Source: Halovenus carboxidivorans (GTDB taxonomy: Archaea; Halobacteriota; Halobacteria; Halobacteriales; Haloarculaceae). Taken from it: DNA of 64,000 bases. Numbering within the stretch: the first letter of the stretch is position 1; the number at the start of each line of letters is the position of its first letter. Positions 1 through 64,000 of the stretch are shown here, one piece after another. The notes beneath the pieces are model-generated. The model was not told where the DNA came from, searched no databases, and worked only from the letters and a program-made list of their open reading frames with translations. Both the position numbers and the translations under genes were made by a program. Location: NCBI RefSeq assembly GCF_009831575.1, contig NZ_WUUT01000007.1, positions 62,001 to 126,000 on the forward strand, written 5' to 3'.

Positions 1-108
1 GTGACGCTCCTTGACGATGAGTGTCCTGTCGCCACGGGTCAACAGCGCCTTCGCGCTCTCTCTGATACGTGGACGCGGCGCCGGTTGGCGTTCGGTTCGG
101 CTGGACAT
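1..108 (-). pseudogene. 5' end of a possible NUDIX-type hydrolase, frameshifted, cut by window edge
   Basis: A leaderless ATG lies at 108-106, about 27-30 nt after a TATA-like box (reverse strand of 131-138). The first 12 codons (MSSRTPTGAAST) have GC-rich third positions. The good reading then continues one base out of frame as IRESAKALLTRGDRTLIVKE, which resembles the first strands of haloarchaeal NUDIX hydrolases. The apparent +1 shift lies next to an AG-dinucleotide run at about 52-64. It is either a broken gene or a base error. Only about 35 codons are in the window, the NUDIX box is outside, and the family is a guess from the N-terminus. Confidence 0.35.
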
Positions 109-353
109 ACCCCGCTGGTTTCCCGTGCTGGTACTAAAGTACAGACCGTATACAGTCGTCGACCCGACAGCCGCGGAACCTGTCTCGTGGCTCGACGTTC
201 GCCACGGCTGCGGCCGCGATCACGGCGGTGACGGCGTTCGGCGCTGCTGTCCCGCTCGACGACGAGTAGATTCTATGTACCACTCGGTCTCGGAACCGAT
301 AGCGGGCCATTACTAAACGGTGACGAGCGCAACGATAGGACGAATACACTGTT

Positions 354-656
354 ATGACGTGGGTTCGACAAACGCAGACCGTAGCGGGGTTCGAGGCACA
401 ACAGGACCGGTTCAGGCTCTTCGTCGTGACGCTTGTCGTCTTCCTGAGTGCGCTTCCGATCGTGTTCTGGTCGCTCGACGAGTTCTCGTGGCGACGGTAC
501 TTCGTGCTCGGGTTCGTCTGGTTTCTCATCACCAGCGAGGTGTTCGCGCCGGCGGAACCCGAGGCGGTGTGGTGGCGGCGACTGCGCTGGGTGAAGGCGG
601 CCGGTTGGCTCGTCCTGGCGTATATCGTCAGCGAACGAGTTGCCGCGGTCGTATAA
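354..656 (+). CDS. Small membrane protein of unknown function
   Basis: A 100-residue protein with hydrophobic segments at roughly residues 20-40, 45-62 and 80-98, separated by Arg/Trp-rich turns, so probably two or three membrane spans. The ATG at 354 follows an AT-rich box near 309-318, leaving a leader of about ten bases. I do not recognise a family. It stands alone, convergent with the DUF1616 gene that follows. GC-rich third positions and the clean hydrophobic pattern argue that it is real. Confidence 0.6.
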   Translation: MTWVRQTQTVAGFEAQQDRFRLFVVTLVVFLSALPIVFWSLDEFSWRRYFVLGFVWFLITSEVFAPAEPEAVWWRRLRWVKAAGWLVLAYIVSERVAAVV

Positions 657-681
657 ACGGGATGGACGTTTACCGGCGCAA

Positions 682-1680
682 TCAGTTACCGCCGGTCGGG
701 ACATCGACCCAGAGGTGGACGCTCCGGTAGGCGGTTTCCGTCGCCGGCGTCTGCTCGTCCGGCGGTGAACCGACGTACAGCAGATAGGTCAATCGGAGAT
801 TCGTGCCCGACATCTCCGGGTCGAGCGAGCGCTGCTCTCGAACGGTTTCGCCGTTTTCGACTGACACCCGGAAACTGTCGACCCGCTCTGCTTGCTGGCG
901 GTTCCCGTTGGAATCGAGTGATTCGACCAGCGTCACGACGGTGTACTCGACGGGCCGTCCCTCGTTGTTCGTCACTGTGACCTGGATGCGCTCGGACTGT
1001 GTTGGCGTGAGTTCGTCGGGATAGTCGTCGGCGGTCAGTTCGCCGGTCTCCGGATCTTCTGTCACGAGTCCGAACTCGGTGAACTGTTCGCCGCGATCGG
1101 TCTCCAGCACCGCGACGCCGATACCAGCACCGGCGACGACGAACCCGATCGCCAGCAGGACGCTCAACCCCGTCCGCAAGTCCAGTTCGCCCGACCATCT
1201 TACCGAGTCGCGGGACAGATCCGCCGGCAGTGGATCGAACCGCTCCCAGGGGAGTACCTGCCGCCTCCGGACTCCGGCGATCACCGTGAGCACGACTGTG
1301 GTCAGTCCGGTGGCCCCGAGCATTCCGGCGGACTGAACGCCGACCCCGACGAATACCAGCCCCAGTCCGAGAAGCGGGACCAGACAGAGACTCATCCCCA
1401 CGCCGAGCAGCAACCGCTCGATGACGGTAATTTGTCCGGCGTCCTCACCGACAGTCGGTTCGAAGACCTCGGTAATGGTTTCCTGGCCGCGCTCGCGGGG
1501 GAACAACCCGCACACGAGCGCGTACCCCGGCGCGAACAGCAACGCGGCGACACCGAGCGGTCTGCGGCCGGGAACGTCACCGACGACGCCGGCAGCGACA
1601 CCGAGCGTGTACAGTCCCAGCAGACCGACGGCAAGCAGATCGATCGGGAAAGACGATTCGGATTCACCACGGTAGGACAT
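682..1680 (-). CDS. DUF1616-family membrane protein
   Basis: A 332-residue protein with an N-terminal membrane domain (hydrophobic segments near residues 12-30, 35-52, 85-107 and 112-130), one more span near 170-190, then an extracytoplasmic beta-rich domain to the C-terminus. Layout and length match the haloarchaeal DUF1616 family, often found beside surface-glycosylation genes; its biochemical role is unknown to me. The ATG at 1680 was preferred over an upstream in-frame GTG because a TATA-like box (reverse strand of 1705-1715) is centred 30 nt away, giving a leaderless start. It is convergent with the small membrane gene on its left and divergent from the glycosyltransferase on its right. 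Confidence 0.8.
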   Translation of the reverse strand: MSYRGESESSFPIDLLAVGLLGLYTLGVAAGVVGDVPGRRPLGVAALLFAPGYALVCGLFPRERGQETITEVFEPTVGEDAGQITVIERLLLGVGMSLCLVPLLGLGLVFVGVGVQSAGMLGATGLTTVVLTVIAGVRRRQVLPWERFDPLPADLSRDSVRWSGELDLRTGLSVLLAIGFVVAGAGIGVAVLETDRGEQFTEFGLVTEDPETGELTADDYPDELTPTQSERIQVTVTNNEGRPVEYTVVTLVESLDSNGNRQQAERVDSFRVSVENGETVREQRSLDPEMSGTNLRLTYLLYVGSPPDEQTPATETAYRSVHLWVDVPTGGN

Positions 1681-1891
1681 ACTCCGGGCAATCCTCCCGT
1701 TACACAAAATTACTCACTCCCTACCACGCCCGCGGCCGCGTTGATTTCGTCCGTGGTCCCCACCGGCGGGTGTCTGGCCCCTCCTGGCTACCGTCGACCG
1801 ACGTACTGGCGGCCGTCGGTCCGGGCCGCGACGCCGGGAAGGGAGTGCATAGTAATGACCCCCACTGCCGACGGTTCCGGTGTCCGTCTGT

Positions 1892-2674
1892 ATGGAACTC
1901 AGTGTCGTCATTCCGACCGTCCGCCCGCGCTCGGAGATCGAAGCGATCGAGTATCTCGACCGCTGCCCGTTCGAGGACTACGAGGTGATCGTCCGGGACG
2001 ACGTGCCGGTCACACGCGCGCGAAACGAAGGTTACCGCCGAGCGGCGGCCGAGAAGATTCTCTTCCTCGACGACGACTCGATGCCCAGAGAGGGGTATCT
2101 CACCGAGGCGGCAGCGACGCTCGAAGACGCCGCCGCCGTCGCGGGCCGGACGGTCCATCCGCGAGACGACGTCTTCGCCGGCCAACTCACGAACCACTAC
2201 GACTTCGGCCCGGAACCACGCACCGTCGACTACTTCTGGGGCTGTAACATGGGGATGCGAAAGGAGGCGCTCGACGCGGTCGGTGGCTGGGACGAGACGA
2301 TGGGATGGGGCCACGAGGAGAAAGAACTCGCCGACCGCGTCCGCCAGCGGTACGATATCTGGTACAACCCCGAGATGGTCGTCGATCACGTCTACGCGGA
2401 GTCGATCCGTGACTACTGGCACAAGACCTACTATCTGGAGAAAGGAACGCCGTACTACCTCAAGCAGAAGGGATTCCCTCAGACTCGGATCCTCGTCAGG
2501 GCCCTCGCCGATCTGTTCTCCCCGCGAAACTACGTCCGTCGGTCCCCGGCGGTGACACTCGCGAAAAGCGGGGAGACAATCGCCGGGACGCTTGGTCGAA
2601 TCGCCGGGCTCCTCGACACCGACTTCGGCACCGAAGACGCAGGACCGACCCGCTCCTCGCACTCCGGCGAGTAA
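1892..2674 (+). CDS. Family 2 glycosyltransferase
   Basis: A 260-residue GT2 (GT-A fold) enzyme expected to move a sugar from a nucleotide donor to a lipid-linked or polymer acceptor at the inner membrane face. Visible features: N-terminal strand MELSVVIPTV, the DxD-type motif FLDDDSMP near residue 60, and the acceptor-side block GWDETMGWGHEEKELADR near residues 132-150. There is no membrane segment. The ATG at 1892 is used; an in-frame GTG twelve bases upstream is less likely. It is the first transferase of the glycan locus. Donor and acceptor cannot be read from sequence. Confidence 0.85.
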   Translation: MELSVVIPTVRPRSEIEAIEYLDRCPFEDYEVIVRDDVPVTRARNEGYRRAAAEKILFLDDDSMPREGYLTEAAATLEDAAAVAGRTVHPRDDVFAGQLTNHYDFGPEPRTVDYFWGCNMGMRKEALDAVGGWDETMGWGHEEKELADRVRQRYDIWYNPEMVVDHVYAESIRDYWHKTYYLEKGTPYYLKQKGFPQTRILVRALADLFSPRNYVRRSPAVTLAKSGETIAGTLGRIAGLLDTDFGTEDAGPTRSSHSGE

Positions 2675-2899
2675 AACTCCCGGCGTAGCACTATCTACGC
2701 CGTATCAAGAAGGGCACCCGAGGCCCACGGCACGCAGGTTGCTGGCACACAAGCTGGCTTGCCGAGCGGCTCGGATACCATCTGAACGTACGCCATCGGA
2801 GTTCATAAGTCTACGGTCCGCTCCGGCCTTCCGTCGGTGGGTTTTGTCCGCACTATTCAGCCTCTCATAACAAAGGTCGTCGACGGCGTTGGCTGTACA

Positions 2900-3187
2900 A
2901 TGGGTGTGCCACTGTTCGATCTGACGAGCTTTCAGCGCGACATCCTCTACGTCGCTTGTGGTGCAGACGAGCCCTCCGGGCAGGCGATCAAAGCCGAACT
3001 CGAAACCGATGACGAGACGATCACTCACGGGCGGCTGTACCCGAACCTCGACACGCTCGTCGACGAGGGCTATCTGGAGAAGGGCCAACGTGACCGCCGG
3101 ACGAACGTCTACACGGTCTCGGAGACTGGCCGGGAGAAACTGCAGGCTCGGCGGCGCTGGGAGGACGAGTACGTTACCTTCGACTGA
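2900..3187 (+). CDS. PadR-like winged-helix regulator
   Basis: A 95-residue winged-helix DNA-binding protein. The order is helix, recognition helix around THGRLYPNLDTLVDEGYLEK, then a wing with RRTNVYTVSETGREKL, the usual PadR/phenolic-acid-regulator pattern in its minimal single-domain form. The ATG at 2900 lies about 29 nt after an AT-rich box (CATAACAAAG, near 2866-2875), so the transcript is probably leaderless. In-frame codons upstream are probably untranslated. It sits between a glycosyltransferase and wecB and may regulate either; no operator can be assigned. Confidence 0.8.
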   Translation: MGVPLFDLTSFQRDILYVACGADEPSGQAIKAELETDDETITHGRLYPNLDTLVDEGYLEKGQRDRRTNVYTVSETGREKLQARRRWEDEYVTFD

Positions 3188-3244
3188 GAGGCGGTAGCCG
3201 GGTGCTACCCGCTGGCTCGTTCCCCCGTCGCCTCGTGAGGATGT

Positions 3245-3254
3245 GTATAACAAA
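3245..3254 (+). promoter_or_regulatory. TATA box for the wecB mini-ORF
   Basis: GTATAACAAA is centred 29 nt before the ATG at 3279, the spacing seen at the ordinary leaderless genes of this window. It predicts a transcript starting at the mini-ORF ATG, about 128 nt upstream of wecB. Confidence 0.6.
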
Positions 3255-3278
3255 GGCTGCTTTCCGGCCAGTGCAACC

Positions 3279-3410
3279 ATGTCCCGCACTGCCCGTCGTC
3301 CTGCCCCGCTGCGGGTTCGTACTGCTAATCGAACAGCACTCGCGGTTCACCGGAGTACAGTTCGGAGCCACAGCGCGGCCGACCGAGCACCAACCGGTGA
3401 CGGAGTATGA
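3279..3410 (+). CDS. Leaderless 43-codon mini-ORF coupled to wecB
   Basis: An ATG at the predicted 5' end of the transcript opens a 43-codon frame whose TGA (3408-3410) overlaps the wecB ATG (3407-3409) as ATGA. The peptide is Arg-rich and matches nothing I recognise. It probably brings ribosomes to wecB by termination and reinitiation, since wecB has no ATG at the 5' end and no obvious ribosome-binding site. It is one of nine such mini-ORFs in the window. Confidence 0.55.
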   Translation: MSRTARRPAPLRVRTANRTALAVHRSTVRSHSAADRAPTGDGV

Positions 3411-4507
3411 GCAACGGCATCGCTCTCGTTCTCGGGACCAGACCCGAGATCATCAAACTCGCGCCCGTGATCCAGGCGTGTGAGCGCCGATCCGTTCCGC
3501 ACACCCTGATCCACACCGGCCAGCACTACTCGGAGACGCTCGATTCGGTGTTTTTCGACCAACTCGGGCTCCCGGATCCCGACTACAACCTCGGCGTCGG
3601 CTCCGCAGATCACGGCAAGCAGACCGGCGAGATGCTGATCGGCGTCGAGCGGATCCTCCAGGAGTGTGATCCGGAGACCGTGCTCGTCCAGGGGGACACG
3701 AACAGCGTCCTCGCGGGCGCGCTCGCGGCCAGCAAACTGGACGTACGTCTGGGCCACGTCGAGGCCGGACTCCGAAGCGGCGACCGCGAGATGCCCGAGG
3801 AGACCAACCGAACGCTCGCGGATCACGCCGCGGACCGCTGTTTCGCACCGACAGAGCAGAGCCGAGACAATCTGCTCGCAGAAGGAATCCCCGAGGAACG
3901 GATCGAGGTTACCGGCAACACCGTCGTCGACGCTCTCGAACGACACAAGGAGTTAGCCAGAGAGCGGACGACCGCGCTCGCGGATCTCGGTCTCGACGAG
4001 GACGACTACGCGGTGATGACGCTGCACCGCGCCGAGAACGTCGACGATCCGGAGCGGTTCCGGGCGCTCTTGTTCGGGGCGAGCAGGGCGGGAGACAGTC
4101 ACGGGCTGCCGGTCGTGTACCCGATTCATCCCCGCGCCAGAGAGCGCATCGAGGAGTTCGACATCACTGTCCCGGAGCCGATTCGCCTGGTCGAGCCCCG
4201 TGAGTATCTCGAATTTATTCGCCTCGAAGACGCGGCGTCGATAATCCTGACCGACTCCGGCGGCGTTCAGGAGGAAGCCTGCATCCTCGGCACGCCCTGC
4301 GTGACGCTCCGGGACAACACCGAACGTCCGGAGACTATTTCGGCCGGGGCGAACGTGCTCGCGGGGCCGGACCCGGCGACGATCATCCACCGCGTCGAGG
4401 AGATGATCGACACCGACGGCGACTGGGAGAACCCGTTCGGGGACGGGACCGCGGGCGAACAGATCCTACAGGCGGTCACCCGTGCTCCCGAGGAGGTGCC
4501 CCAATGA
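3407..4507 (+). CDS. wecB: UDP-N-acetylglucosamine 2-epimerase (non-hydrolysing)
   Basis: A 366-residue cytoplasmic enzyme interconverting UDP-GlcNAc and UDP-ManNAc. Family hallmarks are the N-terminus LVLGTRPEIIKLAPVI, TGQHYSETL near residue 38, QGDTNSVLAGALAA near 95, HVEAGLRSGDREMPEE near 117, and the UDP-binding block LTDSGGVQEEACILGTPCVT near 282. Length is normal. The stop overlaps the start of wecC by four bases (ATGA), so the two are co-translated and together make UDP-ManNAcA for the glycan locus. Translation probably depends on the upstream 43-codon mini-ORF. Confidence 0.95.
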   Translation: MSNGIALVLGTRPEIIKLAPVIQACERRSVPHTLIHTGQHYSETLDSVFFDQLGLPDPDYNLGVGSADHGKQTGEMLIGVERILQECDPETVLVQGDTNSVLAGALAASKLDVRLGHVEAGLRSGDREMPEETNRTLADHAADRCFAPTEQSRDNLLAEGIPEERIEVTGNTVVDALERHKELARERTTALADLGLDEDDYAVMTLHRAENVDDPERFRALLFGASRAGDSHGLPVVYPIHPRARERIEEFDITVPEPIRLVEPREYLEFIRLEDAASIILTDSGGVQEEACILGTPCVTLRDNTERPETISAGANVLAGPDPATIIHRVEEMIDTDGDWENPFGDGTAGEQILQAVTRAPEEVPQ

Positions 4508-5790
4508 GTTCGGTCTGTATCCACGGCCTGGGGTACATCGGGCTCCCGACCGCGGCGATGCTCGCCAACTACGGGCACGATGTCTACGGGTACGACGCCG
4601 ACGAGACGGTCAGAGGAGACCTCCAGAACGGAGACGTGCACCTCGACGAACCCGGGCTACGGGCGTTCGTCACTCAGGCGCTCGAATCGGCACAACTGGA
4701 GATCACCGACGAAATCGTACAGGCGAAATACCACATCATCTGCGTGCCGACGCCGTTCGACCAAACCGAGCGGACGGCGGATCTCTCCTACCTCCGGGAC
4801 GCGGCCCACGGGCTCGCGCCGCTGCTCCGGGCCGGGGATACCGTCATCCTCGAATCGACAGTCCCTCCGGGAACGACGGTTGAACAGCTCCAGCCCATCC
4901 TGGAGTCGACGGGCCTCACCGCCGGGACCGACTTCGCGCTCGTCCACTGCCCGGAGACGGTGCTACCGGGCAACATCATCTCCGAACTGCGGGAGAACGA
5001 CCGGACGCTCGGCGGCGTCAACGGCGTTTCTACGGAGTCGGCGGTGCGTCTGTACGACTCCTTCGTCAGCGGCGAGATTCGGACGACGGACGACCCGACC
5101 ACCGCGGAGTTCGTCAAACTCATCCAGAACACCTACCGGGACGTGAACATCGCGCTGGCGAACGAGATTGCCCGTCTCGCGGACGATTACGGGATCGACT
5201 CGCGTGAGGCGATCGACCTGGCCAACGCCCATCCGCGCGTCGATATCCTCCAGCCCGGTCCCGGCGTCGGCGGCCACTGCTTGCCGATCGACCCGTGGTT
5301 CCTCGGCACCGGCTCCGACCAGATCGAACTCATCTCGACCGCTCGCGAGGTCAACGACGGAATGACGGAGTTCGTGATCGAGTTGCTCGAACGGGAACTG
5401 AACAGTCTCGACGGCACGAAAATCGCGATCCTCGGCGTTGCCTACAAAGGTAACGTCTCGGATGCCCGTAACAGCCCGGGGCTCGAACTCGCGAGAACGC
5501 TGGCGGATCGAGAGACGGCGGAACTCGCGACTGACGGCGGCCCGACCGGAGACATCGAGGTCGAAATTCACGATCCACACGTCACGGATCCGACGCTCGA
5601 CCTCGCGGACCTCGATTCGTCGACCGCCGGGGCAGATGCACTGGTGGTGACGACGGATCACGACGAGTACGCCGACCTCGATCCGGAGCCAATCGCCGAG
5701 CGAATGCACGAAGCGCTCCTAATCGATACGAAGGCACACCTCGACGCACCGCGATGGCGGGAGGCGGGGTTCGCAGTCCGCCAGATCTGA
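4504..5790 (+). CDS. wecC: UDP-N-acetyl-D-mannosamine dehydrogenase
   Basis: A 428-residue NAD-dependent nucleotide-sugar dehydrogenase that oxidises C6 of UDP-ManNAc in two steps. It has an N-terminal Rossmann motif HGLGYIGLPTAAMLANYG, ESTVPPGTT near residue 120, the catalytic-cysteine motif GVGGHCLPIDPW near residue 256, and a C-terminal UDP-binding domain with VAYKGNVSDARNSPG near 313. Pairing with WecB supports ManNAc rather than glucose as substrate. Unlike the AglM paralogue at 38289-40997, there is no intein at the catalytic cysteine. Confidence 0.92.
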   Translation: MSSVCIHGLGYIGLPTAAMLANYGHDVYGYDADETVRGDLQNGDVHLDEPGLRAFVTQALESAQLEITDEIVQAKYHIICVPTPFDQTERTADLSYLRDAAHGLAPLLRAGDTVILESTVPPGTTVEQLQPILESTGLTAGTDFALVHCPETVLPGNIISELRENDRTLGGVNGVSTESAVRLYDSFVSGEIRTTDDPTTAEFVKLIQNTYRDVNIALANEIARLADDYGIDSREAIDLANAHPRVDILQPGPGVGGHCLPIDPWFLGTGSDQIELISTAREVNDGMTEFVIELLERELNSLDGTKIAILGVAYKGNVSDARNSPGLELARTLADRETAELATDGGPTGDIEVEIHDPHVTDPTLDLADLDSSTAGADALVVTTDHDEYADLDPEPIAERMHEALLIDTKAHLDAPRWREAGFAVRQI

Positions 5791-5852
5791 AACGGCCGAC
5801 CGGACCGATCCCGGGTCGCCGTTAGCCGCCCCTGTACGCGGCTTAGCAACTG

Positions 5853-5862
5853 CTTAACTATG
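5853..5862 (+). promoter_or_regulatory. TATA-like box for the 5890 mini-ORF
   Basis: CTTAACTATG is centred about 33 nt before the ATG at 5890 (36 before the ATG at 5893). It is the only AT-rich box close to the mini-ORF in this intergenic stretch. Confidence 0.4.
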
Positions 5863-5889
5863 CCCACGCTCCTGAAATTGCCCCCCAGC

Positions 5890-6024
5890 ATGATGAGTAC
5901 GAGCCGTCGGAAAGCGGCGCCCGGACGACCGAGCCAGCGTTCGCCAGTTGACAGTTGCTACCAGGAGAGTTTCGGGGAGAGCACTCTCCGCGCACTGACT
6001 GCGGTTGATCGGGACAGCGAGTAG
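5890..6024 (+). CDS. 44-codon mini-ORF upstream of the phosphatase-GT2 fusion
   Basis: The frame opens with a double ATG at 5890 and 5893 and ends with TAG at 6022-6024, four bases before the ATG of the next gene at 6029. No ribosome-binding site lies in that gap, so the arrangement suggests termination and nearby reinitiation. The peptide has no recognisable relatives. It fits the pattern of the other mini-ORFs, though the stop and start do not overlap here. Confidence 0.45.
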   Translation: MMSTSRRKAAPGRPSQRSPVDSCYQESFGESTLRALTAVDRDSE

Positions 6025-6028
6025 ACGG

Positions 6029-7879
6029 ATGATCGGTGGACACAACAGCGACCGGATCAGACCGCTGGGGCTGGACCGGTTTCCGAAGTACGTCGACGGC
6101 GCGGTCCACATCGCCATGTCGCAGTACTTCGAGTTCGCGACCGACGACGGCGTGGATCCGATGAGTCGGGAGTGGGACCAACTTCTCCTCCTCGACGGCT
6201 GTCGGTACGACATGTTTCGCCAGTACAACACCCTCGACGGAGCGTTGCAGGCGACCACGTCGACGGCGACCGCGACCCCGGAGTTTCTGTCCGAGATATT
6301 CGACGGGAAACGGTACCAGGACACCGTCTACGTGACCGCGAATCCGATTCACCGGGTCGAAGAGTGGGCCGATGTCGACCTGGATCCGGTGTTTCGCGAG
6401 GTGATCGATGTCTGGGAGGACGAGTGGGACAGCGACCTCGGAACCGTTCCGCCGGAGCCGATGGTAACGGCGACCCGCGAGGCCAGGGAGGCGTACCCGG
6501 ACTGTCGGATTATCGCCCATTTCGTCCAGCCGCACTACCCGTTTATCGGCCCGTTCGGGCGGTCAATCGAACACGGACAGATGGGTGGCAAGGCCCGGGC
6601 CACGGACGCCGAGGAGGGCGCCGACGAGACGCCGATCTGGAAGGATCTCCGCGACGGCGAGCAGTCCCCCGGAGCGGCCTGGCGAGCGTACACCGAGAAC
6701 CTCTGGTACGTGCTGCCGTACGTCCGCGACCTCGTTGCAGACCTCCCCGGTAGGACAGTCGTTACGTCCGATCACGGGAACAACGTCGGAGAGATCTGCT
6801 GGCCGTTTCCGGTCAGAATGTACGGCCATCCGGAGGGAATCAGGACCCCCGAACTCGTGACGGTACCGTGGCTCACAATCGAGACCGAACAGTCGGAACC
6901 ACCCTCCAGACAGACGACGGCGAAGGGGGCAAGCGCCGAGACGAGTCCCGACGGCTCCGACGAGGATGACGGTCCGCTCGTCTCGGTCGTCATTCCGACG
7001 CACTTCCGCAACGAGGAGCTCTCCCGGGCGATTGCAAGCGTCAAATCCCAGACGTACAGCCCCGTCGAACTGCTCGTCGTCGACGATTCGGGAATCGAGC
7101 GCGCCAGACCGGTCGTCGAGGGAGAGGACATCCGGTACATCGCACACGAGAAGACCCGCGGCGCTAATCAGGCCCGGACGACGGGCATCGAGGCCGCGGA
7201 GGGGGAGTACGTCCAGTTGCTCGACGACGACGATTGCCTGCATCCGAAGAAACTCGCTCGACAGGTCGAACTGCTCGAATCCGATCCGGACGTCGGGGTC
7301 GCATTCTGCGGCGAAGCGAGCAGCAGCGGGCTACGAGTTCCCTCCCCCTCGGCGACCGGGAGACTCCTCGAGGAGACCCTCCAGTTCGGACCTAAAGCCT
7401 GTACCACGTCGACGATGCTGATCTCGGCGTCGACGCTCGACGGCGTTCTCCCGCTGGCCGACCGGGACGGGGCGGACGATATCGGGCTACGAATCGAGTT
7501 GGCGCGCCGGACCGCGTTCGATCACGTCAGCGACGCGTTAGTGTACCGCGGCGGCGGGGAAGACAGACGGTCCGAACGACCGGCGGTCGGCTACGAACTG
7601 TTGAAGATCGTCAACGAGTACAGCCCGCTGTACGACGAACGCGACCCGAGTATTCGTCGAGCGGCGCTGAAAAAGGCGTACACGACCATCGGACAGAACT
7701 CGCTCAGACACGGCGGGTGGTCGCTGACCGCACCGGTCGCGTTTCTCCGGGCGCTCGAGTACGAAGACGACCGCTCGTTCGGTGATCTCGCCCGACCCGC
7801 CGTCGCGATGCTGGGCGATACCGGATACGACGTCGCGTCCACGCTGTACACACGACTCGTGGATCGACTTCGGGAGTGA
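6029..7879 (+). CDS. Fusion: alkaline-phosphatase-fold domain plus GT2 glycosyltransferase
   Basis: A 616-residue two-domain protein. Residues about 35-285 resemble the alkaline phosphatase/sulfatase-fold proteins elsewhere in the locus: metal-site LLLLDGCRYD, a Ser/Thr-rich presumed nucleophile segment TSTATATPEFL, HFVQPHYPF, and TSDHGNNVGE near residue 255. After an acidic linker (about 290-320), residues about 322-500 form a GT2 domain (LVSVVIPTHFRNEELSRAI, QLLDDDDCLHPKKLA). The single protein may combine phosphoryl-group transfer or hydrolysis with sugar transfer on one glycan; that is inference. The ATG at 6029 was chosen over an upstream in-frame TTG. No sulfatase C-x-P-x-R motif is present. 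Confidence 0.8.
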   Translation: MIGGHNSDRIRPLGLDRFPKYVDGAVHIAMSQYFEFATDDGVDPMSREWDQLLLLDGCRYDMFRQYNTLDGALQATTSTATATPEFLSEIFDGKRYQDTVYVTANPIHRVEEWADVDLDPVFREVIDVWEDEWDSDLGTVPPEPMVTATREAREAYPDCRIIAHFVQPHYPFIGPFGRSIEHGQMGGKARATDAEEGADETPIWKDLRDGEQSPGAAWRAYTENLWYVLPYVRDLVADLPGRTVVTSDHGNNVGEICWPFPVRMYGHPEGIRTPELVTVPWLTIETEQSEPPSRQTTAKGASAETSPDGSDEDDGPLVSVVIPTHFRNEELSRAIASVKSQTYSPVELLVVDDSGIERARPVVEGEDIRYIAHEKTRGANQARTTGIEAAEGEYVQLLDDDDCLHPKKLARQVELLESDPDVGVAFCGEASSSGLRVPSPSATGRLLEETLQFGPKACTTSTMLISASTLDGVLPLADRDGADDIGLRIELARRTAFDHVSDALVYRGGGEDRRSERPAVGYELLKIVNEYSPLYDERDPSIRRAALKKAYTTIGQNSLRHGGWSLTAPVAFLRALEYEDDRSFGDLARPAVAMLGDTGYDVASTLYTRLVDRLRE

Positions 7880-7981
7880 GAGTCCCCTCCTGCGGTAAGG
7901 TTTCTGTTACGTCTGGCCGGGCTCCGTCGGCGAGAAAGTATAGAACTAGTAACAATACTGGGTCTGGTCGTTGCTACGGGC

Positions 7982-8980
7982 GTGCCAGACCCACAGAACG
8001 CTTCTTCCGCTCACTCCGGGTCGACAGCCGGTGCTGTCGCTGTCGGAGGGAGTCGATCCGACCACGAACCGGGGGCTGATCTGCCCGAGGACCGGGGCGC
8101 TCCCGGCGTCGTCGCCGGGATTCCTGCGTACAACGAGGAGGAGACAATCGGTGAACTCGCGAGCACTGCACGGGACTACGCCGACGAGGTGGTCGTCGTC
8201 GACGACGGGAGCGCGGATCAGACGGCACAGAAGGCGGCCTCGACCGGGGCGACACTGCTCAGACACGAGGAGAATCAGGGGTACGGAGCGACCCTCGGCA
8301 CGATCTTCCAGTACGCACACAGCAGGGACGCGGACCACCTCGTGATTCTGGACGCAGACGGCCAACACGACCCGGAGGACATCCCGGCGCTGGTCGCCAC
8401 ACAGCGGGAGACCGAGGCCGAAGTCGTCACCGGCAGCCGGTTCGTCGGTGATCCGCCCCCGGATATTCCCGGCTACCGCAGGGTCGGGCTGTTCGTCATC
8501 AACTCCCTGACCAACCTGGCACTGCGAATCGGCTACTCCTACCCGGCGGTGACCGACAGCCAGTGTGGGTTCAGGGCGTACGACGACTCCGCAATCGCCA
8601 CGATGGCGACGGCACCGGAGATCGGATCGGGGATGGGAGCCAGTCTGGACATCCTCTTTCAGGCCGCCCGCGAGGAGTACGACATCGCCGAGGTGCCGAC
8701 CCGCATCGATTACGATGTCGACAACGCCAGTTCACGACACCCGGTCACGCACGGGCTCGGGCTGCTGCAGTCGCTCGCGCTCTCAGTCCTTCGAGACAGG
8801 CCCGGTCGCGTCGCCGCCGCCGTGACAGTCGGGTTGGTGACACCGCTGATCGTCGGCCTGATCCTGCACCAGACGACGACGACAATCGTCTCCGTGCTGG
8901 CAACAGCACTGCTCAGTATCGTTCTCCTGCTGTTTCTCCCCAGGGAGACTGCAACCCGCTCGGAACGGACTGACCAGTGA
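7982..8980 (+). CDS. Dolichol-phosphate sugar synthase-like GT2 with C-terminal membrane anchor
   Basis: A 332-residue GT2 enzyme of the dolichyl-phosphate mannose/glucose synthase type. Residues about 40-250 hold VVAGIPAYNEEETIGEL, VVVVDDGSADQT, ILDADGQHDPEDIP (DxD) and the acceptor block TDSQCGFRAYDD. Two hydrophobic segments at about 275-320 anchor it in the membrane. Such enzymes charge dolichol phosphate with one sugar for use outside the cell. The start is GTG at 7982, about 30 nt after an AT-rich box near 7949-7957, so probably leaderless. The first 40 residues are a disordered-looking acidic extension. Confidence 0.85.
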   Translation: MPDPQNASSAHSGSTAGAVAVGGSRSDHEPGADLPEDRGAPGVVAGIPAYNEEETIGELASTARDYADEVVVVDDGSADQTAQKAASTGATLLRHEENQGYGATLGTIFQYAHSRDADHLVILDADGQHDPEDIPALVATQRETEAEVVTGSRFVGDPPPDIPGYRRVGLFVINSLTNLALRIGYSYPAVTDSQCGFRAYDDSAIATMATAPEIGSGMGASLDILFQAAREEYDIAEVPTRIDYDVDNASSRHPVTHGLGLLQSLALSVLRDRPGRVAAAVTVGLVTPLIVGLILHQTTTTIVSVLATALLSIVLLLFLPRETATRSERTDQ

Positions 8981-9149
8981 TAGCCGAGTCGTACCGACAG
9001 GTCGATACGACTAGATCTCGTACCGCTCGAAGCGACTCAGACACCACGTACCGCTGGTCAGTCGCTGTCGCGAGTGACGACGAATCGTTCGCTGCACGGT
9101 ACACGCGCTCGGACTCGCGGTGTCGACACACGCACCGAGGAGAGACCCG

Positions 9150-9674
9150 ATGGATCCAATCAAACACGTGATACTGGCGCTGCTCCCGGTCGTCTGTTAT
9201 ACGGTACTCAGAGAGCGGACGTTGCCGAGCGGACCGATCATGTTGATCGCAGTCGCCGGTGGCCTCGCCGCCGACGTGATCGACAAGCCGCTCGCGTGGC
9301 AGTTCGGTGTCGTTCCGAGCGGGCGGATGGTGGCACACTCGCTCGTGCTCTCGGTCCCGGTTCTCGTTGCAGTGGTCGTACTGGCGGCCAGGTTAGACCA
9401 GCTGTTCGCTGGCCTCGTCTTCGCTTGGGGCCATCTCTCACACATCGCGACTGATTTTCGGTCGGTCCTGTTTCACGGAACCGACTCGTACTGGTTTCCG
9501 AACCTGTTCTGGCCGCTGTTGCCGGCCAACCCGGACCGGACGGTCGGGTACGGCGACAACCTCCCGATGTTCGATGCCGTTTTCCTCCTCGAAGTAGCGT
9601 TACTCGTGGTCATCTTCGGTTACATCGCCGTCGATATCGGAGCTACCATCCGGGAGCGGCGCCAGCCGGGGTAG
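9150..9674 (+). CDS. Membrane-bound metal-dependent hydrolase (YdjM/DUF457-like)
   Basis: A 174-residue protein with about four hydrophobic segments and the conserved polar residues of the YdjM-like family: GLAADVIDKPL near residue 36, MVAHSL near 60, and WGHLSHIATDF near 92, which supply His and Asp ligands. Family members are annotated as metal-dependent hydrolases of unknown substrate. The ATG at 9150 follows a purine-rich GAGGAGAG stretch. The preceding 169 nt hold no clear promoter, so it may be co-transcribed with the GT2 gene upstream. Confidence 0.75.
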   Translation: MDPIKHVILALLPVVCYTVLRERTLPSGPIMLIAVAGGLAADVIDKPLAWQFGVVPSGRMVAHSLVLSVPVLVAVVVLAARLDQLFAGLVFAWGHLSHIATDFRSVLFHGTDSYWFPNLFWPLLPANPDRTVGYGDNLPMFDAVFLLEVALLVVIFGYIAVDIGATIRERRQPG

Positions 9675-9718
9675 TACAGAGCGGATAACCAAATCCGGAC
9701 TAGCCGTTGCGCACACAA

Positions 9719-10867
9719 ATGGGCTACACTGTCGCCGTCGTTGGCACCGGAAACCCCGAAGACTCCGATACGTTCGCAATCGCATACCGGCATGCACGTG
9801 CATACGAGCGACTCGATGGCGTCGAGATGGTCGCCTGCGCGGATATTGTCCGGGAGAACGCCGTCGCCTTCGCCGACACCTTCGGAATCGAGCGGATCTA
9901 CGAGGATTACGAGCAAATGCTCGACATAGTCGGCCCCGACATCGTCAGCGTGTGCACGCCGCCGCCGACGCACGCAGAGATTGTCACCGGCTGCGCGGCT
10001 GCTGGTGTCAGGGCGGTTCACTGCGAGAAGCCGATGGCGGGCACGTGGGGCGGGTGTCGGGCGATGGTCGACGCCTGCGAGACACACGGCACACAGCTCA
10101 CCATCAACCACCAGCGCCGCTTCGCAGCCCCCTACACCGAAACGAAGCGACTGCTCGACGGCGGTCGAATCGGGCCCCTCGAACGGATCGAACTCGGCGG
10201 GCCGGATCTCTACGATTACGGGACGCATCTCTTCGATATGGCGGGCTATCTCACCGACCAACAGCCGGTCGAGTGGGTACTCGGTCAGGTGGACTGTCGG
10301 GACCCGGAGCGAAAGTACGGGCTGTACCAGGAGACCGAGGGGCTGCTGCGCTGGCGATACGACTCCGGCGTAGACGGGTTCGCCTCGACTGGCTCTGAGG
10401 GTCTTCTCGACTGCCAACTCAGACTCATCGGTGAAGATGGTGAGATAGAGATCGGTCACGTGGACGGCCCACCCGTGCGGCTCCGAACCGCCGAGTCGGG
10501 CTGGCAGTCGGTCGACACCGGTCGGGACGGCGTGTGGCGGGTCCAACCACACCCGGTCGACCGGGTGCTCTCCCGGGTACCTGTGGGTCCCGACAGCCTG
10601 CTGGCCGATCCGCCGTACATCGAGCGCGCCATCGCCGAAGTCGTCTCGGCGCTGGAAGAAGGCAGGTCGTCGACGCTCGCGGCGGAGAACGCGCTGCAGA
10701 CGACCGAGATCGTCTTCGCGGGCTGGGAGTCCGCCCGCCGGGGCGGCAGGGTCTCGCTGCCGCTGACGGTCGATGGAAATCCGCTCGAAGCGATTGTCGA
10801 AGACGGTTCGGTCGACCGCGGCGGCGTGCGGGGGAATCGGCCCGAAGCCCCGGTCGCCGACGAGTAA
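9719..10867 (+). CDS. Gfo/Idh/MocA-family oxidoreductase
   Basis: A 382-residue NAD(P)-dependent sugar oxidoreductase. The N-terminal Rossmann domain opens with YTVAVVGTGNPED; the family motif EKPMAGTWGG (catalytic-lysine block) lies near residue 105; TINHQRRF near 133 and YDYGTHLFDMAGY near 165 belong to the substrate domain. In glycan clusters these enzymes oxidise or reduce nucleotide sugars, but the substrate is not evident here. The ATG at 9719 is about 30 nt after a TATA-like box (GATAACCAAA, 9684-9693), so the transcript is leaderless. Confidence 0.85.
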   Translation: MGYTVAVVGTGNPEDSDTFAIAYRHARAYERLDGVEMVACADIVRENAVAFADTFGIERIYEDYEQMLDIVGPDIVSVCTPPPTHAEIVTGCAAAGVRAVHCEKPMAGTWGGCRAMVDACETHGTQLTINHQRRFAAPYTETKRLLDGGRIGPLERIELGGPDLYDYGTHLFDMAGYLTDQQPVEWVLGQVDCRDPERKYGLYQETEGLLRWRYDSGVDGFASTGSEGLLDCQLRLIGEDGEIEIGHVDGPPVRLRTAESGWQSVDTGRDGVWRVQPHPVDRVLSRVPVGPDSLLADPPYIERAIAEVVSALEEGRSSTLAAENALQTTEIVFAGWESARRGGRVSLPLTVDGNPLEAIVEDGSVDRGGVRGNRPEAPVADE

Positions 10868-10929
10868 TCTGTCGGTTCCCCGGCGCTACCTCCAGCATAA
10901 CTATTGTCCCGACCACCGGGCGGGACGGT

Positions 10930-11844
10930 ATGACAGAGCTTCGCAACGTACTCACGGATGTCGTCGGCGGAGGGACGCTGCTGACCGTCCAACCTGGATC
11001 GACTCACGGCGATTCACTCACGCGCCAGGGGTTCGAGGAGTATCTCGACGGGACGGCGATCCGGCGGATCGACCTCGACGACAGCCGATTCGACGAGTCA
11101 CGGGGCTCGTTCACAGGCCTCACACAGAGCGCGAAGTGGGGATACCAGCAGTTGCAATACGCCCGAACTCGGCTGTTCGAGGACGTTTCGGCGGTCTACA
11201 TTCACGGCAGCGGGAACGTCACCGACCGTCGGCGCGCCGGCATCGACTGCTTTCTGACCGTCGCCCGGTTTTTCGACTGCCCGATCATCGTCGGACCGCA
11301 GAGCTGTCAGTTCGAGGAGACCGATCCGAGCGCGCTCTTCGAGCGCGTCGACAACGAGACACACTTTTTTTGTCGGGAGAAATACTCCTACGACGTAATC
11401 TGGCGGGCGAGCGCCCAGTGCGATCACGTCGAGGTCTACGCAGACGACGATACGGCGCTGTACGTCGAGGAACGCGCCCTGCCGAAGCACTCGAACACCG
11501 CGGAGTACACGCTACTCGCTCTGCGGACGGACGGGAACTCGCTCGTGCCGACGATCGGAACGGACATCACCGCACCGCTGACGGTCAACGACATCAGCAC
11601 GATGGAGCAGTCGTACGGCCAGTGGGTGCGGGCGGCGGCGCGGGCCGAGCGGATCTACACGGACCGTGTCCGCGTCGCTATCTTGGGGTGGATCCTGGAC
11701 ACGCCGGTCACGTGGTACGATACGGAACAGCACACCGGCCGCGGTGTGTACGAGTACTCGCTGTCCGACGAACCGCAGATAACGTTCCGGCACCCGACAG
11801 ACCATCCACACGCGGTACGAGACGCCGAGCGAGCCGGACGATAG
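10930..11844 (+). CDS. Polysaccharide pyruvyl transferase family protein
   Basis: A 304-residue protein of the CsaB/WcaK type, which adds ketal pyruvate to surface glycans from phosphoenolpyruvate. Supporting features: the nucleotide-binding-like segment VYIHGSGNVTDRRRAG near residue 95, CPIIVGPQSCQFE near 118, and FFCREKYSYDVI near 145 (the REKxS pattern of the family). Long upstream in-frame codons overlapping the previous gene are ignored because a TATA box (CATAACTATT, near 10897-10906) is centred 29 nt before the ATG at 10930. A pyruvylated, acidic glycan would suit a halophile surface. Confidence 0.8.
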   Translation: MTELRNVLTDVVGGGTLLTVQPGSTHGDSLTRQGFEEYLDGTAIRRIDLDDSRFDESRGSFTGLTQSAKWGYQQLQYARTRLFEDVSAVYIHGSGNVTDRRRAGIDCFLTVARFFDCPIIVGPQSCQFEETDPSALFERVDNETHFFCREKYSYDVIWRASAQCDHVEVYADDDTALYVEERALPKHSNTAEYTLLALRTDGNSLVPTIGTDITAPLTVNDISTMEQSYGQWVRAAARAERIYTDRVRVAILGWILDTPVTWYDTEQHTGRGVYEYSLSDEPQITFRHPTDHPHAVRDAERAGR

Positions 11845-11850
11845 GCGACG

Positions 11851-11860
11851 AATAACAATT
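11851..11860 (+). promoter_or_regulatory. TATA box for the 11885 mini-ORF
   Basis: AATAACAATT is centred 29 nt before the ATG at 11885. The main start at 11991 would have a leader of more than 100 nt from this promoter. Confidence 0.6.
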
Positions 11861-11884
11861 GAAAGCATGACGTAATCGGGTGGT

Positions 11885-11989
11885 ATGTCAGCTATCGCCG
11901 CGACGAGACCGAGAGCCGTCACGACTGGACAGCGACGCGAGGGGGAGAACCCACAATCGTGGAGCGGTCGGGGTCGGTCGAACGACTAA
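11885..11989 (+). CDS. Leaderless 34-codon mini-ORF before the GT-C-like gene
   Basis: The ATG is at the predicted transcript 5' end. The frame ends with TAA at 11987-11989, one base before the ATG at 11991, in a frame different from the main gene. The peptide is Arg/Ser-rich without recognisable relatives. It belongs to the recurrent stop-at-start arrangement of this window. Confidence 0.5.
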   Translation: MSAIAATRPRAVTTGQRREGENPQSWSGRGRSND

Positions 11990-11990
11990 C

Positions 11991-13772
11991 ATGAACGCGT
12001 ACAGAGGCCACCTCCTCAGCGCAGTCGGTCTCGGCTGTCTCCTCGCGGCCGTCGGTATCGTCCTCCAGACTCCCGACCCGACCCAGTACGAGATCTCGAT
12101 ATACGAGGGGTATCCGGGCCACTTCTGGCTGTTGCTGGTCGGCGCGTTCGTGCTCGGCGGCCTCACGATCGTCGCTAGCGCGGCCGTCCCCGAGGACAGG
12201 ACCTGGGTGTTCGGCACTGCGCTCCTGCTCCTGACGAACGCGCTGTTCCTGCTGCTCCCGCTTGTCCGGGGGTACATGCTCTACGGACACGCCGATCCGA
12301 TGAGCCACATCGGGTACGTTCGGGACATCGTGAGTTCCGGCAGTGTCGGGGACAACATCTACCCCCCGATGCATCTCCTCGTGATGGCCGTCAGCGAGGC
12401 GACCGGTGCCGATCTGTTCACAATCGGGCTGGCCGTCCCGCTCGTCTTCGCGGCGGTGTATTTCGTCGGGATGTACTACGTTCTGGTGTACCTGTTCGAC
12501 TCGCGCCGACGGGTACTGTTCGGCCTCCCGTTCGTGCTGTTGCCGATTCTCGGAGACGCACACGTCAGCCTCCGGCCGTACGATCTGAGTCTGCTCTTTC
12601 TGCCGGTGGTCTTCTATCTGTTCTTCAAGAGCCAGCGCAGTCCGACACCGTCGACGCGGATCGCCTTCGTCGTCGCGCTGGTGACGCTTCTGCTGTATCA
12701 CCCGCTGACTGCGCTCTTTCTGGTGGGGATTTTCTCGCTGTATTTCGTCGCGCGGATCGTGCCGGGGATCGACGACCGGTACTCGACGCCGACGAACTTC
12801 ATCTCGCTGTCGGCCGTGATCTTCCTGGCGTGGTACTCGAACTTCACGGGGATCATCACCCGGTTCAACTCCGCGTATTACACGCTATTCGGTCCGGAAA
12901 CGGGGGAGGCTCCTGTCGACACCTACGCGGCGACGGCAGAGGAAGCGTCGCCGCCGCTGATCGATATTCTGCGCGAAGCGATCGCCCTCTACGGCGTCGC
13001 TTTCTCGGTGTTCACGCTCGGCTTTCTCTTCCTCGCTGTCGGATCGATTCTCTTCGTTCGGCGACGCTATTCGCCGACGAGTTACACCGTGATGCTCGGG
13101 GCGACGCTGGCCGTCTTCAGTTTCGGCGGACTCTGCTTTCTGCTCGTCGACCTCATCGTCCCGCCGAGTCGACCGTTTCAGATCGCGAAGATCGGCGCAG
13201 TCGTCCTCGCGGGACAGCTGTTCTACCTCCTCGCTGACCGGGTCTCCTGGCCCACCGTCGGCTCGCGAACCGGGGTCAGACTGTTCTTTCTGGTAGCCAT
13301 CGTCGTCCTGGCCGGGCTGTCCGTCGTAACGTTCTATCCGTCGCCGTACGGGACAGCGGACAACCCACAGGTCACGGAGATGGAGCTATCCGGGTCCGAA
13401 TGGATCACCACGCACGGAAACACCGACAACCAACTCGGCGGGATCGAACTCAGCCACCGTCGATTTCACCACGCCCAGAACGGCGTCGACGCGCCGCTGC
13501 CGTTTTCGAGAGCTGTGATTCCGGCGCGGTTCAACTACACCGAACGGCCGTCGCTCGGGGCGAGCTACAGCGAGGACGCCTACCTGACGGTTACCCGTCG
13601 CGGGCGGATCCTGTATCCCGAACTGTTCCCGGGGTATCGGGACGACTGGCGGTACACGCCGAGTGATTTCGCTCGCCTCGAACGGGATCGGACCGTCGAC
13701 CGGATCTACGACAACGGGGATTACAACCAGTACCGGATTCGCGGAACGGCGACGGCTGAAAACGGAAACTAA
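11991..13772 (+). CDS. Polytopic membrane protein, probable GT-C-type glycosyltransferase
   Basis: A 593-residue protein with about a dozen hydrophobic segments between residues 8 and 460, then a soluble C-terminal domain of roughly 130 residues. The first long loop carries YGHADPMSHIGYVRDI, an acidic loop like those of GT-C enzymes using lipid-phosphate sugars outside the membrane. NIYPPMHLLVMAV follows. The overall plan (multi-span core, exported C-terminal domain) also fits a polymerase. I do not recognise an exact family. The ATG at 11991 was chosen because hydrophobic coding begins there and the mini-ORF stop abuts it. Confidence 0.65.
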   Translation: MNAYRGHLLSAVGLGCLLAAVGIVLQTPDPTQYEISIYEGYPGHFWLLLVGAFVLGGLTIVASAAVPEDRTWVFGTALLLLTNALFLLLPLVRGYMLYGHADPMSHIGYVRDIVSSGSVGDNIYPPMHLLVMAVSEATGADLFTIGLAVPLVFAAVYFVGMYYVLVYLFDSRRRVLFGLPFVLLPILGDAHVSLRPYDLSLLFLPVVFYLFFKSQRSPTPSTRIAFVVALVTLLLYHPLTALFLVGIFSLYFVARIVPGIDDRYSTPTNFISLSAVIFLAWYSNFTGIITRFNSAYYTLFGPETGEAPVDTYAATAEEASPPLIDILREAIALYGVAFSVFTLGFLFLAVGSILFVRRRYSPTSYTVMLGATLAVFSFGGLCFLLVDLIVPPSRPFQIAKIGAVVLAGQLFYLLADRVSWPTVGSRTGVRLFFLVAIVVLAGLSVVTFYPSPYGTADNPQVTEMELSGSEWITTHGNTDNQLGGIELSHRRFHHAQNGVDAPLPFSRAVIPARFNYTERPSLGASYSEDAYLTVTRRGRILYPELFPGYRDDWRYTPSDFARLERDRTVDRIYDNGDYNQYRIRGTATAENGN

Positions 13773-13788
13773 CGGCCGGTAGCAGCCG

Positions 13789-13798
13789 GTTACTAAAG
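13789..13798 (+). promoter_or_regulatory. TATA box for the 13827 mini-ORF
   Basis: GTTACTAAAG is centred 33 nt before the ATG at 13827, in the short gap after the GT-C-like gene. Confidence 0.5.
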
Positions 13799-13826
13799 AC
13801 GTACTCCGGTGTCCTGTAACCCGAAC

Positions 13827-13901
13827 ATGTCTGAGGAACCGTCTCGCAGCACGCGTGGTTCGACACCGGCCAGGATGCACTGGGCCGGACGGAACAGATG
13901 A
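13827..13901 (+). CDS. Leaderless 24-codon mini-ORF coupled to the FG-GAP gene
   Basis: Opens at the predicted 5' end of the transcript and ends with TGA at 13899-13901, overlapping the ATG at 13898 as ATGA. The main frame upstream of 13898 also reads plausibly for about 20 codons without a start codon, so a longer, frameshifted N-terminus is an alternative explanation. Confidence 0.45.
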   Translation: MSEEPSRSTRGSTPARMHWAGRNR

Positions 13902-15064
13902 CGCTGCTCGGCACGGCGATGGAGTTCGCCCACGAGGAGATCGACGCCGACCCGCCCTGTGGGAAACTCGGGTTCTGCCTGACGACGGATCTCACGGGGA
14001 ACGGCCGGGAGGACATCATCGTCGGCGGACACGGCGAGGGCTTTCCGGGCCGGCGGTTCGTCGACGCCGCGAAACAGCGAGGGATCCCGACGTTCCGCCG
14101 GTTACGGTCGGCTGTCGGTCTCACCGAAACCCACGTCTTCTGGTACGAGAACCCGGGCTTCGAGCGCCACGATGTCTCGGTCACGCCGTATCTGGACGTC
14201 GGCGCCGCGCTGGGCGACGTGACCGGAGACGGCCGCATGAACCTCGTGGCCGGGCAGGGCATCCGGCACACCGACGTCTACTGGTTCGAAATTCCGGAGG
14301 ATCCGCGCGAGGAGTGGACGCGACACCTCATCACCGACGAGTTCGAGAAGTACCACGACCTCGCGGTCGCAGATATCGACGACGACGGCGACCCGGAGGT
14401 CGTCGGCCTCTCACAGAACGCCGAGACCGTCTTCTACTACGACATTCCGCCGGATCCCAGGCTGTCGCCGTGGCCGGATCACAACCGGCACGTCATCGAC
14501 GACAATCGGGACATCGAGGGACTGGCAGTGCTCGATATCGACGGCGACGGAACGACGGAACTGGTGGCGGGAACGAGTCTCTACCGGCCGGAGTCGGGAG
14601 CGGACTGGGACGCCGAACCGATCGTCTCCGGGTGGGATCGGACCCGCGTCGCCGTGGCCGATCTCGACGGCGACGGCGATCTGGAGGTCGTCTTTGCAGA
14701 GGGAGACTCGCCCGAACTCGGGAGCCACCCCGGCCGCGTCGCCTGGTTCGATCCGCCCGACTGGGAGGCGACGGTCCTCAAAGACGACCTGTTCTGCCCG
14801 CACTCGCTGCAGATCGCCGACTTCTCGGGGAACGGCTACCCGGACATCTACGTCGGTGAGATGAGCCTCGAGGAGAACAGAACCCCACAGCAGTTGCTGT
14901 TTCTCAACCACGGCGACGGGGAGTTCGAGCAGCGGGCGATTGCGACCGGCGTCGGGACACACGAGGCCAAAGCCGTCGATCTGACCGGCAACGGCCGCCC
15001 CGACATCGTCGGCAAGTCGTACCACCCCCAACACCACGTCGATATCTGGTACAATGAGGTCTGA
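13898..15064 (+). CDS. FG-GAP/VCBS repeat beta-propeller protein
   Basis: A 388-residue protein built of repeated Asp-rich blades such as TDLTGNGREDIIVGG, GDVTGDGRMNLVAGQG, ADIDDDGDPEVVG, LDIDGDGTTELVAG and ADLDGDGDLEVVFAEG. These are calcium-binding FG-GAP loops of a seven-bladed propeller. No signal peptide or membrane segment is visible, so it may be cytoplasmic or its N-terminus misplaced. In a glycan cluster it may bind polymer. The stop is three bases before the next gene, so it is in an operon with the GT4 and heparinase-like genes. Confidence 0.8.
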   Translation: MTLLGTAMEFAHEEIDADPPCGKLGFCLTTDLTGNGREDIIVGGHGEGFPGRRFVDAAKQRGIPTFRRLRSAVGLTETHVFWYENPGFERHDVSVTPYLDVGAALGDVTGDGRMNLVAGQGIRHTDVYWFEIPEDPREEWTRHLITDEFEKYHDLAVADIDDDGDPEVVGLSQNAETVFYYDIPPDPRLSPWPDHNRHVIDDNRDIEGLAVLDIDGDGTTELVAGTSLYRPESGADWDAEPIVSGWDRTRVAVADLDGDGDLEVVFAEGDSPELGSHPGRVAWFDPPDWEATVLKDDLFCPHSLQIADFSGNGYPDIYVGEMSLEENRTPQQLLFLNHGDGEFEQRAIATGVGTHEAKAVDLTGNGRPDIVGKSYHPQHHVDIWYNEV

Positions 15065-15067
15065 ACG

Positions 15068-16315
15068 ATGACGAGTCGGCGCGTCGTGTTCGTGAGCCAG
15101 CGGTTCCCGCCGGACAAGGGCGGCAACGCCGCCAGAGTCCACGATATCACCGCGCATTTCGACGACGAGTGGGACGTGACCGTGCTCGCGCCGCCGCCGA
15201 GTTACCCGCCGGGCGAGTTCGACAGGAGTTGGACCCGCAAGCAGACCGAAGACCGCGACGGCGTGACCGTCCACCGCCTGTGGTCGTGGCAGCCACAGAC
15301 CGAGGATCCCGGGATGGCGCGACGGCTGGCGTACTACCTCGTCTTCGGGATCCATGCGATGTGCTGGCTGCTCTGGCACGTCCGGGAGTACGACTGTGTC
15401 GTAACGACTACGCCTCCGATTTCGACGGGCGCGCCCGGTCTGCTGGCGGCGGCGCTCGGAACGCCGTGGGTCGTCGACGTTCGAGACCTCTGGATCGACG
15501 CCTCGATTTCGCTCGGCTATCTGACGCCGGGGAGTCTGATCGAACGGGTGAGTCGGCGGTTCCAGCGGCGGGTGCTCCACGCGGCAGACCGGATCGCGGT
15601 CACGACCGAGGCGCTCGGTGACTCGCTACAACAGAAGTACGGTCAGTCGTTAGCCGCGAAGACGATTCTGGTTCCGAACGGCGTCGACGTGCGGCGGTTC
15701 CAGCCTTCCGCGGAGGGCGACAGCGACGAGCCACAGGCGACGACCGACGGTGGCAGGGCAACGATCATCTACACCGGCAATCTCGGGAGCGCGCAGGCGC
15801 TCGGGTCCTGCGTGCGAGCCATGTCACGGCTCCCCGAGGACGCTGCGGTGTTGCGACTCGTCGGCAGCGGTGACCGGGAGTCACAGTTGAGACGGCTCAC
15901 GGACGAACTCGAAGTCCAGGACCAAGTGGAGTTTCACGGCCTCGTCCCCCGCGAGGAGGTGCCGGCGCTGCTCGACGACGCGACGCTCGGTGTCGCGGCG
16001 CTGGAGGAGAGTGACGAGCTATCCTACGCCATGCCCACGAAACTGTACGAGTACATGGCCAGCGGGCTGCCGAGCGTCGTGACCGGGCGCGGAGAGATAG
16101 AGCGCTTCGTCGAGGACAACGAGTGCGGCCTCCACGCCGACGCCGAACCGGCGGCGATTGCCGAGGCGTTCGAGCGACTGCTGGACGACGACGGGCTCCG
16201 GCGAGAACTCGGAGCGAACGGCCGGGCGTGTGCCGAACAGGAGTACGACCGAAAGGCGATTGCCGACGCGTTCGCTGACGAACTCGGAACGCTGATCGAC
16301 GAGTCCAACGCATGA
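15068..16315 (+). CDS. Family 4 glycosyltransferase
   Basis: A 415-residue GT-B enzyme. The N-terminal acceptor domain opens with FVSQRFPPDKGGNAARVHDI (glycine-rich loop); WVVDVRDLWIDASI near residue 137 is typical of WbuB-like members. The donor domain from about residue 200 has LVPNGVDVRRF, IIYTGNLGSAQALGS, and the EX7E region AMPTKLYEYMASGLPSVVTG near 320. It is soluble. It starts three bases after the FG-GAP stop and overlaps the next gene by four bases, so the three are one translational unit. Confidence 0.88.
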   Translation: MTSRRVVFVSQRFPPDKGGNAARVHDITAHFDDEWDVTVLAPPPSYPPGEFDRSWTRKQTEDRDGVTVHRLWSWQPQTEDPGMARRLAYYLVFGIHAMCWLLWHVREYDCVVTTTPPISTGAPGLLAAALGTPWVVDVRDLWIDASISLGYLTPGSLIERVSRRFQRRVLHAADRIAVTTEALGDSLQQKYGQSLAAKTILVPNGVDVRRFQPSAEGDSDEPQATTDGGRATIIYTGNLGSAQALGSCVRAMSRLPEDAAVLRLVGSGDRESQLRRLTDELEVQDQVEFHGLVPREEVPALLDDATLGVAALEESDELSYAMPTKLYEYMASGLPSVVTGRGEIERFVEDNECGLHADAEPAAIAEAFERLLDDDGLRRELGANGRACAEQEYDRKAIADAFADELGTLIDESNA

Positions 16316-18234
16316 GTCACGACGTACTCACACCGAAGGGACTCTCGCTGCGGTACCACACTGCGAGACGCATGGAGGCGCGTCAACTCGCCGGCATCGC
16401 AGAGCGGACAGTTCGGGCGGTTCTCGCGCCACGAGTGCCGGTCGATTTCGACGGCATCTACGACCGCCGCGTTCCGGACGACCCGCAGGCTCGGCCCCGG
16501 CCGCTGGCCGAGAATACGGCAACGCTCCGCACGAGTCTCGACGAGACGACCCGGAGCCGGTATCAGGAACGCGCCGAGGATGCGGCGGGCGGCACGTTCA
16601 CTTTTCTCAATCGGACGCTCCATCTCGCGGACGGCGACGGCGTTGCCTGGACGGACGGCCGACTCGACCGACTTCCACTGCTGTGGGCGCTGAAGCTCTA
16701 CGCGTTTCAGCCGTTACAGTGGCTCTGTGCGAGCACCGACCCGGAGAGCGAGCGGGCGCCGGCGCTTCGGGAACGCTTCGACGAGTGTGTCCGCGACTGG
16801 ATCGGAGCGGTCGAGGTCGGGTCGGCCGGATATCTCCGCGGCGCTTGGACGCCGTGGGCGGTCTCGCTGCGGATTCTCAACCTGAGTCGGTATCTCGCCT
16901 GGCGAAGCAGCGACGAGACCAGCAGTGGGGGCGTCGGGCGCGAACTCAGGCGGGAGATATACAAGAATGCACTCTTTCTGCGGAACCACATCGAGCGCGA
17001 TGTCGGCGGGAACCACCTGATCGAAAACGGGGCGGCGCTGGTGGTCGCCGGTGTCCTCTTCGAGCACAGGGGGTGGCGCGAGACCGGCCAGGCGGTGCTC
17101 ACGGAGGCGGCGGACAAGCAGTTTCTCGACGACGGCTACCACTTCGAGCGAAGCCCGATGTACCACGTCATCGTCCTGACCCGGTATCTGACGGCCTGTC
17201 ACCTGCTCAGAGTGGGCGGTTACTCGGTCCCGTCGGGACTGCGTACGACCGCACGGGACGGGGTCGAATTCCTCCGGTTTCTCCGCCCGCCGGACCGCGG
17301 TTTGCCGCTGTTGAACGACTCCGTCCACGGTGAGGGGCTTCCACTGGGAGACTGTCTGCGATACGGAACAGCGGTCGGCTTCGAGACCGACGCCGAGCAG
17401 TGGGAACCGCCGACAAACGAGGCGACGCCGGAGACCACGTCCGGCTATCACTGGCTCCGTACGGGGGCGGGCGCGATGTTGATCGACGGCGGGGCCGTCG
17501 GCCCGGCACACCTGCCGGGGCACTCACACAGTGACACGCTGAGTCTGCTGCTGTGGATCGACGACCAGCCGGTAGCCACCGACACCGGTACCTTCGGGTA
17601 CGTCGACGACTGCCGCCGCGATTACGCGCGCAGCGCACGCGGTCACAACACCGTCACCGTCGGCTCCGACGAACCGATCGCTGTCGGCGGCACGTACCTC
17701 ATGGGCCCTCGACCGACGCCGGAGACCCGCTTCGACGCAGACGGCGTGACGCAGTTCGCGGGGCGGTACCGAGCGCTCCCGCATCGAGGGAATGCGTATA
17801 CACACGAACGCAACGTATACGCAGACGACGACTGGTGGCTGTTGACCGATCGCGTCGACGACTCCGGCGACAGGACACTCCGGGGGCGGATACACCTCCA
17901 TCCGGGCATCGAGCCGTCCATCGAGTCAAGCGGGCGGGTCCGGCTGCCGCTCGAAGACGGCGGGCGGGCGTTCGTCCTGCCGGACGAGCGGACGGACATC
18001 GGAGTGACGACGGGGCCGTACTTTCCGCGGTTCGGGGAGTGCAGACAGCGAGCGGTGCTGGAGCTGACCCCGACGGGTCCGAACGACAGGGGGGAGCGGT
18101 TGCGGGCGCTGTTCACGAAGCGAGATGTCGACCCAGAGTCGATCGACGTGACCGACACACGCGACGGTCCGAGACGACTCGTGATCGGTGAACAGGGCTA
18201 CGACCTCCCCGAACCGGGGCTGTCGCGTCGGTGA
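16312..18234 (+). CDS. Heparinase II/III-like protein
   Basis: A 640-residue protein with the two-part layout of polysaccharide lyase families 12/15/21: an alpha-toroid (residues about 60-350, with RDVGGNHLIENGAALVVAG near 225 and the catalytic-type Tyr/His segment FERSPMYHVIVLTRY near 278) and a C-terminal beta-sandwich (from about 385, with LPGHSHSDTLSLLLWIDDQP near 400 and ARGHNTVTVG near 440). It should cleave or edit uronate-containing polymer, in line with WecC and AglM supplying uronic acids. No signal peptide is seen, which is odd for an exported lyase. It overlaps the GT4 gene by ATGA. Confidence 0.85.
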   Translation: MSHDVLTPKGLSLRYHTARRMEARQLAGIAERTVRAVLAPRVPVDFDGIYDRRVPDDPQARPRPLAENTATLRTSLDETTRSRYQERAEDAAGGTFTFLNRTLHLADGDGVAWTDGRLDRLPLLWALKLYAFQPLQWLCASTDPESERAPALRERFDECVRDWIGAVEVGSAGYLRGAWTPWAVSLRILNLSRYLAWRSSDETSSGGVGRELRREIYKNALFLRNHIERDVGGNHLIENGAALVVAGVLFEHRGWRETGQAVLTEAADKQFLDDGYHFERSPMYHVIVLTRYLTACHLLRVGGYSVPSGLRTTARDGVEFLRFLRPPDRGLPLLNDSVHGEGLPLGDCLRYGTAVGFETDAEQWEPPTNEATPETTSGYHWLRTGAGAMLIDGGAVGPAHLPGHSHSDTLSLLLWIDDQPVATDTGTFGYVDDCRRDYARSARGHNTVTVGSDEPIAVGGTYLMGPRPTPETRFDADGVTQFAGRYRALPHRGNAYTHERNVYADDDWWLLTDRVDDSGDRTLRGRIHLHPGIEPSIESSGRVRLPLEDGGRAFVLPDERTDIGVTTGPYFPRFGECRQRAVLELTPTGPNDRGERLRALFTKRDVDPESIDVTDTRDGPRRLVIGEQGYDLPEPGLSRR

Positions 18235-18249
18235 CGGGGCGCTGTGCCG

Positions 18250-19224
18250 TCAGGGCAGCACGCTGGCGAGTCGCTGTAGTTTCCGCCGGAGACGCGCCGA
18301 GGATTCGTACGTTCGTCGCCCCCCGAGCGAGGCGAGCAGGTGCGGGTGGAGCCGTCGGTAGAACGGGTTGGCGCGAAATGCCAGGAGGAAGTACTTTCTC
18401 GCGTCGCGATACCGGCCCACGCGGACCGCTGCCCTGCCCAGCATGGTCCGGAGGGAAGCGAGAAACGTCCGGGCGTAGTACCGGCCGTAGGACTTCGCGA
18501 GCGAATAGTGTTTCTCGACGAACAGCGGGTACGCGACATCGCGCTTCTGCTCGAACTGTCTGGTGATGCTGTCCGGGAGGCCGACGTGTCTGTACGTGAG
18601 CGTTTCGCTGATCGGTTCGAACTCGCAGTGTTGGGCCAGCCTGAAGAACCACTCACGGTCCTGCCACGCCGGGAATCGCTCGTCCGGGAGTCCGGCAGTA
18701 TCGATCACGTCGGCCCGGACCATCACCGACGAGAACTGGCCGAAGGACTCGCCAGTCAGCAGATCCGGAAGGACGTCGCCGCTCGCAGTCGGATTCGTCA
18801 CCGTCGTTCCGTCGGGCCCCTCTGCCCGCTTTCCGGTGTAGGTGACGCCGACCGACGGCGGTGCCGCCTCGAACGTCTCGACCTGTCGACTGATCTTCTC
18901 CTCGTGCCAGCGGTCGTCGTCGTCGAGAAAGGCGACGTACGTGCCCGTGGCGGCTTTGATACCGGTGTTTCGGGCGACGTTCGCACCCCTGTTTTCGTCG
19001 TGGCGGAGAAACTCGATACTGTCGAGGCCGTCGACGTTCTCCGTATCGACGATATCTGCGACAGGCTCCGGAGAGCCGTCGTCGACGACGAGCAGTTCGA
19101 TCTGTTCGTAGGTCTGGTTCGCGACTGTCTCGATAGCACCGGGAAGTTGTTCGGCTCTGCCGTAGGTCGGGATGACGACGCTCACCGTGGGGTCGGTTGC
19201 GTCCGGATCCGCGCCCTCGTGCAT
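18250..19224 (-). CDS. Family 2 glycosyltransferase
   Basis: A 324-residue GT2 enzyme with TVSVVIPTYGRAEQLPGAIE, LLVVDDGSPEP, and the DxD block YVAFLDDDDRWHEEKISRQV near residue 90. Longer upstream codons were rejected: the ATG at 19224 is centred 30 nt from a TATA box (reverse strand of 19250-19259), giving a leaderless transcript. It faces away from the beta-helix gene at 19458, sharing the 19225-19374 intergenic stretch, and is convergent with the heparinase-like gene (15 nt apart). Confidence 0.88.
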   Translation of the reverse strand: MHEGADPDATDPTVSVVIPTYGRAEQLPGAIETVANQTYEQIELLVVDDGSPEPVADIVDTENVDGLDSIEFLRHDENRGANVARNTGIKAATGTYVAFLDDDDRWHEEKISRQVETFEAAPPSVGVTYTGKRAEGPDGTTVTNPTASGDVLPDLLTGESFGQFSSVMVRADVIDTAGLPDERFPAWQDREWFFRLAQHCEFEPISETLTYRHVGLPDSITRQFEQKRDVAYPLFVEKHYSLAKSYGRYYARTFLASLRTMLGRAAVRVGRYRDARKYFLLAFRANPFYRRLHPHLLASLGGRRTYESSARLRRKLQRLASVLP

Positions 19225-19324
19225 GGTCGATGCTCCGCGCGGCAGCCATTTGGTTACCCAATGGATACCGCGAGGCGGGGGACCGCTCCCGAATTTGCTA
19301 CACACGACGGTAGTATATGAGAAG

Positions 19325-19334
19325 CATAACCAAA
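19325..19334 (+). promoter_or_regulatory. TATA box upstream of the beta-helix gene
   Basis: CATAACCAAA predicts a transcript start near 19360, about 15 nt before the mini-ORF ATG at 19375 and about 100 nt before the main ATG at 19458. Confidence 0.5.
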
Positions 19335-19374
19335 TGTCAGCCCCATCTCTGTCGGAGATATCCAGACACGCGGC

Positions 19375-19461
19375 ATGACCATTTGGACGGAACGCCGGGA
19401 CCCCGCCCGGTCGCCTCGGTGCGCCGAACGAGCCGACGAGGGAGTGACGCCGCATTCATGA
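19375..19461 (+). CDS. 28-codon mini-ORF coupled to the Tat-exported beta-helix gene
   Basis: The frame ends with TGA at 19459-19461, overlapping the next ATG (19458-19460) as ATGA. Its own ATG is overlapped in the same way by the stop of a 14-codon frame that begins at 19334, but that ATG lies inside the TATA box and is probably not transcribed. The peptide is Arg-rich with no relatives. A short leader of about 15 nt, not a strictly leaderless start, is predicted. Confidence 0.4.
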   Translation: MTIWTERRDPARSPRCAERADEGVTPHS

Positions 19462-20972
19462 CCGAAGACCAGCCGGACAGAAACCGGATTAGCAGACGCC
19501 ACGCGCTCGCCGTACTCGGGACCGGAGCAGCGGCACTCATCAGCGGTTCCGAAGCGCCGTTCGTCGGTGAGGAGGGCGTTCGTCCCGCACGGACCGGACA
19601 ACTGACCACCGACGGCAGCGGTGGTGAGCAGCCGAGTCGGAACGGGACCGAGTGTGAGGGCGAAGCGTGCGGCGACAGTACGGATCATCCCGGCGAGAGT
19701 ATCACGGCCTACGGCGCGCTCTCTGATCCCGACGACCAGCGTATCTCGACGGCCGAGCGGAACCTCAGGGCGCTGCTGGAGGCCGCGCGGGCCGCGGGCA
19801 GAAACGGAACCGTCTACATTCCCTCCGGGACGTACTACATCGGCCACGACGGGAGCGGTCCCGACCCGTTCGTCCGATTCGGCGGGCGGGAGCCGCCGGG
19901 TATCTCCATCGTCGGAGCCGGCCCGGAGGTCGCGACGCTCGCGATTTCGGAGCACACGCCCCCGGACGAACAGCCGAACCAGAGCGGTCTGATGTGGGAA
20001 GAGGGGTACGATCACGGGACGATCACCGTCGAGAACGTCAGACTACACGGGAACTACGAGGCACTCCCGAACCTCTCGAAGGCCGGCGGTGGGTCGTGGG
20101 GCCTGCAGACGGGCGGACGGGGACGGATCAGGCTGCACAACGCGTACATCTCCGGCTGGCATCTGGCGGGCCTTCGCGGACGACACATGGTCGAGCGCGT
20201 CGAGCGGTGCACCTTCGAGGACAACGGGATCGGCGTCCACAACGACGCCAACGGGGACGCGAACTCCCATCACATCTCAGTGCGGCCGAGACGGGGGACG
20301 ACGTGTCGAATCCGGAACTGCCAGTTTCTCGACTGTGCGGGAAACGTGGTGAACATCCGGTACAACGACGGTCGGCTGCGGATGGTCAACTGTCACGCCA
20401 CCGGCACCGGGTCCGGGTTGTGTAAACTCTCCGGAGGCAGCCACGTCGTTTTCAGACACGTCTATCACGAGGGACACACAGACTCTCTCGAACAGAAAGT
20501 AGACGAACGACCCGACGGACCGAACTTCTACGGCCGGAACTGCATCAACAGCCTGGGGGAACGCGGGTCGCGATCCGTGACCCTCCGAACGGAGCATCTC
20601 GAATCGTGGGATACGACGGAGTACGCCCTCCAGTCCCGTGGGGAGATCGGCAACGGTCCCCCTGCCGTCAAGTGGGTCGGAGACATGGTCGCGATTCACA
20701 ACGCGAATATGACGAACGGGGAGGTCGCGATCCGAAACAGGGAGGGCGGGTCTTTCGATGGAGTCGAGTTTCGGCGGCTCTCGGTCCACGGGTCGAGCGG
20801 AGACGTGTTTTCGACGACGAGATCCAGCGGGAGAATCGAGACGTTACACCGGGACAACGCCGGAGGCCTCGGCAACCCCGGAGACATTACGATCGAGACC
20901 GACCGCGAGGGCGCCGACCCGTTCGTCCCGGAGGTCCCGGACGCCGCCGATGTCGGGATCAACAGCTCTTGA
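19458..20972 (+). CDS. Tat-exported right-handed beta-helix protein
   Basis: A 504-residue secreted protein. The N-terminus has a twin-arginine signal (RISRRHALAVLGTGAAALIS, residues about 9-29), then a low-complexity linker rich in Gly, Ser and acidic residues to about 75. The remainder is a parallel beta-helix of the pectate-lyase-like superfamily: an opening motif near ESITAYGALSDPDDQRIST, RNGTVYIPSGTYYIG, then repeating short-strand turns (VENVRLHGN, IRNCQFLDCAGNVVNIRYND). It probably binds or cleaves an acidic glycan outside the cell; catalytic residues cannot be assigned. Confidence 0.8.
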   Translation: MTEDQPDRNRISRRHALAVLGTGAAALISGSEAPFVGEEGVRPARTGQLTTDGSGGEQPSRNGTECEGEACGDSTDHPGESITAYGALSDPDDQRISTAERNLRALLEAARAAGRNGTVYIPSGTYYIGHDGSGPDPFVRFGGREPPGISIVGAGPEVATLAISEHTPPDEQPNQSGLMWEEGYDHGTITVENVRLHGNYEALPNLSKAGGGSWGLQTGGRGRIRLHNAYISGWHLAGLRGRHMVERVERCTFEDNGIGVHNDANGDANSHHISVRPRRGTTCRIRNCQFLDCAGNVVNIRYNDGRLRMVNCHATGTGSGLCKLSGGSHVVFRHVYHEGHTDSLEQKVDERPDGPNFYGRNCINSLGERGSRSVTLRTEHLESWDTTEYALQSRGEIGNGPPAVKWVGDMVAIHNANMTNGEVAIRNREGGSFDGVEFRRLSVHGSSGDVFSTTRSSGRIETLHRDNAGGLGNPGDITIETDREGADPFVPEVPDAADVGINSS

Positions 20973-21047
20973 GGGCAAATCGGCGGAGGACGAAGGCGCG
21001 GCCGGTAGGTGCGGTATAACTATTGATCGATTGCGGCTGGATTGGGT

Positions 21048-22037
21048 ATGCAACACGACATTACCGGCTGGCTCCGGACGCTGACGGACAACCCGCCGGA
21101 GGGGTACGAGAGCGGTCTGAAGTACTTTCTCGGCGGCGCGTACAACGCGGCGTATTTCTCGCTGACATCGCGGTATCCGCTGGGGACGAACGTCTTCGAG
21201 CGGGAGTGGGACCTGCTGCTCGTACTCGACGCCTGTCGGGTCGACGCGCTGCGGGCCGTCGCTCCGGAGTACGACTGGCTGGAGTCGGTCGGTTCGATGT
21301 GGTCGGTCGGCAGTTCGTCTCACGAGTGGCTCTGCAAGACCTTCACGAACGCCTACGCCGACGAGATTGCCGAGACGGCGTATCTCTCCTCGAATCCCCA
21401 CACCCGTCCGACGTTCACCGACGGCGCGCGGCCGCCGCGCACGTACGTGACGCCGGTTATGTGGGCGGACTGGGACGTCGTCGACGGCGAGCAGTTCGAG
21501 TTACTCCGGCACCTGCCACACGACCACGAGTACGAGGAGTACTTCGAGACGCTGCCGCCCGACGTCGTGACGGATCACGCCATCGAAGCGGGCCGGTCTG
21601 TCGACGCCGACCGGATGATCGTCCACTACTTCCAGCCCCACCGGCCGCACATCGCCGGCCCGTACCGCGAGAAACGACCGATTACCGAGGTCGAGAACCA
21701 CCCGTGGGAGGCGATCCAGACGGGTGCGGCGGACCGAGCGGAAGTCTGGAAAAACTATCTGGATACACTCAGACTCGTCCTGGATTCCGTCGAGCGACTG
21801 CGCGAGAACGTCGACGCAGAGCGGGTAGCGATCACCGCAGACCACGGCGACCTGTTCGGGGAGTTCGGCCAGTACGGCCACCCTGAGGGGTTCGTCCACC
21901 CCAACCTGAAGAAAGTCCCCTGGGCGAGGACGACAGCCACCGATTCCGGGACCAGTACACCCGCGGTCGACCTCGACGACTCCGCGCCGTCGGAGTCGGC
22001 GGTCACCGAACGGCTGGAGCAGTTGGGCTACCTCTGA
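21048..22037 (+). CDS. Alkaline-phosphatase/sulfatase-fold protein
   Basis: A 329-residue member of the same family as the N-terminal half of the 6029-7879 protein and the 25526-26437 protein. It has WDLLLVLDACRVDALRAV (metal ligand Asp), VGSSSHEWLCKTF with serines at the presumed nucleophile position, VHYFQPHRPHI and ITADHGDLFGEFGQYGHPEG (metal ligands). It lacks the C-x-P-x-R formylglycine motif, so true sulfatase activity is unlikely; phosphoryl transfer or hydrolysis fits better. The ATG at 21048 is 29 nt after TATAACTATT (21015-21024): leaderless. The C-terminus ends LEQLGYL, resembling its relatives. Confidence 0.75.
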   Translation: MQHDITGWLRTLTDNPPEGYESGLKYFLGGAYNAAYFSLTSRYPLGTNVFEREWDLLLVLDACRVDALRAVAPEYDWLESVGSMWSVGSSSHEWLCKTFTNAYADEIAETAYLSSNPHTRPTFTDGARPPRTYVTPVMWADWDVVDGEQFELLRHLPHDHEYEEYFETLPPDVVTDHAIEAGRSVDADRMIVHYFQPHRPHIAGPYREKRPITEVENHPWEAIQTGAADRAEVWKNYLDTLRLVLDSVERLRENVDAERVAITADHGDLFGEFGQYGHPEGFVHPNLKKVPWARTTATDSGTSTPAVDLDDSAPSESAVTERLEQLGYL

Positions 22038-22428
22038 ACCGGCACCCCATTCTGCGGTTGCCGCGGGCGCGGTGACACGGAGTAAGAATTTCCTACTACG
22101 TATAGGCGGCTCTGAACGGGGAGCAAGAACCAGCAAATTCAGCAAGTACCACAAACTGATCGAAAAGTAAAAGTGGTAGTCTGAAGTACGAGTGAATTAG
22201 ATAAGAATACTAATAGTTAGTTACTGAATATCCCGCAACTATCGAGCACGTAAGTTAGATTATCGGAGCTCAAGCGTTCTTAACCCTATTTAATCCGTAT
22301 CAACGATACGGAATAAATCTCCGAAATATTACCAGAATATCGATAACAGTCAGTCTGACCTACTTTTTATCATAATTCAATATGCGAACACAAGTATTAA
22401 TACGGGTAGGCGGAAACTACTGCATGCA
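22038..22428 (+). promoter_or_regulatory. AT-rich intergenic region with a perfect 8-bp inverted repeat
   Basis: About 390 nt without a gene, markedly AT-rich compared with both flanks. It contains a perfect inverted repeat with arms TCCGTATC (22294-22301) and GATACGGA (22305-22312) around AAC, several TATA-like runs, and a TATA-like box near 22393-22402 about 31 nt before the ATG at 22429. It probably holds control sites for the 22429-25495 operon. No coding frame with GC-rich third positions was found. Confidence 0.55.
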
Positions 22429-22635
22429 ATGGCACGCAAGCTGGCACACAGCGGCGAGGAGCGGCCCGACTCGAATTCGGGCGAGAACGATCAACTTACT
22501 CGACGGACCTACCTCAAACTCGGGGCTGTCGCGTCGGGCGCAGCACTCGTTTCCGGCAGCGGATTCGCCGGTACGACTGCTGGGAGTCAGGACGGAACGG
22601 TGCTGACCACCGACTTCAGTGAGTACGCACAATGA
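22429..22635 (+). CDS. 68-residue protein consisting mostly of a Tat signal peptide
   Basis: The sequence shows a basic N-terminus, the twin-arginine motif TRRTYLKLGAVASGAAL (residues about 24-40), an alanine-rich cleavage region, and only about 20 residues after it (ending VLTTDFSEYAQ). TTDFSEY-type starts are usual at the head of longer secreted haloarchaeal beta-sandwich domains, so this looks like the detached or truncated N-terminus of such a protein. Its stop overlaps the next ATG as ATGA. The ATG at 22429 lies 31 nt from a TATA-like box; an ATG at 22424 is in another frame. Confidence 0.55.
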   Translation: MARKLAHSGEERPDSNSGENDQLTRRTYLKLGAVASGAALVSGSGFAGTTAGSQDGTVLTTDFSEYAQ

Positions 22636-22730
22636 GCGGGGAGTACCGACACAGAGCGGCTGTGCGGGCGGAGTTCCGCTCTGGGACGGAGCCGGAGACG
22701 GGCACTGACGGCAAAGTAGGTGAGACCTAA
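22632..22730 (+). CDS. 32-codon linker ORF between the Tat ORF and the beta-helix gene
   Basis: Begins inside the stop of the Tat ORF (ATGA, 22632-22635) and ends with TAA sharing its last base with the ATG of the next gene (TAATG, 22728-22732). The peptide is unrelated to anything I know. Its only evident role is to carry ribosomes from the Tat ORF to the 921-residue gene, or it is a relic of a rearranged reading frame. Confidence 0.4.
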   Translation: MSGEYRHRAAVRAEFRSGTEPETGTDGKVGET

Positions 22731-25495
22731 TGGCGGTGCTCGATGTAACGGAGAGTCCGTACAACGCGGCGGGTGACGGATCGACGGACGACCGGGCGGC
22801 GATTCAGCAGGCAATCGACGACGCGACCGACGGCGACACCGTCTATCTCCCGGCGAACACCTACGCGCTGGAGGAGTGGGACGACGACCCCCACTGGGGC
22901 AGTGTACTGTACATCGGGGCGAACAAGGAGGGTGTGTCGTTCACCATCCTGGGCGACGGTCCGGAGACGGTGCTGAAGTTCACCGACGGCAACACCGGGA
23001 AATACACCCCGGCACTGCTCTCGGTCAACCCGGGCGAAGCGGACGACGGCAAGCTCGACGTCGACGTGAAAAACCTCGTCCTCGACGGGAACCACCGCGA
23101 CGGGGGCGTCGACCCGGGGCGGGGTATCGATATCCACCAGGAGTTCACCAGTTCCGGCGTGAAGAAGGTCACGACCGGACACGACATCTACTTCGAGGAC
23201 ATCGAGATTCGTGACACGACCAGCGCTGCGTTCCAGATGCGTTCGGGGACGGACGACGAACTCGTCGGCTGTGATCGGGTGCACGCGAAGCGGTTGACGA
23301 TCGATACGACCGCCAGACACCACGGCCTCTCGATCCAGTCGGCCACGAACCCGGAAAACGAGGCGGACATCGTCAACACCTTCGAGAGCCTCCGCATCCT
23401 GAACATCGGCGGCAGCGACACCACCCCCGGCAACGGTCTCAACATCAACGGGACCGCGCTGTTCAAAGACGTCTACGTCGAGAACGCACACCAGGGGAGC
23501 AAGGTGAGCAACGGCGGAATCCATCCCGTCATCAGAAACGCCCACTTCTACGGGCACAAAAACATCAACCCGAGCGTCATCCGAGAGACAGTCAAGGGTG
23601 ACAGAGGCGACTGGTCGCTCACCCTCGACTCGATCAAGATCGCACAGGCCGACACGCCCGCGATGCGTCTGGCCGGCGGTGGCGGCGGGACCGCACAGGT
23701 GAACATGACTGACGTCTCGTGTATCGCCTGCGATCAGTCCGGCGAGTCCGGGTACACAATCGGCATCACGGACGATCAGAACGTGACCGCCGACTCGATC
23801 CACGTCGAGGAGACCCAGAACAACGGAATCGCCGTCTGGGGCTGGTCGGGCAACACCGCCCAGTCGGATGTCGTTACCCACCGCAACGTCGGCGGGTCGG
23901 TCGTCGACAGCAGTTTCGACGCGGGATCGGTCTCCGAGAGCGGTGCGCCCGGGCTCTCCGTTCCGCAGAAAAGCGATGTCGGTGCGTTCACTGGCTCGGA
24001 GGAGACGACAGACGGCAGCAGTACCACCGACAGCGGCGTCTTCACCGAGTGGACACCGCGGTACAACAGCACGAAAAACGACTGGACGATCCGATCCGGC
24101 AGCGAGTACGACGGGGAGGCCGCGCTGGTGTTCACCGACGACGACGGCGAGCGGACCCGGCAGGCGCTGTCCTGGGATCAGGCCGGGACACAGGCCGACG
24201 CCGAGGTACTCGACAAGTTCCGGATTCCGGAGTTTTACTCGGGCAACGGCGGCTATCACGCCCGCATCTACCTCCGGGGGAGCAACACCGCGAGCGGCCA
24301 CAACGGCTACTGGATCCAGGCCGAAGAAACGAACGGTGGATCGTTCAGACTCGGAAAACACGTCGGCGGCAGCCTCGAAACGCTCGCCCAGTTCGGCAAC
24401 CTCGACACTGGCACGTTCTACTATCGGCGGTTCCGGGCCGACGGCGACCGCCTCAGGGCGAAGGTCTGGGAGGCGGGGACGCAGGAACCGGACTCCTGGG
24501 ATGTCGATGTGACCGACGGGGACCTCTCCGAAGGGTGGGTCGGGGTCGGATCGTTCGATCCCGACGCAGTCGAGTTCGACCGGTTCAGCGTCGCGACCGA
24601 CGGCGGCACGGCACAGGCCGGGACACCGGACAGCAAGCCGTCGGTCAGCATCGCCTCACCGAGCGACGGAGCGACTGTGACCGGAACGAGTTCGGTCGCT
24701 ATCGCGGCCAGCGACCCCGACGATTCCGACCCGACCGTCGAGTATCGGATCGACGACGGCTCCTGGACGGCAGCGAGCTACAACTCCGAGAGCGGCTACT
24801 ACGAGGCGACGTGGGACTCGACGACCGTTCAGGACGGATCGCACACGATCAGCGCTCGCGCCGTCGACTCGTGGGGTAACGCCGCGACAGCGAGCATCGG
24901 AGTCACCGTCGACAACGCCATCGAAATCGCGACCGTCGGAAGCGACTCTGTCACCGATTCCAGCGTCCGGGTGATCGGTGAGGTGATCGATCTCGGAACC
25001 GCCGACTCGCTCTCCGTCGGCTTCGAGTTCCGCCCGAGCGGCGCGGATAGCTGGCAGCGAACGCCGGCACAGACGGTGAGCGACGCCGGCGAGTTCAGCA
25101 CCGAACTGGCCGATCTCCAGCCCGAGACGACCTACGAGTTCAGAGCGGTCGTCGAGAATCCGGAGCGGATCGCCGGCGATGTCCTCACTGTTCAGACCAA
25201 GCAGAGACAGATCGACGGCCCGCAGATCGATCAGTTCGAGGCGACGAACAAGAGCGAATCCGGCTGGACGCGGTACGACGTCGACTACACGGTCAGCAAG
25301 GGCACCAACCCCCTAGATACGGTCGTGACCGAACTGCTGCTCAACGGCCGAACCGTCCGGGCGGACAGCACGGTCGTCACCGGCGAGACGGCGAGCTACA
25401 CCCACATCATGCGGGTGCGAGGCGCCGTCGACGAAGTTCGGGTGATCGTCACCGACACCGAGAACCGGGTGGCGAGCAAGTCGAAAGATCTCTGA
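22730..25495 (+). CDS. Multidomain beta-helix protein without its own signal peptide
   Basis: A 921-residue protein. Residues about 1-400 are a pectate-lyase-type right-handed beta-helix opening with VTESPYNAAGDGSTDDRAAI. About 430-625 is a jelly-roll domain of the concanavalin/DUF1080-like kind. About 635-725 is an Ig-like domain (VSIASPSDGATVTGTS start). About 728-820 is fibronectin-III-like (LQPETTYEFRAVVENPE). A last beta domain ends the protein. This is typical of secreted, glycan-binding or -degrading proteins, yet it starts directly at the helix. Export may depend on the short Tat ORF upstream or may be lost. Confidence 0.8.
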   Translation: MAVLDVTESPYNAAGDGSTDDRAAIQQAIDDATDGDTVYLPANTYALEEWDDDPHWGSVLYIGANKEGVSFTILGDGPETVLKFTDGNTGKYTPALLSVNPGEADDGKLDVDVKNLVLDGNHRDGGVDPGRGIDIHQEFTSSGVKKVTTGHDIYFEDIEIRDTTSAAFQMRSGTDDELVGCDRVHAKRLTIDTTARHHGLSIQSATNPENEADIVNTFESLRILNIGGSDTTPGNGLNINGTALFKDVYVENAHQGSKVSNGGIHPVIRNAHFYGHKNINPSVIRETVKGDRGDWSLTLDSIKIAQADTPAMRLAGGGGGTAQVNMTDVSCIACDQSGESGYTIGITDDQNVTADSIHVEETQNNGIAVWGWSGNTAQSDVVTHRNVGGSVVDSSFDAGSVSESGAPGLSVPQKSDVGAFTGSEETTDGSSTTDSGVFTEWTPRYNSTKNDWTIRSGSEYDGEAALVFTDDDGERTRQALSWDQAGTQADAEVLDKFRIPEFYSGNGGYHARIYLRGSNTASGHNGYWIQAEETNGGSFRLGKHVGGSLETLAQFGNLDTGTFYYRRFRADGDRLRAKVWEAGTQEPDSWDVDVTDGDLSEGWVGVGSFDPDAVEFDRFSVATDGGTAQAGTPDSKPSVSIASPSDGATVTGTSSVAIAASDPDDSDPTVEYRIDDGSWTAASYNSESGYYEATWDSTTVQDGSHTISARAVDSWGNAATASIGVTVDNAIEIATVGSDSVTDSSVRVIGEVIDLGTADSLSVGFEFRPSGADSWQRTPAQTVSDAGEFSTELADLQPETTYEFRAVVENPERIAGDVLTVQTKQRQIDGPQIDQFEATNKSESGWTRYDVDYTVSKGTNPLDTVVTELLLNGRTVRADSTVVTGETASYTHIMRVRGAVDEVRVIVTDTENRVASKSKDL

Positions 25496-25525
25496 GCGAG
25501 GATCGGGCGCTCGAACTCTGCCGGG

Positions 25526-26437
25526 TTAGCTGAGATAGCCGAGTTCCCGAAGCCGGTCGGTGGCGACGTCCTCGCTGGCCCGAGTTGTCTCCTCGGTCGG
25601 CGTCTCGGCCGTGATCTCTCGGCGCGGGCCGTTCTCGGAGACGTGCCAGGGGACGCGGACGAGTTCCTCGGCGTAGAGCCCGACGGGGTGGCCGTACTCG
25701 CGGATCGGAACCGGGAAGAGCCGTTCACCGAACATCTGGCCGTGATCCGCCGTCACGACGGTTTTGCCCCGTAGCTCGGAGAGCAGTCGTTCGACCGACG
25801 GCAGCGCCGCCTCCAGCGTCTCCTCGTAGGCGCGTTCGAGCACCGCGTCGGGAATGTCGAGGTCACCGGTCGCGACGTCCTCCCACTGGAAGTCGAGGCG
25901 GTCGAGATCGAACCACTCCGCCCCGGTCTCGCCGAGAAACGGGTAGTGTGGCTGGAGGAAATGCGAGAGGATGCGTTTGTTCGGATACTGTTCGGCGGCC
26001 GCAAGCGTCTCCTCGGCCATCGTCTCCGGGAGCACCGTCCGGTACTGGTCGTCCCAGCCTCGGTCGTCCCAGACGTTGACCGTCGCGTGAAACTCGACAT
26101 CGATGTCGTCCCGGTGGCGGTGTAACATCGGGCTCGCGGTGACGTAGACGGTATCGTGAAGTCGTTTTCCGTCGAAATTGCCGCGGAGGAACTCCTCTGT
26201 AGCGGAGCCTTTCGAGCGGACGGCAGTCGTCTCTCCGGGCAGGTCGGCGACGCGCTCGAAGAGGTCGTATCGGCAGGCGTCGAGGATCACGAGCGTGTCC
26301 CAGTCGGCGGCGAAGATATCCAGTCCGTCCTCGTTGTGCGTCCGGGAGTACAGCCGCTGGTAGTACAGCCGGTTCAGCTCCTGGAGGATAAATCGCGGAT
26401 TCGCCAGCCCCTTTCGGATCCCGTGCAGCGAGTACAT
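25526..26437 (-). CDS. Alkaline-phosphatase/sulfatase-fold protein
   Basis: A 303-residue relative of the 21048 protein and of the N-terminus of the 6029 fusion. It has DWDTLVILDACRYDLFERV (metal Asp), the Ser/Thr segment KGSATEEFLRGNFDGKRLHD at the nucleophile position, LSHFLQPHYPF and VTADHGQMFGERL (metal ligands), ending RLRELGYLS. No cysteine or C-x-P-x-R occurs at the active site. The ATG at 26437 is 32 nt from AATAACAAAT on the reverse strand (about 26464-26473): leaderless. It is convergent with the beta-helix gene and divergent from the GT4 at 26598. Confidence 0.75.
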   Translation of the reverse strand: MYSLHGIRKGLANPRFILQELNRLYYQRLYSRTHNEDGLDIFAADWDTLVILDACRYDLFERVADLPGETTAVRSKGSATEEFLRGNFDGKRLHDTVYVTASPMLHRHRDDIDVEFHATVNVWDDRGWDDQYRTVLPETMAEETLAAAEQYPNKRILSHFLQPHYPFLGETGAEWFDLDRLDFQWEDVATGDLDIPDAVLERAYEETLEAALPSVERLLSELRGKTVVTADHGQMFGERLFPVPIREYGHPVGLYAEELVRVPWHVSENGPRREITAETPTEETTRASEDVATDRLRELGYLS

Positions 26438-26562
26438 TGTCCGGTCGTTGGCCGAATGTCTGATTTGTTATTCTGCACCTACCGACGGAGCTTCTGCGAC
26501 GGCAAGAGCCGTCTTCGTAGTCGGAAACACCGGCAGTCGCCGGTACTGCCGGGAAAGAGATC

Positions 26563-26572
26563 CATAACCAAG
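26563..26572 (+). promoter_or_regulatory. TATA box selecting the GTG start at 26598
   Basis: CATAACCAAG is centred 30 nt before GTG 26598. An in-frame GTG at 26583 would be only 16 nt from the box and so is probably not transcribed. Confidence 0.5.
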
Positions 26573-26597
26573 TGGACGGTACGTGAGCGTTCGACCA

Positions 26598-27824
26598 GTG
26601 CAATCGATACGCGACCGATCACGCGAGGAGGGTGACGCGAGGCTGTACGCGGAGCAGACGAGCGGTGAGGGGTCCGGTCCCGACGCCGCCGGGACGGCAG
26701 AGCCGCTGATCGCGTTTTTTATTCCGGATCTGACCGTCGGCGGTGCCGAGCAGGTGACCGTCAACATCGTCAACGGGCTGGCGGCCCGGGGATACGCCGT
26801 CGAACTGCTCCTCTCGCGCAACGAGGGCAAACTCCGGACGGAACTCGACGACGAGGTGACCGTCGTGACCCTCCAGCCGGATCGCACCTCGGTGCTCGGC
26901 GTCGGGGCACACCTGCCCGCGCTCGTCTCGTATCTCCGCCGTCGTGAGCCGGCGCTGTTCCTGCCGCATCTGCGCCACCCGAGCGTGGTGAGTCTCACGA
27001 TCAACCGCCTGTTCGAGACCGAGACGAAGATCATCCCGACGCACCACGCGGCGTTCGGGCAGTCAACCGAGCAGACGGTGAAAGACCGGGTCGTCGAGTC
27101 GGTCGTCCCGCGGCTCTACCCGGCGGCGGACGGACTCATCGCCGTGTCCGACGGCGTTGCCGAGGGGTTGGCCGCGCGAACGCCGGTCGATCGGAAGGAC
27201 ATCTCGGTCCTACACAATCCGGTCGACGTGGCGGAGATTCAACGGCGGGCACGACAGCCCGTCGATCACCCCTGGCTCGAAGACGACGACAGAGATGTCG
27301 TGGTCTTCGTCGGCCGACACACCGAGCAGAAGGCACTCGACACCTGGGTCCGGACGTTTCAGCGGGTCTACGAGGAGAACCCGGACGCGCGGGGGATCAT
27401 CGCGGGGACAGGCCCACAGTCCGAGGAGATTGCGGATGCTATCGAGGCGGCCGGGCTCTCCGAGGCCGTCACCATGCCCGGCTACGTCGAGAACCCGTAC
27501 GGGTTGATGAGTCGCGCGGACGTGTTTCTGCTCTCGTCGAGATACGAGGGGCTGCCGACGGTCCTGATCGAAGCGCTCGCGTGTGGCTGTCCGGTCGTCG
27601 CGACCGACTGCGAGAGCGGACCGCGGGAGATTCTCGACAACGGGAAATTTGGCGTGCTCGCACCCGTCGGCGACGAGCGAGCGCTGGCGACGGGTGTGAC
27701 GGAACTACTCGACGCGCCGCCGGCAACCGACCTGCTTCGGGCACGCGCCGCGGAGTTCGCTCCCGATGCCGTACTCGACGCGTACGAGCAGTTCATCGAG
27801 GAACAGATTGATCGACAGGAGTAG
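26598..27824 (+). CDS. Family 4 glycosyltransferase
   Basis: A 408-residue GT-B enzyme. After about 30 disordered residues come IAFFIPDLTVGGAEQVTVNI (acceptor-domain glycine loop), LIAVSDGVAEGLA, LHNPVDVAEI, the donor-domain strand VVVFVGRHTEQKALDTWV near residue 232, and LLSSRYEGLPTVLIEALACG near 310 with the EX7E glutamates. No membrane segment. The GTG at 26598 is preferred because of the TATA spacing; GTG 26583 would add five residues. Its 3' end overlaps the convergent GT4 gene by about 30 nt. Confidence 0.87.
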   Translation: MQSIRDRSREEGDARLYAEQTSGEGSGPDAAGTAEPLIAFFIPDLTVGGAEQVTVNIVNGLAARGYAVELLLSRNEGKLRTELDDEVTVVTLQPDRTSVLGVGAHLPALVSYLRRREPALFLPHLRHPSVVSLTINRLFETETKIIPTHHAAFGQSTEQTVKDRVVESVVPRLYPAADGLIAVSDGVAEGLAARTPVDRKDISVLHNPVDVAEIQRRARQPVDHPWLEDDDRDVVVFVGRHTEQKALDTWVRTFQRVYEENPDARGIIAGTGPQSEEIADAIEAAGLSEAVTMPGYVENPYGLMSRADVFLLSSRYEGLPTVLIEALACGCPVVATDCESGPREILDNGKFGVLAPVGDERALATGVTELLDAPPATDLLRARAAEFAPDAVLDAYEQFIEEQIDRQE

Positions 27825-29007
27825 CCGTCTCGAGGGCAGCGCGGTGGAGCTCTGTCACTCGCTCGGCGTGGCTGGCCCACGTCCAGTCGTTCGCCCGCAG
27901 TCGTTCGAGCCCCGCCTCGCCCATCTCCCGGAGGCGCTCGCGGTCCGCTGTCAGCGTTTCGAGGCTCCCGCGTAGCGCGGGGAGATCCTTCGGCGGGATC
28001 AACACGCCGGTCTCGCCGTCGGCGACCTGCTCGGGGATGCCGTCGACGTTCGAGGCGAGGACGGCCGTCTCGCTGGCCATCGCCTCGTAGATCACCGTCG
28101 GGCGGCCCTCGGCGTGGCTCGGGAGGACGAGCAGGTCGGCAATCGCGTGCCAGCGTCGCAGCGCCAGCGAGGTCACGCCGGTGTAGACGTGACGGTTGGA
28201 GAAGCCGCTGTCCGCGACGGCCCGTTTCAACTCCTCTTCTAGCTCGCCGCCGTGGCCGACGAAGACGAACTCCGTCGAATCGAGGTCGAGGTCGGGAAGC
28301 ACGGTCGCGAGTTCTTCGATCCCCTTCCGCTCGGTGAACTGGCCCACGAAGAGGACGACGGTCGCATCCGGGTCGATGCCGAGTTCGGCCCGCAGCCGAG
28401 ACTGTTCGTCGACCGGGAACTTCTCGGGGTCCGCGCCGATGGGAACCGTCGTGACCTTCGACGGGTCGGTGTGTCGGGCCGCCTCCGCTTCGAGGGCCTC
28501 GCTGACACAGAGGACACCGGCGGCTTCGTCGAGCGTCTCGCGGACCTTCCCGTCTACCGTCGGCGGGAGGTCCCCGAGGTTGTTGAGCAGTTTGCCGTGG
28601 GCGACGACGAAAAGCGGCAGATCGTGGGCGTTCGCGTACGGTAACAGTCCGTATCCGTCGGGGTAGATGTGACAAGCATGAATTACGTCTGGGACCGCGA
28701 GTTCGCGTTCGAGATACGCGGGCACTCTGCGCGCGTATGACTCCCCGGAGGCCGCGTACAGGAGCCGTTTGGGGAGGAGATACCAGAAGCGGGGGTGGTG
28801 AAGGGTGTACGGTCCCCACTGTTCGCGGAGCGGAATCGACCGGTACGACGAGTACGGACCGATCGGCGGCGCGAACGGACGCGGAGAGACGGTGTCGAGG
28901 TCGACACCGGCCTCGGAGAGAGCGTCGAGCATCCGAAAATTGAACAGTGCTTGGTAGGGATTCAGCGCGTCAGGATGGTTGATTGCGCCCGCGACTGCGG
29001 AGTACAT
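27793..29007 (-). CDS. Family 4 glycosyltransferase
   Basis: A 404-residue GT-B enzyme. The N-terminal domain is less typical, with an aromatic stretch WGPYTLHHPRFWYLLPKRLL. LFVVAHGKLLNN near residue 130 and VLCVSEALEAEAARH near 160 follow. The donor domain has VPIGADPEKF, VVLFVGQFTERKGIEELATV near 215, and VLPSHAEGRPTVIYEAMASE near 295 with the EX7E pattern. The ATG at 29007 is 30 nt from a TATA box (CTATAATTTT on the reverse strand, near 29037): leaderless. Confidence 0.87.
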   Translation of the reverse strand: MYSAVAGAINHPDALNPYQALFNFRMLDALSEAGVDLDTVSPRPFAPPIGPYSSYRSIPLREQWGPYTLHHPRFWYLLPKRLLYAASGESYARRVPAYLERELAVPDVIHACHIYPDGYGLLPYANAHDLPLFVVAHGKLLNNLGDLPPTVDGKVRETLDEAAGVLCVSEALEAEAARHTDPSKVTTVPIGADPEKFPVDEQSRLRAELGIDPDATVVLFVGQFTERKGIEELATVLPDLDLDSTEFVFVGHGGELEEELKRAVADSGFSNRHVYTGVTSLALRRWHAIADLLVLPSHAEGRPTVIYEAMASETAVLASNVDGIPEQVADGETGVLIPPKDLPALRGSLETLTADRERLREMGEAGLERLRANDWTWASHAERVTELHRAALETATPVDQSVPR

Positions 29008-29093
29008 CGGCCGACTGTTCGCAGACGGTGCTGAAAATTATAGAGCGGCTACGGAGCCGCGGGGCCGAATACGCCCTGCTCGACCGGCGATAC

Positions 29094-29891
29094 CTACTGC
29101 AGACCGGTGGCGAGTTCCTCGATATGCCCGTTGTCGTGAGTGACGAACACCTCGGCGTTCTCCCGGCGAGCGCGGGCTTTTAGCTGTCGAAGCGATTCGA
29201 TTGACTGCGAGATGTCGTAGTTGAACGAGGCGAGATGTTCCCGCTCGTACCCCGATTCCTTGTGGGCGATATCGGCACCCAGAATGACGGTCCCGGTCTC
29301 GGGTAGCTCCACCTGTACGGACTGGTGTCCGGGGGTGTGTCCCGGCGTCGGGAACGTGGTGAGACTGCCGTCGCCGAAGACGTCGTACGGCCCCTCGATG
29401 GGTGTCACGTCGTAGGCGTCCGAGCGGAGCATGTCGAAATCGCCCTCCAGATAGAAAACCTCCTGGACGGGCACCGGCCAGTGTGCGTACCGGAGTTCGT
29501 CTTTCTGAACGAGCACTTCCGCCTCGGAGAACGTATCGATGTGCCCCGCGTGATCGGAGTGGAGATGTGTGAGGACGAGATAATCGACCTCCGAAGTGTC
29601 GTACCCGGCGTCTTCTAGCTGTGCGCGCGGATGCATGTCGGGGCCGTACTCGATGGCGGGGAGAAACGCCTCCATGAACTCCGCGCCGTAGGGGCCGTAC
29701 GACGCGGGATCATCGAGCATCTCGTGGCTCAGTCCGGTGTCGATCACCGCGACCCCCTCGGGGTGGTCGACGACGTAGAAGGGACAGACGGCTGTGTAGG
29801 GCTCCCCCGGATCTGTCAGCTGTTCCATGAAACTGTTGTCGAGCGACCAGTTGGCGGTGTTGAACTCGCGCAGCTCGGTAACGGTTGACAT
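29094..29891 (-). CDS. Metallo-beta-lactamase-fold hydrolase, lactonase-like
   Basis: A 265-residue enzyme with the zinc motif VLTHLHSDHAGHID near residue 108 (HxHxDH), a later ligand in TPGHTPGHQSV near 190, and the distal ILGADIAHK near 207. Order and length resemble N-acyl homoserine lactonase-type proteins, but that subgroup is widely used as a default annotation and the substrate is unknown. The ATG at 29891 was chosen over an in-frame start 15 bases upstream. It is not obviously tied to the glycan genes on either side. Confidence 0.75.
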   Translation of the reverse strand: MSTVTELREFNTANWSLDNSFMEQLTDPGEPYTAVCPFYVVDHPEGVAVIDTGLSHEMLDDPASYGPYGAEFMEAFLPAIEYGPDMHPRAQLEDAGYDTSEVDYLVLTHLHSDHAGHIDTFSEAEVLVQKDELRYAHWPVPVQEVFYLEGDFDMLRSDAYDVTPIEGPYDVFGDGSLTTFPTPGHTPGHQSVQVELPETGTVILGADIAHKESGYEREHLASFNYDISQSIESLRQLKARARRENAEVFVTHDNGHIEELATGLQ

Positions 29892-30067
29892 ATGGAAACT
29901 ACCCACGTACTATACCGCAATAAAGCATGGGCACGGACAGCAGCGGCGTCTGCCCGGGTATCGAAACCAACCCGGGCGGAGCGGGGATGTCGAGTGTTCC
30001 CGCCGTGATCCGCAGTACACGAGTTTCGTGTAGACGGTCGCGGGACAGAAATGCCAGGGCCAGCGGC

Positions 30068-31456
30068 TCAGTCCGTCAGATAGCCCATCTCCTGCAGTCG
30101 CCGTTCGACGCCGGCAGACAGGTCGGCCTCGGCCGACAGCGACCTGTCCCGCGCGAACTCGTCGGCGAACGTGCGGTATCGCTCGCGGAACTCCGCGAGC
30201 ACGTCGGGATACCGTTCGCTCACGTCAGTCGACTCGTCGGGGAGTTCGAGCAGCCGTTCGGCGCTGTCGCTGCGCTCGTATTTGAACGTCTCCGAACGGA
30301 GCGTGACGAGATGGCCCCGGTGGCGTTGCTCGGGCGCGAACTCGTCCGAGCGTTGCCGGAGCCTGTCGAAGGTCTTCGCGGCCCGGTCGCCGCCGCGTTC
30401 GGTGACGGCGTACTCCCGGCTGTCTTCCCGGAGGTCGAGTCCCTCCAGTTGCTCGTGGTCTACGCCGACCTCGCGGAGAAGCGTCCGCACGACATCGATA
30501 TGCTGGATCGGTCCGGAGTAGTCGAGTACCCCGGTCTCTCCGAGGACGACGAGTGGAACGTGTGTCACGGCGTCGTGCGTTCGGATCCGGTGAGCGAACA
30601 TATCATCCTCGCCGAACAGTTCGCCGTGATCGCCCGTGATGACGACGACCGCGTCGAGTTCGGAACGGAGGTACTCGACGATAGCGCCGACGCGCTGGTC
30701 GGTGTAAGCGATGCTGGCGTCGTAGAGTGCGAGCATCGCCGCACGCTGTTCGTCGGTCAGGTCGTATTCACCGGCCATCAGTTCGTACATGTTGTCGAAG
30801 AGGTCGATGACCAGCCTCGCCGCCCGGTCGGCAGAAATCGAGAGCTCTGCGGTCGCGCGTTTGAGATACGGGAGCGGAGGGACGTAGGGCTGGTGCGTGT
30901 CGTTGTAGTGGACGTACAGAAAGACCGGCTCCCGTTCGCTGGTGACCTGTTTTTTGATGCCCTCGTTGACGAGATAGCCGGTGCTGTGACGGCTCGTGTC
31001 GGTCGTGAACCCGCCACCGTGCGACCGGATCTGCAAGAGATACTTGAGCAGACCCGAGAGACCGGCAATATCCCGGGCTGTCGTCCGGTCGACCGCGAAG
31101 TACTCGTCGAATCGGTCTTCGGCGTCGATTGCGGATTCGATCTGTGAGTTGCGGGAGAAACAGACGGTGTCGTATCCCGCCTCCGAGAGCAGTTCGGGGA
31201 CGGTTACGGCGGTCGGTGCGAGTTGCTGGCCGGTCGAGAAGACGCCGTGAGAGGACGGATGGGTCCCCGATAGGATGGATGTCGTCGACGTGCGCGTCCA
31301 GTTGCCGTGTGCGAAACACTGATCGAACGAGGTGGCCGTCGGCCGTGCGGCTATGTCGGCGAGATTCGGCGTCGTCGGTCGCTGATAGCCCGACAGCGTC
31401 GTGTGATCGTACCGGAGGCTCTCGATGGAGAGCCACACGATGCTTTTCCGTGCCAT
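30068..31456 (-). CDS. Sulfatase-fold protein with threonine at the nucleophile position
   Basis: A 462-residue protein opening with IVWLSIESLRYDHTTLSGY (metal Asp) like arylsulfatases. At the sulfatase signature the sequence is NWTRTSTTSILSGTHPSSHG: aligned to C-x-P-x-R-x-x-L-x-T-G, Thr replaces Cys and another Thr replaces Arg. Threonine nucleophiles are known in LtaS and phosphoethanolamine transferases of this superfamily, so a phosphoryl-group transferase is likelier than a sulfatase. VVVITGDHGELFGEDDMFAH near residue 265 supplies metal ligands. It lies 68 nt after the ABC gene in the same direction. Confidence 0.8.
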   Translation of the reverse strand: MARKSIVWLSIESLRYDHTTLSGYQRPTTPNLADIAARPTATSFDQCFAHGNWTRTSTTSILSGTHPSSHGVFSTGQQLAPTAVTVPELLSEAGYDTVCFSRNSQIESAIDAEDRFDEYFAVDRTTARDIAGLSGLLKYLLQIRSHGGGFTTDTSRHSTGYLVNEGIKKQVTSEREPVFLYVHYNDTHQPYVPPLPYLKRATAELSISADRAARLVIDLFDNMYELMAGEYDLTDEQRAAMLALYDASIAYTDQRVGAIVEYLRSELDAVVVITGDHGELFGEDDMFAHRIRTHDAVTHVPLVVLGETGVLDYSGPIQHIDVVRTLLREVGVDHEQLEGLDLREDSREYAVTERGGDRAAKTFDRLRQRSDEFAPEQRHRGHLVTLRSETFKYERSDSAERLLELPDESTDVSERYPDVLAEFRERYRTFADEFARDRSLSAEADLSAGVERRLQEMGYLTD

Positions 31457-31524
31457 ATGTCGTGCTCGGGTGAATTGTGTCTACGGGTGAGGTGGTGAGT
31501 ACACAGTTCGGGTCCGGGCGTGGA

Positions 31525-33330
31525 TCACCGGTTCGTCTGGACCGAGTACAGTTCCGCGTACTTGCCGTCGTTGCGGACGAGTTCGTCGTGGCCGCCCCGC
31601 TCGGTGATCGTCCCGTCTTTCATGGTGTAGATCCGGTCGGCGTTTTCGACCGTCGAGAGCCTGTGAGCGATGGTGATGATGCCGTACTCGCGGTCCATCG
31701 CCTCGATTGCCTGCTGGACCTCCTGTTCGAGGTGGGTGTCCAGGTCGCTGGTCGCCTCGTCGAGGACCAGCAGATCCGCGTCCTGCAACAGCGCCCGTGC
31801 GAGGGCGACCCGCTGTTTCTGCCCGCCGGAGAGCCTGACACCCTCGTCCCCGAGTTGCGAATCGTAGCCGTTCGGGAGGTCGTCGAAGAACTCGTCGACG
31901 CGGGCGATTGCGCAGGCGCGGTCGATTTCGTGCTGCGACGCGTGCCGGTTTCCGAGCGTGAGGTTGTACCGCAGCGTATCGTTGAAGATGTACGGACTCT
32001 GTCTGACGATTGCCAGTCGGTCGCGCCACTCGTCCGGTTTCATCTCGTTGATCGGCACGCCGTCGGCGTAGATCTGCCCGGAGTCCGGCTCGTAGTACCG
32101 CGCGAGCAGCGAGACGATCGTCGATTTACCGGCACCGGACTGGCCGACGAACGCGACGAACTCCCCCTTGTCGACGCTGAAACTCACGTCTCGGAGCACC
32201 GGTTCGTCCTCGTTGTACGCGAAGGAGACGTCGTCGAAGGCGACGGTCTCGACGGGGTTCGGGACCGACCGGGTGCCGCCGGTCGGCTCCTGGCGGTCGT
32301 CGAGTTCGTCGAGAAACTGCTGGGTCCGGACCAGGTGGGGCAACTCGTTTTCGACGGAGTACGCGAGTTCGTTCAGCCCGCTCACCTTCGGCCCCAGTTG
32401 GAACATCGCGAACAGGAACAGACCGAGTTCGCCGAAGGTGAGGCTGGCAAAGCGCAACGCGACATAGATCAGCACGAACACGAACACCGCGACGGCGAGG
32501 TTGTAGAACTGGTTGATCGCGGTCTGGTTGCGCTTGAGTTTGATCTTGTTCGTCGTGAACTGATCGACGGCGTTGTCGAACTGCTCCGACATCTCCTCGC
32601 TGAGGTTGAACACCCGGATATCGCGGATACCGATCATCCCGGCCTGTGCGGCCTCGTGTCGGCGTTCGTTCGCGTCCGCGACGAGATCACCGAGGTCGTA
32701 ACCCGACTCGAACACTCCCTGTAACAGGACCGTGATCGTCCCGAGGACGATCACCGAGATGACGGTCAAAAACGGGGAGATCCACAGCGTGATCAGCAGA
32801 TAGACGCTGGTCAGGAAGGTGAAGTTGAGGATCTTCACAACCTTGTTGATCACGCGGGCGGCGGCGGATGACTCGGTGATGATCGTGTTCAGGATCTCGT
32901 CGGAGCCTTCCTTGTCGAAGTACTCCATCTCGGCTTTGAGCGCGCTGTTGAACGCCCGTTTCTGGAGGTACCGCTGGTAGTTGAACCGGAGCATCTTCCG
33001 CAGCCAGTTGTAGACGAAACTGCTGGTGTATCGCAGCGTCATCACCAGCGTGACACCGGCGACGGCGTAGCCGAGCGTGAACGGGATGCCGAGGGCCTGA
33101 TAAATCGTCGCGAAGACGAGCGACAGCCCTTCCGCCTCGGCAACGGGGTCCTCGGCCTGGATGATCTCGACAATCGGGATGATGAACGTGAGCCCGATGC
33201 CTTCGAGAACCGCCACGAACAGCCCTAACACGACGAGGGCAGCGGTGAACAGGGGTTTGTACTTGGCGGCCGCAACGAGCGCGTCCAGTTGCTCTCTGCG
33301 AGAGACGTTTTGGAGGTCTGGGTCAGTCAT
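31525..33330 (-). CDS. ABC transporter, fused permease-ATPase (PglK/MsbA type)
   Basis: A 601-residue half-transporter expected to work as a homodimer. Residues about 25-325 hold six hydrophobic segments. The ATPase domain has Walker A FVGQSGAGKSTIVSL near residue 400, Q-loop VRQSPYIFN, signature RLSGGQKQRVALARALL near 505, Walker B LLVLDEATSDLD and the switch TIAHRLS. PglK-like proteins of this layout flip lipid-linked oligosaccharides; in a glycan locus that is the natural guess, with polymer export the alternative. The start is overlapped by the stop of the 33415 mini-ORF. Confidence 0.87.
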   Translation of the reverse strand: MTDPDLQNVSRREQLDALVAAAKYKPLFTAALVVLGLFVAVLEGIGLTFIIPIVEIIQAEDPVAEAEGLSLVFATIYQALGIPFTLGYAVAGVTLVMTLRYTSSFVYNWLRKMLRFNYQRYLQKRAFNSALKAEMEYFDKEGSDEILNTIITESSAAARVINKVVKILNFTFLTSVYLLITLWISPFLTVISVIVLGTITVLLQGVFESGYDLGDLVADANERRHEAAQAGMIGIRDIRVFNLSEEMSEQFDNAVDQFTTNKIKLKRNQTAINQFYNLAVAVFVFVLIYVALRFASLTFGELGLFLFAMFQLGPKVSGLNELAYSVENELPHLVRTQQFLDELDDRQEPTGGTRSVPNPVETVAFDDVSFAYNEDEPVLRDVSFSVDKGEFVAFVGQSGAGKSTIVSLLARYYEPDSGQIYADGVPINEMKPDEWRDRLAIVRQSPYIFNDTLRYNLTLGNRHASQHEIDRACAIARVDEFFDDLPNGYDSQLGDEGVRLSGGQKQRVALARALLQDADLLVLDEATSDLDTHLEQEVQQAIEAMDREYGIITIAHRLSTVENADRIYTMKDGTITERGGHDELVRNDGKYAELYSVQTNR

Positions 33331-33415
33331 GGTTGTCGTGAGTGTGGGTACGTCGCTGATGGTGATCGCGAGAACCGATTACTGGAGAACATCGATCAGG
33401 TCGCATCGCCGTCAT
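33323..33415 (-). CDS. Leaderless 30-codon mini-ORF overlapping the ABC transporter start
   Basis: The ATG at 33415 is 31 nt from a TATA box on the reverse strand (33450-33441). The frame ends with TGA at 33325-33323, just inside the ABC gene (ATG 33330-33328, arrangement ATGACTGA). The ABC gene itself has no ATG near the transcript 5' end. The peptide is rich in His, Arg and Asp with no relatives. Confidence 0.5.
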   Translation of the reverse strand: MTAMRPDRCSPVIGSRDHHQRRTHTHDNHD

Positions 33416-33440
33416 ACAGATAGCAGATGGAGGAGAGTAT

Positions 33441-33450
33441 CTTGTTATAG
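33441..33450 (-). promoter_or_regulatory. TATA box for the ABC-transporter mini-ORF
   Basis: CTATAACAAG on the reverse strand, centred 31 nt before the mini-ORF ATG at 33415 and about 116 nt before the ABC gene start. Confidence 0.55.
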
Positions 33451-33537
33451 AGATACTACCGAGACGCGAGGCGGGTGCCGTCACCCGGATCGGTCGTGAG
33501 AAGTGGTCGGTATCGCGAGAAGAACACCGGAGGGGTC

Positions 33538-34962
33538 TCAGGCAAGATAGCCGAGATCGCGGAGTTGATCGCGGGCCTGTTCGCTGAACTCGACCGATTC
33601 CGCGCGTTCCTCCGCTCCCCAGTCGATTCCTTCTGCGTCGATGTATCCGGAGAGTTCGTCCGCGACCGCGGGATGGCCGTCGAGTACGTCCGTCCGTTCG
33701 TCGGGGAGGTCGTGTAACACCGCGCGCTCGTCGTTTTCGAGATACTTCCAGTCGGGGGTTCGGACGGCGGTAAACGGCGCCTCGAAGAACCGGGAGGTGT
33801 CGAACCTCTCGTCGTGTTTCGTGTACTCGTCGAGGTGAGCCACCCCCCGCTGGCTGATCGCGTACGGTCGCTGTGCCGAGCGGATGTCCCGTCCCTCGAA
33901 CTCCTCGGTCGGCACGCCGGTCACGGCGCCGACAGTCCGAGTGAGATCGATATGCTGTGTGACCGTCTCGGAGTCATCGACGACATCGTCGATGCCGACG
34001 ACCAGACCCGGGACGTGTGTCAGGCCGTCGTGCAGGACGAGGTTGTGACCGATCAGCCCCAGTTCGCCGAAGAGGTCGCCGTGGTCACCGGTGACGACGA
34101 TCACGAGCGGGCGGCGCGACAGCGATGCGGCCGTCGAGATCAGTTCCCCCGCCGTGCTGTCCGCGTATCTGATCTCCGCGTCGTACAGCGCCGTGATCGC
34201 CTCCCACTCGCTGTCCGAGAGGTCGAGTCCGCGCGCCATTCGGCGTCGGATGCCGTCGGTTCCGGTGTAGACCGACTCCGACAGTTCGGCGGCCTCGGCG
34301 GCGCTCATCCCGATCTCGTCGGTGAACACGTCCCGGAACTTCGTGACGGGGTTGTATGGGTGATGCGGCGAGGGGACGTGTGCGTAGGCGAAAAACGGCG
34401 CGGTACTGCCGTCGTGTCCCCACCGGTCGAAGCGCCGCTCCAAGAGGTAGTTCTTGCCTCTGGTGATCTCCTCTTTCAGCGTCGCGATATCGGTGGTCGG
34501 TCGACCCCGGACACAGCGGAGCGCGGAGACGATGCGGTCTCTCGTGGCCGCGTCGTAGCCGAAGAAGTCCTCCTGTCTGATCGAGAGGTCGTCGACGTGA
34601 TCGAAGCCGCGGTCGAGACCCGTCTCCGGCCCGATGTAGTACGTCGGGGTGAACAGCCCGGTCCGGTACCCCTGCTCGGAGAGTCGCTCCGGCAGCGTCT
34701 CCACGGACGGGAGCAGTTTCCGCTCGCACTTCCCGTCGGCCCCGAGTTGGTGAGTGGACATGTGGGTCCCGGTCAGCATCGACGCCGTCGAGGCCGGCGT
34801 CCACATCGACCCGGAGACGACCGGATCGAGCACCGTCGCGTCGGGGCGACGGCTGATGCGGTCGAGATTCGGCGTCGTGTCGCGGTCGTAGCCGTGCAGC
34901 GAGGTGTGGTCTGCGCGCACCGATTCCAGCGAGATCCAGAGGACGTTCGGGCGCGCTGTCAT
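33538..34962 (-). CDS. Sulfatase-fold protein with threonine at the nucleophile position
   Basis: A 474-residue paralogue of the 30068-31456 protein. It opens NVLWISLESVRADHTSLHGY; at the sulfatase signature it reads MWTPASTASMLTGTHMSTH, so Thr stands where Cys would be and Thr where Arg would be. VIVVTGDHGDLFGELGLIGH near residue 275 gives metal ligands, and the C-terminus ends LRDLGYLA. A phosphoryl-type transferase or hydrolase acting on surface glycan is the best guess. Its ATG is overlapped (ATGA) by the stop of the 35030 mini-ORF. Confidence 0.8.
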   Translation of the reverse strand: MTARPNVLWISLESVRADHTSLHGYDRDTTPNLDRISRRPDATVLDPVVSGSMWTPASTASMLTGTHMSTHQLGADGKCERKLLPSVETLPERLSEQGYRTGLFTPTYYIGPETGLDRGFDHVDDLSIRQEDFFGYDAATRDRIVSALRCVRGRPTTDIATLKEEITRGKNYLLERRFDRWGHDGSTAPFFAYAHVPSPHHPYNPVTKFRDVFTDEIGMSAAEAAELSESVYTGTDGIRRRMARGLDLSDSEWEAITALYDAEIRYADSTAGELISTAASLSRRPLVIVVTGDHGDLFGELGLIGHNLVLHDGLTHVPGLVVGIDDVVDDSETVTQHIDLTRTVGAVTGVPTEEFEGRDIRSAQRPYAISQRGVAHLDEYTKHDERFDTSRFFEAPFTAVRTPDWKYLENDERAVLHDLPDERTDVLDGHPAVADELSGYIDAEGIDWGAEERAESVEFSEQARDQLRDLGYLA

Positions 34963-35030
34963 CGTTCAGTTCGTCGATCCACGGTGTCCCTCGGTGCGGT
35001 CTGTATCCCACGGTCCGGTGTCTGTCTCAT
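34959..35030 (-). CDS. Leaderless 23-codon mini-ORF coupled to the sulfatase-fold gene
   Basis: The ATG at 35030 is 34 nt from the reverse-strand TATA box at 35059-35069. The frame ends with TGA at 34961-34959, overlapping the ATG at 34962-34960 as ATGA. The 23-residue peptide is Arg/Thr-rich and has no relatives. Confidence 0.5.
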   Translation of the reverse strand: MRQTPDRGIQTAPRDTVDRRTER

Positions 35031-35255
35031 ATCTACACCGGAGCAGGAGAGGCCGCCTGAAAAGTATAGACAGCGTGCAGTCGAGGTAGGATCCGACTAC
35101 CGCGATCGGACGACTCCCGGCGGGAACCAGCGGCCGCGGAACGAACTCTCCGACGGTTCGACGCTCTGGAACGGCCTTGCGGAACCCCGAGTTGCCCCGG
35201 CCGGCCGCGCCGTAGCTACGCTATAACAAATCGGCGGGTTGGCACACGACAAGAC
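35031..35255. promoter_or_regulatory. Divergent promoter region with two TATA boxes
   Basis: Lies between two mini-ORFs reading outward. The reverse-strand box CTATACTTTTC (35069-35059) serves the sulfatase-fold gene, and the forward box CTATAACAAA (about 35221-35230) is centred 30 nt before ATG 35256. The roughly 150 nt between them carry no convincing gene and could hold shared regulator sites. Confidence 0.5.
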
Positions 35256-35390
35256 ATGCCCGTTGTGTTCCCCGCAGAAGGATACGCCGCGCGGCCGTGG
35301 CGGATCACGAAACACCCTCTGAAGACAGCGTTGTCGGACTGGCTGATCAGCGCCCGCAGTCACCCGCCGACGGCCGGGGGCCGGGTATGA
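35256..35390 (+). CDS. Leaderless 44-codon mini-ORF coupled to the epimerase gene
   Basis: Opens at the predicted 5' end of the transcript and runs 44 codons to TGA at 35388-35390, which overlaps the ATG at 35387 as ATGA. The peptide is basic and unlike the acidic proteome, with no relatives. The epimerase frame itself is open upstream of 35387 but lacks a well-placed start. Confidence 0.55.
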   Translation: MPVVFPAEGYAARPWRITKHPLKTALSDWLISARSHPPTAGGRV

Positions 35391-36301
35391 AGGCGCTCGT
35401 CACCGGCGGAGCCGGGTTCATCGGCTCACATCTCGTCGAGCGACTCACCAGGATGGGTCACGACGTGACCGCCGTCGACGACCTCTCGAACGGGCGAGCG
35501 GAGTGGGTTCCCGACGACTGCGCGTTCGTCGAGGGCGATCTAACCGACAGTGCGACCGTCGATTCCGTCGTCGATGGCTCCTACGACAGCGTCTTTCACC
35601 TGGCGTCGCGGAAGGCGGTCGACGACGACGACCCGCGCGGACAGTTCCGAGAGAATACGGCGATGACCGGCGCGCTCGTGGACGCCGCCGTGGAGGCGGG
35701 CATCCCCGAGTTCCTGTTCACCTCGACTTCGACCGTCTACGGCGAGGCACCGCGGCCGACGCCGGAGGACTACGCGCCGCTGGAGCCGATCAGTGCATAC
35801 GGCGCGAGCAAACTCGCCTGCGAGGGGATTCTCTCGGCGGCGGCACACACGAGCGATCTGACGGTCTATAACTATCGGTTTGCGAATATCGTCGGACCGC
35901 GCCTGCGCGGAGCCGTCATTCCGGATTTCATCGAGAAACTTCGGGCCGATCCCTCGGAACTGACAATTCTGGGAGACGGCCGCCAGGAGAAATCGTATAT
36001 GCACCTCCAGGAGTGTCTCGACGCGATGGTACACGTCCACGCCAACGCGTCGGGACCGGTCGCGACCTACAACCTGGGGACCAGGACGACGACCTCCGTG
36101 ACGCGAATCGCCGAACTTGTGTCGGAGGAACTCGGCGTGACGCCGACGTATCGGTACACGGGCGGGGAGCGCGGCTGGACGGGGGACGTGCCGAGAATGC
36201 GGCTCTCGATCGAAAAGCTCGCCGGTCTGGGCTGGACGCCCGAACTGTCGAGCGAAGACGCCGTCAGGCGGGCAACGGCAGAACTCGCCCGGGAGATCTG
36301 A
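35387..36301 (+). CDS. NAD-dependent nucleotide-sugar epimerase/dehydratase (SDR)
   Basis: A 304-residue extended SDR enzyme related to UDP-glucose 4-epimerase. The N-terminal NAD loop is ALVTGGAGFIGSHLVERL; LFTSTSTVYGEAPRP near residue 112 supplies the catalytic Thr/Ser; AYGASKLACEG near 139 supplies the Tyr-x-x-x-Lys pair; NFRFANIVGPR-type sequence and DGRQEKSYMHLQECLDAMV follow. It probably makes UDP-galactose- or UDP-galacturonate-type donors. In-frame codons upstream of 35387 would only add a non-homologous extension; homology starts at MKALVTGG. Confidence 0.88.
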   Translation: MKALVTGGAGFIGSHLVERLTRMGHDVTAVDDLSNGRAEWVPDDCAFVEGDLTDSATVDSVVDGSYDSVFHLASRKAVDDDDPRGQFRENTAMTGALVDAAVEAGIPEFLFTSTSTVYGEAPRPTPEDYAPLEPISAYGASKLACEGILSAAAHTSDLTVYNYRFANIVGPRLRGAVIPDFIEKLRADPSELTILGDGRQEKSYMHLQECLDAMVHVHANASGPVATYNLGTRTTTSVTRIAELVSEELGVTPTYRYTGGERGWTGDVPRMRLSIEKLAGLGWTPELSSEDAVRRATAELAREI

Positions 36302-36391
36302 GTGGAAGCGAGATAGGCGTGTGGAATAGTAGCATTCTACTACCGACCGTACACTGTTACTAACAATCACGGCGGCCGCCGGAGCGGACGT

Positions 36392-37351
36392 ATGGACGAA
36401 CGGATTTCGGTGATTATTCCGACCCACTACAGGAACGACGTCCTGCCGGAAGCCATCGAGAGCGTCGCGGAACAAGAGTACGAACCGGTCGAACTCATCG
36501 TCGTCGACGACTCGGGGGAAGGCCACGCGGAACCGGTGCTCGAAGAGTACAGCGATGTCATCGACAAACCGATTGTCCGAGAGGAAAACGGCGGCTGGGC
36601 GGCCGCCTACACGACCGGGATCGAGGCCTCGACGGGGGAGTACATCCAGCTACTCGACGACGACGACCGCCTTCTGGAGGGGAAACTGGAGAAAACGGCC
36701 GCAGTGTTGCGGGAGAACCCGGATGTCGGGGTCTCCTACTGTGGAGTCATGTGGGGCGAGGAGCCGAACTACCCGAAGCCGGAAGTCTCCGGCGACATCC
36801 TGGAGCACGCGCTGCGGTTTCAGACGTTCCCGCTGTGGACCGGGTCACTGCTCATGGAGCGGGAGGTGTTGCTCGATTGTATGCCGCTCGCGGGGATGGC
36901 GCCGGAGGACGACCTCGATATCGAGTTGGGGGATACGGATCTGAAGATCGAACTGGCGCGTCGAACGAAAGTCGACTACGTCGACGAGATTCTCGTCTTC
37001 TATCGCCGCGACAACAACAAGCTCTGGACGGGGCTTCGGAAGTTCAAGAAGGTCAAACAGAACGTACGGCACCAGGAGGAGCTATACGCCCAGTATCCGG
37101 AGATCCGGCGGGATCTGCTGTCGTCGTGGTACGAGCGGCAGGGGAACGAACTGATCGAACGCCGGGCGTGGTCGCCGACCGCCACTCTCTGCTTTCTCAA
37201 ATCACTGTACTACGCCGACAGCGACCAGTTGCCGAAAGGGATCCAGGCCGCCGCCTCGGTCCTCGGCCGGCCGGGACTCGCTGCCGCCAGACGCGCTCGT
37301 GACATCGCGCTGGGGCGACCACAGGGTGGCACGACAGCAAACGAAGCCTGA
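36392..37351 (+). CDS. Family 2 glycosyltransferase
   Basis: A 319-residue GT2 enzyme with ISVIIPTHYRNDVLPEAIES, VELIVVDDSGEGHAEPV, and the DxD segment YIQLLDDDDRLLEGKLEKTA near residue 87. It is close in style to the GT2 half of the 6029-7879 fusion (same IPTHYRN/IPTHFRN start and QLLDDDD motif), suggesting a shared ancestor within the locus. The ATG at 36392 is 31 nt from GTTACTAACA (36357-36366): leaderless. It converges on aglF with 30 nt between the stops. Confidence 0.88.
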   Translation: MDERISVIIPTHYRNDVLPEAIESVAEQEYEPVELIVVDDSGEGHAEPVLEEYSDVIDKPIVREENGGWAAAYTTGIEASTGEYIQLLDDDDRLLEGKLEKTAAVLRENPDVGVSYCGVMWGEEPNYPKPEVSGDILEHALRFQTFPLWTGSLLMEREVLLDCMPLAGMAPEDDLDIELGDTDLKIELARRTKVDYVDEILVFYRRDNNKLWTGLRKFKKVKQNVRHQEELYAQYPEIRRDLLSSWYERQGNELIERRAWSPTATLCFLKSLYYADSDQLPKGIQAAASVLGRPGLAAARRARDIALGRPQGGTTANEA

Positions 37352-37381
37352 GTACAGGGCCGCGGACGGGCCGTCGGAGGT

Positions 37382-38125
37382 TCAGTCGCTCTCGGCTTCG
37401 ACCGGGTCGGCCTCCGCCTGCTGGAGGCGGCGCTCGGCCTCGTCGCGGTCCTCCGGATAGCCGATGTCGATCCGCCAGCCGTCCAGCCCGATAGCGTCGA
37501 TTGTCCGGCCGGACTGGATGAGCAGGTCGACCGCGTCGCTGATCTCGTACTCGCCGCGGTTGCTCGGCTGGATGAGGTGACAGGCGTGAAAGATGGCCGG
37601 CGTGAAGGTGTAGAAGCCGGTCATCACGAGGTTCGTCGGCGGGTCGTCGGGCTTCTCGATCACCTCGACGATTTCGCCGTAATCGTTGGTGTCACAGACG
37701 CCGTAGCGCGAGGCCTCTTCCGGCGGGACCTCCTCGACGAGAAAGGCGGCGTCGGCCCGGTCCTCGCGGTGTCTCCGGAGCACGTCCGCCAGGTTGGCAC
37801 GGAAGATGTTGTCCCCCAGCATCAGCATGAAATCGTCCGTGACGATGTCCTCGACGGTCAACAGCGCGTGTGCGAGTCCGAGTTGCTCCTCCTGTACGGT
37901 GTAGGTGATCGGAACGTCACGGTAGGAGTCACCGAAGTACTCGACGATCTGGTCGCGCTCGTAGCCGACGACGACGATCAGTTCCGCCGCGCCCAACTCG
38001 ATCAACTGATCGAAACAGTGTTCGACCAGCGGTTTGTCGTCGACGGTGACCATCGCCTTCGGCTTGTCGTCGGTCAGCGGGCGGAGTCGTGTTCCCTTGC
38101 CAGCGGCCAGAACCACTGCTTGCAT
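37382..38125 (-). CDS. aglF: Sugar-1-phosphate nucleotidyltransferase (AglF-like)
   Basis: A 247-residue enzyme. MQAVVLAAGKGTRLRPLTDD is the signature of sugar nucleotidyltransferases; DKPKAMV gives the lysine, FMLMLGDNIF near residue 96 the metal Asp, IEKPDDPPTNLVMTGFY near 160 and the final GWRIDIGYPEDRDEAERRL the sugar site. Length and pattern match Haloferax AglF, a glucose-1-phosphate uridylyltransferase of N-glycosylation. Longer upstream codons are ignored: ATG 38125 is 29 nt from a reverse-strand TATA-like box (about 38150-38160). It stands next to aglM in the same direction, consistent with UDP-glucose then UDP-glucuronate. Confidence 0.87.
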   Translation of the reverse strand: MQAVVLAAGKGTRLRPLTDDKPKAMVTVDDKPLVEHCFDQLIELGAAELIVVVGYERDQIVEYFGDSYRDVPITYTVQEEQLGLAHALLTVEDIVTDDFMLMLGDNIFRANLADVLRRHREDRADAAFLVEEVPPEEASRYGVCDTNDYGEIVEVIEKPDDPPTNLVMTGFYTFTPAIFHACHLIQPSNRGEYEISDAVDLLIQSGRTIDAIGLDGWRIDIGYPEDRDEAERRLQQAEADPVEAESD

Positions 38126-38288
38126 ACCCCAGTACTCCGGGGCAGCGTCCAAAACTATCGACCGGCTACCCACGCCGTAGGACGTTCCTATCAATCCGCG
38201 CCGGTTCTGTCTCCCCGAGAACCCGCCTCTCTCGCTGTGTAACTGACGTGAGCGTGCGAGACAGCGGAGTAGCTCGCTAGTCCGGGGT

Positions 38289-40997
38289 TCACCAGGTGAG
38301 TCCTTCGTAGGTAATACCGTCGCGGCGGCTGATGATCCGGCGACCGTCGACGACGACGGGCCGAGCCATCGCGTCGAACTCCTCGTCGAGGGCGGCGAAC
38401 TCGTCCCAGTCCGTGACGACGACGGCTCCCGCCGCGCCGTCGAGTGCCTCCGCCGGAGAGTCGGCGTACTCGATACCCGGGAATCGGTCGCGCATCTCCT
38501 CTGTTGCGACGGGGTCGTACCCGACGACTGTCGCGCCGCGGTCGAGCAGTTGCTCGATCACCGGGATCGCCCGGGAGTTGCGGATGTCGTCGGTGCCGGG
38601 CTTGAACGAGAGCCCGAGGACGGCGATTCGTTTGCCCGCGACGTCGACGTGCTCCTCGAGCAGTCCGAGCAGTCGATCCGGCTGTTGGTCGTTGACAGCG
38701 ACCGCGGCGTCGAGCATCTGCGGCTCGTAGCCGGCCTCTCGGGCGGCGTGTCGGATCGCGTCGACGTCTTTCGGGAAGCAGTTGTGCACGACGAGGCCAT
38801 CGGTCGTGACGAACCGATGCGTGTCTGCCACCTCCAGCGAGTACACGTCGACGGTCTCCTCGGTGACGGTGACATCATCGACCTCGACGGTCGTATACCT
38901 CCCCTCGGGGTCGTGTCCTACGGGCTGGATATCTCTGTCGTACGCCGCGAGTCGCTGTTCAATCTGTTCCCGTTTCGACGGCAGGAACAGGTCTGTGAGC
39001 GCGGCGATCTGCTCTTTCGAGCTAATTCGGAGGAAGTGTGCCGGCCGGGTCGACTTCTGGGACTGTGAGCTCTTGTAGCTCGGTACGATGCCGAGACTGT
39101 GAAGCAGGAACTGCATTCCCCGAATTAACTCCTCGCTCACCGACCCGTATTCGTAGACGACTGCGTTGGAGTGAGAGGGATATTCGATATGGCCGTCGCC
39201 GCGGAAGAGCCCGGATAGCAGTGCCTTCCGATGCGCCGGTGGTTCCTGATAGACCGTGTCGGGAATGCGCGCCGAGTACGAGCCGGTTCCACAGCCGAGC
39301 CACTCGATGAAGTATGCGAGTACGCGGCTCGATACCTCGATATCTGTCGTCGTCTCCTGTGTTCTCGTGTTGTATCGAACGCCCAGCGAGTCGAGATACG
39401 TCTCGACATCCTCGACGTACTCCTGTTCGTCGGAAGGGTGGAAACTCAGGAAGATCCGCCGGCGCGTCGTCGAGCCACGGCTGGCGTCCTCGTCGTGGAT
39501 GTTGCCTTCACTCAGATAGTACCCGACGAACCGCCAGAAGTCCTCGTCAGCCGTGATCACTGCCGGGATGTAGGTCTGTCCGCCGCCGACGGTCGTGTAC
39601 AGACTGAGGTCAGTTCTGTCGACCGGGAGTCGATCCTCCGCGTCGAGGAACGCGTCGAGGGTAAGGTAGTTGTTTCGGCAGAACTCGTGGATCTTGTCGT
39701 AGTCGAACTGCTCGTCGTAGGCCGCGAGTTCCTCGCGAAGCCTTTCCTTCAGTGAGTCGAGTTCGACGGCTGGCTTGAGGTAGACGTTCGAGTTGTCGAA
39801 CGCCGGGGCGGCCGCGATCAGTTCTAACACGTCGAACGACTCGACCGGATGGCTTGGGAGATCCGTCTGGACTGGAATCTCGTCGCCGGTCGAGAGCGAC
39901 TGTGCCTCGCGGACGATCTGTGTGTCGTCCTCGACGGTCACCATCGGATGGTCGTGGGTGACTGTCACCGTCTTGTTCATCCGCGTCTGGATGGTGTGTA
40001 GTGGTCCCTCGTACTCCCGTCTGGTCGCCGCCACGACCGGCTTGAACTCGAAGTCGCCGTCGTCGTCACAGCTGAGGACTGAGACATCCGACAGCGAGTC
40101 TGTCGTGACGTATCGGTCGAAGAACGTCGCGAGTTCGAGCAGATGCGTTCCGTCGTCGTCTCGGAGCAGGATCTGCTGGTCACCCGTGAGACAGCTCCCG
40201 CCCCAGCCGACGCCGCTGCGGAGAAACCGTTCGCTGATCCGGTCGTCCATTCCAATCGCGTCGGCGACCTCGTAGGAGTCGACGCCGAACTCCTTGCAGA
40301 TGTTCCCGAGGTCGTTGATCAGGCTGACCTTGGACGCGAGAAACGCGTTGTTGGCGTATTTGATCATCTCCGCTTCGGACCGGCCGGTCTCGACGACCGG
40401 GATGTCCCAGTCGGCGACGATGGGCTCGTACAACCGCGCGAGCAGATCCAGCGCCCGCTCGTCGCCGTCCGTCCCGAGAACAATCTTGTCGGGTTGCATG
40501 AAATCGTCGACAGCGGAGCCTTCGCGGAGGAACTCGGGGTTGACAGCCAGCCCGATGTCGTCGCCGTCGGTCTTTCCCGAGGCCGATTCGAGGATCGGGC
40601 GGAGTTCGGTGTCGGTCGTGCCGGGGACGACCGTACTCTTGACGACGACGAGATGATAGCCGTCTTTCTCCCGGAGCGCCTCACCGATCGACTCCATGCC
40701 GGCTTTCATCGCGCTGAGATCGATGCTGCCGTCCGGTTCGTTCGGCGTCGGGAGCGCGAGCATCGTCAGGTCCGTCTCCCGAATCGCGTCGTAGGAGGTC
40801 GTCGCCTGCAGTGTCGAGCCGCCGTACGCCGAGACGAGCGCGTCAAGGCCCGGTTCGTGAATCGGGGAGTCGCCGTCGTTGATCTGCTCGACGACGGTCT
40901 CGTCGATGTCGATATTGTACACGTCGTGGCCCATGTCGGCGAGACAGGCGGCGACGGTCGTCCCGACGTAGCCGCTCCCGACAATACTGACTTGCAT
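38289..40997 (-). CDS. aglM: UDP-glucose 6-dehydrogenase with an intein at the catalytic cysteine (AglM-like)
   Basis: A 902-residue precursor. Residues 1-268 and 740-902 join to a normal 431-residue UDP-glucose dehydrogenase: N-terminal MQVSIVGSGYVGTTVAACLA, KSTVVPGTTDTELRPIL, the GGS-C-FPKD catalytic block split by the intein, then GLSFKPGTDDIRNSRAIPVI. The enzyme makes UDP-glucuronic acid with NAD. The intein (residues 269-739) must splice out, because residue 740 is the catalytic cysteine. AglF next door supplies UDP-glucose. The ATG at 40997 lacks a strong TATA, though a weak AT-rich stretch sits near 41020-41030. Confidence 0.93.
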   Translation of the reverse strand: MQVSIVGSGYVGTTVAACLADMGHDVYNIDIDETVVEQINDGDSPIHEPGLDALVSAYGGSTLQATTSYDAIRETDLTMLALPTPNEPDGSIDLSAMKAGMESIGEALREKDGYHLVVVKSTVVPGTTDTELRPILESASGKTDGDDIGLAVNPEFLREGSAVDDFMQPDKIVLGTDGDERALDLLARLYEPIVADWDIPVVETGRSEAEMIKYANNAFLASKVSLINDLGNICKEFGVDSYEVADAIGMDDRISERFLRSGVGWGGSCLTGDQQILLRDDDGTHLLELATFFDRYVTTDSLSDVSVLSCDDDGDFEFKPVVAATRREYEGPLHTIQTRMNKTVTVTHDHPMVTVEDDTQIVREAQSLSTGDEIPVQTDLPSHPVESFDVLELIAAAPAFDNSNVYLKPAVELDSLKERLREELAAYDEQFDYDKIHEFCRNNYLTLDAFLDAEDRLPVDRTDLSLYTTVGGGQTYIPAVITADEDFWRFVGYYLSEGNIHDEDASRGSTTRRRIFLSFHPSDEQEYVEDVETYLDSLGVRYNTRTQETTTDIEVSSRVLAYFIEWLGCGTGSYSARIPDTVYQEPPAHRKALLSGLFRGDGHIEYPSHSNAVVYEYGSVSEELIRGMQFLLHSLGIVPSYKSSQSQKSTRPAHFLRISSKEQIAALTDLFLPSKREQIEQRLAAYDRDIQPVGHDPEGRYTTVEVDDVTVTEETVDVYSLEVADTHRFVTTDGLVVHNCFPKDVDAIRHAAREAGYEPQMLDAAVAVNDQQPDRLLGLLEEHVDVAGKRIAVLGLSFKPGTDDIRNSRAIPVIEQLLDRGATVVGYDPVATEEMRDRFPGIEYADSPAEALDGAAGAVVVTDWDEFAALDEEFDAMARPVVVDGRRIISRRDGITYEGLTW
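38781..40193 (-). other. Intein with LAGLIDADG homing endonuclease in aglM
   Basis: A 471-residue intein. It starts with Cys in CLTGDQQILL (block A), has TVTHDHPMVTV (block B, TxxH), two dodecapeptide endonuclease motifs RFVGYYLSEGNIHD and ALLSGLFRGDGHIEY, block F EVADTHRFVTTDGLVVHN, and is followed by Cys as the +1 residue. All splicing residues (Cys1, block B His, terminal His-Asn, +1 Cys) are present, so it should be splicing-competent. Both endonuclease motifs keep their acidic residues, so homing may still be active. Confidence 0.93.
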
Positions 40998-41074
40998 TAT
41001 GATTCAGTACTCCCAGTATCGCCTTCAAACGTCGGGTTCGTCACACCCGGGCCCGCGACGGGCAGACACCCGAA

Positions 41075-41380
41075 TCAATCAGAGACCGCAGTGACGGTCA
41101 ACTGACCTCGACCGTCGAGCGTCACGTCGAGGCCCTGGTACCGGAACGAAACAGTGATCGTCTCGTCAGCCTGGTTGGTCTCCAGTAGCGCGGTCAACGC
41201 GTCGACATCGATCTCCTCGCCGAGCGGCGGGAGATCAGTCGGTCGCTTTCCTTCGACAGCCGCAATCGCTTCCACGATTGCCAACACCGGCTGTTCGTAT
41301 CGTTTCCAGTCTGTCCGGACGGTCTCCTGACCGGGTCCGTGCAGTGCTGTCTGTTCTGCCTCGTTCTCGTGTTCTCTCAT
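41075..41380 (-). CDS. HalOD1-type output-domain protein
   Basis: A 101-residue protein. After about 25 variable residues it shows YEQPVLAIVEAIAAVEGKRP, LPPLGEEIDVDALTALL, VSFRYQGLDVTLDGRGQLTV, the pattern of the haloarchaeal HalOD1 output domain found alone or after receiver domains. Function is unproven, possibly signalling output. Its ATG at 41380 is overlapped (ATGA) by the stop of a 16-codon mini-ORF. It lies outside the glycan genes, so the mini-ORF arrangement is not limited to them. Confidence 0.75.
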   Translation of the reverse strand: MREHENEAEQTALHGPGQETVRTDWKRYEQPVLAIVEAIAAVEGKRPTDLPPLGEEIDVDALTALLETNQADETITVSFRYQGLDVTLDGRGQLTVTAVSD

Positions 41381-41427
41381 TGGTGGCTCCAGAGGTCGTC
41401 CGCCGGTGCACCCGACATCGACTCCAT
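41377..41427 (-). CDS. Leaderless 16-codon mini-ORF coupled to the HalOD1 gene
   Basis: The ATG at 41427 is 31 nt from the reverse-strand TATA box at 41462-41453. The frame (MESMSGAPADDLWSHQ) stops with TGA at 41379-41377, overlapping the HalOD1 ATG as ATGA. It is the shortest mini-ORF in the window and one of the clearest cases. Confidence 0.5.
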   Translation of the reverse strand: MESMSGAPADDLWSHQ

Positions 41428-41452
41428 GGTTACCACCACTGAGGCAGGTAAC

Positions 41453-41462
41453 GGATATAACC
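41453..41462 (-). promoter_or_regulatory. TATA box for the HalOD1 mini-ORF
   Basis: GGTTATATCC on the reverse strand, inside an AT-rich stretch, centred 31 nt before ATG 41427. Confidence 0.6.
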
Positions 41463-41480
41463 TTTTTGTGATTATTCGGA

Positions 41481-42269
41481 TTAATTATCGGGGGAGGGAA
41501 GGAGGAGAACTCGGAGGACGCTCAGGACTCCTTCGTCGAGACCGTCACCCCACACCGCAGTCTCTGTGCCTGGAGAGCGGTCCCCGTTCGACTGTGCGTC
41601 AGTGTCCTCGACGACGGTACTGACGAGGATTCGTTGTCCGTCGACGATTGCCAGTCGGCCGGTAGCCGGTCGCTCGAACTGCCGCAGGGTGGCCCGTCCG
41701 GGGGAGTCGTCGAGGACGTCTCTGATGTCCGAATCGACCGGATCGGCCATCTCACCGAGTTTGATCGTCAGTCCGTCGGCCTGCGCCCGAGACAGCGTGT
41801 CGATCACCGCCGGATCGAGCAGTTCCTCGGAACTCGCGAAGACGACATCCGTCTCCGCCGTCCGAATGAGTCGCTGGAGTCGTTCCGAGATGGCCTCCGA
41901 ACCCGTCGTCGTCCAGACCCCGCGCTGTTCCTGCGAGCGGGGCGTCGATTCGAGGTTCCCGAGCGCCTCGCGCAGGACGTTTGCGTGCTGTCTGTACTCC
42001 CGCTCGAACTGCCGTCCCGCCGTCTCGGGAGAGATCGGCCAGAACTGTTTCGGTGAACTCTCCGTGACGGCGACGAGGTCACGCTCGGCGAGTTCCTCGG
42101 CGGCGTCGTAGACCCGCGTCCGGGGAACGTCGACGGTGTTGCTCACCTCCTGTGCGGTGCCCCGACCGAGGGTGACCAATGCCACGAACGTCCGGGCGGC
42201 GTAGGCACTCAACCCGAACGTCTGTAGCTGTTCGAGAACCGTCTCGTGTGCTGCCGACCTGCCTGACAT
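41481..42269 (-). CDS. TrmB-like winged-helix regulator
   Basis: A 262-residue regulator. The N-terminal winged helix (LEQLQTFGLSAYAARTFVAL, GTAQEVSNTVDVPRTRVYDA) is of the TrmB/sugar-regulator kind. A coiled linker follows, then a C-terminal phospholipase-D-like TrmB domain (VWTTTGSEAISERLQRLI, TDVVFASSEELLD). It is paralogous to the divergent gene at 42584. Start choice: ATG 42269 matches the paralogue's N-terminus. An in-frame GTG at 42356 lies 28 nt from a TATA-like box (near 42376-42390) and would add 29 residues as a leaderless start. Ligand unknown. Confidence 0.8.
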   Translation of the reverse strand: MSGRSAAHETVLEQLQTFGLSAYAARTFVALVTLGRGTAQEVSNTVDVPRTRVYDAAEELAERDLVAVTESSPKQFWPISPETAGRQFEREYRQHANVLREALGNLESTPRSQEQRGVWTTTGSEAISERLQRLIRTAETDVVFASSEELLDPAVIDTLSRAQADGLTIKLGEMADPVDSDIRDVLDDSPGRATLRQFERPATGRLAIVDGQRILVSTVVEDTDAQSNGDRSPGTETAVWGDGLDEGVLSVLRVLLLPSPDN

Positions 42270-42583
42270 ACTCTCTTTCCTCAAAGGACCGCCCGAGAGG
42301 GCGATGTCCTGCGTGCAGTACAGGATGGTTGGGACCCAGTCCGCATCTGCACGCACGCACTGTTTGCGCTACCGTCGTAAAATATTACTGTGAGTAACCG
42401 AGTTAATCGAGAAGACAGAGAAGTACGCTGATTGACTTTCGGTCGATTCCCGCGCGAAATTGTGTGATATTCTGAGTTACTGTACTGAGATACCCAGTTT
42501 TATCAGTAAACAGAGGAAACGACTTTCCGTGGGGGCAGGGAAGTACTGGTAGGTACTGCTCCGGCGGTATCTGGTTGGGACCC
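42270..42583. promoter_or_regulatory. Divergent intergenic region between two TrmB-like regulators
   Basis: About 310 nt. The left part holds the reverse-strand TATA-like AGTAATATTTTA (near 42378-42389). A 21-codon reverse-strand frame from ATG 42346 stops at 42278, eight bases before ATG 42269 with GGAAAGAGAG between, a possible further mini-ORF or ribosome-binding site. The middle (42390-42510) is AT-rich. No gene is evident. Confidence 0.4.
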
Positions 42584-43414
42584 ATGGAAGATCTATCAGG
42601 CGTCGAACAGGCGGTAGAGTTGCTCCAGCAGTTGGGGCTCAAGGAGTACGAGGCAAAGTCGTTCGTTGCGCTGTCACGTCTCCCGCAAGGCACCGCGAAG
42701 GAGATCAGCGAGATTTCGGAGGTGCCGCGGACGCGCGTGTACGACTCGATACGCGTTCTGGAGACGAAGGGGCTCGTCGAGAGCCACCAGTCGAGTCCGC
42801 AACAGTTCCGCGCGGTCTCGGTAGACGAGGTCACGAACACGCTCAAAACACAGTACGTCAACCGGACGGAGAAACTGCGCAATACCCTCAACGGACTCGA
42901 ACCCGCCGCGGAGGACACCGAGACCGAACTCACCCACGAAGTGTGGTCTATGTCGGGCGCGACGGCGATAGCGAACAGGAGCAAGGATCTCATCACGGAG
43001 GCCGAGGAGGAGCTAGTCATCGTGCTCGGGCAGGACAGCGGAATAGACGACCAGTTGATCGACGTGCTCGAAGCGGCACAGCGTCGTGGAGTGAGCGTCG
43101 TCATCGGTACCGTCGACGAGCCGCTGCGTGACGAAATCGAACGGATGGTGCCCAATGCCGACGTGTTCGTATCGGGGTTAAGTTGGCTCCGGGGCGCACC
43201 CGAGATGGGCGACGACACGCAGATCACCCGCTTGCTGCTCGTCGACCGGAGTACGATCCTCGTCAGTTCGGTCCATCAGGGGAGCGGAACCGATCACCCC
43301 GACGAGCAGGCCGTGTTCGGCCGCGGGTTCGACAACGGCCTCGTCGCTATCGTTCGACGACTGATGGCGACCGGACTGCTCCCGGAGGACGATCCGGACT
43401 CCGGCGCGGAGTAG
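42584..43414 (+). CDS. TrmB-like winged-helix regulator
   Basis: A 276-residue paralogue of the divergent gene at 41481-42269. It has winged helix VELLQQLGLKEYEAKSFVAL and GTAKEISEISEVPRTRVYDS, a linker coil to about 110, then a C-terminal domain with EVWSMSGATAIANRSKDLI and ELVIVLGQDSG. The ATG at 42584 was chosen over an in-frame TTG nine bases upstream. The divergent pair probably shares operators in the 314-nt gap. Targets and ligand are unknown. Confidence 0.8.
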   Translation: MEDLSGVEQAVELLQQLGLKEYEAKSFVALSRLPQGTAKEISEISEVPRTRVYDSIRVLETKGLVESHQSSPQQFRAVSVDEVTNTLKTQYVNRTEKLRNTLNGLEPAAEDTETELTHEVWSMSGATAIANRSKDLITEAEEELVIVLGQDSGIDDQLIDVLEAAQRRGVSVVIGTVDEPLRDEIERMVPNADVFVSGLSWLRGAPEMGDDTQITRLLLVDRSTILVSSVHQGSGTDHPDEQAVFGRGFDNGLVAIVRRLMATGLLPEDDPDSGAE

Positions 43415-43460
43415 TCAGATTCAAAAACCTATATTTGTCACGCGTGTAGACCCCCTCACC

Positions 43461-43778
43461 ATGCAATTCTGCGACGAGTGCGGTTCGATGATGCACACGG
43501 ACGATGGCAGGTGGGTGTGTCGGTCCTGCGAGAACGAAGAGCCGCGGGACTCACAGGTGGAAGCGGCGATGGCGACCAGAGAGGGACAGCGTGACGACGG
43601 GCCACCCGACGTGGCCGACGCGACCCGGGACGCCGGTGAGACGATGCAAGAACCCTGTCCGGCCGAGGACTGCGACAGCGAGCAGGCGTACTACGAGATG
43701 ATGCCGAAACCAGGGGGGTCCTACGAGGTTCGGCTGTTCACCTGCGTCGAGTGCGGTCACAAGTGGCGCGAGTCCTGA
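43461..43778 (+). CDS. tfs: TFS (TFIIS-like) paralogue lacking the acidic cleavage loop
   Basis: A 105-residue protein with an N-terminal zinc ribbon (FCDECGSMMHTDDGRWVCRS), a charged linker and a C-terminal zinc ribbon (CPAEDC ... FTCVECGHKWRES). Ordinary haloarchaeal TFS carries RSADE-type residues in the C-terminal hairpin, whose acidic pair stimulates RNA cleavage by RNA polymerase. Here that place reads MMPKPGGSYEVRL with no Asp-Glu pair, and the first knuckle is CX4C, not CX2C. It may bind polymerase without stimulating cleavage. The ATG is 31 nt after AT-rich CCTATATTTG: leaderless. Confidence 0.75.
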   Translation: MQFCDECGSMMHTDDGRWVCRSCENEEPRDSQVEAAMATREGQRDDGPPDVADATRDAGETMQEPCPAEDCDSEQAYYEMMPKPGGSYEVRLFTCVECGHKWRES

Positions 43779-43856
43779 CAGACTCTCTCCCAATACGGGC
43801 GAACCGTCCGCGGCCCGGACGGAGACAGACGGAACTCCCGGCGGCGGAGAGGGGGG

Positions 43857-44255
43857 TCAGGGACGGACGACCTCCGCTGTGAGGCTGTCCATCAGTCGGG
43901 AGTTGCTCGGTATCCGGCGGTTGCGGTACCCGAGGACGATTTGATCGGCGTCGATCTCTTCGGCGTAGCGAGCGAGTTCCTCGGTGAGGGTTCCGTGACA
44001 GCTGACAGTTTCGACCGTGATGTCGCGGTCGAGACAGGCCGCCTCGATCTGTCGGAGTTGTTCCTGGCCCCGTTCCTCGACCTGGATCGTCGCCAGTTCC
44101 GCCGTCGACCGGGTCGGTTCGGGGGTGCTGTTCGTGTCGACGACGTGAATCGCGTGGAGTCGCGCGCCTTCCTTCTCCGCGAGGGCGAGGGCGTAGTTCG
44201 CCGCCTGTGTCGATTGATCGCTTCCGTCGACGGCCAGCAGAATTGTCTGGTCCAT
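43857..44255 (-). CDS. Universal stress protein (UspA family)
   Basis: A 132-residue single-domain Usp. It opens QTILLAVDGSDQSTQAANYA and ends with IVLGYRNRRIPSNSRLMDSL, a modified form of the ATP-binding G-x2-G-x9-G-S/T loop: the glycines are replaced (YRNRR for H/GR-G), so nucleotide binding may be weak. It is convergent with tfs. No clear TATA is seen upstream. Confidence 0.82.
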   Translation of the reverse strand: MDQTILLAVDGSDQSTQAANYALALAEKEGARLHAIHVVDTNSTPEPTRSTAELATIQVEERGQEQLRQIEAACLDRDITVETVSCHGTLTEELARYAEEIDADQIVLGYRNRRIPSNSRLMDSLTAEVVRP

Positions 44256-44387
44256 ACACCTATGTTCCGGTCGGTGGCGATGAAGGCACCTCTCAGTCTC
44301 ACTTGGTGAGATTCGACGCGCTATCAGCCGCACGTCCGGAGTAGTCGGCGTGTAACAAAAAGGACCGAGACCTGCTCTGGGGCCACT

Positions 44388-44945
44388 ATGCGAGAGACCC
44401 ACGGAGATAGCTCGACGGCGACTCACTCGGCGGCGGCGGTGCTCGACGCGCTCGGGGACGGGGACTCTCGGGATATCCTCGCCGCGCTCGCCCGCGGCCC
44501 GAAGGTCGTTCCCGAACTCGTAGATGTCTGTGACGTATCGCGCGCGACCGCCTACCGGAAACTGGACAGGCTCAGCGCGGCCGGTCTGGTCGACGGTCAG
44601 CCTCGATTCCGCCCGGACAGTCGAACGCGAACCGAATACGTCGCCAGCCTCGGCGGCGTCACCGTCACCTTCGGCAACGACGGCCCGAGACGGAAGCTCT
44701 CGCTCGGCGGGGGGAAGCCACTCGCAACTGACGGCGGACAGCCCTCTTCCCCGGAACCCGACCACCGACATCTCAGGGAACTGTTCTGTGAGGTGACCGG
44801 GGCCGAACAGGTCGTCGAACGGCAGGACGACACGCAGCGACGGCTCTCCGAGACGGCGGACGAGACTGTCGTCACCGACGCGGCCGAGGTGAGCCGAGCG
44901 GACGGACTCGACGACACGCTGCCGGAAGCGGACGGATCGGAGTGA
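44388..44945 (+). CDS. Helix-turn-helix regulator (ArsR-like)
   Basis: A 185-residue protein. The winged helix occupies residues about 15-85 (VLDALGDGDSRDILAALARG, VCDVSRATAYRKLDRLSAAG). The rest is an acidic tail of low complexity with no recognised domain. The ATG at 44388 is 32 nt from TGTAACAAAA (44351-44360): leaderless. It abuts the 3' end of the reverse-strand usp gene (44946) with no gap. Confidence 0.75.
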   Translation: MRETHGDSSTATHSAAAVLDALGDGDSRDILAALARGPKVVPELVDVCDVSRATAYRKLDRLSAAGLVDGQPRFRPDSRTRTEYVASLGGVTVTFGNDGPRRKLSLGGGKPLATDGGQPSSPEPDHRHLRELFCEVTGAEQVVERQDDTQRRLSETADETVVTDAAEVSRADGLDDTLPEADGSE

Positions 44946-45362
44946 TTACCGGACGACGGTCACCGGGACGGGGCAGTTTCTGACGACGCTGTGAGCCGTG
45001 TTGCCGATAAACAGTCGGTCTGCGATAGAGCTGTCGTGGTGGCCGATCACCACCGTGTCGAACTCTCCCGCCCGGGTCACGATTTCGCTGGCTGGGTTCC
45101 CGTAGCCGATGATCCCCTCCAACTCGCGGCCGTCCTCGGCGGCAATCTCCTGAGCGCGGTCGAGGATGACCTCTGCGTCTTCGGTCCCTTCCGCGCGCGA
45201 CTCCTCGAAGACGAGTCCGACCGCCTCCCCCATCATGCCGGACGGCTCGCCGATGACCGTCAGGACGGTGATCTCCGCGTCGGGGTAGGCCTCGATGGCG
45301 AATTCGAGTCCCCGCTCGGTGATCTTCGAGCCGTCCATCGCGACCAGGACACGTGATATCAT
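44946..45362 (-). CDS. Universal stress protein (UspA family)
   Basis: A 138-residue Usp with the full signature: ISRVLVAMDGSKITERGLEF at the start and GYGNPASEIVTRAGEFDTVV, then IGHHDSSIADRLFIGNTAHS near the end; the ATP-loop is partly kept (GHHDSSIADRLFIGNTAHSV). The ATG at 45362 was chosen over an in-frame GTG 12 bases upstream, with an AT-rich box about 32 nt away (reverse strand near 45394). It is likely a better nucleotide binder than the 43857 paralogue. Confidence 0.85.
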   Translation of the reverse strand: MISRVLVAMDGSKITERGLEFAIEAYPDAEITVLTVIGEPSGMMGEAVGLVFEESRAEGTEDAEVILDRAQEIAAEDGRELEGIIGYGNPASEIVTRAGEFDTVVIGHHDSSIADRLFIGNTAHSVVRNCPVPVTVVR

Positions 45363-45437
45363 CCCACTGTCCACTCTCGCCGGAGACGTATGAATGTTTC
45401 AGCGGGTGTGGGAGTCGCCGGGGGGACCGTCGACGGC

Positions 45438-45848
45438 TCAAAAGCGCAGGTGCGAGGTCGAACTCGGCCCCTCGTCGTCGTCGCGCCCCCCTTGGTGGTC
45501 GAACTCGTAGTCGTCGTCGGTCAGGAACACGTCGCCGCGGTTGACCGACACCTGTACCGAGAGCAGTGTCGACCCCGCCGCGGGGCCGTTCTCGCAGCCA
45601 CCGTCGCAGGCGTCGAACACCGAGCCGTGTTTCGGACAGACGATACCGCCGTCGCGCAGGACGGCACCGATCCCCTCGCCGCGGTCGAGACGCTGGTCTT
45701 CGTGCGTGCAACGGTTCACCCAGGCTTCGACGCCGTCTCCGCAGGGAACGAGGGTCACCTCGACGGTCTCGCCGCGGTCGTCGGTCGCGGTGAACAGCCA
45801 CGATCCCTCGGCGTGGACGGTGTCGACAGATGTGAGACGTGTCGCCAC
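45438..45848 (-). CDS. Rieske [2Fe-2S] protein, ferredoxin-like
   Basis: A 136-residue small Rieske protein with both cluster motifs: RCTHEDQRLDRGEG (C-x-H) near residue 55 and IVCPKHGSVFDACDGGCENG (C-x2-H) near 74. No membrane anchor, so it is of the soluble dioxygenase-ferredoxin/NirD type and its partner is not evident. The GTG start at 45848 was selected because a strong TATA (GACATTTTTTACG on the reverse strand, near 45870-45882) is centred 27 nt away, giving a leaderless GTG. Confidence 0.82.
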   Translation of the reverse strand: MATRLTSVDTVHAEGSWLFTATDDRGETVEVTLVPCGDGVEAWVNRCTHEDQRLDRGEGIGAVLRDGGIVCPKHGSVFDACDGGCENGPAAGSTLLSVQVSVNRGDVFLTDDDYEFDHQGGRDDDEGPSSTSHLRF

Positions 45849-46143
45849 GCCTTCACACACGCGTGTCAGCGTAAAAAATGTCAAGGGCGTACCGAACGGT
45901 GAAATCACGATTTGAGCCTCAGCTATCATTTTTACCCGTGCGAACTTATCGCTCGGTGCCGACACACCGTCGGTACCCGTTGCGCCGGGCTCCGATCCCT
46001 GTCAACTTCCGTCGCGCTCCCGTTGCGGACCCAGCCACGACATCCCTGCTTCGCCTGTGGAGCCCAGCGCGCCCAGTCACCCGCTGGCGCGTCGTTCACG
46101 TACTGCTTGTGCCTTCGCGGAGTGCGACGGACCGGGTCGGGGT
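45849..46143. other. Intergenic region with an imperfect hairpin
   Basis: About 295 nt between the Rieske gene and the 3' end of the kinase gene. Holds the Rieske promoter and an inverted repeat GGTGCCGAC (45955-45963) / GTCGGTACC (45969-45977), one mismatch, which could be a transcription terminator-like hairpin. No coding frame I would support. Confidence 0.35.
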
Positions 46144-48348
46144 TCAGTCTACCGTCTCGGTGATGCCCGTGATCTCGAACCGCGCCCCGCCCTCCGCCCC
46201 GTCTGTCACCGTGATGTCCCATCCGTGGGCGTCGACAATCTGTTCGACGATCCGCAGGCCGAAGCCCGTCCCTTCGTCGGTGGTGGAGTAGCCGGCGGCG
46301 AACACCTCCTCACGCTCGTCGGCGGGGATGCCGGGGCCGTCATCTTCGACGTAGAATCCGTCCTGAATGGCGCCGACAGTCACCGTCACGTCGTCACGGC
46401 CGTGCTCGACGGCGTTTCTGATGAGGTTCTCGAACAGTTGTTTCAGGCGGTTCTCGTCGGCCCGGATCGTCCGGTCGGCCTCGACGCGCAACTCCGCGTC
46501 GGCCGTCTCGACCGTCTCCCAACAACTGGTCACGACCTCCGAGAGGTGGACGGTAACGAACTCGGTCGTGGGTTCGCCCTGCCGGGCCAGTGTCAGCAGG
46601 TCGTCGATCAGCCGCTCCATACGCTCGTGAGCGCGCTCGACGTGTTCCAGGTGGTCGCTGTCACACTCCTCGCGGGCGAGATCCAGCCGTCCCGCGGCGA
46701 CGTTGAGCGGGTTCCGGAGGTCGTGGGAGACGACGCTCGCGAACTCGTCGAGTTGCTGGTTCTGGCGTTCGAGTTGCTGTTCGTACTCGCGCTGCTCGGT
46801 GATATCCATCGCGACGCCGATCACTCCGGATACTGTCCCGTCCGCCTCGATGATCGGCTGGTAGACGGTGTCGAAGTAGAGGCCGTCGACAGTCTGGACG
46901 TATCGCGTTCGTTCGCCCTCGAGGGCGGTCTCGACTGCCTCGATAATACCCGGCTGGTCCGCGTACAGGTCGAACACCGACATCCCGACGACCTCGCCCG
47001 GTTCGAGACCGAGTCGTTCGAGGCCCTTGCCTTCCGAGAGCGTGAATACCCCTTCGTCGTCGAGGGCGAACAGGACGATTGGGGCGTTTCTGACGACGGT
47101 GTCGAGTTGTTCTTTGGTCTCCCTGAGTTCGCGTTCACGGCGTCTCCGCGCCGTCACGTCACGCATCACCACGACGACGGCCGTCGTCTCGGCGTCCTCG
47201 ATCATCGGCGAGAGGTGATACTCGAAGACGTACTGCCCGTCCGGGAATTCGACAGCCAGTTCGATCCGCTCCGAGCGGTCACTATCGTCGGCGTCCGGAT
47301 CGGCATCGTAGACGCGGTCGATCGCCGCCTGGAACTTCTCGGGGTCCTCGTGCTCGGCGACGTACTCGAGAGAGAGGGCCTCGATCGACTGGCCGATCAC
47401 CTGGTCGGTCGGGATATCGAACTGCCGTTCGAGCGTTTCGTTGACGTATTCGACGATCTGGTCCTCGTCGAGGACGAACGCGATATCGTCGATGGACTGG
47501 AGAATCCTCTCGTACCGTTCGAGTTCCCGCTCGCGCTGTTTGCGCTCCGTGATATTCCGGTAGGTCCACAGCCGACCGTAGTGGGTGCCGTCGTCCCCGG
47601 TGACCGGTGCCGTATACCGCTCGAAGACCCGTCCGTCGGTGAGTTCGACCTCCGTTCGGCTCGTCTCGCTCGGATTGTCGTAGAGGCGCTGGATCTCCTC
47701 GTAGAACTGCTCGGGATCAGCGACCAGATCCATCGCCCGTTCGAGCGCCGCATCGTGGTCGCCCTTCTCGACGATCTCGTCGGCGATATCCCACATCTCG
47801 ACGAACCGGTCGTTGTACGTGACGATCTCTCCGGTTTCGTCGACGATGAGGATCCCGTCGATCACGGCCTCCTGTTGTGCGCGGAGAACCGAGTCCCGAA
47901 CTGCCCGCTCCCGGGGCCGCGTCGACCGCCGATCCGCCCGCTCGGCATCTCGGGCGGCCCGGCGGCGCTCGACCGCTTCGGTGATTCGCTCCGCGAGCGC
48001 CGCGAACTGGTCGTCATCCCTCCGCAGGTACGCCGTCGCGTCGGCGGAGACGGCCGCCGCCGCAACCTGTTCCGAGCCTGCTCCCGTGTAGAGGACGAAC
48101 GGGAGGTCCGGCCGCTCGGCTCTGACCGCTTTGAGAAAGTCGATTCCGGTCTCGTCGGGCAGTTCGTGAGCGGAGACGATACAATCGACCGTATGCTCTG
48201 TCAACAGCTGCCGGCCCTCGCTCGCTGACGAGGCGATCCGAACCGTAAACCGGTCGTCCATCTGCTCTAGGCGAGTTGCGGCCGCCTCGGCAGCCTCTGT
48301 ATCGTCGTCGACGTGAACAACGGTGATTGTCTGCTCCCCGTCCCTCAT
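46144..48348 (-). CDS. PAS sensor histidine kinase with a degenerate receiver domain
   Basis: A 734-residue soluble kinase. Residues about 7-125 are a receiver-like domain (VVHVDDD acidic pocket), but the phosphoacceptor position reads VSAHELPDETG where VSDxxMPxxxG is usual, so Asp is replaced by Ala (about residue 60). Three PAS domains follow (about 165-275, 285-400, 410-510). The HisKA box is FASVVSHDLRNPLNVAAGRL near 535 and the ATPase has NLIRNAVEHG, DDGPGIP and GTGFGL. An in-frame GTG at 48372, nearer a TATA-like box (near 48389-48399), could be a leaderless start adding eight residues. Confidence 0.87.
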   Translation of the reverse strand: MRDGEQTITVVHVDDDTEAAEAAATRLEQMDDRFTVRIASSASEGRQLLTEHTVDCIVSAHELPDETGIDFLKAVRAERPDLPFVLYTGAGSEQVAAAAVSADATAYLRRDDDQFAALAERITEAVERRRAARDAERADRRSTRPRERAVRDSVLRAQQEAVIDGILIVDETGEIVTYNDRFVEMWDIADEIVEKGDHDAALERAMDLVADPEQFYEEIQRLYDNPSETSRTEVELTDGRVFERYTAPVTGDDGTHYGRLWTYRNITERKQRERELERYERILQSIDDIAFVLDEDQIVEYVNETLERQFDIPTDQVIGQSIEALSLEYVAEHEDPEKFQAAIDRVYDADPDADDSDRSERIELAVEFPDGQYVFEYHLSPMIEDAETTAVVVVMRDVTARRRRERELRETKEQLDTVVRNAPIVLFALDDEGVFTLSEGKGLERLGLEPGEVVGMSVFDLYADQPGIIEAVETALEGERTRYVQTVDGLYFDTVYQPIIEADGTVSGVIGVAMDITEQREYEQQLERQNQQLDEFASVVSHDLRNPLNVAAGRLDLAREECDSDHLEHVERAHERMERLIDDLLTLARQGEPTTEFVTVHLSEVVTSCWETVETADAELRVEADRTIRADENRLKQLFENLIRNAVEHGRDDVTVTVGAIQDGFYVEDDGPGIPADEREEVFAAGYSTTDEGTGFGLRIVEQIVDAHGWDITVTDGAEGGARFEITGITETVD

Positions 48349-48602
48349 TGGCTCCCCGGTGATACCGTACACTGGGGAAGGAACACACTATACTATTTTG
48401 TGTCACAAACAGAATTTCACGGGACTCGTCACACGACGGAGAGCCGGTCCAGCGTGGCTGTTACAGCGGTAGCGAGGCGAAAGCCCACGACTTCAGTCGT
48501 GGGATGAAGCCGACAACTGGGAATCTAACCACGCTCGTAGCCACGGCTGGGGGTTGGATACTTACATAACATCTTTAGGTGAAAAGTTTCTATATACTGA
48601 CG
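48349..48602. other. Kinase promoter side and left end of the IS element
   Basis: The first part holds the AT-rich kinase promoter (reverse strand, AAAATAGTATA near 48389-48399). From about 48465 the sequence belongs to the IS left end. A TATA-like CATAACATCT (near 48566-48575) is centred about 33 nt before the tnpA ATG at 48603. Confidence 0.5.
48484..48503 (+). repeat. IS left-end hairpin
   Basis: Perfect 8-bp stem CCCACGAC/GTCGTGGG with loop TTCA, similar in size and sequence to the right-end hairpin; the probable TnpA recognition structure. Confidence 0.75.
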
Positions 48603-49043
48603 ATGCCTCGTGGGTTCGATCGGGAACGTACCAACGTCCACAAACTCCGGTACCACTTCATCTGGTGTCCGAAGTCAAGCAAAGCGTAGCTTTGCGTACC
48701 TCGCGGGATCTTCGATCCCGCTCAGTACCGCAAATCGGTACTTGAGGACGAGGTACGCGACCGTCTCGAAGAACTCATCGAGGAGAAAGCCGGCGAACTC
48801 GACTTGGAGATACTGGCGTTGGCGATTCGCCCCGACCACGTACACCTGTTCATCACGGGCGACCCGACACTCGCTCCAAACAAAATAATGCAACAGGTCA
48901 AGGGCTACTCCTCGCGCCACCTCCGCGACGAGTTCGACTTCGGCCTCCCCTCGCTGTGGACACGCTCGTACTTTGTCTCAGGTGCAGGCGACGTATCCAG
49001 CGAAGTCATCGAGGAGTACATCGACGCCCAAGCAGGTGAGTAG
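48603..49043 (+). pseudogene. tnpA: tnpA, Y1 transposase interrupted by a 51-nt in-frame insert with stop
   Basis: Codons 1-24 (MPRGFDRERTNVHKLRYHFI...) and the stretch from 48726 onward (YRKSVLEDEVRDRLEELIEE...) are the two parts of one Y1 transposase of about 129 residues. They are separated by 51 nt (48675-48725) that keep the frame but include TAG at 48687-48689. The catalytic HUH motif is DHVHLFIT and the nucleophile Tyr lies in VIEEYIDAQ; both are intact. Unless the insert is bypassed, spliced out or read through, the protein is truncated after 28 residues. Translation could restart at ATG 48804, but that product lacks the first strands. Confidence 0.8.
48675..48725 (+). repeat. 51-nt double-hairpin insert within tnpA
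   Basis: Contains two perfect hairpins: GCAAAGC-GTA-GCTTTGC (48679-48695) and GCGGGATC-TTC-GATCCCGC (48703-48721). It interrupts tnpA between the Lys codon AAG and the Tyr codon TAC of the family motif CPKYRKS. Length is a multiple of three; a possible 3-nt duplication AGT flanks it. It looks like a discrete palindromic micro-element. Confidence 0.7.
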
Positions 49044-49045
49044 TC

Positions 49046-50200
49046 ATGCAACGGAACGTCTCAACCACGGTGCGGGTCAAAGTCCACTCGCTGACCAACA
49101 GGAAAGCCGACCTGCTCGCTCGTGAGTACGAGGCGTTCCAGACCGAGGTACACGGCGGAAACGCCAACCTCTACTCTGCGACCGACCAGCAGGCGTCGAA
49201 AGTCCAGCGACAGAAAGACCCGAACGAAGACACCGAACAGCCTGTCGTTCTCCGCAACGACGTGTTCGACGTAGTCCGCGACGAAGACACCGTTCTTTCC
49301 TCGTGGTGGGTAAAAATCCCCGTCTACGACCCCGAACGTGGACGGGGTAACTCCATCTGGTGCCCCGCCCACGTTCCGCACAAGGACGAAACCCTCGTCC
49401 GTGGTGGGGATATTCGGGACAGCGAGTTGGTGCGCCGTGACGGTGACTGGTACGTGCATCTCGTCGTCAAGCGGTCTGTGACCGTCCAAGACGAGTACGA
49501 CGACGTGCTGGCCATCGACATGGGCGCACGGTGGGTTGCAACCTGTGCGTTCCTCTCCGACCGCAAGACGACCTTCTACGGCGAGGAAGTGCGCCAAATC
49601 CGCGAACACTACAAACAACTCCGCAAGTCCATCGGGAAGGCAAAACCCCGGCAGGGACAACAGGTAGTTGAGCGCGTCGGTGACGCGGAGGCACGGAAGG
49701 TGGACGACCGCCTCCACAAGATTGCTCGGCAAGTTGTGGAAGACGCTGAAGAACGGAACGCGGTCATCGTCGTGGGCGACCTCGGCGGTATCCGCAAGGA
49801 CAACGACAAAGGGCGATACGTCAACGATAAGACCCACAAGATGCCGTTCGCCCGCCTACTCAACTATATTGAGTACAAAGCCCACGACGCTGGCGTCGAC
49901 GTGCAGCTGGTCGAAGAATACGATACGTCGAAGACGTGCAACCGCTGTGGATGTGAGGGCGTCCGTGAAGCGCAGGGGCGGTTCGAGTGTCCTGAATGTG
50001 GGCTGGACGACAATGCGGACAAAAACGGTGCGTTGAATATCGGTAAACGAGCCTTGGGCAAGTTCTCGAAACCGCTGTCTGAGGCGGGGGCCGTACTGGC
50101 ACGGCCCGAAACGCAGGTCATCGTCCAACGTGACGACGAACCTGCGAACCTCTCCGTATCCGTGGGTTCAACCCCCAGTGGGGGAACCCCACGGCTTTAG
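49046..50200 (+). CDS. tnpB: TnpB, RNA-guided endonuclease of the IS element
   Basis: A 384-residue TnpB. The N-terminal domain is followed by RuvC-I VLAIDMGARWVATCAF (Asp) near residue 155, RuvC-II VIVVGDLGGIRKDND near 240, a zinc finger TCNRCGCEGVREAQGRFECP (CxxC...CxxC) near 300 and RuvC-III DDNADKNGALNIGKRAL (Asp) near 325. In RuvC-II the usual Glu-Asp pair (E-D-L) reads Gly-Asp, so the catalytic Glu is either replaced or supplied elsewhere. The stop TAG lies in the loop of the right-end hairpin. The last 40 residues, after the RuvC-III block, probably overlap the guide-RNA gene. Confidence 0.87.
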   Translation: MQRNVSTTVRVKVHSLTNRKADLLAREYEAFQTEVHGGNANLYSATDQQASKVQRQKDPNEDTEQPVVLRNDVFDVVRDEDTVLSSWWVKIPVYDPERGRGNSIWCPAHVPHKDETLVRGGDIRDSELVRRDGDWYVHLVVKRSVTVQDEYDDVLAIDMGARWVATCAFLSDRKTTFYGEEVRQIREHYKQLRKSIGKAKPRQGQQVVERVGDAEARKVDDRLHKIARQVVEDAEERNAVIVVGDLGGIRKDNDKGRYVNDKTHKMPFARLLNYIEYKAHDAGVDVQLVEEYDTSKTCNRCGCEGVREAQGRFECPECGLDDNADKNGALNIGKRALGKFSKPLSEAGAVLARPETQVIVQRDDEPANLSVSVGSTPSGGTPRL

Positions 50201-50210
50201 CCGTGGGAGG
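50060..50210 (+). ncRNA. Probable omega/reRNA of TnpB (approximate limits)
   Basis: By analogy to characterised TnpB systems, the guide RNA covers the 3' end of tnpB and the right end of the element. Here that stretch contains hairpins at 50172-50184 (CCCCC-AGT-GGGGG) and 50188-50207, and the guide would read into flanking DNA from about 50213. Limits are inferred. Confidence 0.4.
50188..50207 (+). repeat. IS right-end hairpin
   Basis: Perfect 8-bp stem CCCACGGC/GCCGTGGG, loop TTTA, containing the tnpB stop codon. Pairs with the left-end hairpin in layout. Confidence 0.75.
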
Positions 50211-50213
50211 ATG

Positions 50214-50978
50214 TCAGCGACCGATTGTGCCCTGTCGCGTGACCGGAGCGTCGGGATTGATCGAGAACGCGACAACAGTGGACTCCTCCGCTGCCGTGAC
50301 GGAGACGTCGCTGTCGGCGGTCACGACCGCGCTCTCGGTGTGGCCCAGCGAGTCCTCACCGAGTTCGACTGCCCCCTCGAAGACGTAGCAGTAGGTGTCC
50401 CAGCCGGATCGGGACGGGAGCGTGGTCGTCGCGCCGGCGTCGAGCCGGCAGTCGTAGAAGTGAACGTCGTTATGGACGAAAAGCGGCGCATCGCTGCCTT
50501 CGGGACCGAAGAGATGTCGCCACTCGTTGGGGGTCGCGTCGGGGATCGGTTCGTGCTGGATGCCCGGCTCCAGATCGAGGCTGTGCGGCCGGACGAAGAT
50601 CTGGAGCATCCGCAACGGCGGGTCCTCGGCGAGGGTCTCCTCCGCGTGCCAGAAGCCGCTGCCGGCGTTCATCACCATGAGGTGGTCGGGATCGGTCACC
50701 AGGTTGTTTCCCTGGCGGTCGTCGTGACGCATCACGCCCTCCGGAACCCACGAGATGATCTCCTCGTTGCGGTGTTGGTGCATCCGGATCAGCGTGCCGG
50801 GATCCATGAACGACTCCACGACGGTCGCGAGCGGGCCGTAGCCGTGGTCGTCGTGGTCCGGGACCGCCCGACCGGGGAAGTTGAAGTGGGTTCTGAACTT
50901 CCCCTGGTTCTGGGAGACATCTGTGCGAGGGGCCGTGTGAATCTGTGGGTGAGCGCGGGCGGGAGACGAATCAGTCAT
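50214..50978 (-). CDS. Pirin-family protein
   Basis: A 254-residue bicupin. The N-terminal cupin has FNFPGRAVPDHDDHGYGPLA, MHQHRNEEIISWVPEGVMRH (metal His/Glu) near residue 65, and MNAGSGFWHAEE near 102, the pirin signature. Members act as quercetin-2,3-dioxygenase-like oxidoreductases or redox sensors. The ATG at 50978 is 26 nt from a TATA-like box (CCATATACTC on the reverse strand, near 51000-51010). The IS right end abuts its stop codon, so the last residues (QGTIGR) may have been altered by the insertion. Confidence 0.85.
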   Translation of the reverse strand: MTDSSPARAHPQIHTAPRTDVSQNQGKFRTHFNFPGRAVPDHDDHGYGPLATVVESFMDPGTLIRMHQHRNEEIISWVPEGVMRHDDRQGNNLVTDPDHLMVMNAGSGFWHAEETLAEDPPLRMLQIFVRPHSLDLEPGIQHEPIPDATPNEWRHLFGPEGSDAPLFVHNDVHFYDCRLDAGATTTLPSRSGWDTYCYVFEGAVELGEDSLGHTESAVVTADSDVSVTAAEESTVVAFSINPDAPVTRQGTIGR

Positions 50979-51104
50979 CGAGATACCTACGGGCCCCGAG
51001 TATATGGGTGCTGTGTGAACGAATCAAAGAGGAGAGTGACGAGCCTGTGACCCGCGTTGGGCTGAAGTGGCACGAACACGGGCGCGGGCCACCGGTCGGG
51101 CGCG

Positions 51105-52367
51105 TCAGCGATGATCGATGGATTCGGGTCTATCGATTTCGTCGAGCGCTTCCGTCGCCGCGTCGCCGAGTTCGCCGGCTTCGATGTGTGAGTAGCGTTC
51201 GCGAACCATCTCCTCGGAGTTGTCGAGATACCGGGCGGCGACGGTGTAGCCGAAGGCCCGGACCAGCACCTCGCCCATCCCGCGACGACCGCCGTGGGGC
51301 GCGAGGTAGTCGTGTTTCGAGTGTTCGATCTCGATAGCCGCGTCTTCGGTGAGTCGGCGGAGAATCGAACGGGCTCCGTCGGTCGTCAGCGATGCCGGAC
51401 GAATGTCCGCATCCAGCGCCAGCAGAAGGTCACGGGCGTAGGCGTCTCTGCGTTCCCGGATCGCGTCGGGTCGTTCGCCGCGGTCGGCCAGTTCGGCACG
51501 GACCGACTGCGCGAGCGAACGCTGGTCGAAAGTCGGGAAGACGGGCCACCGCTCCGCCGGAGGCTCCATAAGCGTCCGGTACCGCTCCAGCGGCGCGATG
51601 ACGGGATCCGGAAGGCTGGCCGCGTCCCACTGCTGTTTCTTCCGGTAGACGTCCATGCTCCCGTCCTGGAGGTTGAGATCCTCCCATCGCACGCCCCGGC
51701 GGCGCGGATCGTCGGGGTCACGGAGCAACTCCCCGACCCGGACGGCCGTGTAGGCGAGCACGTAGACGAGCGCGCGGTCCCGGGCGGCTTTGAGTGCGCG
51801 GTAGCGCGCACGCTGTCTATCGAGTTGGTCGGCGTCGTTCGAGAGGGTCGTATATGCGTCGATGGCCTCGGTAGCCCGTTCGTCGACGTACCGAGTCAGC
51901 GCGTGTCGCTGCTCCGGCGTCCAGGCCTGCTGGTCGCCGGGTTTGCGGCCGTCGTCCTCGGGCAGCGGTGCGGTGGCGCTGGCCCGCTGTGCGTAGTGTG
52001 CTCCGAGATACCCCTCGTTGACACACCAGCTACACCACGCCGAGATGTACGCGTAGTAGGTCTGGACGGTGTTCTGCTTGAGTCCCCGGTCACCAGCGAG
52101 ATGGCGCGCGTACTCGCGAAACACCCGCTCGTCGAGGTCAGCGAAGGTCGGTTCACGGTCGGCACTCTCGGGGACGATTCCCACCCACTCCTCGCCGCCA
52201 CGATCCCCGGCGGCCCACTCCGCGAACCGCTCCAGTTCGCGGGCGACGTTGCGGCGGTAGTTGCCCCCCTCGCCGCCGCGACCCTTGCCTTTGTCCTGGA
52301 GATAGCGGTCGAAAGAGCTACTGAGCGGCCGATCAGCGCGACTCCGTTCTGAGGTGTCGTCGATCAT
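51105..52367 (-). CDS. Tyrosine recombinase (phage-integrase/XerC-D family)
   Basis: A 420-residue recombinase. A SAM-like N-terminal domain (residues about 15-125, with YRRNVARELERFAEWA and TVQTYYAYISAWCSWCVNEG) precedes the catalytic domain: Arg in AYTAVRVGELL near residue 212, H-x-x-R in LAPHGGRRGMGEVL near 365, and Tyr in MVRERYSHIEAGEL near 395. It has the full catalytic set in a haloarchaeal solitary-integrase style. No att sites, tRNA or other prophage genes are next to it, so I do not call an integrated element. Confidence 0.82.
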   Translation of the reverse strand: MIDDTSERSRADRPLSSSFDRYLQDKGKGRGGEGGNYRRNVARELERFAEWAAGDRGGEEWVGIVPESADREPTFADLDERVFREYARHLAGDRGLKQNTVQTYYAYISAWCSWCVNEGYLGAHYAQRASATAPLPEDDGRKPGDQQAWTPEQRHALTRYVDERATEAIDAYTTLSNDADQLDRQRARYRALKAARDRALVYVLAYTAVRVGELLRDPDDPRRRGVRWEDLNLQDGSMDVYRKKQQWDAASLPDPVIAPLERYRTLMEPPAERWPVFPTFDQRSLAQSVRAELADRGERPDAIRERRDAYARDLLLALDADIRPASLTTDGARSILRRLTEDAAIEIEHSKHDYLAPHGGRRGMGEVLVRAFGYTVAARYLDNSEEMVRERYSHIEAGELGDAATEALDEIDRPESIDHR

Positions 52368-52711
52368 AGATACTCAGCGGTTGGACGCTGTTCGGGGAGG
52401 GGACTGTAATCGGTCGTGTTGCGCAATATCGAGTCCGAGCGGAGATGGGTTCCATCAGCCACGTGAAATCACAGCCTCTCGTCGGCTCTCCGGTGGTCGT
52501 CTCTGGACGGTTGCATCGGCTGTCGGTTCGTCGCAGAAGCTAATAGTCTTTGTCGAGTGCCGACAGGCGGCGTTCGACACGCAGGAGAGTCTCTCACCGG
52601 ATGAGTTGGCCGAGTTGAACAGATTTCTCGAACACTGATCGCACCCTCCTTCTGGACAAAGAGCGTGTTACAGTATAGAATGAGAATCCGCCCGTATAGC
52701 CGCGGGAAGAC
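52368..52711. other. Intergenic region with a possible 3' gene remnant
   Basis: About 340 nt. The forward frame ending at 52638 reads CRQAAFDTQESLSPDELAEL then NRFLEH before its stop, a protein-like tail with an Asp/Glu-rich helix, but no matching start or good reading is seen upstream of about 52540. It is probably the decayed end of a lost small gene. Nothing else is supported here. Confidence 0.3.
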
Positions 52712-52936
52712 TCAGAGTACAAACGACACGATTGCCAGCACGATGAAGATGATGACGAACCACTTCGCGATGGTCATGCTGACGCCTGCGACGCCACTTG
52801 CTCCGAGCGCCGCCGCGACGAGAGCGAGGATGAAAAACAGGACGGCGTACTCGATGAAGTTCCCGGATGACTGCAGTGGATACTGCTGAGCGAGTGTCAT
52901 CGATGTGCTTGCGATTGTAGATCCGAGCGTGGACAT
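52712..52936 (-). CDS. DUF1328-family small membrane protein
   Basis: A 74-residue protein with two hydrophobic segments: [20 protein letters not shown] and [20 protein letters not shown], the pattern of DUF1328/YtjA small membrane proteins, whose role is not established. The ATG at 52936 is 32 nt from AGGTAACAAT on the reverse strand (near 52962-52974): leaderless. Upstream in-frame codons are noncoding in composition. Confidence 0.78.
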
Positions 52937-53243
52937 ACCGTCGGTTGGGGTTACCGCCGAATTGTTACCTGGCGCATATTCTCCGGCAAAATCATCTCGT
53001 TTACTCCGTCGACGGACCACCCTCGACGCACGGGAGTGATCCGCGACGAGCACTTCCGTCGAACAGTTCGGTACGCAGAGGCGGGCGGGATCGGCTTGCA
53101 GTGCGGAGGTCTCACCAGCCGTCGATCGGGACAGACACGGGACTCGCCTGAGGGGCAGTCCGCGAGCGTAGGGGTGGTAATGCGATCTTATCACGACGAG
53201 CAGAGAGAAGGGTACGCGGGGAGGACTTGTGAACGAGTCCTCG
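52937..53243. other. Intergenic, no gene seen
   Basis: About 300 nt between two reverse-strand genes. Only the DUF1328 promoter near 52962-52974 can be supported; remaining open frames have poor third-position composition. Confidence 0.4.
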
Positions 53244-54251
53244 CTACTCCCGGAGCACGAGCGGTTCGATAGCGAGCGTGCGTTTTGCGACAGAGAGGAT
53301 ACGAAAGAGGTACGACGCGAAAAGCAGGAAGGGCAGGAGAGTGACAGAGAGAGCCGCACCGACGACGAGCGTGATGTGTTCGACGCCGAGCGTCGCCCCC
53401 GGGGCAGTCGCCGGACCGACGACGGCGATCATCAGGCCCGCAACGACGGTGGCGGGAATCGCCGCGTAGAGGATCATCTGGGAGAGGTCGATCAGTCCCC
53501 ACTGGAAATACAGCGTCTTCACGTGTTCACGGGCTGGCCCGAACATCGAGAGCGCGGTTTTGAGGTCTTCGAAGCGAGCGATGTCGCCGTCACTGAGACG
53601 CTCGCCGTACTCCGCTTCGAGGTGCTCGATGCGGGCAATTTTCCACCCGTAGTTGAAATCGAGCGCCGCGGAGAGCACGTCGAACGTGCCGAACTCGGCT
53701 CCCGCGAGTGCGGAACTGACCTCCGCCGCGTTCTCGACGACGCCGTCGGCGAAGGACCTGATCTCGTCGTGGGCGTCGGTCGAACGCGGTAGACTCAGTT
53801 CGTCGCGGAGGGTAGTGCTTTTGGTTGCCGTCGCGTCGACCAGAGCAGCGAGGAAATCACCGGGATCGGCAGGACTCGGGCGACCGGTGAGATCCTCGGT
53901 GAACTCGCGGAACTCCATCGCGTTGTCCATGCGCTCGCGCTGGTCACCGAGCGGTCCCGTCTCCTGTGCCAACACGAGTTGGCCGATGGAGACGACGAGC
54001 GTAGTGCCGGTGAGAACGACGCTGAGCATCGTCGCGAACATCGTATCGATCATGTCGCCGCCGCTGAGTTGCTGGAGAAAGAGAGACTCGAACAGTGTCG
54101 TGACGAGGACGAAAGCGAGGAAGATAGCGAGTGCGAACCCCGCCGTAACGGCGAATCGATTCGCTCGGAACAGTACGGCAGACTTGACGCGGCTGATCCC
54201 GATCCGGTTGCCGATCGTATTCGATGGGGTCGTGCCGCTCTCGTCGCTCAC
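53244..54251 (-). CDS. Membrane protein of unknown function
   Basis: A 335-residue protein with four hydrophobic segments: two near residues 35-60 and 72-95, and two near 255-278 and 285-310. Between them is a cytoplasmic or external helical region rich in acidic residues (about 100-245). I do not recognise a family. It starts at GTG 54251, overlapping the stop of the DUF4177-like gene (GTGA), so the two are translationally linked. Confidence 0.65.
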
Positions 54252-54646
54252 GTCCGCTCACCTGTCTCCGCCGGCCGCCGGAAGACGAGATACTTCGTCC
54301 CGCCACCGGTGTAATCGATGGTGTCGACGAACTCCCAGCCATCCCGTCCGTACTCGTTCAACAGTGCTTTTGGGTCGGTTGCCTCCTTTTTTGTCTCGTC
54401 CCGTTCCGGACGACACGTCTCGTACTCCCATCGCGTCGGGCGTGAGTGTCCCATACTGTGTCGTTCACCTTCATCGGACGAGTCTCTACCGGAACGCTCC
54501 TCACTGTCTTTATTTTCGGCTATCTCGTCTGTGTACTGAGCGAGGGTCTTCAGAGCACCGACTGTGGGTCTGTCGAGCGCGTCCGCCACAGTTGCGGAGA
54601 CACTCCCCGGCGGTGTGGGCGGGTCACGGGATAGTGACTCTGCCAT
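54248..54646 (-). CDS. DUF4177-like protein
   Basis: A 132-residue protein. Residues about 75-130 (TRWEYETCRPERDE, LLNEYGRDGWEFVDTIDY, TKYLVFRRP) match the DUF4177 pattern of a small beta-rich domain. The first 70 residues are Pro/Ser/Asp-rich and probably disordered. An in-frame ATG at 54670 would add eight residues; neither start has a convincing TATA box. It forms an operon with the downstream membrane protein. Confidence 0.65.
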   Translation of the reverse strand: MAESLSRDPPTPPGSVSATVADALDRPTVGALKTLAQYTDEIAENKDSEERSGRDSSDEGERHSMGHSRPTRWEYETCRPERDETKKEATDPKALLNEYGRDGWEFVDTIDYTGGGTKYLVFRRPAETGERT

Positions 54647-54848
54647 CGTGTTAGCCAACAGACACCACATCTGAATAGCTGTATTGGTTGGATATCCCTC
54701 GGCAGTTCAGGACCGAACGATCCCGGGGATCTCCCGAGAGAGGTGCCTGTCACTCGCATCCGATTCCCGTGTCAATTCATACCAACGAGGGCAATAATGA
54801 CAGATTCTGCACAAATATTAAGTCAATTGTTTCGTAGTAATACATGTC

Positions 54849-55913
54849 ATGCGCGCAGCAGTCCTACGAGAGTACGGGGAACCGCTCGAAATTTCGGACG
54901 TGGAACGGCCCGAGCCAGCAGACGACGGGGCAGTTGTCGAGGTCGAGGCCTGTGGGGTCTGTCGGAGTGACTGGCACGGCTGGAAGGGGGACTGGGACTG
55001 GGTCGACGCCAAACCGCCGCGCGGCCAGATCCTCGGTCACGAACCCGCCGGCCGCGTCGTCGAGGTCGGCGACGACGTCGAACGGGTCGAAGAAGGCCAG
55101 CGTGTCGCCGTTCCCTTCAACCTCTCAGACGGTGCCTGTCAGGAGTGTCGCAACGGCAACTCGAACGTCTGTGAGAACGTCGTGCCGCTGGGATTCGCGG
55201 AGGCCGCACCCGGGGCCTTCGCCGAGGAACTCCACGTGCCCACAGCCGACATGAACGCCGTCCCGCTGCCGGACGGGGTCGATCCCGTAGACATGGCGGG
55301 ACTGGGCTGTCGGTTCATGACCGCGTTCCACGGCCTGGCCCACCGCGCCGATCTGGGTGCGGGCGACTGGGTCGCCGTCCACGGCTGTGGCGGCGTCGGA
55401 CTCTCGGCGGTCCACATCGCCAACGCGCTGGGGGCCAACGTCATCGCCGTCGACCTGATCGACGAGAAACTGGAGAAGGCCGAAGAGCTGGGGGCCGACG
55501 AGACGGTCAACGTCAACGACACCGAGAACGTGCCGGAGGCCGTCCAGGCGCTGGCCGGCAACGGCGCGGACGTGTCCGTCGACGCGCTGGGGGTCGCCGA
55601 CACCTGTCGGAACTCGATTCTCTCGCTGGGTCGGAAGGGCCAGCACGTCCAGATCGGCCTGACGACACAGGAAGAGCAGGGGATGGTCGCCGTCCCGACC
55701 GATGCCATGGTGATGCAGGAAATCGAGTTCATCGGCTCTTTCGGCATGCAGCCGACCCGCTACGACGAGATCTTCCGGATGGTCGAGCGCGGGCGACTCA
55801 ATCCCAGTGCCGTCGTCTCCGAGACGATCGATCTCGACGCCGTCCCCGAGACGATCGCCTCGATGGACGACTTCCAGACCGTCGGGATCCCCGTCTGCAA
55901 CGAGTTCGCCTGA
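54849..55913 (+). CDS. Zinc-dependent alcohol dehydrogenase (MDR family)
   Basis: A 354-residue medium-chain dehydrogenase. Catalytic zinc ligands are in EACGVCRSDWHGWKGDWDW (Cys near residue 36) and ILGHEPAGRVVEVGDDV (His-Glu near 60). The structural zinc site is reduced: ACQECRNGNSNVCENV keeps three cysteines where four are typical. The NAD loop is VHGCGGVGLSAVHIANALGA near 175. Substrate unknown. The ATG at 54849 is 30 nt from AATATTAAGT (54814-54823): leaderless. Confidence 0.87.
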   Translation: MRAAVLREYGEPLEISDVERPEPADDGAVVEVEACGVCRSDWHGWKGDWDWVDAKPPRGQILGHEPAGRVVEVGDDVERVEEGQRVAVPFNLSDGACQECRNGNSNVCENVVPLGFAEAAPGAFAEELHVPTADMNAVPLPDGVDPVDMAGLGCRFMTAFHGLAHRADLGAGDWVAVHGCGGVGLSAVHIANALGANVIAVDLIDEKLEKAEELGADETVNVNDTENVPEAVQALAGNGADVSVDALGVADTCRNSILSLGRKGQHVQIGLTTQEEQGMVAVPTDAMVMQEIEFIGSFGMQPTRYDEIFRMVERGRLNPSAVVSETIDLDAVPETIASMDDFQTVGIPVCNEFA

Positions 55914-55936
55914 AACGGCACTCCCGAATACGTCTT

Positions 55937-56638
55937 TTATTCACGAGCGCGGCCCGCGAGCCACGAACCCACGCCGACGGCGCCAGCGACGGCGCTCGGA
56001 ATCCCGAGTCCGGGGCCGTTTGCGGAGTCTGACGCCGCCTCTCCGGTCGTCGGTTCGGTCGGCTGTTCAGCGGTCTGTGACTGTGAACTATCGGGGTCGG
56101 CGCTCTCGCCGGTGATCGCGCTGACGGTCCCTGCCTCAGTTGCGGCGTAGAGACTGCCTCCGGCGACAGCCGGCGAGGCAGTGATCGACCCGTCGAGTTC
56201 GACCCGCCACCGTTCGCTGCCGTCGTCCACCGCGAGCGCGCGGAGAATACTGTCATCGTCACCGACGTAGACCTGGGTTTCAGTTACCGCCGGCGAGGAC
56301 TGGACCCGGCCGACGGCGTCGTTCGTCCACTGTTCGGTGCCGTCAGCCGTCGACAAGGCGTAGACCGTCCCGTTCGCGGTCCCGGCGTAGACGGCGTCGT
56401 CGGTGACTGCAGGCGACCCCGACACGGGGCCGTCGGTCTCGACGGACCACTGTTCGGTGCCGTCGGAAGTCGACAGTGCCGTCATCGTCCCGGTCAGGCC
56501 CCCGACGCAGAGTTGTCCGCCAGCAATCGCAGGTGCACTCTTGATCGGAATGTCGAGTGGGGTCGACCACCGCTCGGTTCCGTCTGCGGTAGCGAGTGCG
56601 TAGACCGTCACGTTCAGGGCGATTCCGCGGACGCACAC
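55937..56638 (-). CDS. PQQ-type beta-propeller repeat protein, 5'-truncated
   Basis: About 230 residues with five blade repeats of the form VYALSTADGTEQW, a linker rich in Ser/Thr/Glu, and a C-terminal hydrophobic anchor (GPGLGIPSAVAGAVGVGSWL) followed by basic residues, like a PGF-CTERM-type processing tail. A normal member would have an export signal and more blades. Here the propeller starts in mid-repeat (NVTVYALA) at about 56611, and the eight codons before it are the reverse strand of the neighbouring gene. It is therefore a truncated gene, perhaps untranslated. Confidence 0.65.
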   Translation of the reverse strand: MCVRGIALNVTVYALATADGTERWSTPLDIPIKSAPAIAGGQLCVGGLTGTMTALSTSDGTEQWSVETDGPVSGSPAVTDDAVYAGTANGTVYALSTADGTEQWTNDAVGRVQSSPAVTETQVYVGDDDSILRALAVDDGSERWRVELDGSITASPAVAGGSLYAATEAGTVSAITGESADPDSSQSQTAEQPTEPTTGEAASDSANGPGLGIPSAVAGAVGVGSWLAGRARE

Positions 56639-56678
56639 GCTGTCGGTCGACGTACCCGATACCGGTGGCGGCGTCGCC

Positions 56679-58430
56679 GTGGGAAAAGCGTCAGATCCGA
56701 GACCGGAAGACGTGTCGGCGACCTACGAGGCGGGGACGGCCGTGGAGGTGACCGCACACGCGGCCGTCGGTCACGAGTTCGTCCGCTGGGAGGGAGACTA
56801 TCCGAGTGGAGAACGAGCGAGTCGGTCCCTCTCGGTCACGGTCGACTCGGAGACGACGCTCTCGCCGGTGTTCAGAGAGAGCGACGGTGAGCAGACGATC
56901 GTCGCGTACGATCCGCAGGACGAGCGCTTCGACAACTACACCGTCGACCGGACGCCCGACGCGTCCTTCGACTCGGCGTCGGCGGAGCTTCCGGACGGGG
57001 TGACGTGGAGCGACGTTCCGAACCAGTTCCCCGATCGCACGAAGCGGAACGTCTCGGTGACAGCGAGCTATCCGTGGAGCGCGGTTGGGCAACTTACCCA
57101 CAGTGGTGACGGCTACTGCTCGGCGACCGTCGTCGAGGGCAACCACGTCATCACGGCCGGACACTGCGTGTACACGGACGGTGCGTGGGCGTTCGACAGC
57201 GGCTACAGCGACACCATCGAGTTCATCCCGGGACGAAACGGCGGTGAGCGCCCTTTTAGCGAGGAACTTCTCGGGCCGGCAGAGGTGGAGTACATCCAGA
57301 CCTACGACAAGTGGGTCGACCAGGGCAACCAGGCCTACGACGTGGCCGTACTCACGCTGGACCGAAACCTCGCCAGGGAAACGGGAACGTTCAGTTACGA
57401 GGGGCGATCCGCCGACTCCTCGTTCTACGGGAGCGAGTTCGACTACACGCAGCTCCACACGACGGGATATCCCGCTCGGGAGGCACCGTACGTCAGCAGC
57501 GACGGGACCGCACAGTGGGACCTCGACACGGCCGGACAGGGGACGGATATTCTGCAGTCGGGAGATTGCCGCCTAAACAACATGTGCCACAAGATTGCAA
57601 CCGGCCAGGCGACGAACGAACTCCTGTATCCGGGCAACAGCGGCGGACCGGTGTGGACGACCGACGACCGGAATCGACCGACGCTGGTTTCGGTCGTCTC
57701 CTCGGGCCCGGAGATACTCGATTCGATCTCCGACGGAATAGCGGTTCGGCTCTCTCGGGACAAGTACAGCGACATCGGGAAGATGATTCGGCGGGGGAAC
57801 TCCGTCGACCTGCAACCGGTCGCCAACCTGACGGCCGAATCGACGACAGTCAGTTTCGGTGAGCCTGTCGCTCTCGACGCCGGCACGTCTCTCGCCCCCG
57901 ACGAACCGATCGAATCCTACGAATGGGATTTCAACACCGTCTCTGGCGACGGTACCGACACGACGACAGCGACGCCACAAGTCACGCACACCTACGGACC
58001 GGACTGGCCGCTGGTGACAGCCGAGGTGACGGTCGTCAGCAGCGACGGCGACACGGATACCGCGACCCTGACGATACGGCAGTCCGAGAAGTCGGTCGAT
58101 CTATCCCAACTGCACGTCTCGGTGGATAATGCGACCGAGTGCGGCCTGACCTGCCGGGAGATCGACGCGACGATCGAGAACCCGACCGACAGCACGATCA
58201 CGAATCTGACAGCGAATGCCTCCATCAGCGCCGGCGGCGAACAGGTCTGGAGCGACGAGCGGACGCTCGAAGAGATCCCACCGGGAACGACGCCGTACAA
58301 CGCGACCGTCGACCTCGACACGGACGGGGCGAGTACCGTGATCGACAACGACGGCGAGGTAACCGTCAGAATCGAAGTGACGGCAGGCGGGCAGAGTCGG
58401 ACGTTCGTCTTCGAGCGCGAGGTGCTCTGA
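56679..58430 (+). CDS. Trypsin-like serine protease with PKD domain, 5'-truncated
   Basis: About 580 residues. A partial repeat domain of the InlB/bacterial-repeat type (VSATYEAGTAVEVTAHAAVG, homology readable from about 56613) is followed by a chymotrypsin-fold protease: CSATVVEGNHVITAGHCVYT (His), QAYDVAVLTLDRN (Asp) and LLYPGNSGGPVW (Ser), then a PKD domain near residues 395-470 and a final beta domain. The triad is intact, but there is no signal peptide and no promoter, because the 5' end is fused head-to-head to the PQQ gene. GTG 56679 is merely the first possible start. Confidence 0.7.
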   Translation: MGKASDPRPEDVSATYEAGTAVEVTAHAAVGHEFVRWEGDYPSGERASRSLSVTVDSETTLSPVFRESDGEQTIVAYDPQDERFDNYTVDRTPDASFDSASAELPDGVTWSDVPNQFPDRTKRNVSVTASYPWSAVGQLTHSGDGYCSATVVEGNHVITAGHCVYTDGAWAFDSGYSDTIEFIPGRNGGERPFSEELLGPAEVEYIQTYDKWVDQGNQAYDVAVLTLDRNLARETGTFSYEGRSADSSFYGSEFDYTQLHTTGYPAREAPYVSSDGTAQWDLDTAGQGTDILQSGDCRLNNMCHKIATGQATNELLYPGNSGGPVWTTDDRNRPTLVSVVSSGPEILDSISDGIAVRLSRDKYSDIGKMIRRGNSVDLQPVANLTAESTTVSFGEPVALDAGTSLAPDEPIESYEWDFNTVSGDGTDTTTATPQVTHTYGPDWPLVTAEVTVVSSDGDTDTATLTIRQSEKSVDLSQLHVSVDNATECGLTCREIDATIENPTDSTITNLTANASISAGGEQVWSDERTLEEIPPGTTPYNATVDLDTDGASTVIDNDGEVTVRIEVTAGGQSRTFVFEREVL

Positions 58431-58548
58431 GCACGACTTGCGGCGGACAGAATGGAACCGCACGGCGACCGGTTTCGATATTAGCGCCGGTGTTCGTGCG
58501 ATCAAACGGACGACGTACTGAGAGGGTCTGAGCTGTGAGTTACGGGGG

Positions 58549-59340
58549 TCAGTATTCGATGTCGAGGTCCAGGCCCTCGCTCAACAAAGCGCGTATTCTT
58601 CCCGCACTCTCGGCTCGGACGAATGGATTCCGATCGGGAGATCGTTTTCGGATCGTATGCGATGCAATCGCATCGGTGAGTGGCTCCGCACCGGCAGCGA
58701 CGTACCCGATTGGAAGGTCAAACGTGTCAATCAACCTCGCGATATTCCGTGAGTACGTCTTCGATATTTCTCGATAGGCAGCCCGTTTGTCCTCGGTGTT
58801 GTTGCTGTGAGGGAGCTCCCAGATATCCGGGTCGTAATGGATGATATGTGCCAGGATGACGTAGTCGACGCCGGTCTGCAGAAGGGCCAACGCCTGGTCT
58901 AATCCAGCGTAGAATCCGCCCTCTGCCTGCCACTCTTGGCCCCCATTCTCGTCGGGGACGGTAGCCAATCGAGTCTTCGGAAGTACGTTCCCAGCACCGC
59001 TCTGATACGCGAAGTGTTTCACCTCGACACCGACGAGCGGTCCAGTCCGCCGGGAGCCATCGACCGGGCCGAATAGAAGATCGATATCCGGTTGGAGCGG
59101 ATGACCGTAGTGGCCCACAATCTCCTCCGGTTTCCACATGCCAGTCTGCTCGGAGTTCAGTTCCCAGAGGTTGACTCGTGGAGTAACCCACAGTTCGTGT
59201 TGATCGAGGCGGTCGACGAACCCGTCGACAATTGTCTCCTCTCGAATCTCGTCTGACGGCGGAGGGGAACCGTCGTATATTTTCTGCGGTGAACGGTTAA
59301 CAAAGAGATCGAAAAATCGTTCAAGAGGGGTGCGCTTCAT
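58549..59340 (-). CDS. Possible PD-(D/E)XK nuclease-like protein
   Basis: A 263-residue protein I cannot assign to a named family. Around residue 85 it reads HPLQPDIDLLFGPV and about 20 residues later GPLVGVEVKHFAYQ, a spacing and pattern (PD-x-D ... E-x-K) like PD-(D/E)XK nuclease cores. The rest is mixed alpha/beta without export or membrane signals. Local sequence upstream (59341-59460) is AT-rich, and the gene looks less GC-rich than its neighbours, suggesting transfer. The ATG at 59340 lies about 33 nt from an AATTATATTA box on the reverse strand. Confidence 0.55.
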   Translation of the reverse strand: MKRTPLERFFDLFVNRSPQKIYDGSPPPSDEIREETIVDGFVDRLDQHELWVTPRVNLWELNSEQTGMWKPEEIVGHYGHPLQPDIDLLFGPVDGSRRTGPLVGVEVKHFAYQSGAGNVLPKTRLATVPDENGGQEWQAEGGFYAGLDQALALLQTGVDYVILAHIIHYDPDIWELPHSNNTEDKRAAYREISKTYSRNIARLIDTFDLPIGYVAAGAEPLTDAIASHTIRKRSPDRNPFVRAESAGRIRALLSEGLDLDIEY

Positions 59341-59518
59341 TACCACCTGATTGCTCGTACGTTCATTGTAATATAATTTTATGAAATGAAGTTTGAACTA
59401 TCTCACGGCATCGTATTGAGATACTTCAAACTGGAGGTTGAATGAGTTCGGTCGCAACGACAGGCATCCAGTGTCCCGTAGCACTCCTGACTGTGAGCTA
59501 TTCACACGGCTGAATAGT

Positions 59519-60916
59519 TCAACTTTCGAGCCCGGTGCTTCCGCGCTCGTCCATCATAGCGGTCGCGCGATCAGCCCAGCCACCGTAGCGGAACCCGACG
59601 GCAACGACGAGAAACGACCACGTGTAGTAGCCGAAGATCCCGACGTAGAAGCCAACGACTCCCCAGCCCAAGACGACAGCGGTCACGTAAGATAGTCCCA
59701 AATAGAATCCCAACAGCCCTGTCGTCCGGGCAACGAGTGGTGTCATGGTATCACTGCCGCCCTGCAACGCGCCGGCGAGCAACACGAAAAGTACGGTGAA
59801 CGGTGCGGTAAGTCCGTAGACGGCCGCAAAACCAATCGCTGGCCCGATGGTAGCCGGATCGTCGGTGAACAGACGGACGATTGGATCCGCGAAGACTGCG
59901 AGTACGAGCCCGCTCGTTCCGACGGTCATCAAGCCGAGCAGCGCAGTCGCCCAGCCCTCAAACCGAGCGCGGTCGGCATCCCCGTCACCGAGCGCTTGCC
60001 CGACGACGATACTCGCGCCGGTCCGGAAGCCACGGGACAGCGGACTCGTCACCTGCTGGTAGATCCGCCGTCCGATCTGATAAGCGGCGTTGACTTCTGT
60101 ACCAAACGCGAGTAACAGCGCATTGAACGGAAACTCGACAATCGTCGTGAACAGTCCTTCGGCGACTTTCGGCGCAGAGACGACGAGCAACTGCTTTACG
60201 ATGACGAACCGCTGTGGACGGACATAGCCGGCGCTCGTATATCCGGTCGCCAGGAGTCCCAGAAACACGGTCGCAGTGAACACGTTGCCGATCGCGGTGG
60301 CGAGGCCGACGCCGATAATTTCCAGACGGGGAGCACCGAACAACCCCAACCCTAAGATTAGCGAGAGCCCGATATTGAGGCCGTTAGAGACGAGGTTGAC
60401 GTACATCGGCGTCCGGGTGTCGCCGGTCCCCTGCAACGCTCGTGCCCCGATCAGCGCCACGTGTCGGGCCGGCGATGTCGCGAAAATAATCGCTAGATAG
60501 CTCCCGCCAAGCGACGCCACATCAGCCATGTTCTCGTCTTCCGTGAGGACGCCCAAGATCCCGATCGCTTCCTCGCCGAGGGTCAGTCCGAACGCGACCA
60601 TCGGGAGTCCGGTAAGTACGCCGATGACGAGCGCCTGCGTGATAGCCTCGTCTCGGAGTTCGGTCGCCCCGCTGCTGGTGTCCTGACTCGACAGTGCGAT
60701 GGCACCGGCGCCGAGTCCCAAACCGATCCGGAGTGGGATACGGGCGTAGAGATCAGCCAAACCGACCGCTGCGACCGCCAGCGGGGAGAACAGAGCCGTC
60801 ACGAACACGTCCGTCGTCCGCATGAGCGTCCGCGAGACCTGTTCGACCATCACCGGCCACGACAGCCCCCCGACGCGCTTCCAGACCGCCAGTAGTCGCG
60901 TGCCGTCGAACTCCAC
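59519..60916 (-). CDS. MATE-family efflux transporter
   Basis: A 465-residue polytopic protein with about twelve hydrophobic segments in two similar halves: WPVMVEQVSRTLMRTTDVFV begins half one and APKVAEGLFTTIVEFPFNAL half two. RALQGTGDTRTPMYVNLVSN and GALQGGSDTMTPLVARTTGL are the repeated MATE loop motif. It exports cationic or other compounds using an ion gradient; specificity is unknown. The start is GTG at 60916. It stands beside quinone-detoxification genes, with which it might cooperate. Confidence 0.87.
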   Translation of the reverse strand: MEFDGTRLLAVWKRVGGLSWPVMVEQVSRTLMRTTDVFVTALFSPLAVAAVGLADLYARIPLRIGLGLGAGAIALSSQDTSSGATELRDEAITQALVIGVLTGLPMVAFGLTLGEEAIGILGVLTEDENMADVASLGGSYLAIIFATSPARHVALIGARALQGTGDTRTPMYVNLVSNGLNIGLSLILGLGLFGAPRLEIIGVGLATAIGNVFTATVFLGLLATGYTSAGYVRPQRFVIVKQLLVVSAPKVAEGLFTTIVEFPFNALLLAFGTEVNAAYQIGRRIYQQVTSPLSRGFRTGASIVVGQALGDGDADRARFEGWATALLGLMTVGTSGLVLAVFADPIVRLFTDDPATIGPAIGFAAVYGLTAPFTVLFVLLAGALQGGSDTMTPLVARTTGLLGFYLGLSYVTAVVLGWGVVGFYVGIFGYYTWSFLVVAVGFRYGGWADRATAMMDERGSTGLES

Positions 60917-61199
60917 GCACGTCTTTCCACGAAGGAGCTACTTCAGTTCCCGGATGGCGGCGATACGGTCGGGGATGAGACGCGGTGGTTGTCCGCTCCC
61001 GGCGGGCGAATGTACTGTCACCCTCCGTCAGCACGACCAGCAGACAATCTCGCCGCTGGCGCCTCCCAACCCCCGGTCCCTATCAGGCGCAGGCGACTTC
61101 GGGTCGCATCACGTACCCGATTGGGTCCATCCGGCGGAAGAAGCGGTAAAGATACAGCCAAGCCGAGTCCTTTTGTTGTGCGTCATTGTCTAACAAGGA
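60917..61199. other. Intergenic region, no gene seen
   Basis: About 280 nt between divergent genes. A weak AT-rich box near 61148-61157 could serve the oxidoreductase at 61200 with a short leader. No coding frame is supported. Confidence 0.35.
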
Positions 61200-62171
61200 A
61201 TGAGAGCTGTTCGATACCACGATTGCGGCGAGGTGAACGTGCTTCGGGTCGAAGACTGTGAGCGTCCTGAGCCGGCACACGACGAGGTCCTCGTCGAGAT
61301 GCGTGCAGCGAGTATCAACCCCATAGACGCAATACTCCGCGAACAGGGAGCGCCCCGGCTGCCGAAAACGACCGGGTCGGACATCGCCGGTGTCGTCGCC
61401 GCGGCGGGTGCTGACGTAGACAATCACGAGGAGGGCGACCGGGTGTTCGCGACTGGCCTGCACGTCGGTCGATTCGGGGGTGGATCCTTCGCCGACTTCG
61501 CTGTCGTTCCGACGGATCTGCTCGCTCCGCTCCCCGATGGCGTCGACTTCGAGGAGGGTGCTGCCGTCGCCCTCGTCGGTGTCACCGTCTGGCGGGCGAT
61601 GGTTCACCACGCTCACTTGGAGCCCGGGGCGACGGCGTTCATACACGGAGGCAACGGTGGCGTGGGACACGTGGCTGTCGGGTTCGCCGCTGCGCTAGGG
61701 GCTACGCCCGTCGCGACGGCCCGCCCGGAGTATCACGACGCCGTCCGGGGGCTGGGTGCAGCGGCGGTCATAGACTACACGCGTGATGATTTGACCGAGG
61801 CGGCTGTCGAGGCGACGGGGGGCGCAGACCTCGTTCTCGACGCGTTGCCTGGGACGTACTTCGATACGGACGTTGCGGTCGCAGGATTCGGCGGGGACGT
61901 GTCCGTCCTCGCGGGTGACGAGGCGACACTCTCAGACGTGCCAGCAGCGCGGTCGAAAGAGCTCGACATCCACATGATGAGCATGTCGAATCTCGCCACC
62001 CACCCGGACGCCCCGGATATCGGGCCGATTCTCGACCGGCTCGGACGACTCGTGGCGGAGGACCGCCTCGAAGTGGTCATCGACCGCACCTATCCGTTAG
62101 AGGACGCGGCACAGGCCCATCGAGCGATCATGGAAGAGAGCTTCCTCGGCAAAATCGTTCTCACTCCCTGA
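61200..62171 (+). CDS. Quinone oxidoreductase-like MDR enzyme
   Basis: A 323-residue zinc-lacking medium-chain reductase. It opens MRAVRYHDCGEVNVLRVEDC; ASINPIDAILREQGAPRLPK is the quinone-reductase form of the second block; NADPH loop FIHGGNGGVGHVAVGFAAAL lies near residue 145. It lacks zinc-ligand cysteines. Together with the MhqO- and MhqD-like genes downstream it suggests a defence against quinones or related electrophiles. Confidence 0.85.
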   Translation: MRAVRYHDCGEVNVLRVEDCERPEPAHDEVLVEMRAASINPIDAILREQGAPRLPKTTGSDIAGVVAAAGADVDNHEEGDRVFATGLHVGRFGGGSFADFAVVPTDLLAPLPDGVDFEEGAAVALVGVTVWRAMVHHAHLEPGATAFIHGGNGGVGHVAVGFAAALGATPVATARPEYHDAVRGLGAAAVIDYTRDDLTEAAVEATGGADLVLDALPGTYFDTDVAVAGFGGDVSVLAGDEATLSDVPAARSKELDIHMMSMSNLATHPDAPDIGPILDRLGRLVAEDRLEVVIDRTYPLEDAAQAHRAIMEESFLGKIVLTP

Positions 62172-62451
62172 ACTCGCCTTTCGTCCGCCTTGGCTCCGGA
62201 GACTATCTACTCCGTTGGTGGTTCAGCTCATGTCTCCTCTCCGTCCGAAACAGTTCTTTAACACACATTTTGATAAGAGGCATGCGAGATGTGGGCCAGA
62301 GGACGGCCGGTGAGAGAGCGTCTAGTCAACTGCCCCGCGCACGGTGGCGCGGGGAATCCGCCTCGCTACCTAGTTTGAATTCCCGCGCGGGACTTAGAGC
62401 GTGTGTCCAGCGGCCGGAGAAACATTATGCTCGCACGACCTATGCGATTGC
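62172..62451 (+). other. Intergenic region with two GC hairpins
   Basis: Holds CCCCGCGC-ACGGTG-GCGCGGGG (62333-62354) and the palindrome TCCCGCGCGGGA (62381-62392), an arrangement like the ends of IS200/IS605-type or MITE-like remnants. A TATA-like CATTATG stretch (near 62418-62427) is centred about 29 nt before ATG 62452. No gene is supported. Confidence 0.4.
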
Positions 62452-63363
62452 ATGAGACCAGCCGTTCACGGAATTCACCACGTTACCGGCATCGTACGGG
62501 ATGGGCAATCAAACGTCGATTTCTACAGCGACGCGCTCGGTCTTCGGTTCGTGAAACGGACAGTCGACTTCGAGGATCGATTCTCTTATCACCTCCACTA
62601 CGGCGATGCGACCGGGTCGGCCGGTTCCGTCCTGACGTTTTTTCCGTTCCTCGACGAAGCCGACGGTCGCGTCGGTCGTCCACAGATCGCGTCTACGGCT
62701 CTGGCTGTTCCGGACCAGTCGCTTGACTACTGGCGCAGTCGACTCGAAGATCGTGGGGCGGTCGTTGGCTCGATAGACCGTCGCTTCGACGAGCGCGCGC
62801 TGTCCGTCCACGACCCCGACGGAACGCATATTGAACTCGTGGCGGGAACGGGCCACGCCGAACCGTGGGACGGATCGGTGCCGCCGGAACACGGAATCCG
62901 GGGTGTCGCCGGCGTGTCGGTCTTGTCGGCAAGTCCCTATATCACTGCCAGTATCCTGGAGACGTTCGGCTTCACCCGCGGCGGTCAGGACGGCACCCGG
63001 GTTCGATATCGGACCGGTCGCGGTGTCGTCGATATTCTCGACCGAGATACAGAGTACGGTCGAGAGGGCGCGGGAACGATCCACCACGTTGCGTTCGGTG
63101 TCGACGACGTAGACGCGTTGCATGCGTGGCGTGAAACGCTCGCTGGCCGTGACGACGTGCGCGTCTCGTACGTGCACGACCGGGACTACTATCACTCGCT
63201 GTACGTCCGCGACGCTGGCGGCATCCTCTTCGAACTCGCTACCGAACCGATCGAGATGACGGCAGGCGATCCGTCCCCAGGCGAGCACCTGTATCTTCCC
63301 TCGCAGTTCGAGGAGGACCGCGAGACGATCGAGTCCCAACTCCCCCGGATCGAACTACCGTGA
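62452..63363 (+). CDS. mhqO: Ring-cleaving dioxygenase-like VOC protein (MhqO-like)
   Basis: A 303-residue protein of two vicinal-oxygen-chelate modules. Module one starts HGIHHVTGIVRDGQSNVDFY and contains VHDPDGTHIELVAG; module two starts near residue 145 and contains TIHHVAFGVDDVDALHAW and RDAGGILFELATEP (metal Glu). Order and length match MhqO of the Bacillus mhqNOD hydroquinone-resistance operon. The stop overlaps the next gene's GTG start (GTGA), mirroring the mhqO-mhqD pair. The ATG at 62452 is leaderless by TATA spacing. Confidence 0.82.
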   Translation: MRPAVHGIHHVTGIVRDGQSNVDFYSDALGLRFVKRTVDFEDRFSYHLHYGDATGSAGSVLTFFPFLDEADGRVGRPQIASTALAVPDQSLDYWRSRLEDRGAVVGSIDRRFDERALSVHDPDGTHIELVAGTGHAEPWDGSVPPEHGIRGVAGVSVLSASPYITASILETFGFTRGGQDGTRVRYRTGRGVVDILDRDTEYGREGAGTIHHVAFGVDDVDALHAWRETLAGRDDVRVSYVHDRDYYHSLYVRDAGGILFELATEPIEMTAGDPSPGEHLYLPSQFEEDRETIESQLPRIELP

Positions 63364-64000
63364 CCCGTATCGACCCACACGCAGACGAGTCAATCGCGAC
63401 TGCGGGTGCGCCACCGCAGGCCGCCCGGGCAGGTGTCGTCATACTGCACGGCCGCGGAGATTCACCAGCAGGTATCCTCCGGTTAGTCGACGACATCTAT
63501 CGTCGGGGCGTCCACTACGTCGCGCCGGCGGCTGCCGGACGGGTCTGGTATCCCGGGGAGTTCACCGATCCGTTGACCGACCGCCGGAACGCCTATCTCG
63601 ACTCGGCACTCGGCCAGGTTGCGACCGCCCTCGATCTGATCCGCGAGACCGGCGTCTCTCCGGACAAGGTCGTGTTCGTGGGCTTCTCACAGGGGGCTGC
63701 CGTCGCGCTGGAGTTCGTCACACGTCGAGCCCGCCGGTACGGAGGGATTGCAGCGCTCGCAGGTGGGTTGCTCGGGCCGACTGCCACTCTCACGCCACGT
63801 GAGGGGTGTCTCGAAGGGACTCCTTCGTTCTGTGGGGTCGGTGCGGACGACCCACACGTGTCCACGGCCCACGTCGAAGCCAGCGTCGATATCCTCGCCG
63901 CGATGGGTGCCGAGACGACCACTGAGACGTATCCGGAAGTTGGGCACGCCATCAACGATGGAGAGATATCGGCAATCAACCGTCTGATAGCGGCAGTTTC
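63360..64000 (+). CDS. mhqD: Phospholipase/carboxylesterase-family hydrolase (MhqD-like), cut by window end
   Basis: An alpha/beta hydrolase starting at GTG 63360 and open through the window end. It shows GVVILHGRGDSPAGILRLVD (oxyanion region), VVFVGFSQGAAVALEFV (nucleophile Ser in GFSQG), and YPEVGHAINDGEISAINRLI (catalytic His), so the triad is complete and only a few residues are missing. It is about the usual length of MhqD/YpfH-type hydrolases and is translationally coupled to the VOC gene by GTGA. Confidence 0.82.
   Translation, partial: MTRIDPHADESIATAGAPPQAARAGVVILHGRGDSPAGILRLVDDIYRRGVHYVAPAAAGRVWYPGEFTDPLTDRRNAYLDSALGQVATALDLIRETGVSPDKVVFVGFSQGAAVALEFVTRRARRYGGIAALAGGLLGPTATLTPREGCLEGTPSFCGVGADDPHVSTAHVEASVDILAAMGAETTTETYPEVGHAINDGEISAINRLIAAV

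Follow-up and report, generated by a model that had tools for sequence, protein, structure and literature searches.

What is the role of a short open reading frame that ends on, or a few bases from, the start codon of the gene behind it, when this layout recurs along a single stretch of a haloarchaeal genome? The question is raised by the window, the whole 64,000-nt stretch of DNA that was analysed (G000:C7:62001-126000), which lies on a 139-kb contig of the 3.25-Mb genome of Halovenus carboxidivorans. A preliminary description had placed such mini-ORFs ahead of nine genes, and re-reading of the window sequence found the stop/start geometry exact at all nine sites. A gene caller based on codon usage, trained on 464 kb of the same genome without promoter input and also applied to the other genomes, independently selected all nine main ATGs. 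The mini-ORFs are 16-44 codons long (n=9). Six end in an ATGA overlap with the main start (at 3407, 13898, 19458, 34962 on the minus strand, 35387, and 41380 on the minus strand); the other joins are ATGACTGA at 33330 (minus strand), a stop one base before 11991 and a stop four bases before 6029. RTGA overlap with the next start is thus found at six of the nine window sites, as it is in most relatives, and the remaining stops lie within 9 nt. The mini-ORFs and the genes behind them are as follows.

3279..3410, plus strand: mini-ORF, 43 codons, ATGA; its TGA overlaps the main ATG; orthologous WecB leaders exist
3407..4507, plus strand: WecB-type UDP-GlcNAc 2-epimerase (PF02350)
5890..6024, plus strand: mini-ORF, 44 codons, ATGATG start; TAG 4 bases before 6029; box weak
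6029..7879, plus strand: GT2 glycosyltransferase (PF00535)
11885..11989, plus strand: mini-ORF, 34 codons; TAA 1 base before the main ATG at 11991
11991..13772, plus strand: 593-aa protein without a Pfam match
13827..13901, plus strand: mini-ORF, 24 codons; ATGA at 13898; box weak
13898..15064, plus strand: FG-GAP repeat protein
19375..19461, plus strand: mini-ORF, 28 codons; ATGA at 19458; leaderless distance without a box
19458..20972, plus strand: beta-helix protein, RR motif near the N-terminus
33323..33415, minus strand: mini-ORF, 30 codons; stop 5 bases inside the main ORF (ATGACTGA)
31525..33330, minus strand: ABC transporter (PF00005, PF00664)
34959..35030, minus strand: mini-ORF, 23 codons; ATGA at 34962; box spacing long
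33538..34962, minus strand: sulfatase-family protein (PF00884)
35256..35390, plus strand: mini-ORF, 44 codons; ATGA at 35387
35387..36301, plus strand: NAD-dependent sugar epimerase (PF01370)
41377..41427, minus strand: mini-ORF, 16 codons; ATGA at 41380; promoter score 2.15 (genome-trained matrix)
41075..41380, minus strand: HalOD1-domain protein (PF18545)

The gene at 19458 has an alternative in-frame ATG at 19317, and the extension 19317-19458 has a poor coding signal. A relative's FG-GAP protein (L113) is directly leaderless after TATAACAA.

At four of the nine sites (3407, 33330, 35387 and 11991) a WATAACAA box is clear 33-34 nt before the mini-ATG:

3246..3253, plus strand: TATAACAA box, 33 nt before the mini-ORF ATG
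11851..11858, plus strand: AATAACAA box, 34 nt before the mini-ORF ATG
33442..33449, minus strand: TATAACAA box, 34 nt before the mini-ORF ATG
35222..35229, plus strand: TATAACAA box, 34 nt before the mini-ORF ATG

The TATA box originally reported ahead of the mini-ATGs is clear at these four sites but not at 6029, 13898, 19458 and 34962, which are assigned by geometry; 41380 adds to its geometry a good score on the genome-trained promoter matrix, which is moderate support. Individually, the mini-ORFs at these five positions are unproven candidates. Other genes with the same boxes start directly, as the preliminary description had it, namely a gene at C7:61603 (minus strand) and, within the window, the following comparator:

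25526..26437, minus strand: 303-aa gene, direct leaderless start 35 nt after AATAACAA (box at 26472)

In directly started genes the box lies 33-36 nt from the ATG, and the mini-ATGs share this distance, clearly so at four to five of the nine window sites; because direct genes carry their ATG at the same 33-36 nt, we infer from sequence that the mini-ATG is the transcript start. Alignment of 47 validated sites extended the box to a bipartite element, TA-N7-TATAACAAW (counted from the box, position -8 is A in 85% and position -9 is T in 60%), which is alike in directly started and mini-ORF genes.

The pattern TATAACAA-N(24-28)-ATG, in which the ATG follows 32-36 nt on, has six matches in the 3.25-Mb genome, and all six fall between C7:54229 and C7:97258. 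One is a direct leaderless gene and five are mini-ORFs ending near the main start, with stops at +1, +1, +1, +5 and +8 relative to it: 3407 (+1), 33330 (+5) and 35387 (+1) inside the window and, outside it, C7:59896 (+1), a DUF7344 gene, and C7:54164 (+8), which encodes a TFB transcription factor. This confinement to C7 suggests either a locus-specific promoter class or an acquired glycan island. Contig C7 makes up about 4% of the genome yet holds all six correctly spaced TATAACAA sites. The direct gene, at G000:C7:61603 (minus strand), encodes a sugar epimerase whose Rossmann motif is preceded by an N-terminal extension resembling a mini-ORF fused in frame. The TFB (TFIIB) gene (L077; G000:C7:53211-54164, minus strand), about 7.8 kb before the window, has a TATAACAA box and a 25-codon mini-ORF. 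Its product might be the factor that reads the TATAACAA promoter class. We also entertain, tentatively, a wider reading in which TA-N7-TATAACAAW would mark a glycan regulon, perhaps with this boxed, same-contig TFB as its dedicated factor, and mini-ORF relays would set or gate its genes at reinitiation. A literature search for TATAACA together with haloarchaea returned no relevant report.

Could the geometry instead reflect chance and selective noticing, given that upstream ATGs will sometimes end near starts and ATGA is common? As a control for the genome itself we sampled 400 kb elsewhere, and the remaining triplets of the same leaders supplied the expected counts. First-in-unit genes of the window have 42 upstream ATGs, and 9 of these end as ATGA at the gene start, against 2.8 expected; in the 400 kb elsewhere, 13 of 204 stop at starts against 12.8 expected, which is the chance level. 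Counted per gene, the figures are 10/49 in the window and 22/271 elsewhere (Fisher P=0.017, uncorrected for the fact that this window was chosen, and weak once that is considered). The genome-wide over-representation that had been anticipated is thus not seen outside the locus, whereas a test by promoter class, described below, is above chance. A generic promoter matrix trained on the genome was dropped as a genome-wide test, being too weak; it gave the chance level. Here, the general tendency of leaderless mini-ORFs to stop at starts is a local pattern and not a genome-wide property; enrichment is restricted to box-linked mini-ORFs, and this class is the strong signal. The rate outside C7, the lack of a clear box at several of the nine sites, and the fact that an A after the main ATG supplies TGA for free and so adds chance matches are all what chance would give, and chance may explain as many as five of the nine sites in the window. 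As an account of the pattern as a whole we consider it improbable, since boxed cases from independent genomes lie above even a null that varies only the frame, and relays and Shine-Dalgarno (SD) motifs (below) also speak against it.

That excess comes from a search of 59 related genomes for TATAACAA with an ATG at the right spacing, for which the control was the same box with the ATG 16 nt further on; the right spacing gave 93 matches and the control 49. Of 22 out-of-frame cases whose main gene is strongly coding, 15 have their stop no more than 9 nt from the main start (5.95 expected, P=2.5e-6); once the window's own genome is left aside, the relatives show such a stop in 11 of 17 (4.6 expected, P=1.5e-4). 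The null is conservative, since it varies only frame and position near the ATG and retains the open leader. Two apparent misses, TFB L077 and flippase L126, become stop-at-start after manual correction of the start. At the wrong spacing 3 of 8 scorable cases are stop-at-start, compared with 16 of 23 at the right spacing, numbers too small to separate the two; cases with a AATAACAA box give 6 of 9. Boxed genes in relatives include Wzx-type flippases, GlmS, GlmU-like proteins, DegT, epimerase, WecB and DUF1616, which, with the Pfam matches in the window, bears out the emphasis first placed on glycan genes. The same layout appears in flippases chosen by family rather than by promoter (L180, L181, L182, L183 and L192). 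In a set chosen by the bipartite box, with no ATG required, L309 and L316 (ATG at 39 nt) stop at +1, and at many boxes the start site lacks an ATG.

Several features indicate that it is not the peptide that is kept. Over 27 mini-ORFs, GC content is flat across codon positions 1-3 (0.646/0.643/0.637) and Arg makes up 15.1% in each of the three frames; between close orthologues, substitutions at codon positions 1-3 stand at 27:31:29. As substitutions spread evenly over codon positions and Arg is equal in all three frames, the peptide is unselected, and no coding constraint (codon bias or synonymous excess) was found in the 27 mini-ORFs or in the orthologues. The peptides do contain the Arg that earned them the name Arg-rich, but so do the other two frames. 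The earlier view that the architecture recurs and not the peptide fits the even substitutions, the flat GC and the diverging peptides; the suggested Arg-sensitive gate does not fit, as Arg is equal across frames and peptide sequences are not retained. A peptide-sensing attenuator, for instance an Arg- or growth-sensitive gate, draws on the Arg-rich look of the peptides, and the same frame-independent Arg content, flat GC and free peptide divergence make it most improbable. We give equally little credence to the idea that the upstream frames encode functional small proteins. Some leaderless short ORFs behind the box do resemble real ones, with a membrane peptide in L091 and a Cys-rich one in L097 and L134, but these do not stop at the neighbouring start, and the coupled mini-ORFs have neither codon bias nor conservation, grounds on which we discarded a peptide function for them.

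Stop-at-start conservation, another check proposed at the outset, came out in part. Among the nine genes the sulfatase, for example, has only distant relatives in the genus, so the test was shifted to WecB and flippases. In one orthologue group the lengths differ by 6 and 3 nt with the frame preserved. In a neutral simulation with the stop fixed, retention of both start and frame in all pairs had P=0.005, and retention of the frame alone P=0.07. The evidence that close orthologues conserve start and frame is thus modest, and convergence between unrelated leaders is a stronger argument than direct orthologue conservation.

SD 5-mers immediately precede the main start in 7 of 27 cases, compared with 2.6% of other leader positions (P=4.5e-6), and GGAG/GAGG in 11 of 27, compared with 11.9% (P=1.4e-4); a minority of mini-ORFs (7/27) therefore carry an SD 5-mer inside the upstream frame. 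Overlapping gene pairs in Haloferax are strictly coupled, a 10-nt gap still couples, and SD helps there but is dispensable, and it does not support de novo initiation within leaders (PMC6728339). According to a 2025 review, coupling reaches its limit at about 30-40 nt (PMC12548453). All nine stop/start distances in the window lie inside these published limits. The mini-ORF is probably a peptide-independent ribosome loader that acts by termination-reinitiation. The bipartite promoter TA-N7-TATAACAAW would start transcription at the AUG or a few bases off, the ribosome would begin at the mini-ATG in the normal leaderless way and read a short frame of arbitrary sequence, and termination on, or a few bases from, the main start codon would lead to reinitiation on the main gene, assisted at some genes by an SD motif within the mini-ORF. 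Such a loader would permit translation behind a 40-170-nt leader in haloarchaea, which do not initiate de novo at a leader SD, and two mini-ORFs may sometimes work in relay. Transcript start, mini-ORF translation and coupling are predictions of this scheme. Ribosome loading, as first proposed, is still the best reading in light of the stop-at-start excess at boxed sites, the SD enrichment and the independence from peptide sequence.

Coupled leaderless frames have precedents. In mycobacteria, leaderless small ORFs are coupled via RTGA to the next gene and their peptides are unconserved (Shell et al. 2015, PMC4633059). The mini-ORFs share with them RTGA onto the next start, an unconserved peptide set against a retained coupling, and a proposed role in ribosome delivery; those are bacterial and spread over the genome, whereas these are archaeal, are confined to a single promoter class of glycan loci and in some cases form relays. 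The mini-ORFs thus work like the mycobacterial RTGA class but are not the same genome-wide phenomenon, stops at starts being at chance level outside the contig. Cys-rich leaderless uORFs have also been proposed as amino-acid-sensing attenuators in mycobacteria (PMC4633059), and the mini-ORFs resemble them in being leaderless uORFs ahead of a gene, here without an enriched or conserved residue. Overlapping genes of Haloferax volcanii (Huber et al. 2019, PMC6728339) have the same ATGA or near overlap and an SD in the upstream frame in the same class of organism, but are full gene pairs, whereas the upstream partner in the present case is a disposable mini-ORF at a predicted transcript start. According to Babski et al. 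2016 (PMC4983044), long 5' UTRs of H. volcanii contain uORFs of 15-31 aa near mapped transcript starts, one of them before agl15, annotated as a probable low-salt glycan flippase; flippases are also among the mini-ORF-led genes here. The uORF peptides were reported there as low-pI and regarded as likely proteins, and the section consulted does not describe stop/start coupling. Delivery of ribosomes by short ORFs is already described in the 2025 review (PMC12548453). Given the mycobacterial small ORFs (PMC4633059) and the haloarchaeal leader uORFs (PMC4983044), calling this a distinct regulatory scheme was an overstatement. In the literature searched, which did not take in the 2020 Haloferax ribosome-profiling paper, neither the archaeal coupled form nor the relays nor the TATAACAA class was described. 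By analogy, the best reading would be an archaeal variant of the mycobacterial RTGA-coupled leaderless small ORFs. Archaea and mycobacteria both have many leaderless mRNAs, and the presence of the layout in the two groups suggests a solution reached more than once. Passing the ribosome on from a disposable 5' frame would be a simple answer to the translation of SD-incapable haloarchaeal leaders and would make glycan genes portable among promoters, and many annotated archaeal leaders and short ORFs would need re-reading.

The layout can also be compounded. WecB leaders in one genus fall into three diverged groups, and each runs from a first mini-ORF to a second and then to wecB, with a TTTGATAAGC box and an ATGATG about 30 nt on. 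By group, the first mini-ORF has 21, 17 or 25 codons and the second 40-43, 23 or 19; the two are joined by TAG with a short (9-nt) gap, by GTGA or by ATGA, and wecB itself is always reached via ATGA. The leader of 19458 has the same two-step layout (19334-19378, 19375-19461), without a clear box:

19334..19378, plus strand: 14-codon ORF with ATGA onto the next mini-ORF, a possible first relay step (sequence reading)

The mini-ORF is optional, as many boxes precede direct leaderless genes or leaders without an ATG. WecB starts directly in L138 and behind a mini-ORF in L080 and L112; DUF1616 differs likewise between L148 and L149, and the epimerase is direct with an N-terminal extension in L079 and mini-ORF-led in L082 and L110. 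This variation within families, together with the arbitrary peptides, is what one would expect of a tolerated accident, in which shuffling of glycan loci joins leaderless-ATG promoters to new genes, blocking frames are lost, and the mini-ORF brings no benefit of its own. We regard this as unlikely, because SD enrichment at main starts and repeated two-step relays resemble tuning more than tolerance, and it would still need the same reinitiation mechanism. For the ribosome loader, families that occur in both direct and mini-ORF-led form point to one of two readings: promoter shuffling with a neutral frame outcome that reinitiation keeps working, or quantitative tuning. One further gene family, with a VWPWEHLAFGYL start, is found in two genomes (L234, L252) with a mini-ORF that lies behind AATAACAA and ends 5-6 nt before a GTG.

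Follow-up and report, generated by a model that had tools for sequence, protein, structure and literature searches.

The locus analysed here poses the question of how a 51-nt segment folding into two hairpins came to lie inside the transposase gene tnpA of an IS200/IS605 element, and whether it acts as DNA or as RNA. The window, a stretch of 64,000 nucleotides from Halovenus carboxidivorans, contains the host element with a Y1/HUH transposase gene, a TnpB gene and subterminal hairpins (Table 1). The insert probably belongs to a family of very small (45-54 nt) mobile elements, each built of two perfect triloop-capped hairpins and found mainly on haloarchaeal IS200/IS605 elements, where "mainly" describes the loci read, because the locus sample was biased towards IS200/IS605. 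These are referred to below as double-hairpin elements (DHEs). The 3' part of tnpA matched Pfam Y1_Tnp (E 3.1e-29) and NCBIfam transpos_IS200, and with the insert set aside the reading frame of the remainder is open, as had been predicted of an otherwise intact gene. An Rfam match to HgcC that fell below the cut-off (50086-50230), where an omega RNA would be expected, overlaps the end of tnpB and the right-end hairpin; circular omega RNAs of Halobacterium are described as lacking bulge-helix-bulge (BHB) motifs in the portion of the source cited (PMC12558985).

Table 1. Features of the interrupted element, in window coordinates.
Feature	Position	Strand	Detail
Left-end hairpin of host IS200/IS605	48484..48503	+	CCCACGACT-TC-AGTCGTGGG; sequence, inverted repeat I10
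tnpA (Y1/HUH transposase), insert-interrupted	48603..49043 (stop included)	+	5' part 48603-48674, 3' part 48726-49043
Double-hairpin element, 51 nt	48675..48725	+	leader TCAA, hairpin 1, linker GTACCTC, hairpin 2, tail TCAG
Hairpin 1	48679..48695	+	GCAAAGC-GTA-GCTTTGC, perfect 7 bp, GNA triloop, C-G closing pair
In-frame TAG	48687..48689	+	spans part of the loop and the 3' arm of hairpin 1; other copies do not conserve it
Hairpin 2	48703..48721	+	GCGGGATC-TTC-GATCCCGC, perfect 8 bp, TNC triloop, C-G closing pair
tnpB (RNA-guided nuclease gene), same element as tnpA	49046..50200	+	NCBIfam guided_TnpB E 3.4e-44; Pfam Cas12f1-like_TNB
Right-end hairpin of host element	50188..50207	+	CCCACGGC-TTTA-GCCGTGGG; sequence

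The presence of a 51-nt double hairpin with an in-frame TAG inside tnpA was confirmed by comparison with natural relatives that lack the insert, one of which (L215; 91.4% identity around the site) aligned with a single 51-nt gap exactly there, and by folding and shuffling. Folded as DNA, the insert reached -15.5 kcal/mol against -5.8 ± 1.8 kcal/mol for 200 shuffles (z = -5.4). Comparable double hairpins in the 64-kb window comprised the insert, once, a G+C-rich pair, and a pair formed by hairpin 2 with a neighbouring tnpA hairpin; 10 dinucleotide-shuffled versions of the window contained none. The 51-nt insert is genuine, has exact boundaries and far exceeds chance expectation. It follows codon 24 of tnpA (AAG, 48672-48674), between the codons for WCPK and those for YRK. 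Because AGT stands on both edges, the exact cut is ambiguous by 3 nt; the original prediction had placed the insert correctly and left this ambiguity unshown. The G+C-rich pair, two perfect hairpins 1 nt apart at 17484-17519, does not belong to the insert's family. The linker region (48694-48703) is perfectly complementary over 10 nt to tnpA at 48749-48758, 45 nt downstream. This pairing was set aside as a working structure, its downstream partner being different in other tnpA clades with the same linker (seen, uncounted).

Recurrence at this junction, designated site 2, was examined in 391 genomes of the haloarchaeal class by fixing the tnpA flanks alone in the search pattern, with 34-60 free bases allowed between them. 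Filled junctions were found at 28 places in 26 of the 391 genomes (21 of 86 genera), and all 28 inserts so recovered are double hairpins of one kind lying between the codons for WCPK and YR in one orientation, 51 nt long in 23 and 49 nt in 5, with the exact 51-mer of the window present in 6 of the 26 genomes. The empty junction was present at 178 places in 127 of the 391 genomes (table entries summed by hand). Among 54 distinct loci recovered by searching genome contigs at the protein level, 8 carry the insert, and these add a further sequence type (TCTCGCAGG...TTAG) in L040, L047 and L049. Matches to tnpA were listed for 12 plasmid records. The exact core had no match among viral contigs, and the leader/linker/tail pattern was found in 0 of 226 genomes of the same phylum outside the class; in our samples, the DHE family is confined to haloarchaea. 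An ordinary pseudogene, produced by chance insertion into a decaying transposase, would agree with the broken conceptual frame in the window and with the in-frame stop in 12 of 22 distinct inserts, but the same insert stands at the same junction in all 26 genomes, its stems covary and filled copies show no excess decay. Since the insert recurs, this account is refuted as a full explanation and retains next to no probability.

Gain and loss were assessed from 176 parsed tnpA sites (39 filled and 137 empty, identical ones merged), of which 170 were entered as tnpA 3' halves into a tree. Filled copies lie in all major clades beside empty ones, and at least 26 changes are needed at site 2, a number that is approximate because many branches of the tree are weakly supported. 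The clearest pair is L107 and L224, from two genomes of one genus. Their main blocks are 98-99% identical, but TGGTG is followed in L107 by a double hairpin of 45 nt and CCGAAG by one of 49 nt, and L224 lacks both. A double hairpin of 54 nt at a third site in tnpA distinguishes L173 from L177, and the 49-nt insert distinguishes L049 from L024. Filled and near-identical empty copies are thus interleaved on the tree, which means that the insert has often been gained or lost and rules out old vertical inheritance. The identical 51-mer also occurs in tnpAs whose 3' halves are 60-81% identical; L001 and L003 share it although these halves are 60% identical and the tnpB genes are arranged differently. 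Together with the sister-pair differences, this shows that the insert moves independently of its host gene.

The effect on the reading frame varies among copies. The 22 distinct site-2 inserts comprise 14 of 51 nt and 8 of 49 nt, the latter length shifting the frame; 4 are in frame and open, 12 have an in-frame stop and the other 6 are frame-shifting, with the first stop at insert codon 5, 11 or 17, or none within the insert. Preservation of the frame, which had been stressed in the original prediction, therefore holds for the 51-mer of the window and is not conserved (8 of 22 distinct inserts are 49 nt). Stop read-through, one of the three readings first offered, is unsupported on the same counts, as the stops lie at varied places or are missing and 8 of the 22 shift the frame. 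An in-frame peptide linker at site 2 was likewise ruled out, with only 4 of 22 in frame and open, despite open inserts elsewhere (three site-3 copies and two tnpB inserts). Rickettsia palindromic elements are in-frame peptide linkers.

Ribosome bypass or programmed recoding, in which ribosomes would skip the insert as in T4 gene 60 and the mitochondrial byps so that TnpA is made, was weighed against the codons at the two edges. In T4 gene 60 a stop codon directly follows the take-off codon. The take-off and landing triplets of the 39 site-2 copies are AAG/CAG in 19, AAG/TAG in 15, AAA/TAG in 4 and AAA/CAG in 1; they match in 0 of 39, which extends to every copy the mismatch (AAG versus CAG) already pointed out for the window. 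The landing triplet in the AAG copies does share two of three bases with the take-off codon, which speaks for bypass, as do the intact and constrained remainder of tnpA in filled copies, a frame-shifted filled IS present in two near-identical copies in one genome (G185), and TGT on both sides of the insert at tnpA site 1. Some mitochondrial byps tolerate imperfect take-off/landing matches, according to the part of the source cited (PMC5009743). On the other side, the triplets differ in all 39 copies, the stop stands apart from the take-off codon and some inserts lack one altogether, relatives of the insert are found antisense to tnpB or in non-genic positions, and recent gain and loss accounts for the intact flanks unaided. 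With no copy having matching take-off and landing codons, and with both length and stop variable, bypass was dropped as the leading reading, and we regard it as very improbable.

Selective constraint on tnpA was compared between filled and empty copies. A filter for intact genes kept 133 tnpAs (26 filled, 107 empty), and the pN/pS set, with a slightly wider length limit, contained 26 filled pairs and 100 empty ones that fell within the distance limits. pN/pS was 0.145 for filled copies and 0.128 for their nearest empty ones, with overlapping 95% intervals, so that no relaxed constraint was detected in filled tnpAs. This is expected if insertion was very recent, and also if TnpA is still made. 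Differences within two filled sister pairs are mostly synonymous, 16 synonymous to 2 nonsynonymous in L044/L045 and 12 to 5 in L073/L081; tnpA would have to work with the insert in place if the members of each pair inherited a single old insertion. L107 and L155, with two inserts each, have a higher ratio (21.5 synonymous and 21.5 nonsynonymous differences), which fits decay. The doubled IS of G185 (L084/L086; 99.8% identical over 1920 nt) carries a frame-shifting 49-nt tnpA insert in each copy, as expected if TnpA comes from other copies. In the window, the insert likely killed tnpA. An archaeal counterpart of the mitochondrial byps, a site-specific homing hairpin entering transposase genes and rendered harmless at expression through ribosome skipping or RNA removal, is improbable; were it true, TnpA would still be made and the IS would keep moving with the insert aboard.

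Removal at the RNA level was evaluated as an intron excised by the archaeal tRNA-splicing endonuclease at a BHB, or by another RNA activity. The archaeal BHB consists of a 4-bp helix between two 3-nt bulges at the junctions. A length untied to the frame (49 or 51 nt) and intact flanks would suit an intron. Canonical BHB geometry with a 4-bp central helix was found in 0 of 39 copies, however, and the best BHB pairing averaged 6.3 of 10, below random placements in the same loci (6.6); the triloops, moreover, are of the DNA-stable type. An RNA intron is thus extremely improbable, and the joint reading of RNA removal or ribosome bypass in the original prediction is unsupported in view of the 49-nt inserts (8 of 22), the differing triplets and the lack of a BHB.

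The hairpins themselves point to DNA as the acting form. Only 13 of 546 stem cells are unpaired in 38 distinct window-family elements, with two or more standard pair types at most stem positions, and the loops vary within a narrow set. A C-G closing pair is present in 136 of 136 distinct DHE hairpins versus 124 of 256 single triloop hairpins from the same DNA, and GNA loops or their complement TNC in 82 of 136 (60%) versus 39 of 256. GNA triloops with G-C pairs form extraordinarily stable, nuclease-resistant DNA mini-hairpins in the work of Hirao and co-workers, as given in the portion of the source cited (PMC4686876). From loops of this ultra-stable type we infer that single-stranded DNA is the acting form and that DHEs act as DNA, not RNA. 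DHE loop pairs such as TTC/GAA and TCC/GGA are reverse complements, as if loops had been flipped between copies.

A wider search of the 391 class genomes with a family pattern of leader, linker and tail gave 54 places in 43 genomes (reversed control, 0). Assigned to sites by sequence type, with flanks read for most of them, these were tnpA inserts (30), site B (21), site C (2) and elsewhere (1). Site B adjoins the right end of tnpB and is antisense to it by orientation as read, and L196 shows it naturally empty; no Pfam or NCBIfam family was matched by the gene at site C. When all loci were scanned for two perfect triloop-capped stems of at least 7 bp each, 115 distinct double hairpins were obtained; they fall into many families, and some of them lie within or close to IS ends. 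Two (L026:3971-4014 and L113:1501-1555) lie within tnpB with the frame open, adding 17-18 residues near the C-terminal end. Repeats at the element edges were AGT, TGT or AG, with none at tnpA site 3. The 464 kb of the window's own genome, window included, contained the window element as sole clear double hairpin, and two further G+C-rich hairpin pairs that may be chance.

Further arrangements were observed among these loci. At tnpA site 1, a 45-nt double hairpin with TGT on both edges is present in L147, L155, L087 and L107, and take-off and landing codons (TGT) would match there. At tnpA site 3, after YEILS, a 54-nt double hairpin (L078, L079, L241, L171, L173, L194 and others) mostly has TGA in its linker and is fully open in L078, L079 and L241. 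One genome, G164, has arrays of up to about 10 perfect triloop hairpins (L281:9128-9407, L281:10802-10943, L287:17818-18067 and L294:7455-7561), several of which flank or sit inside tnpB genes.

Occurrence at the same tnpA site had been proposed as a sign of bypass and occurrence at unrelated sites as a sign of mobility; both kinds of site were found, and since both occur the test cannot discriminate. The prediction of a mobile palindromic micro-element is nevertheless supported: the insert recurs across many genomes, at a single site in tnpA as well as at a few others on IS200/IS605 elements, and sister copies exist that are nearly identical but empty. Homing by recombination only, with the insert unable to transpose by itself and spread through gene conversion among tnpA copies that have the conserved WCPKYR codons in common, is a possible though rather unlikely explanation of this distribution. 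It would account for the strong fidelity to one junction and one orientation, for the conserved flank (TGGTGYCC.AAR/TAYMG, the slash marking the junction) and for the two-insert form, found in two tnpA clades (L147, L155), in which 9 nt (TGTCCGAAG) separate the 45-nt site-1 element from the 49/51-nt insert downstream of it, as though the two had travelled together. Flank exchange and co-conversion are described for yeast G+C clusters in the part of the source cited (PMC4478555). Against recombination alone stand the identical insert in tnpAs with 60% identical flanks, between which ordinary homologous recombination would hardly work, and the family members at sites unrelated to the tnpA junction (right-end site B, site C and G360).

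The best reading is that the DHE is a mobile, site-preferring DNA micro-element that usually interrupts tnpA and probably moves via single-stranded DNA. Its mobility is supported by the same junction in divergent tnpAs, gain and loss, compensatory stem changes and relatives at other transposon sites. Transposition of IS200/IS605 elements passes through single-stranded DNA, and DHEs would enter exposed single strands. A Y1/HUH transposase acting in trans might join the hairpin-bearing single strand, or a short single strand bearing the hairpins and about 12 + 5 nt of conserved flank might anneal. The usual effect would be interruption of tnpA by frameshift or stop, and the interrupted IS would then depend on TnpA from uninterrupted copies. 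Ultra-stable C-GNA-G DNA hairpins combined with single-stranded transposition make single-strand entry the most likely route. The orientation of the insert follows the target sequence and not the IS strand, as tnpA and tnpB run in the same direction in the window and in opposite directions in L003. CCGAAGTAC occurs 9 times in the 464-kb sample of the own genome, and only the tnpA occurrence was found filled, no other insert of this family turning up in that genome. The target preference of DHEs is far stricter than would be expected of a Y1 transposase with a target of 4-5 nt, which weighs against the reading. Insertion into the loops of pre-existing hairpins was considered as well. Among random positions, 12-54% had stems at least as good as the best stems of 4-6 bp around the sites of empty copies; empty sites do not lie in hairpin loops with any consistency, and a simple loop-targeting rule finds no support.

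If this reading is right, DHEs are among the smallest mobile DNA elements described, spread across a whole archaeal class and with a strikingly strict target inside other transposons. Ultra-stable mini-hairpins on single-stranded transposons would then offer a testable system for the movement and spread of hairpins of about 50 nt, which have yet to be explained for yeast mitochondrial G+C clusters, double-hairpin elements and the SMRs of Haloquadratum. DHEs may also be a natural brake on IS200/IS605 elements.

No description of such tnpA inserts was found in the open-access literature searched (subscription journals and ISfinder were outside its scope), and known systems were compared by features. 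Mitochondrial double-hairpin elements, reportedly described in work on Allomyces, and G+C clusters share with DHEs short perfect hairpins with tiny loops, presence/absence polymorphism and a short flanking repeat. The yeast G+C clusters resemble them further in AG-type flanking repeats, array merging and loop-concentrated variation in the passages cited (PMC4478555). Both mitochondrial classes are organellar, mostly intergenic and untied to one host gene, whereas DHEs are archaeal and ride on IS200/IS605. REP/REPIN sequences, mobilised by RAYTs, are likewise short palindromes, occur as dimers and sometimes inside genes, and are linked to a Y1 transposase, but as described in the portion cited they are tagged with GTAG or CGTC at the foot of the stem and are dispersed in many copies (PMC3733652). 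The window family has TCAA/GTACCTC/TYAG and one copy here, and some other DHE families carry CGTC beside a stem. T4 gene 60 and the Magnusiomyces byps also have about 50 nt with hairpins interrupting a gene; as far as the cited part of the source goes, DHEs differ from them in having no matched take-off and landing codons (0 of 39) and no take-off-adjacent stop, and in having relatives antisense to or outside genes (PMC5009743).

Two further counterparts are haloarchaeal. Terminal-only PATEs (52 bp, derived from IS605-type elements) are similar in size (about 50 bp), palindromic and possibly mobilised, but in the sections cited consist of the two near-terminal palindromes of their parent fused, whereas DHEs consist of two different hairpins (PMC3119063); a parent IS with DHE-like ends was not noticed in an unsystematic look among the loci read. 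The SMR-A repeats of Haloquadratum walsbyi (Dyall-Smith et al. 2011, PMC3119063) are transposase-free repeats of about 110 bp that attack IS605-type transposons and PATEs with no target duplication; in the part cited, their mobilisation is termed enigmatic and they are proposed to inactivate IS605 elements. DHEs likewise target IS605-type elements, with sites in tnpA, tnpB and the end regions. SMR-A have, in the same account, prominent terminal inverted repeats and enter near-terminal palindromes, mostly outside ORFs (PMC3119063), whereas DHEs are 45-54 nt with two independent hairpins and TCAA/TYAG ends that are not inverted repeats, occupy fixed tnpA codons and occur class-wide. By this description DHEs are set apart from the known SMR-A: they are half the size, differently built, and lie within coding sequence at fixed codons.
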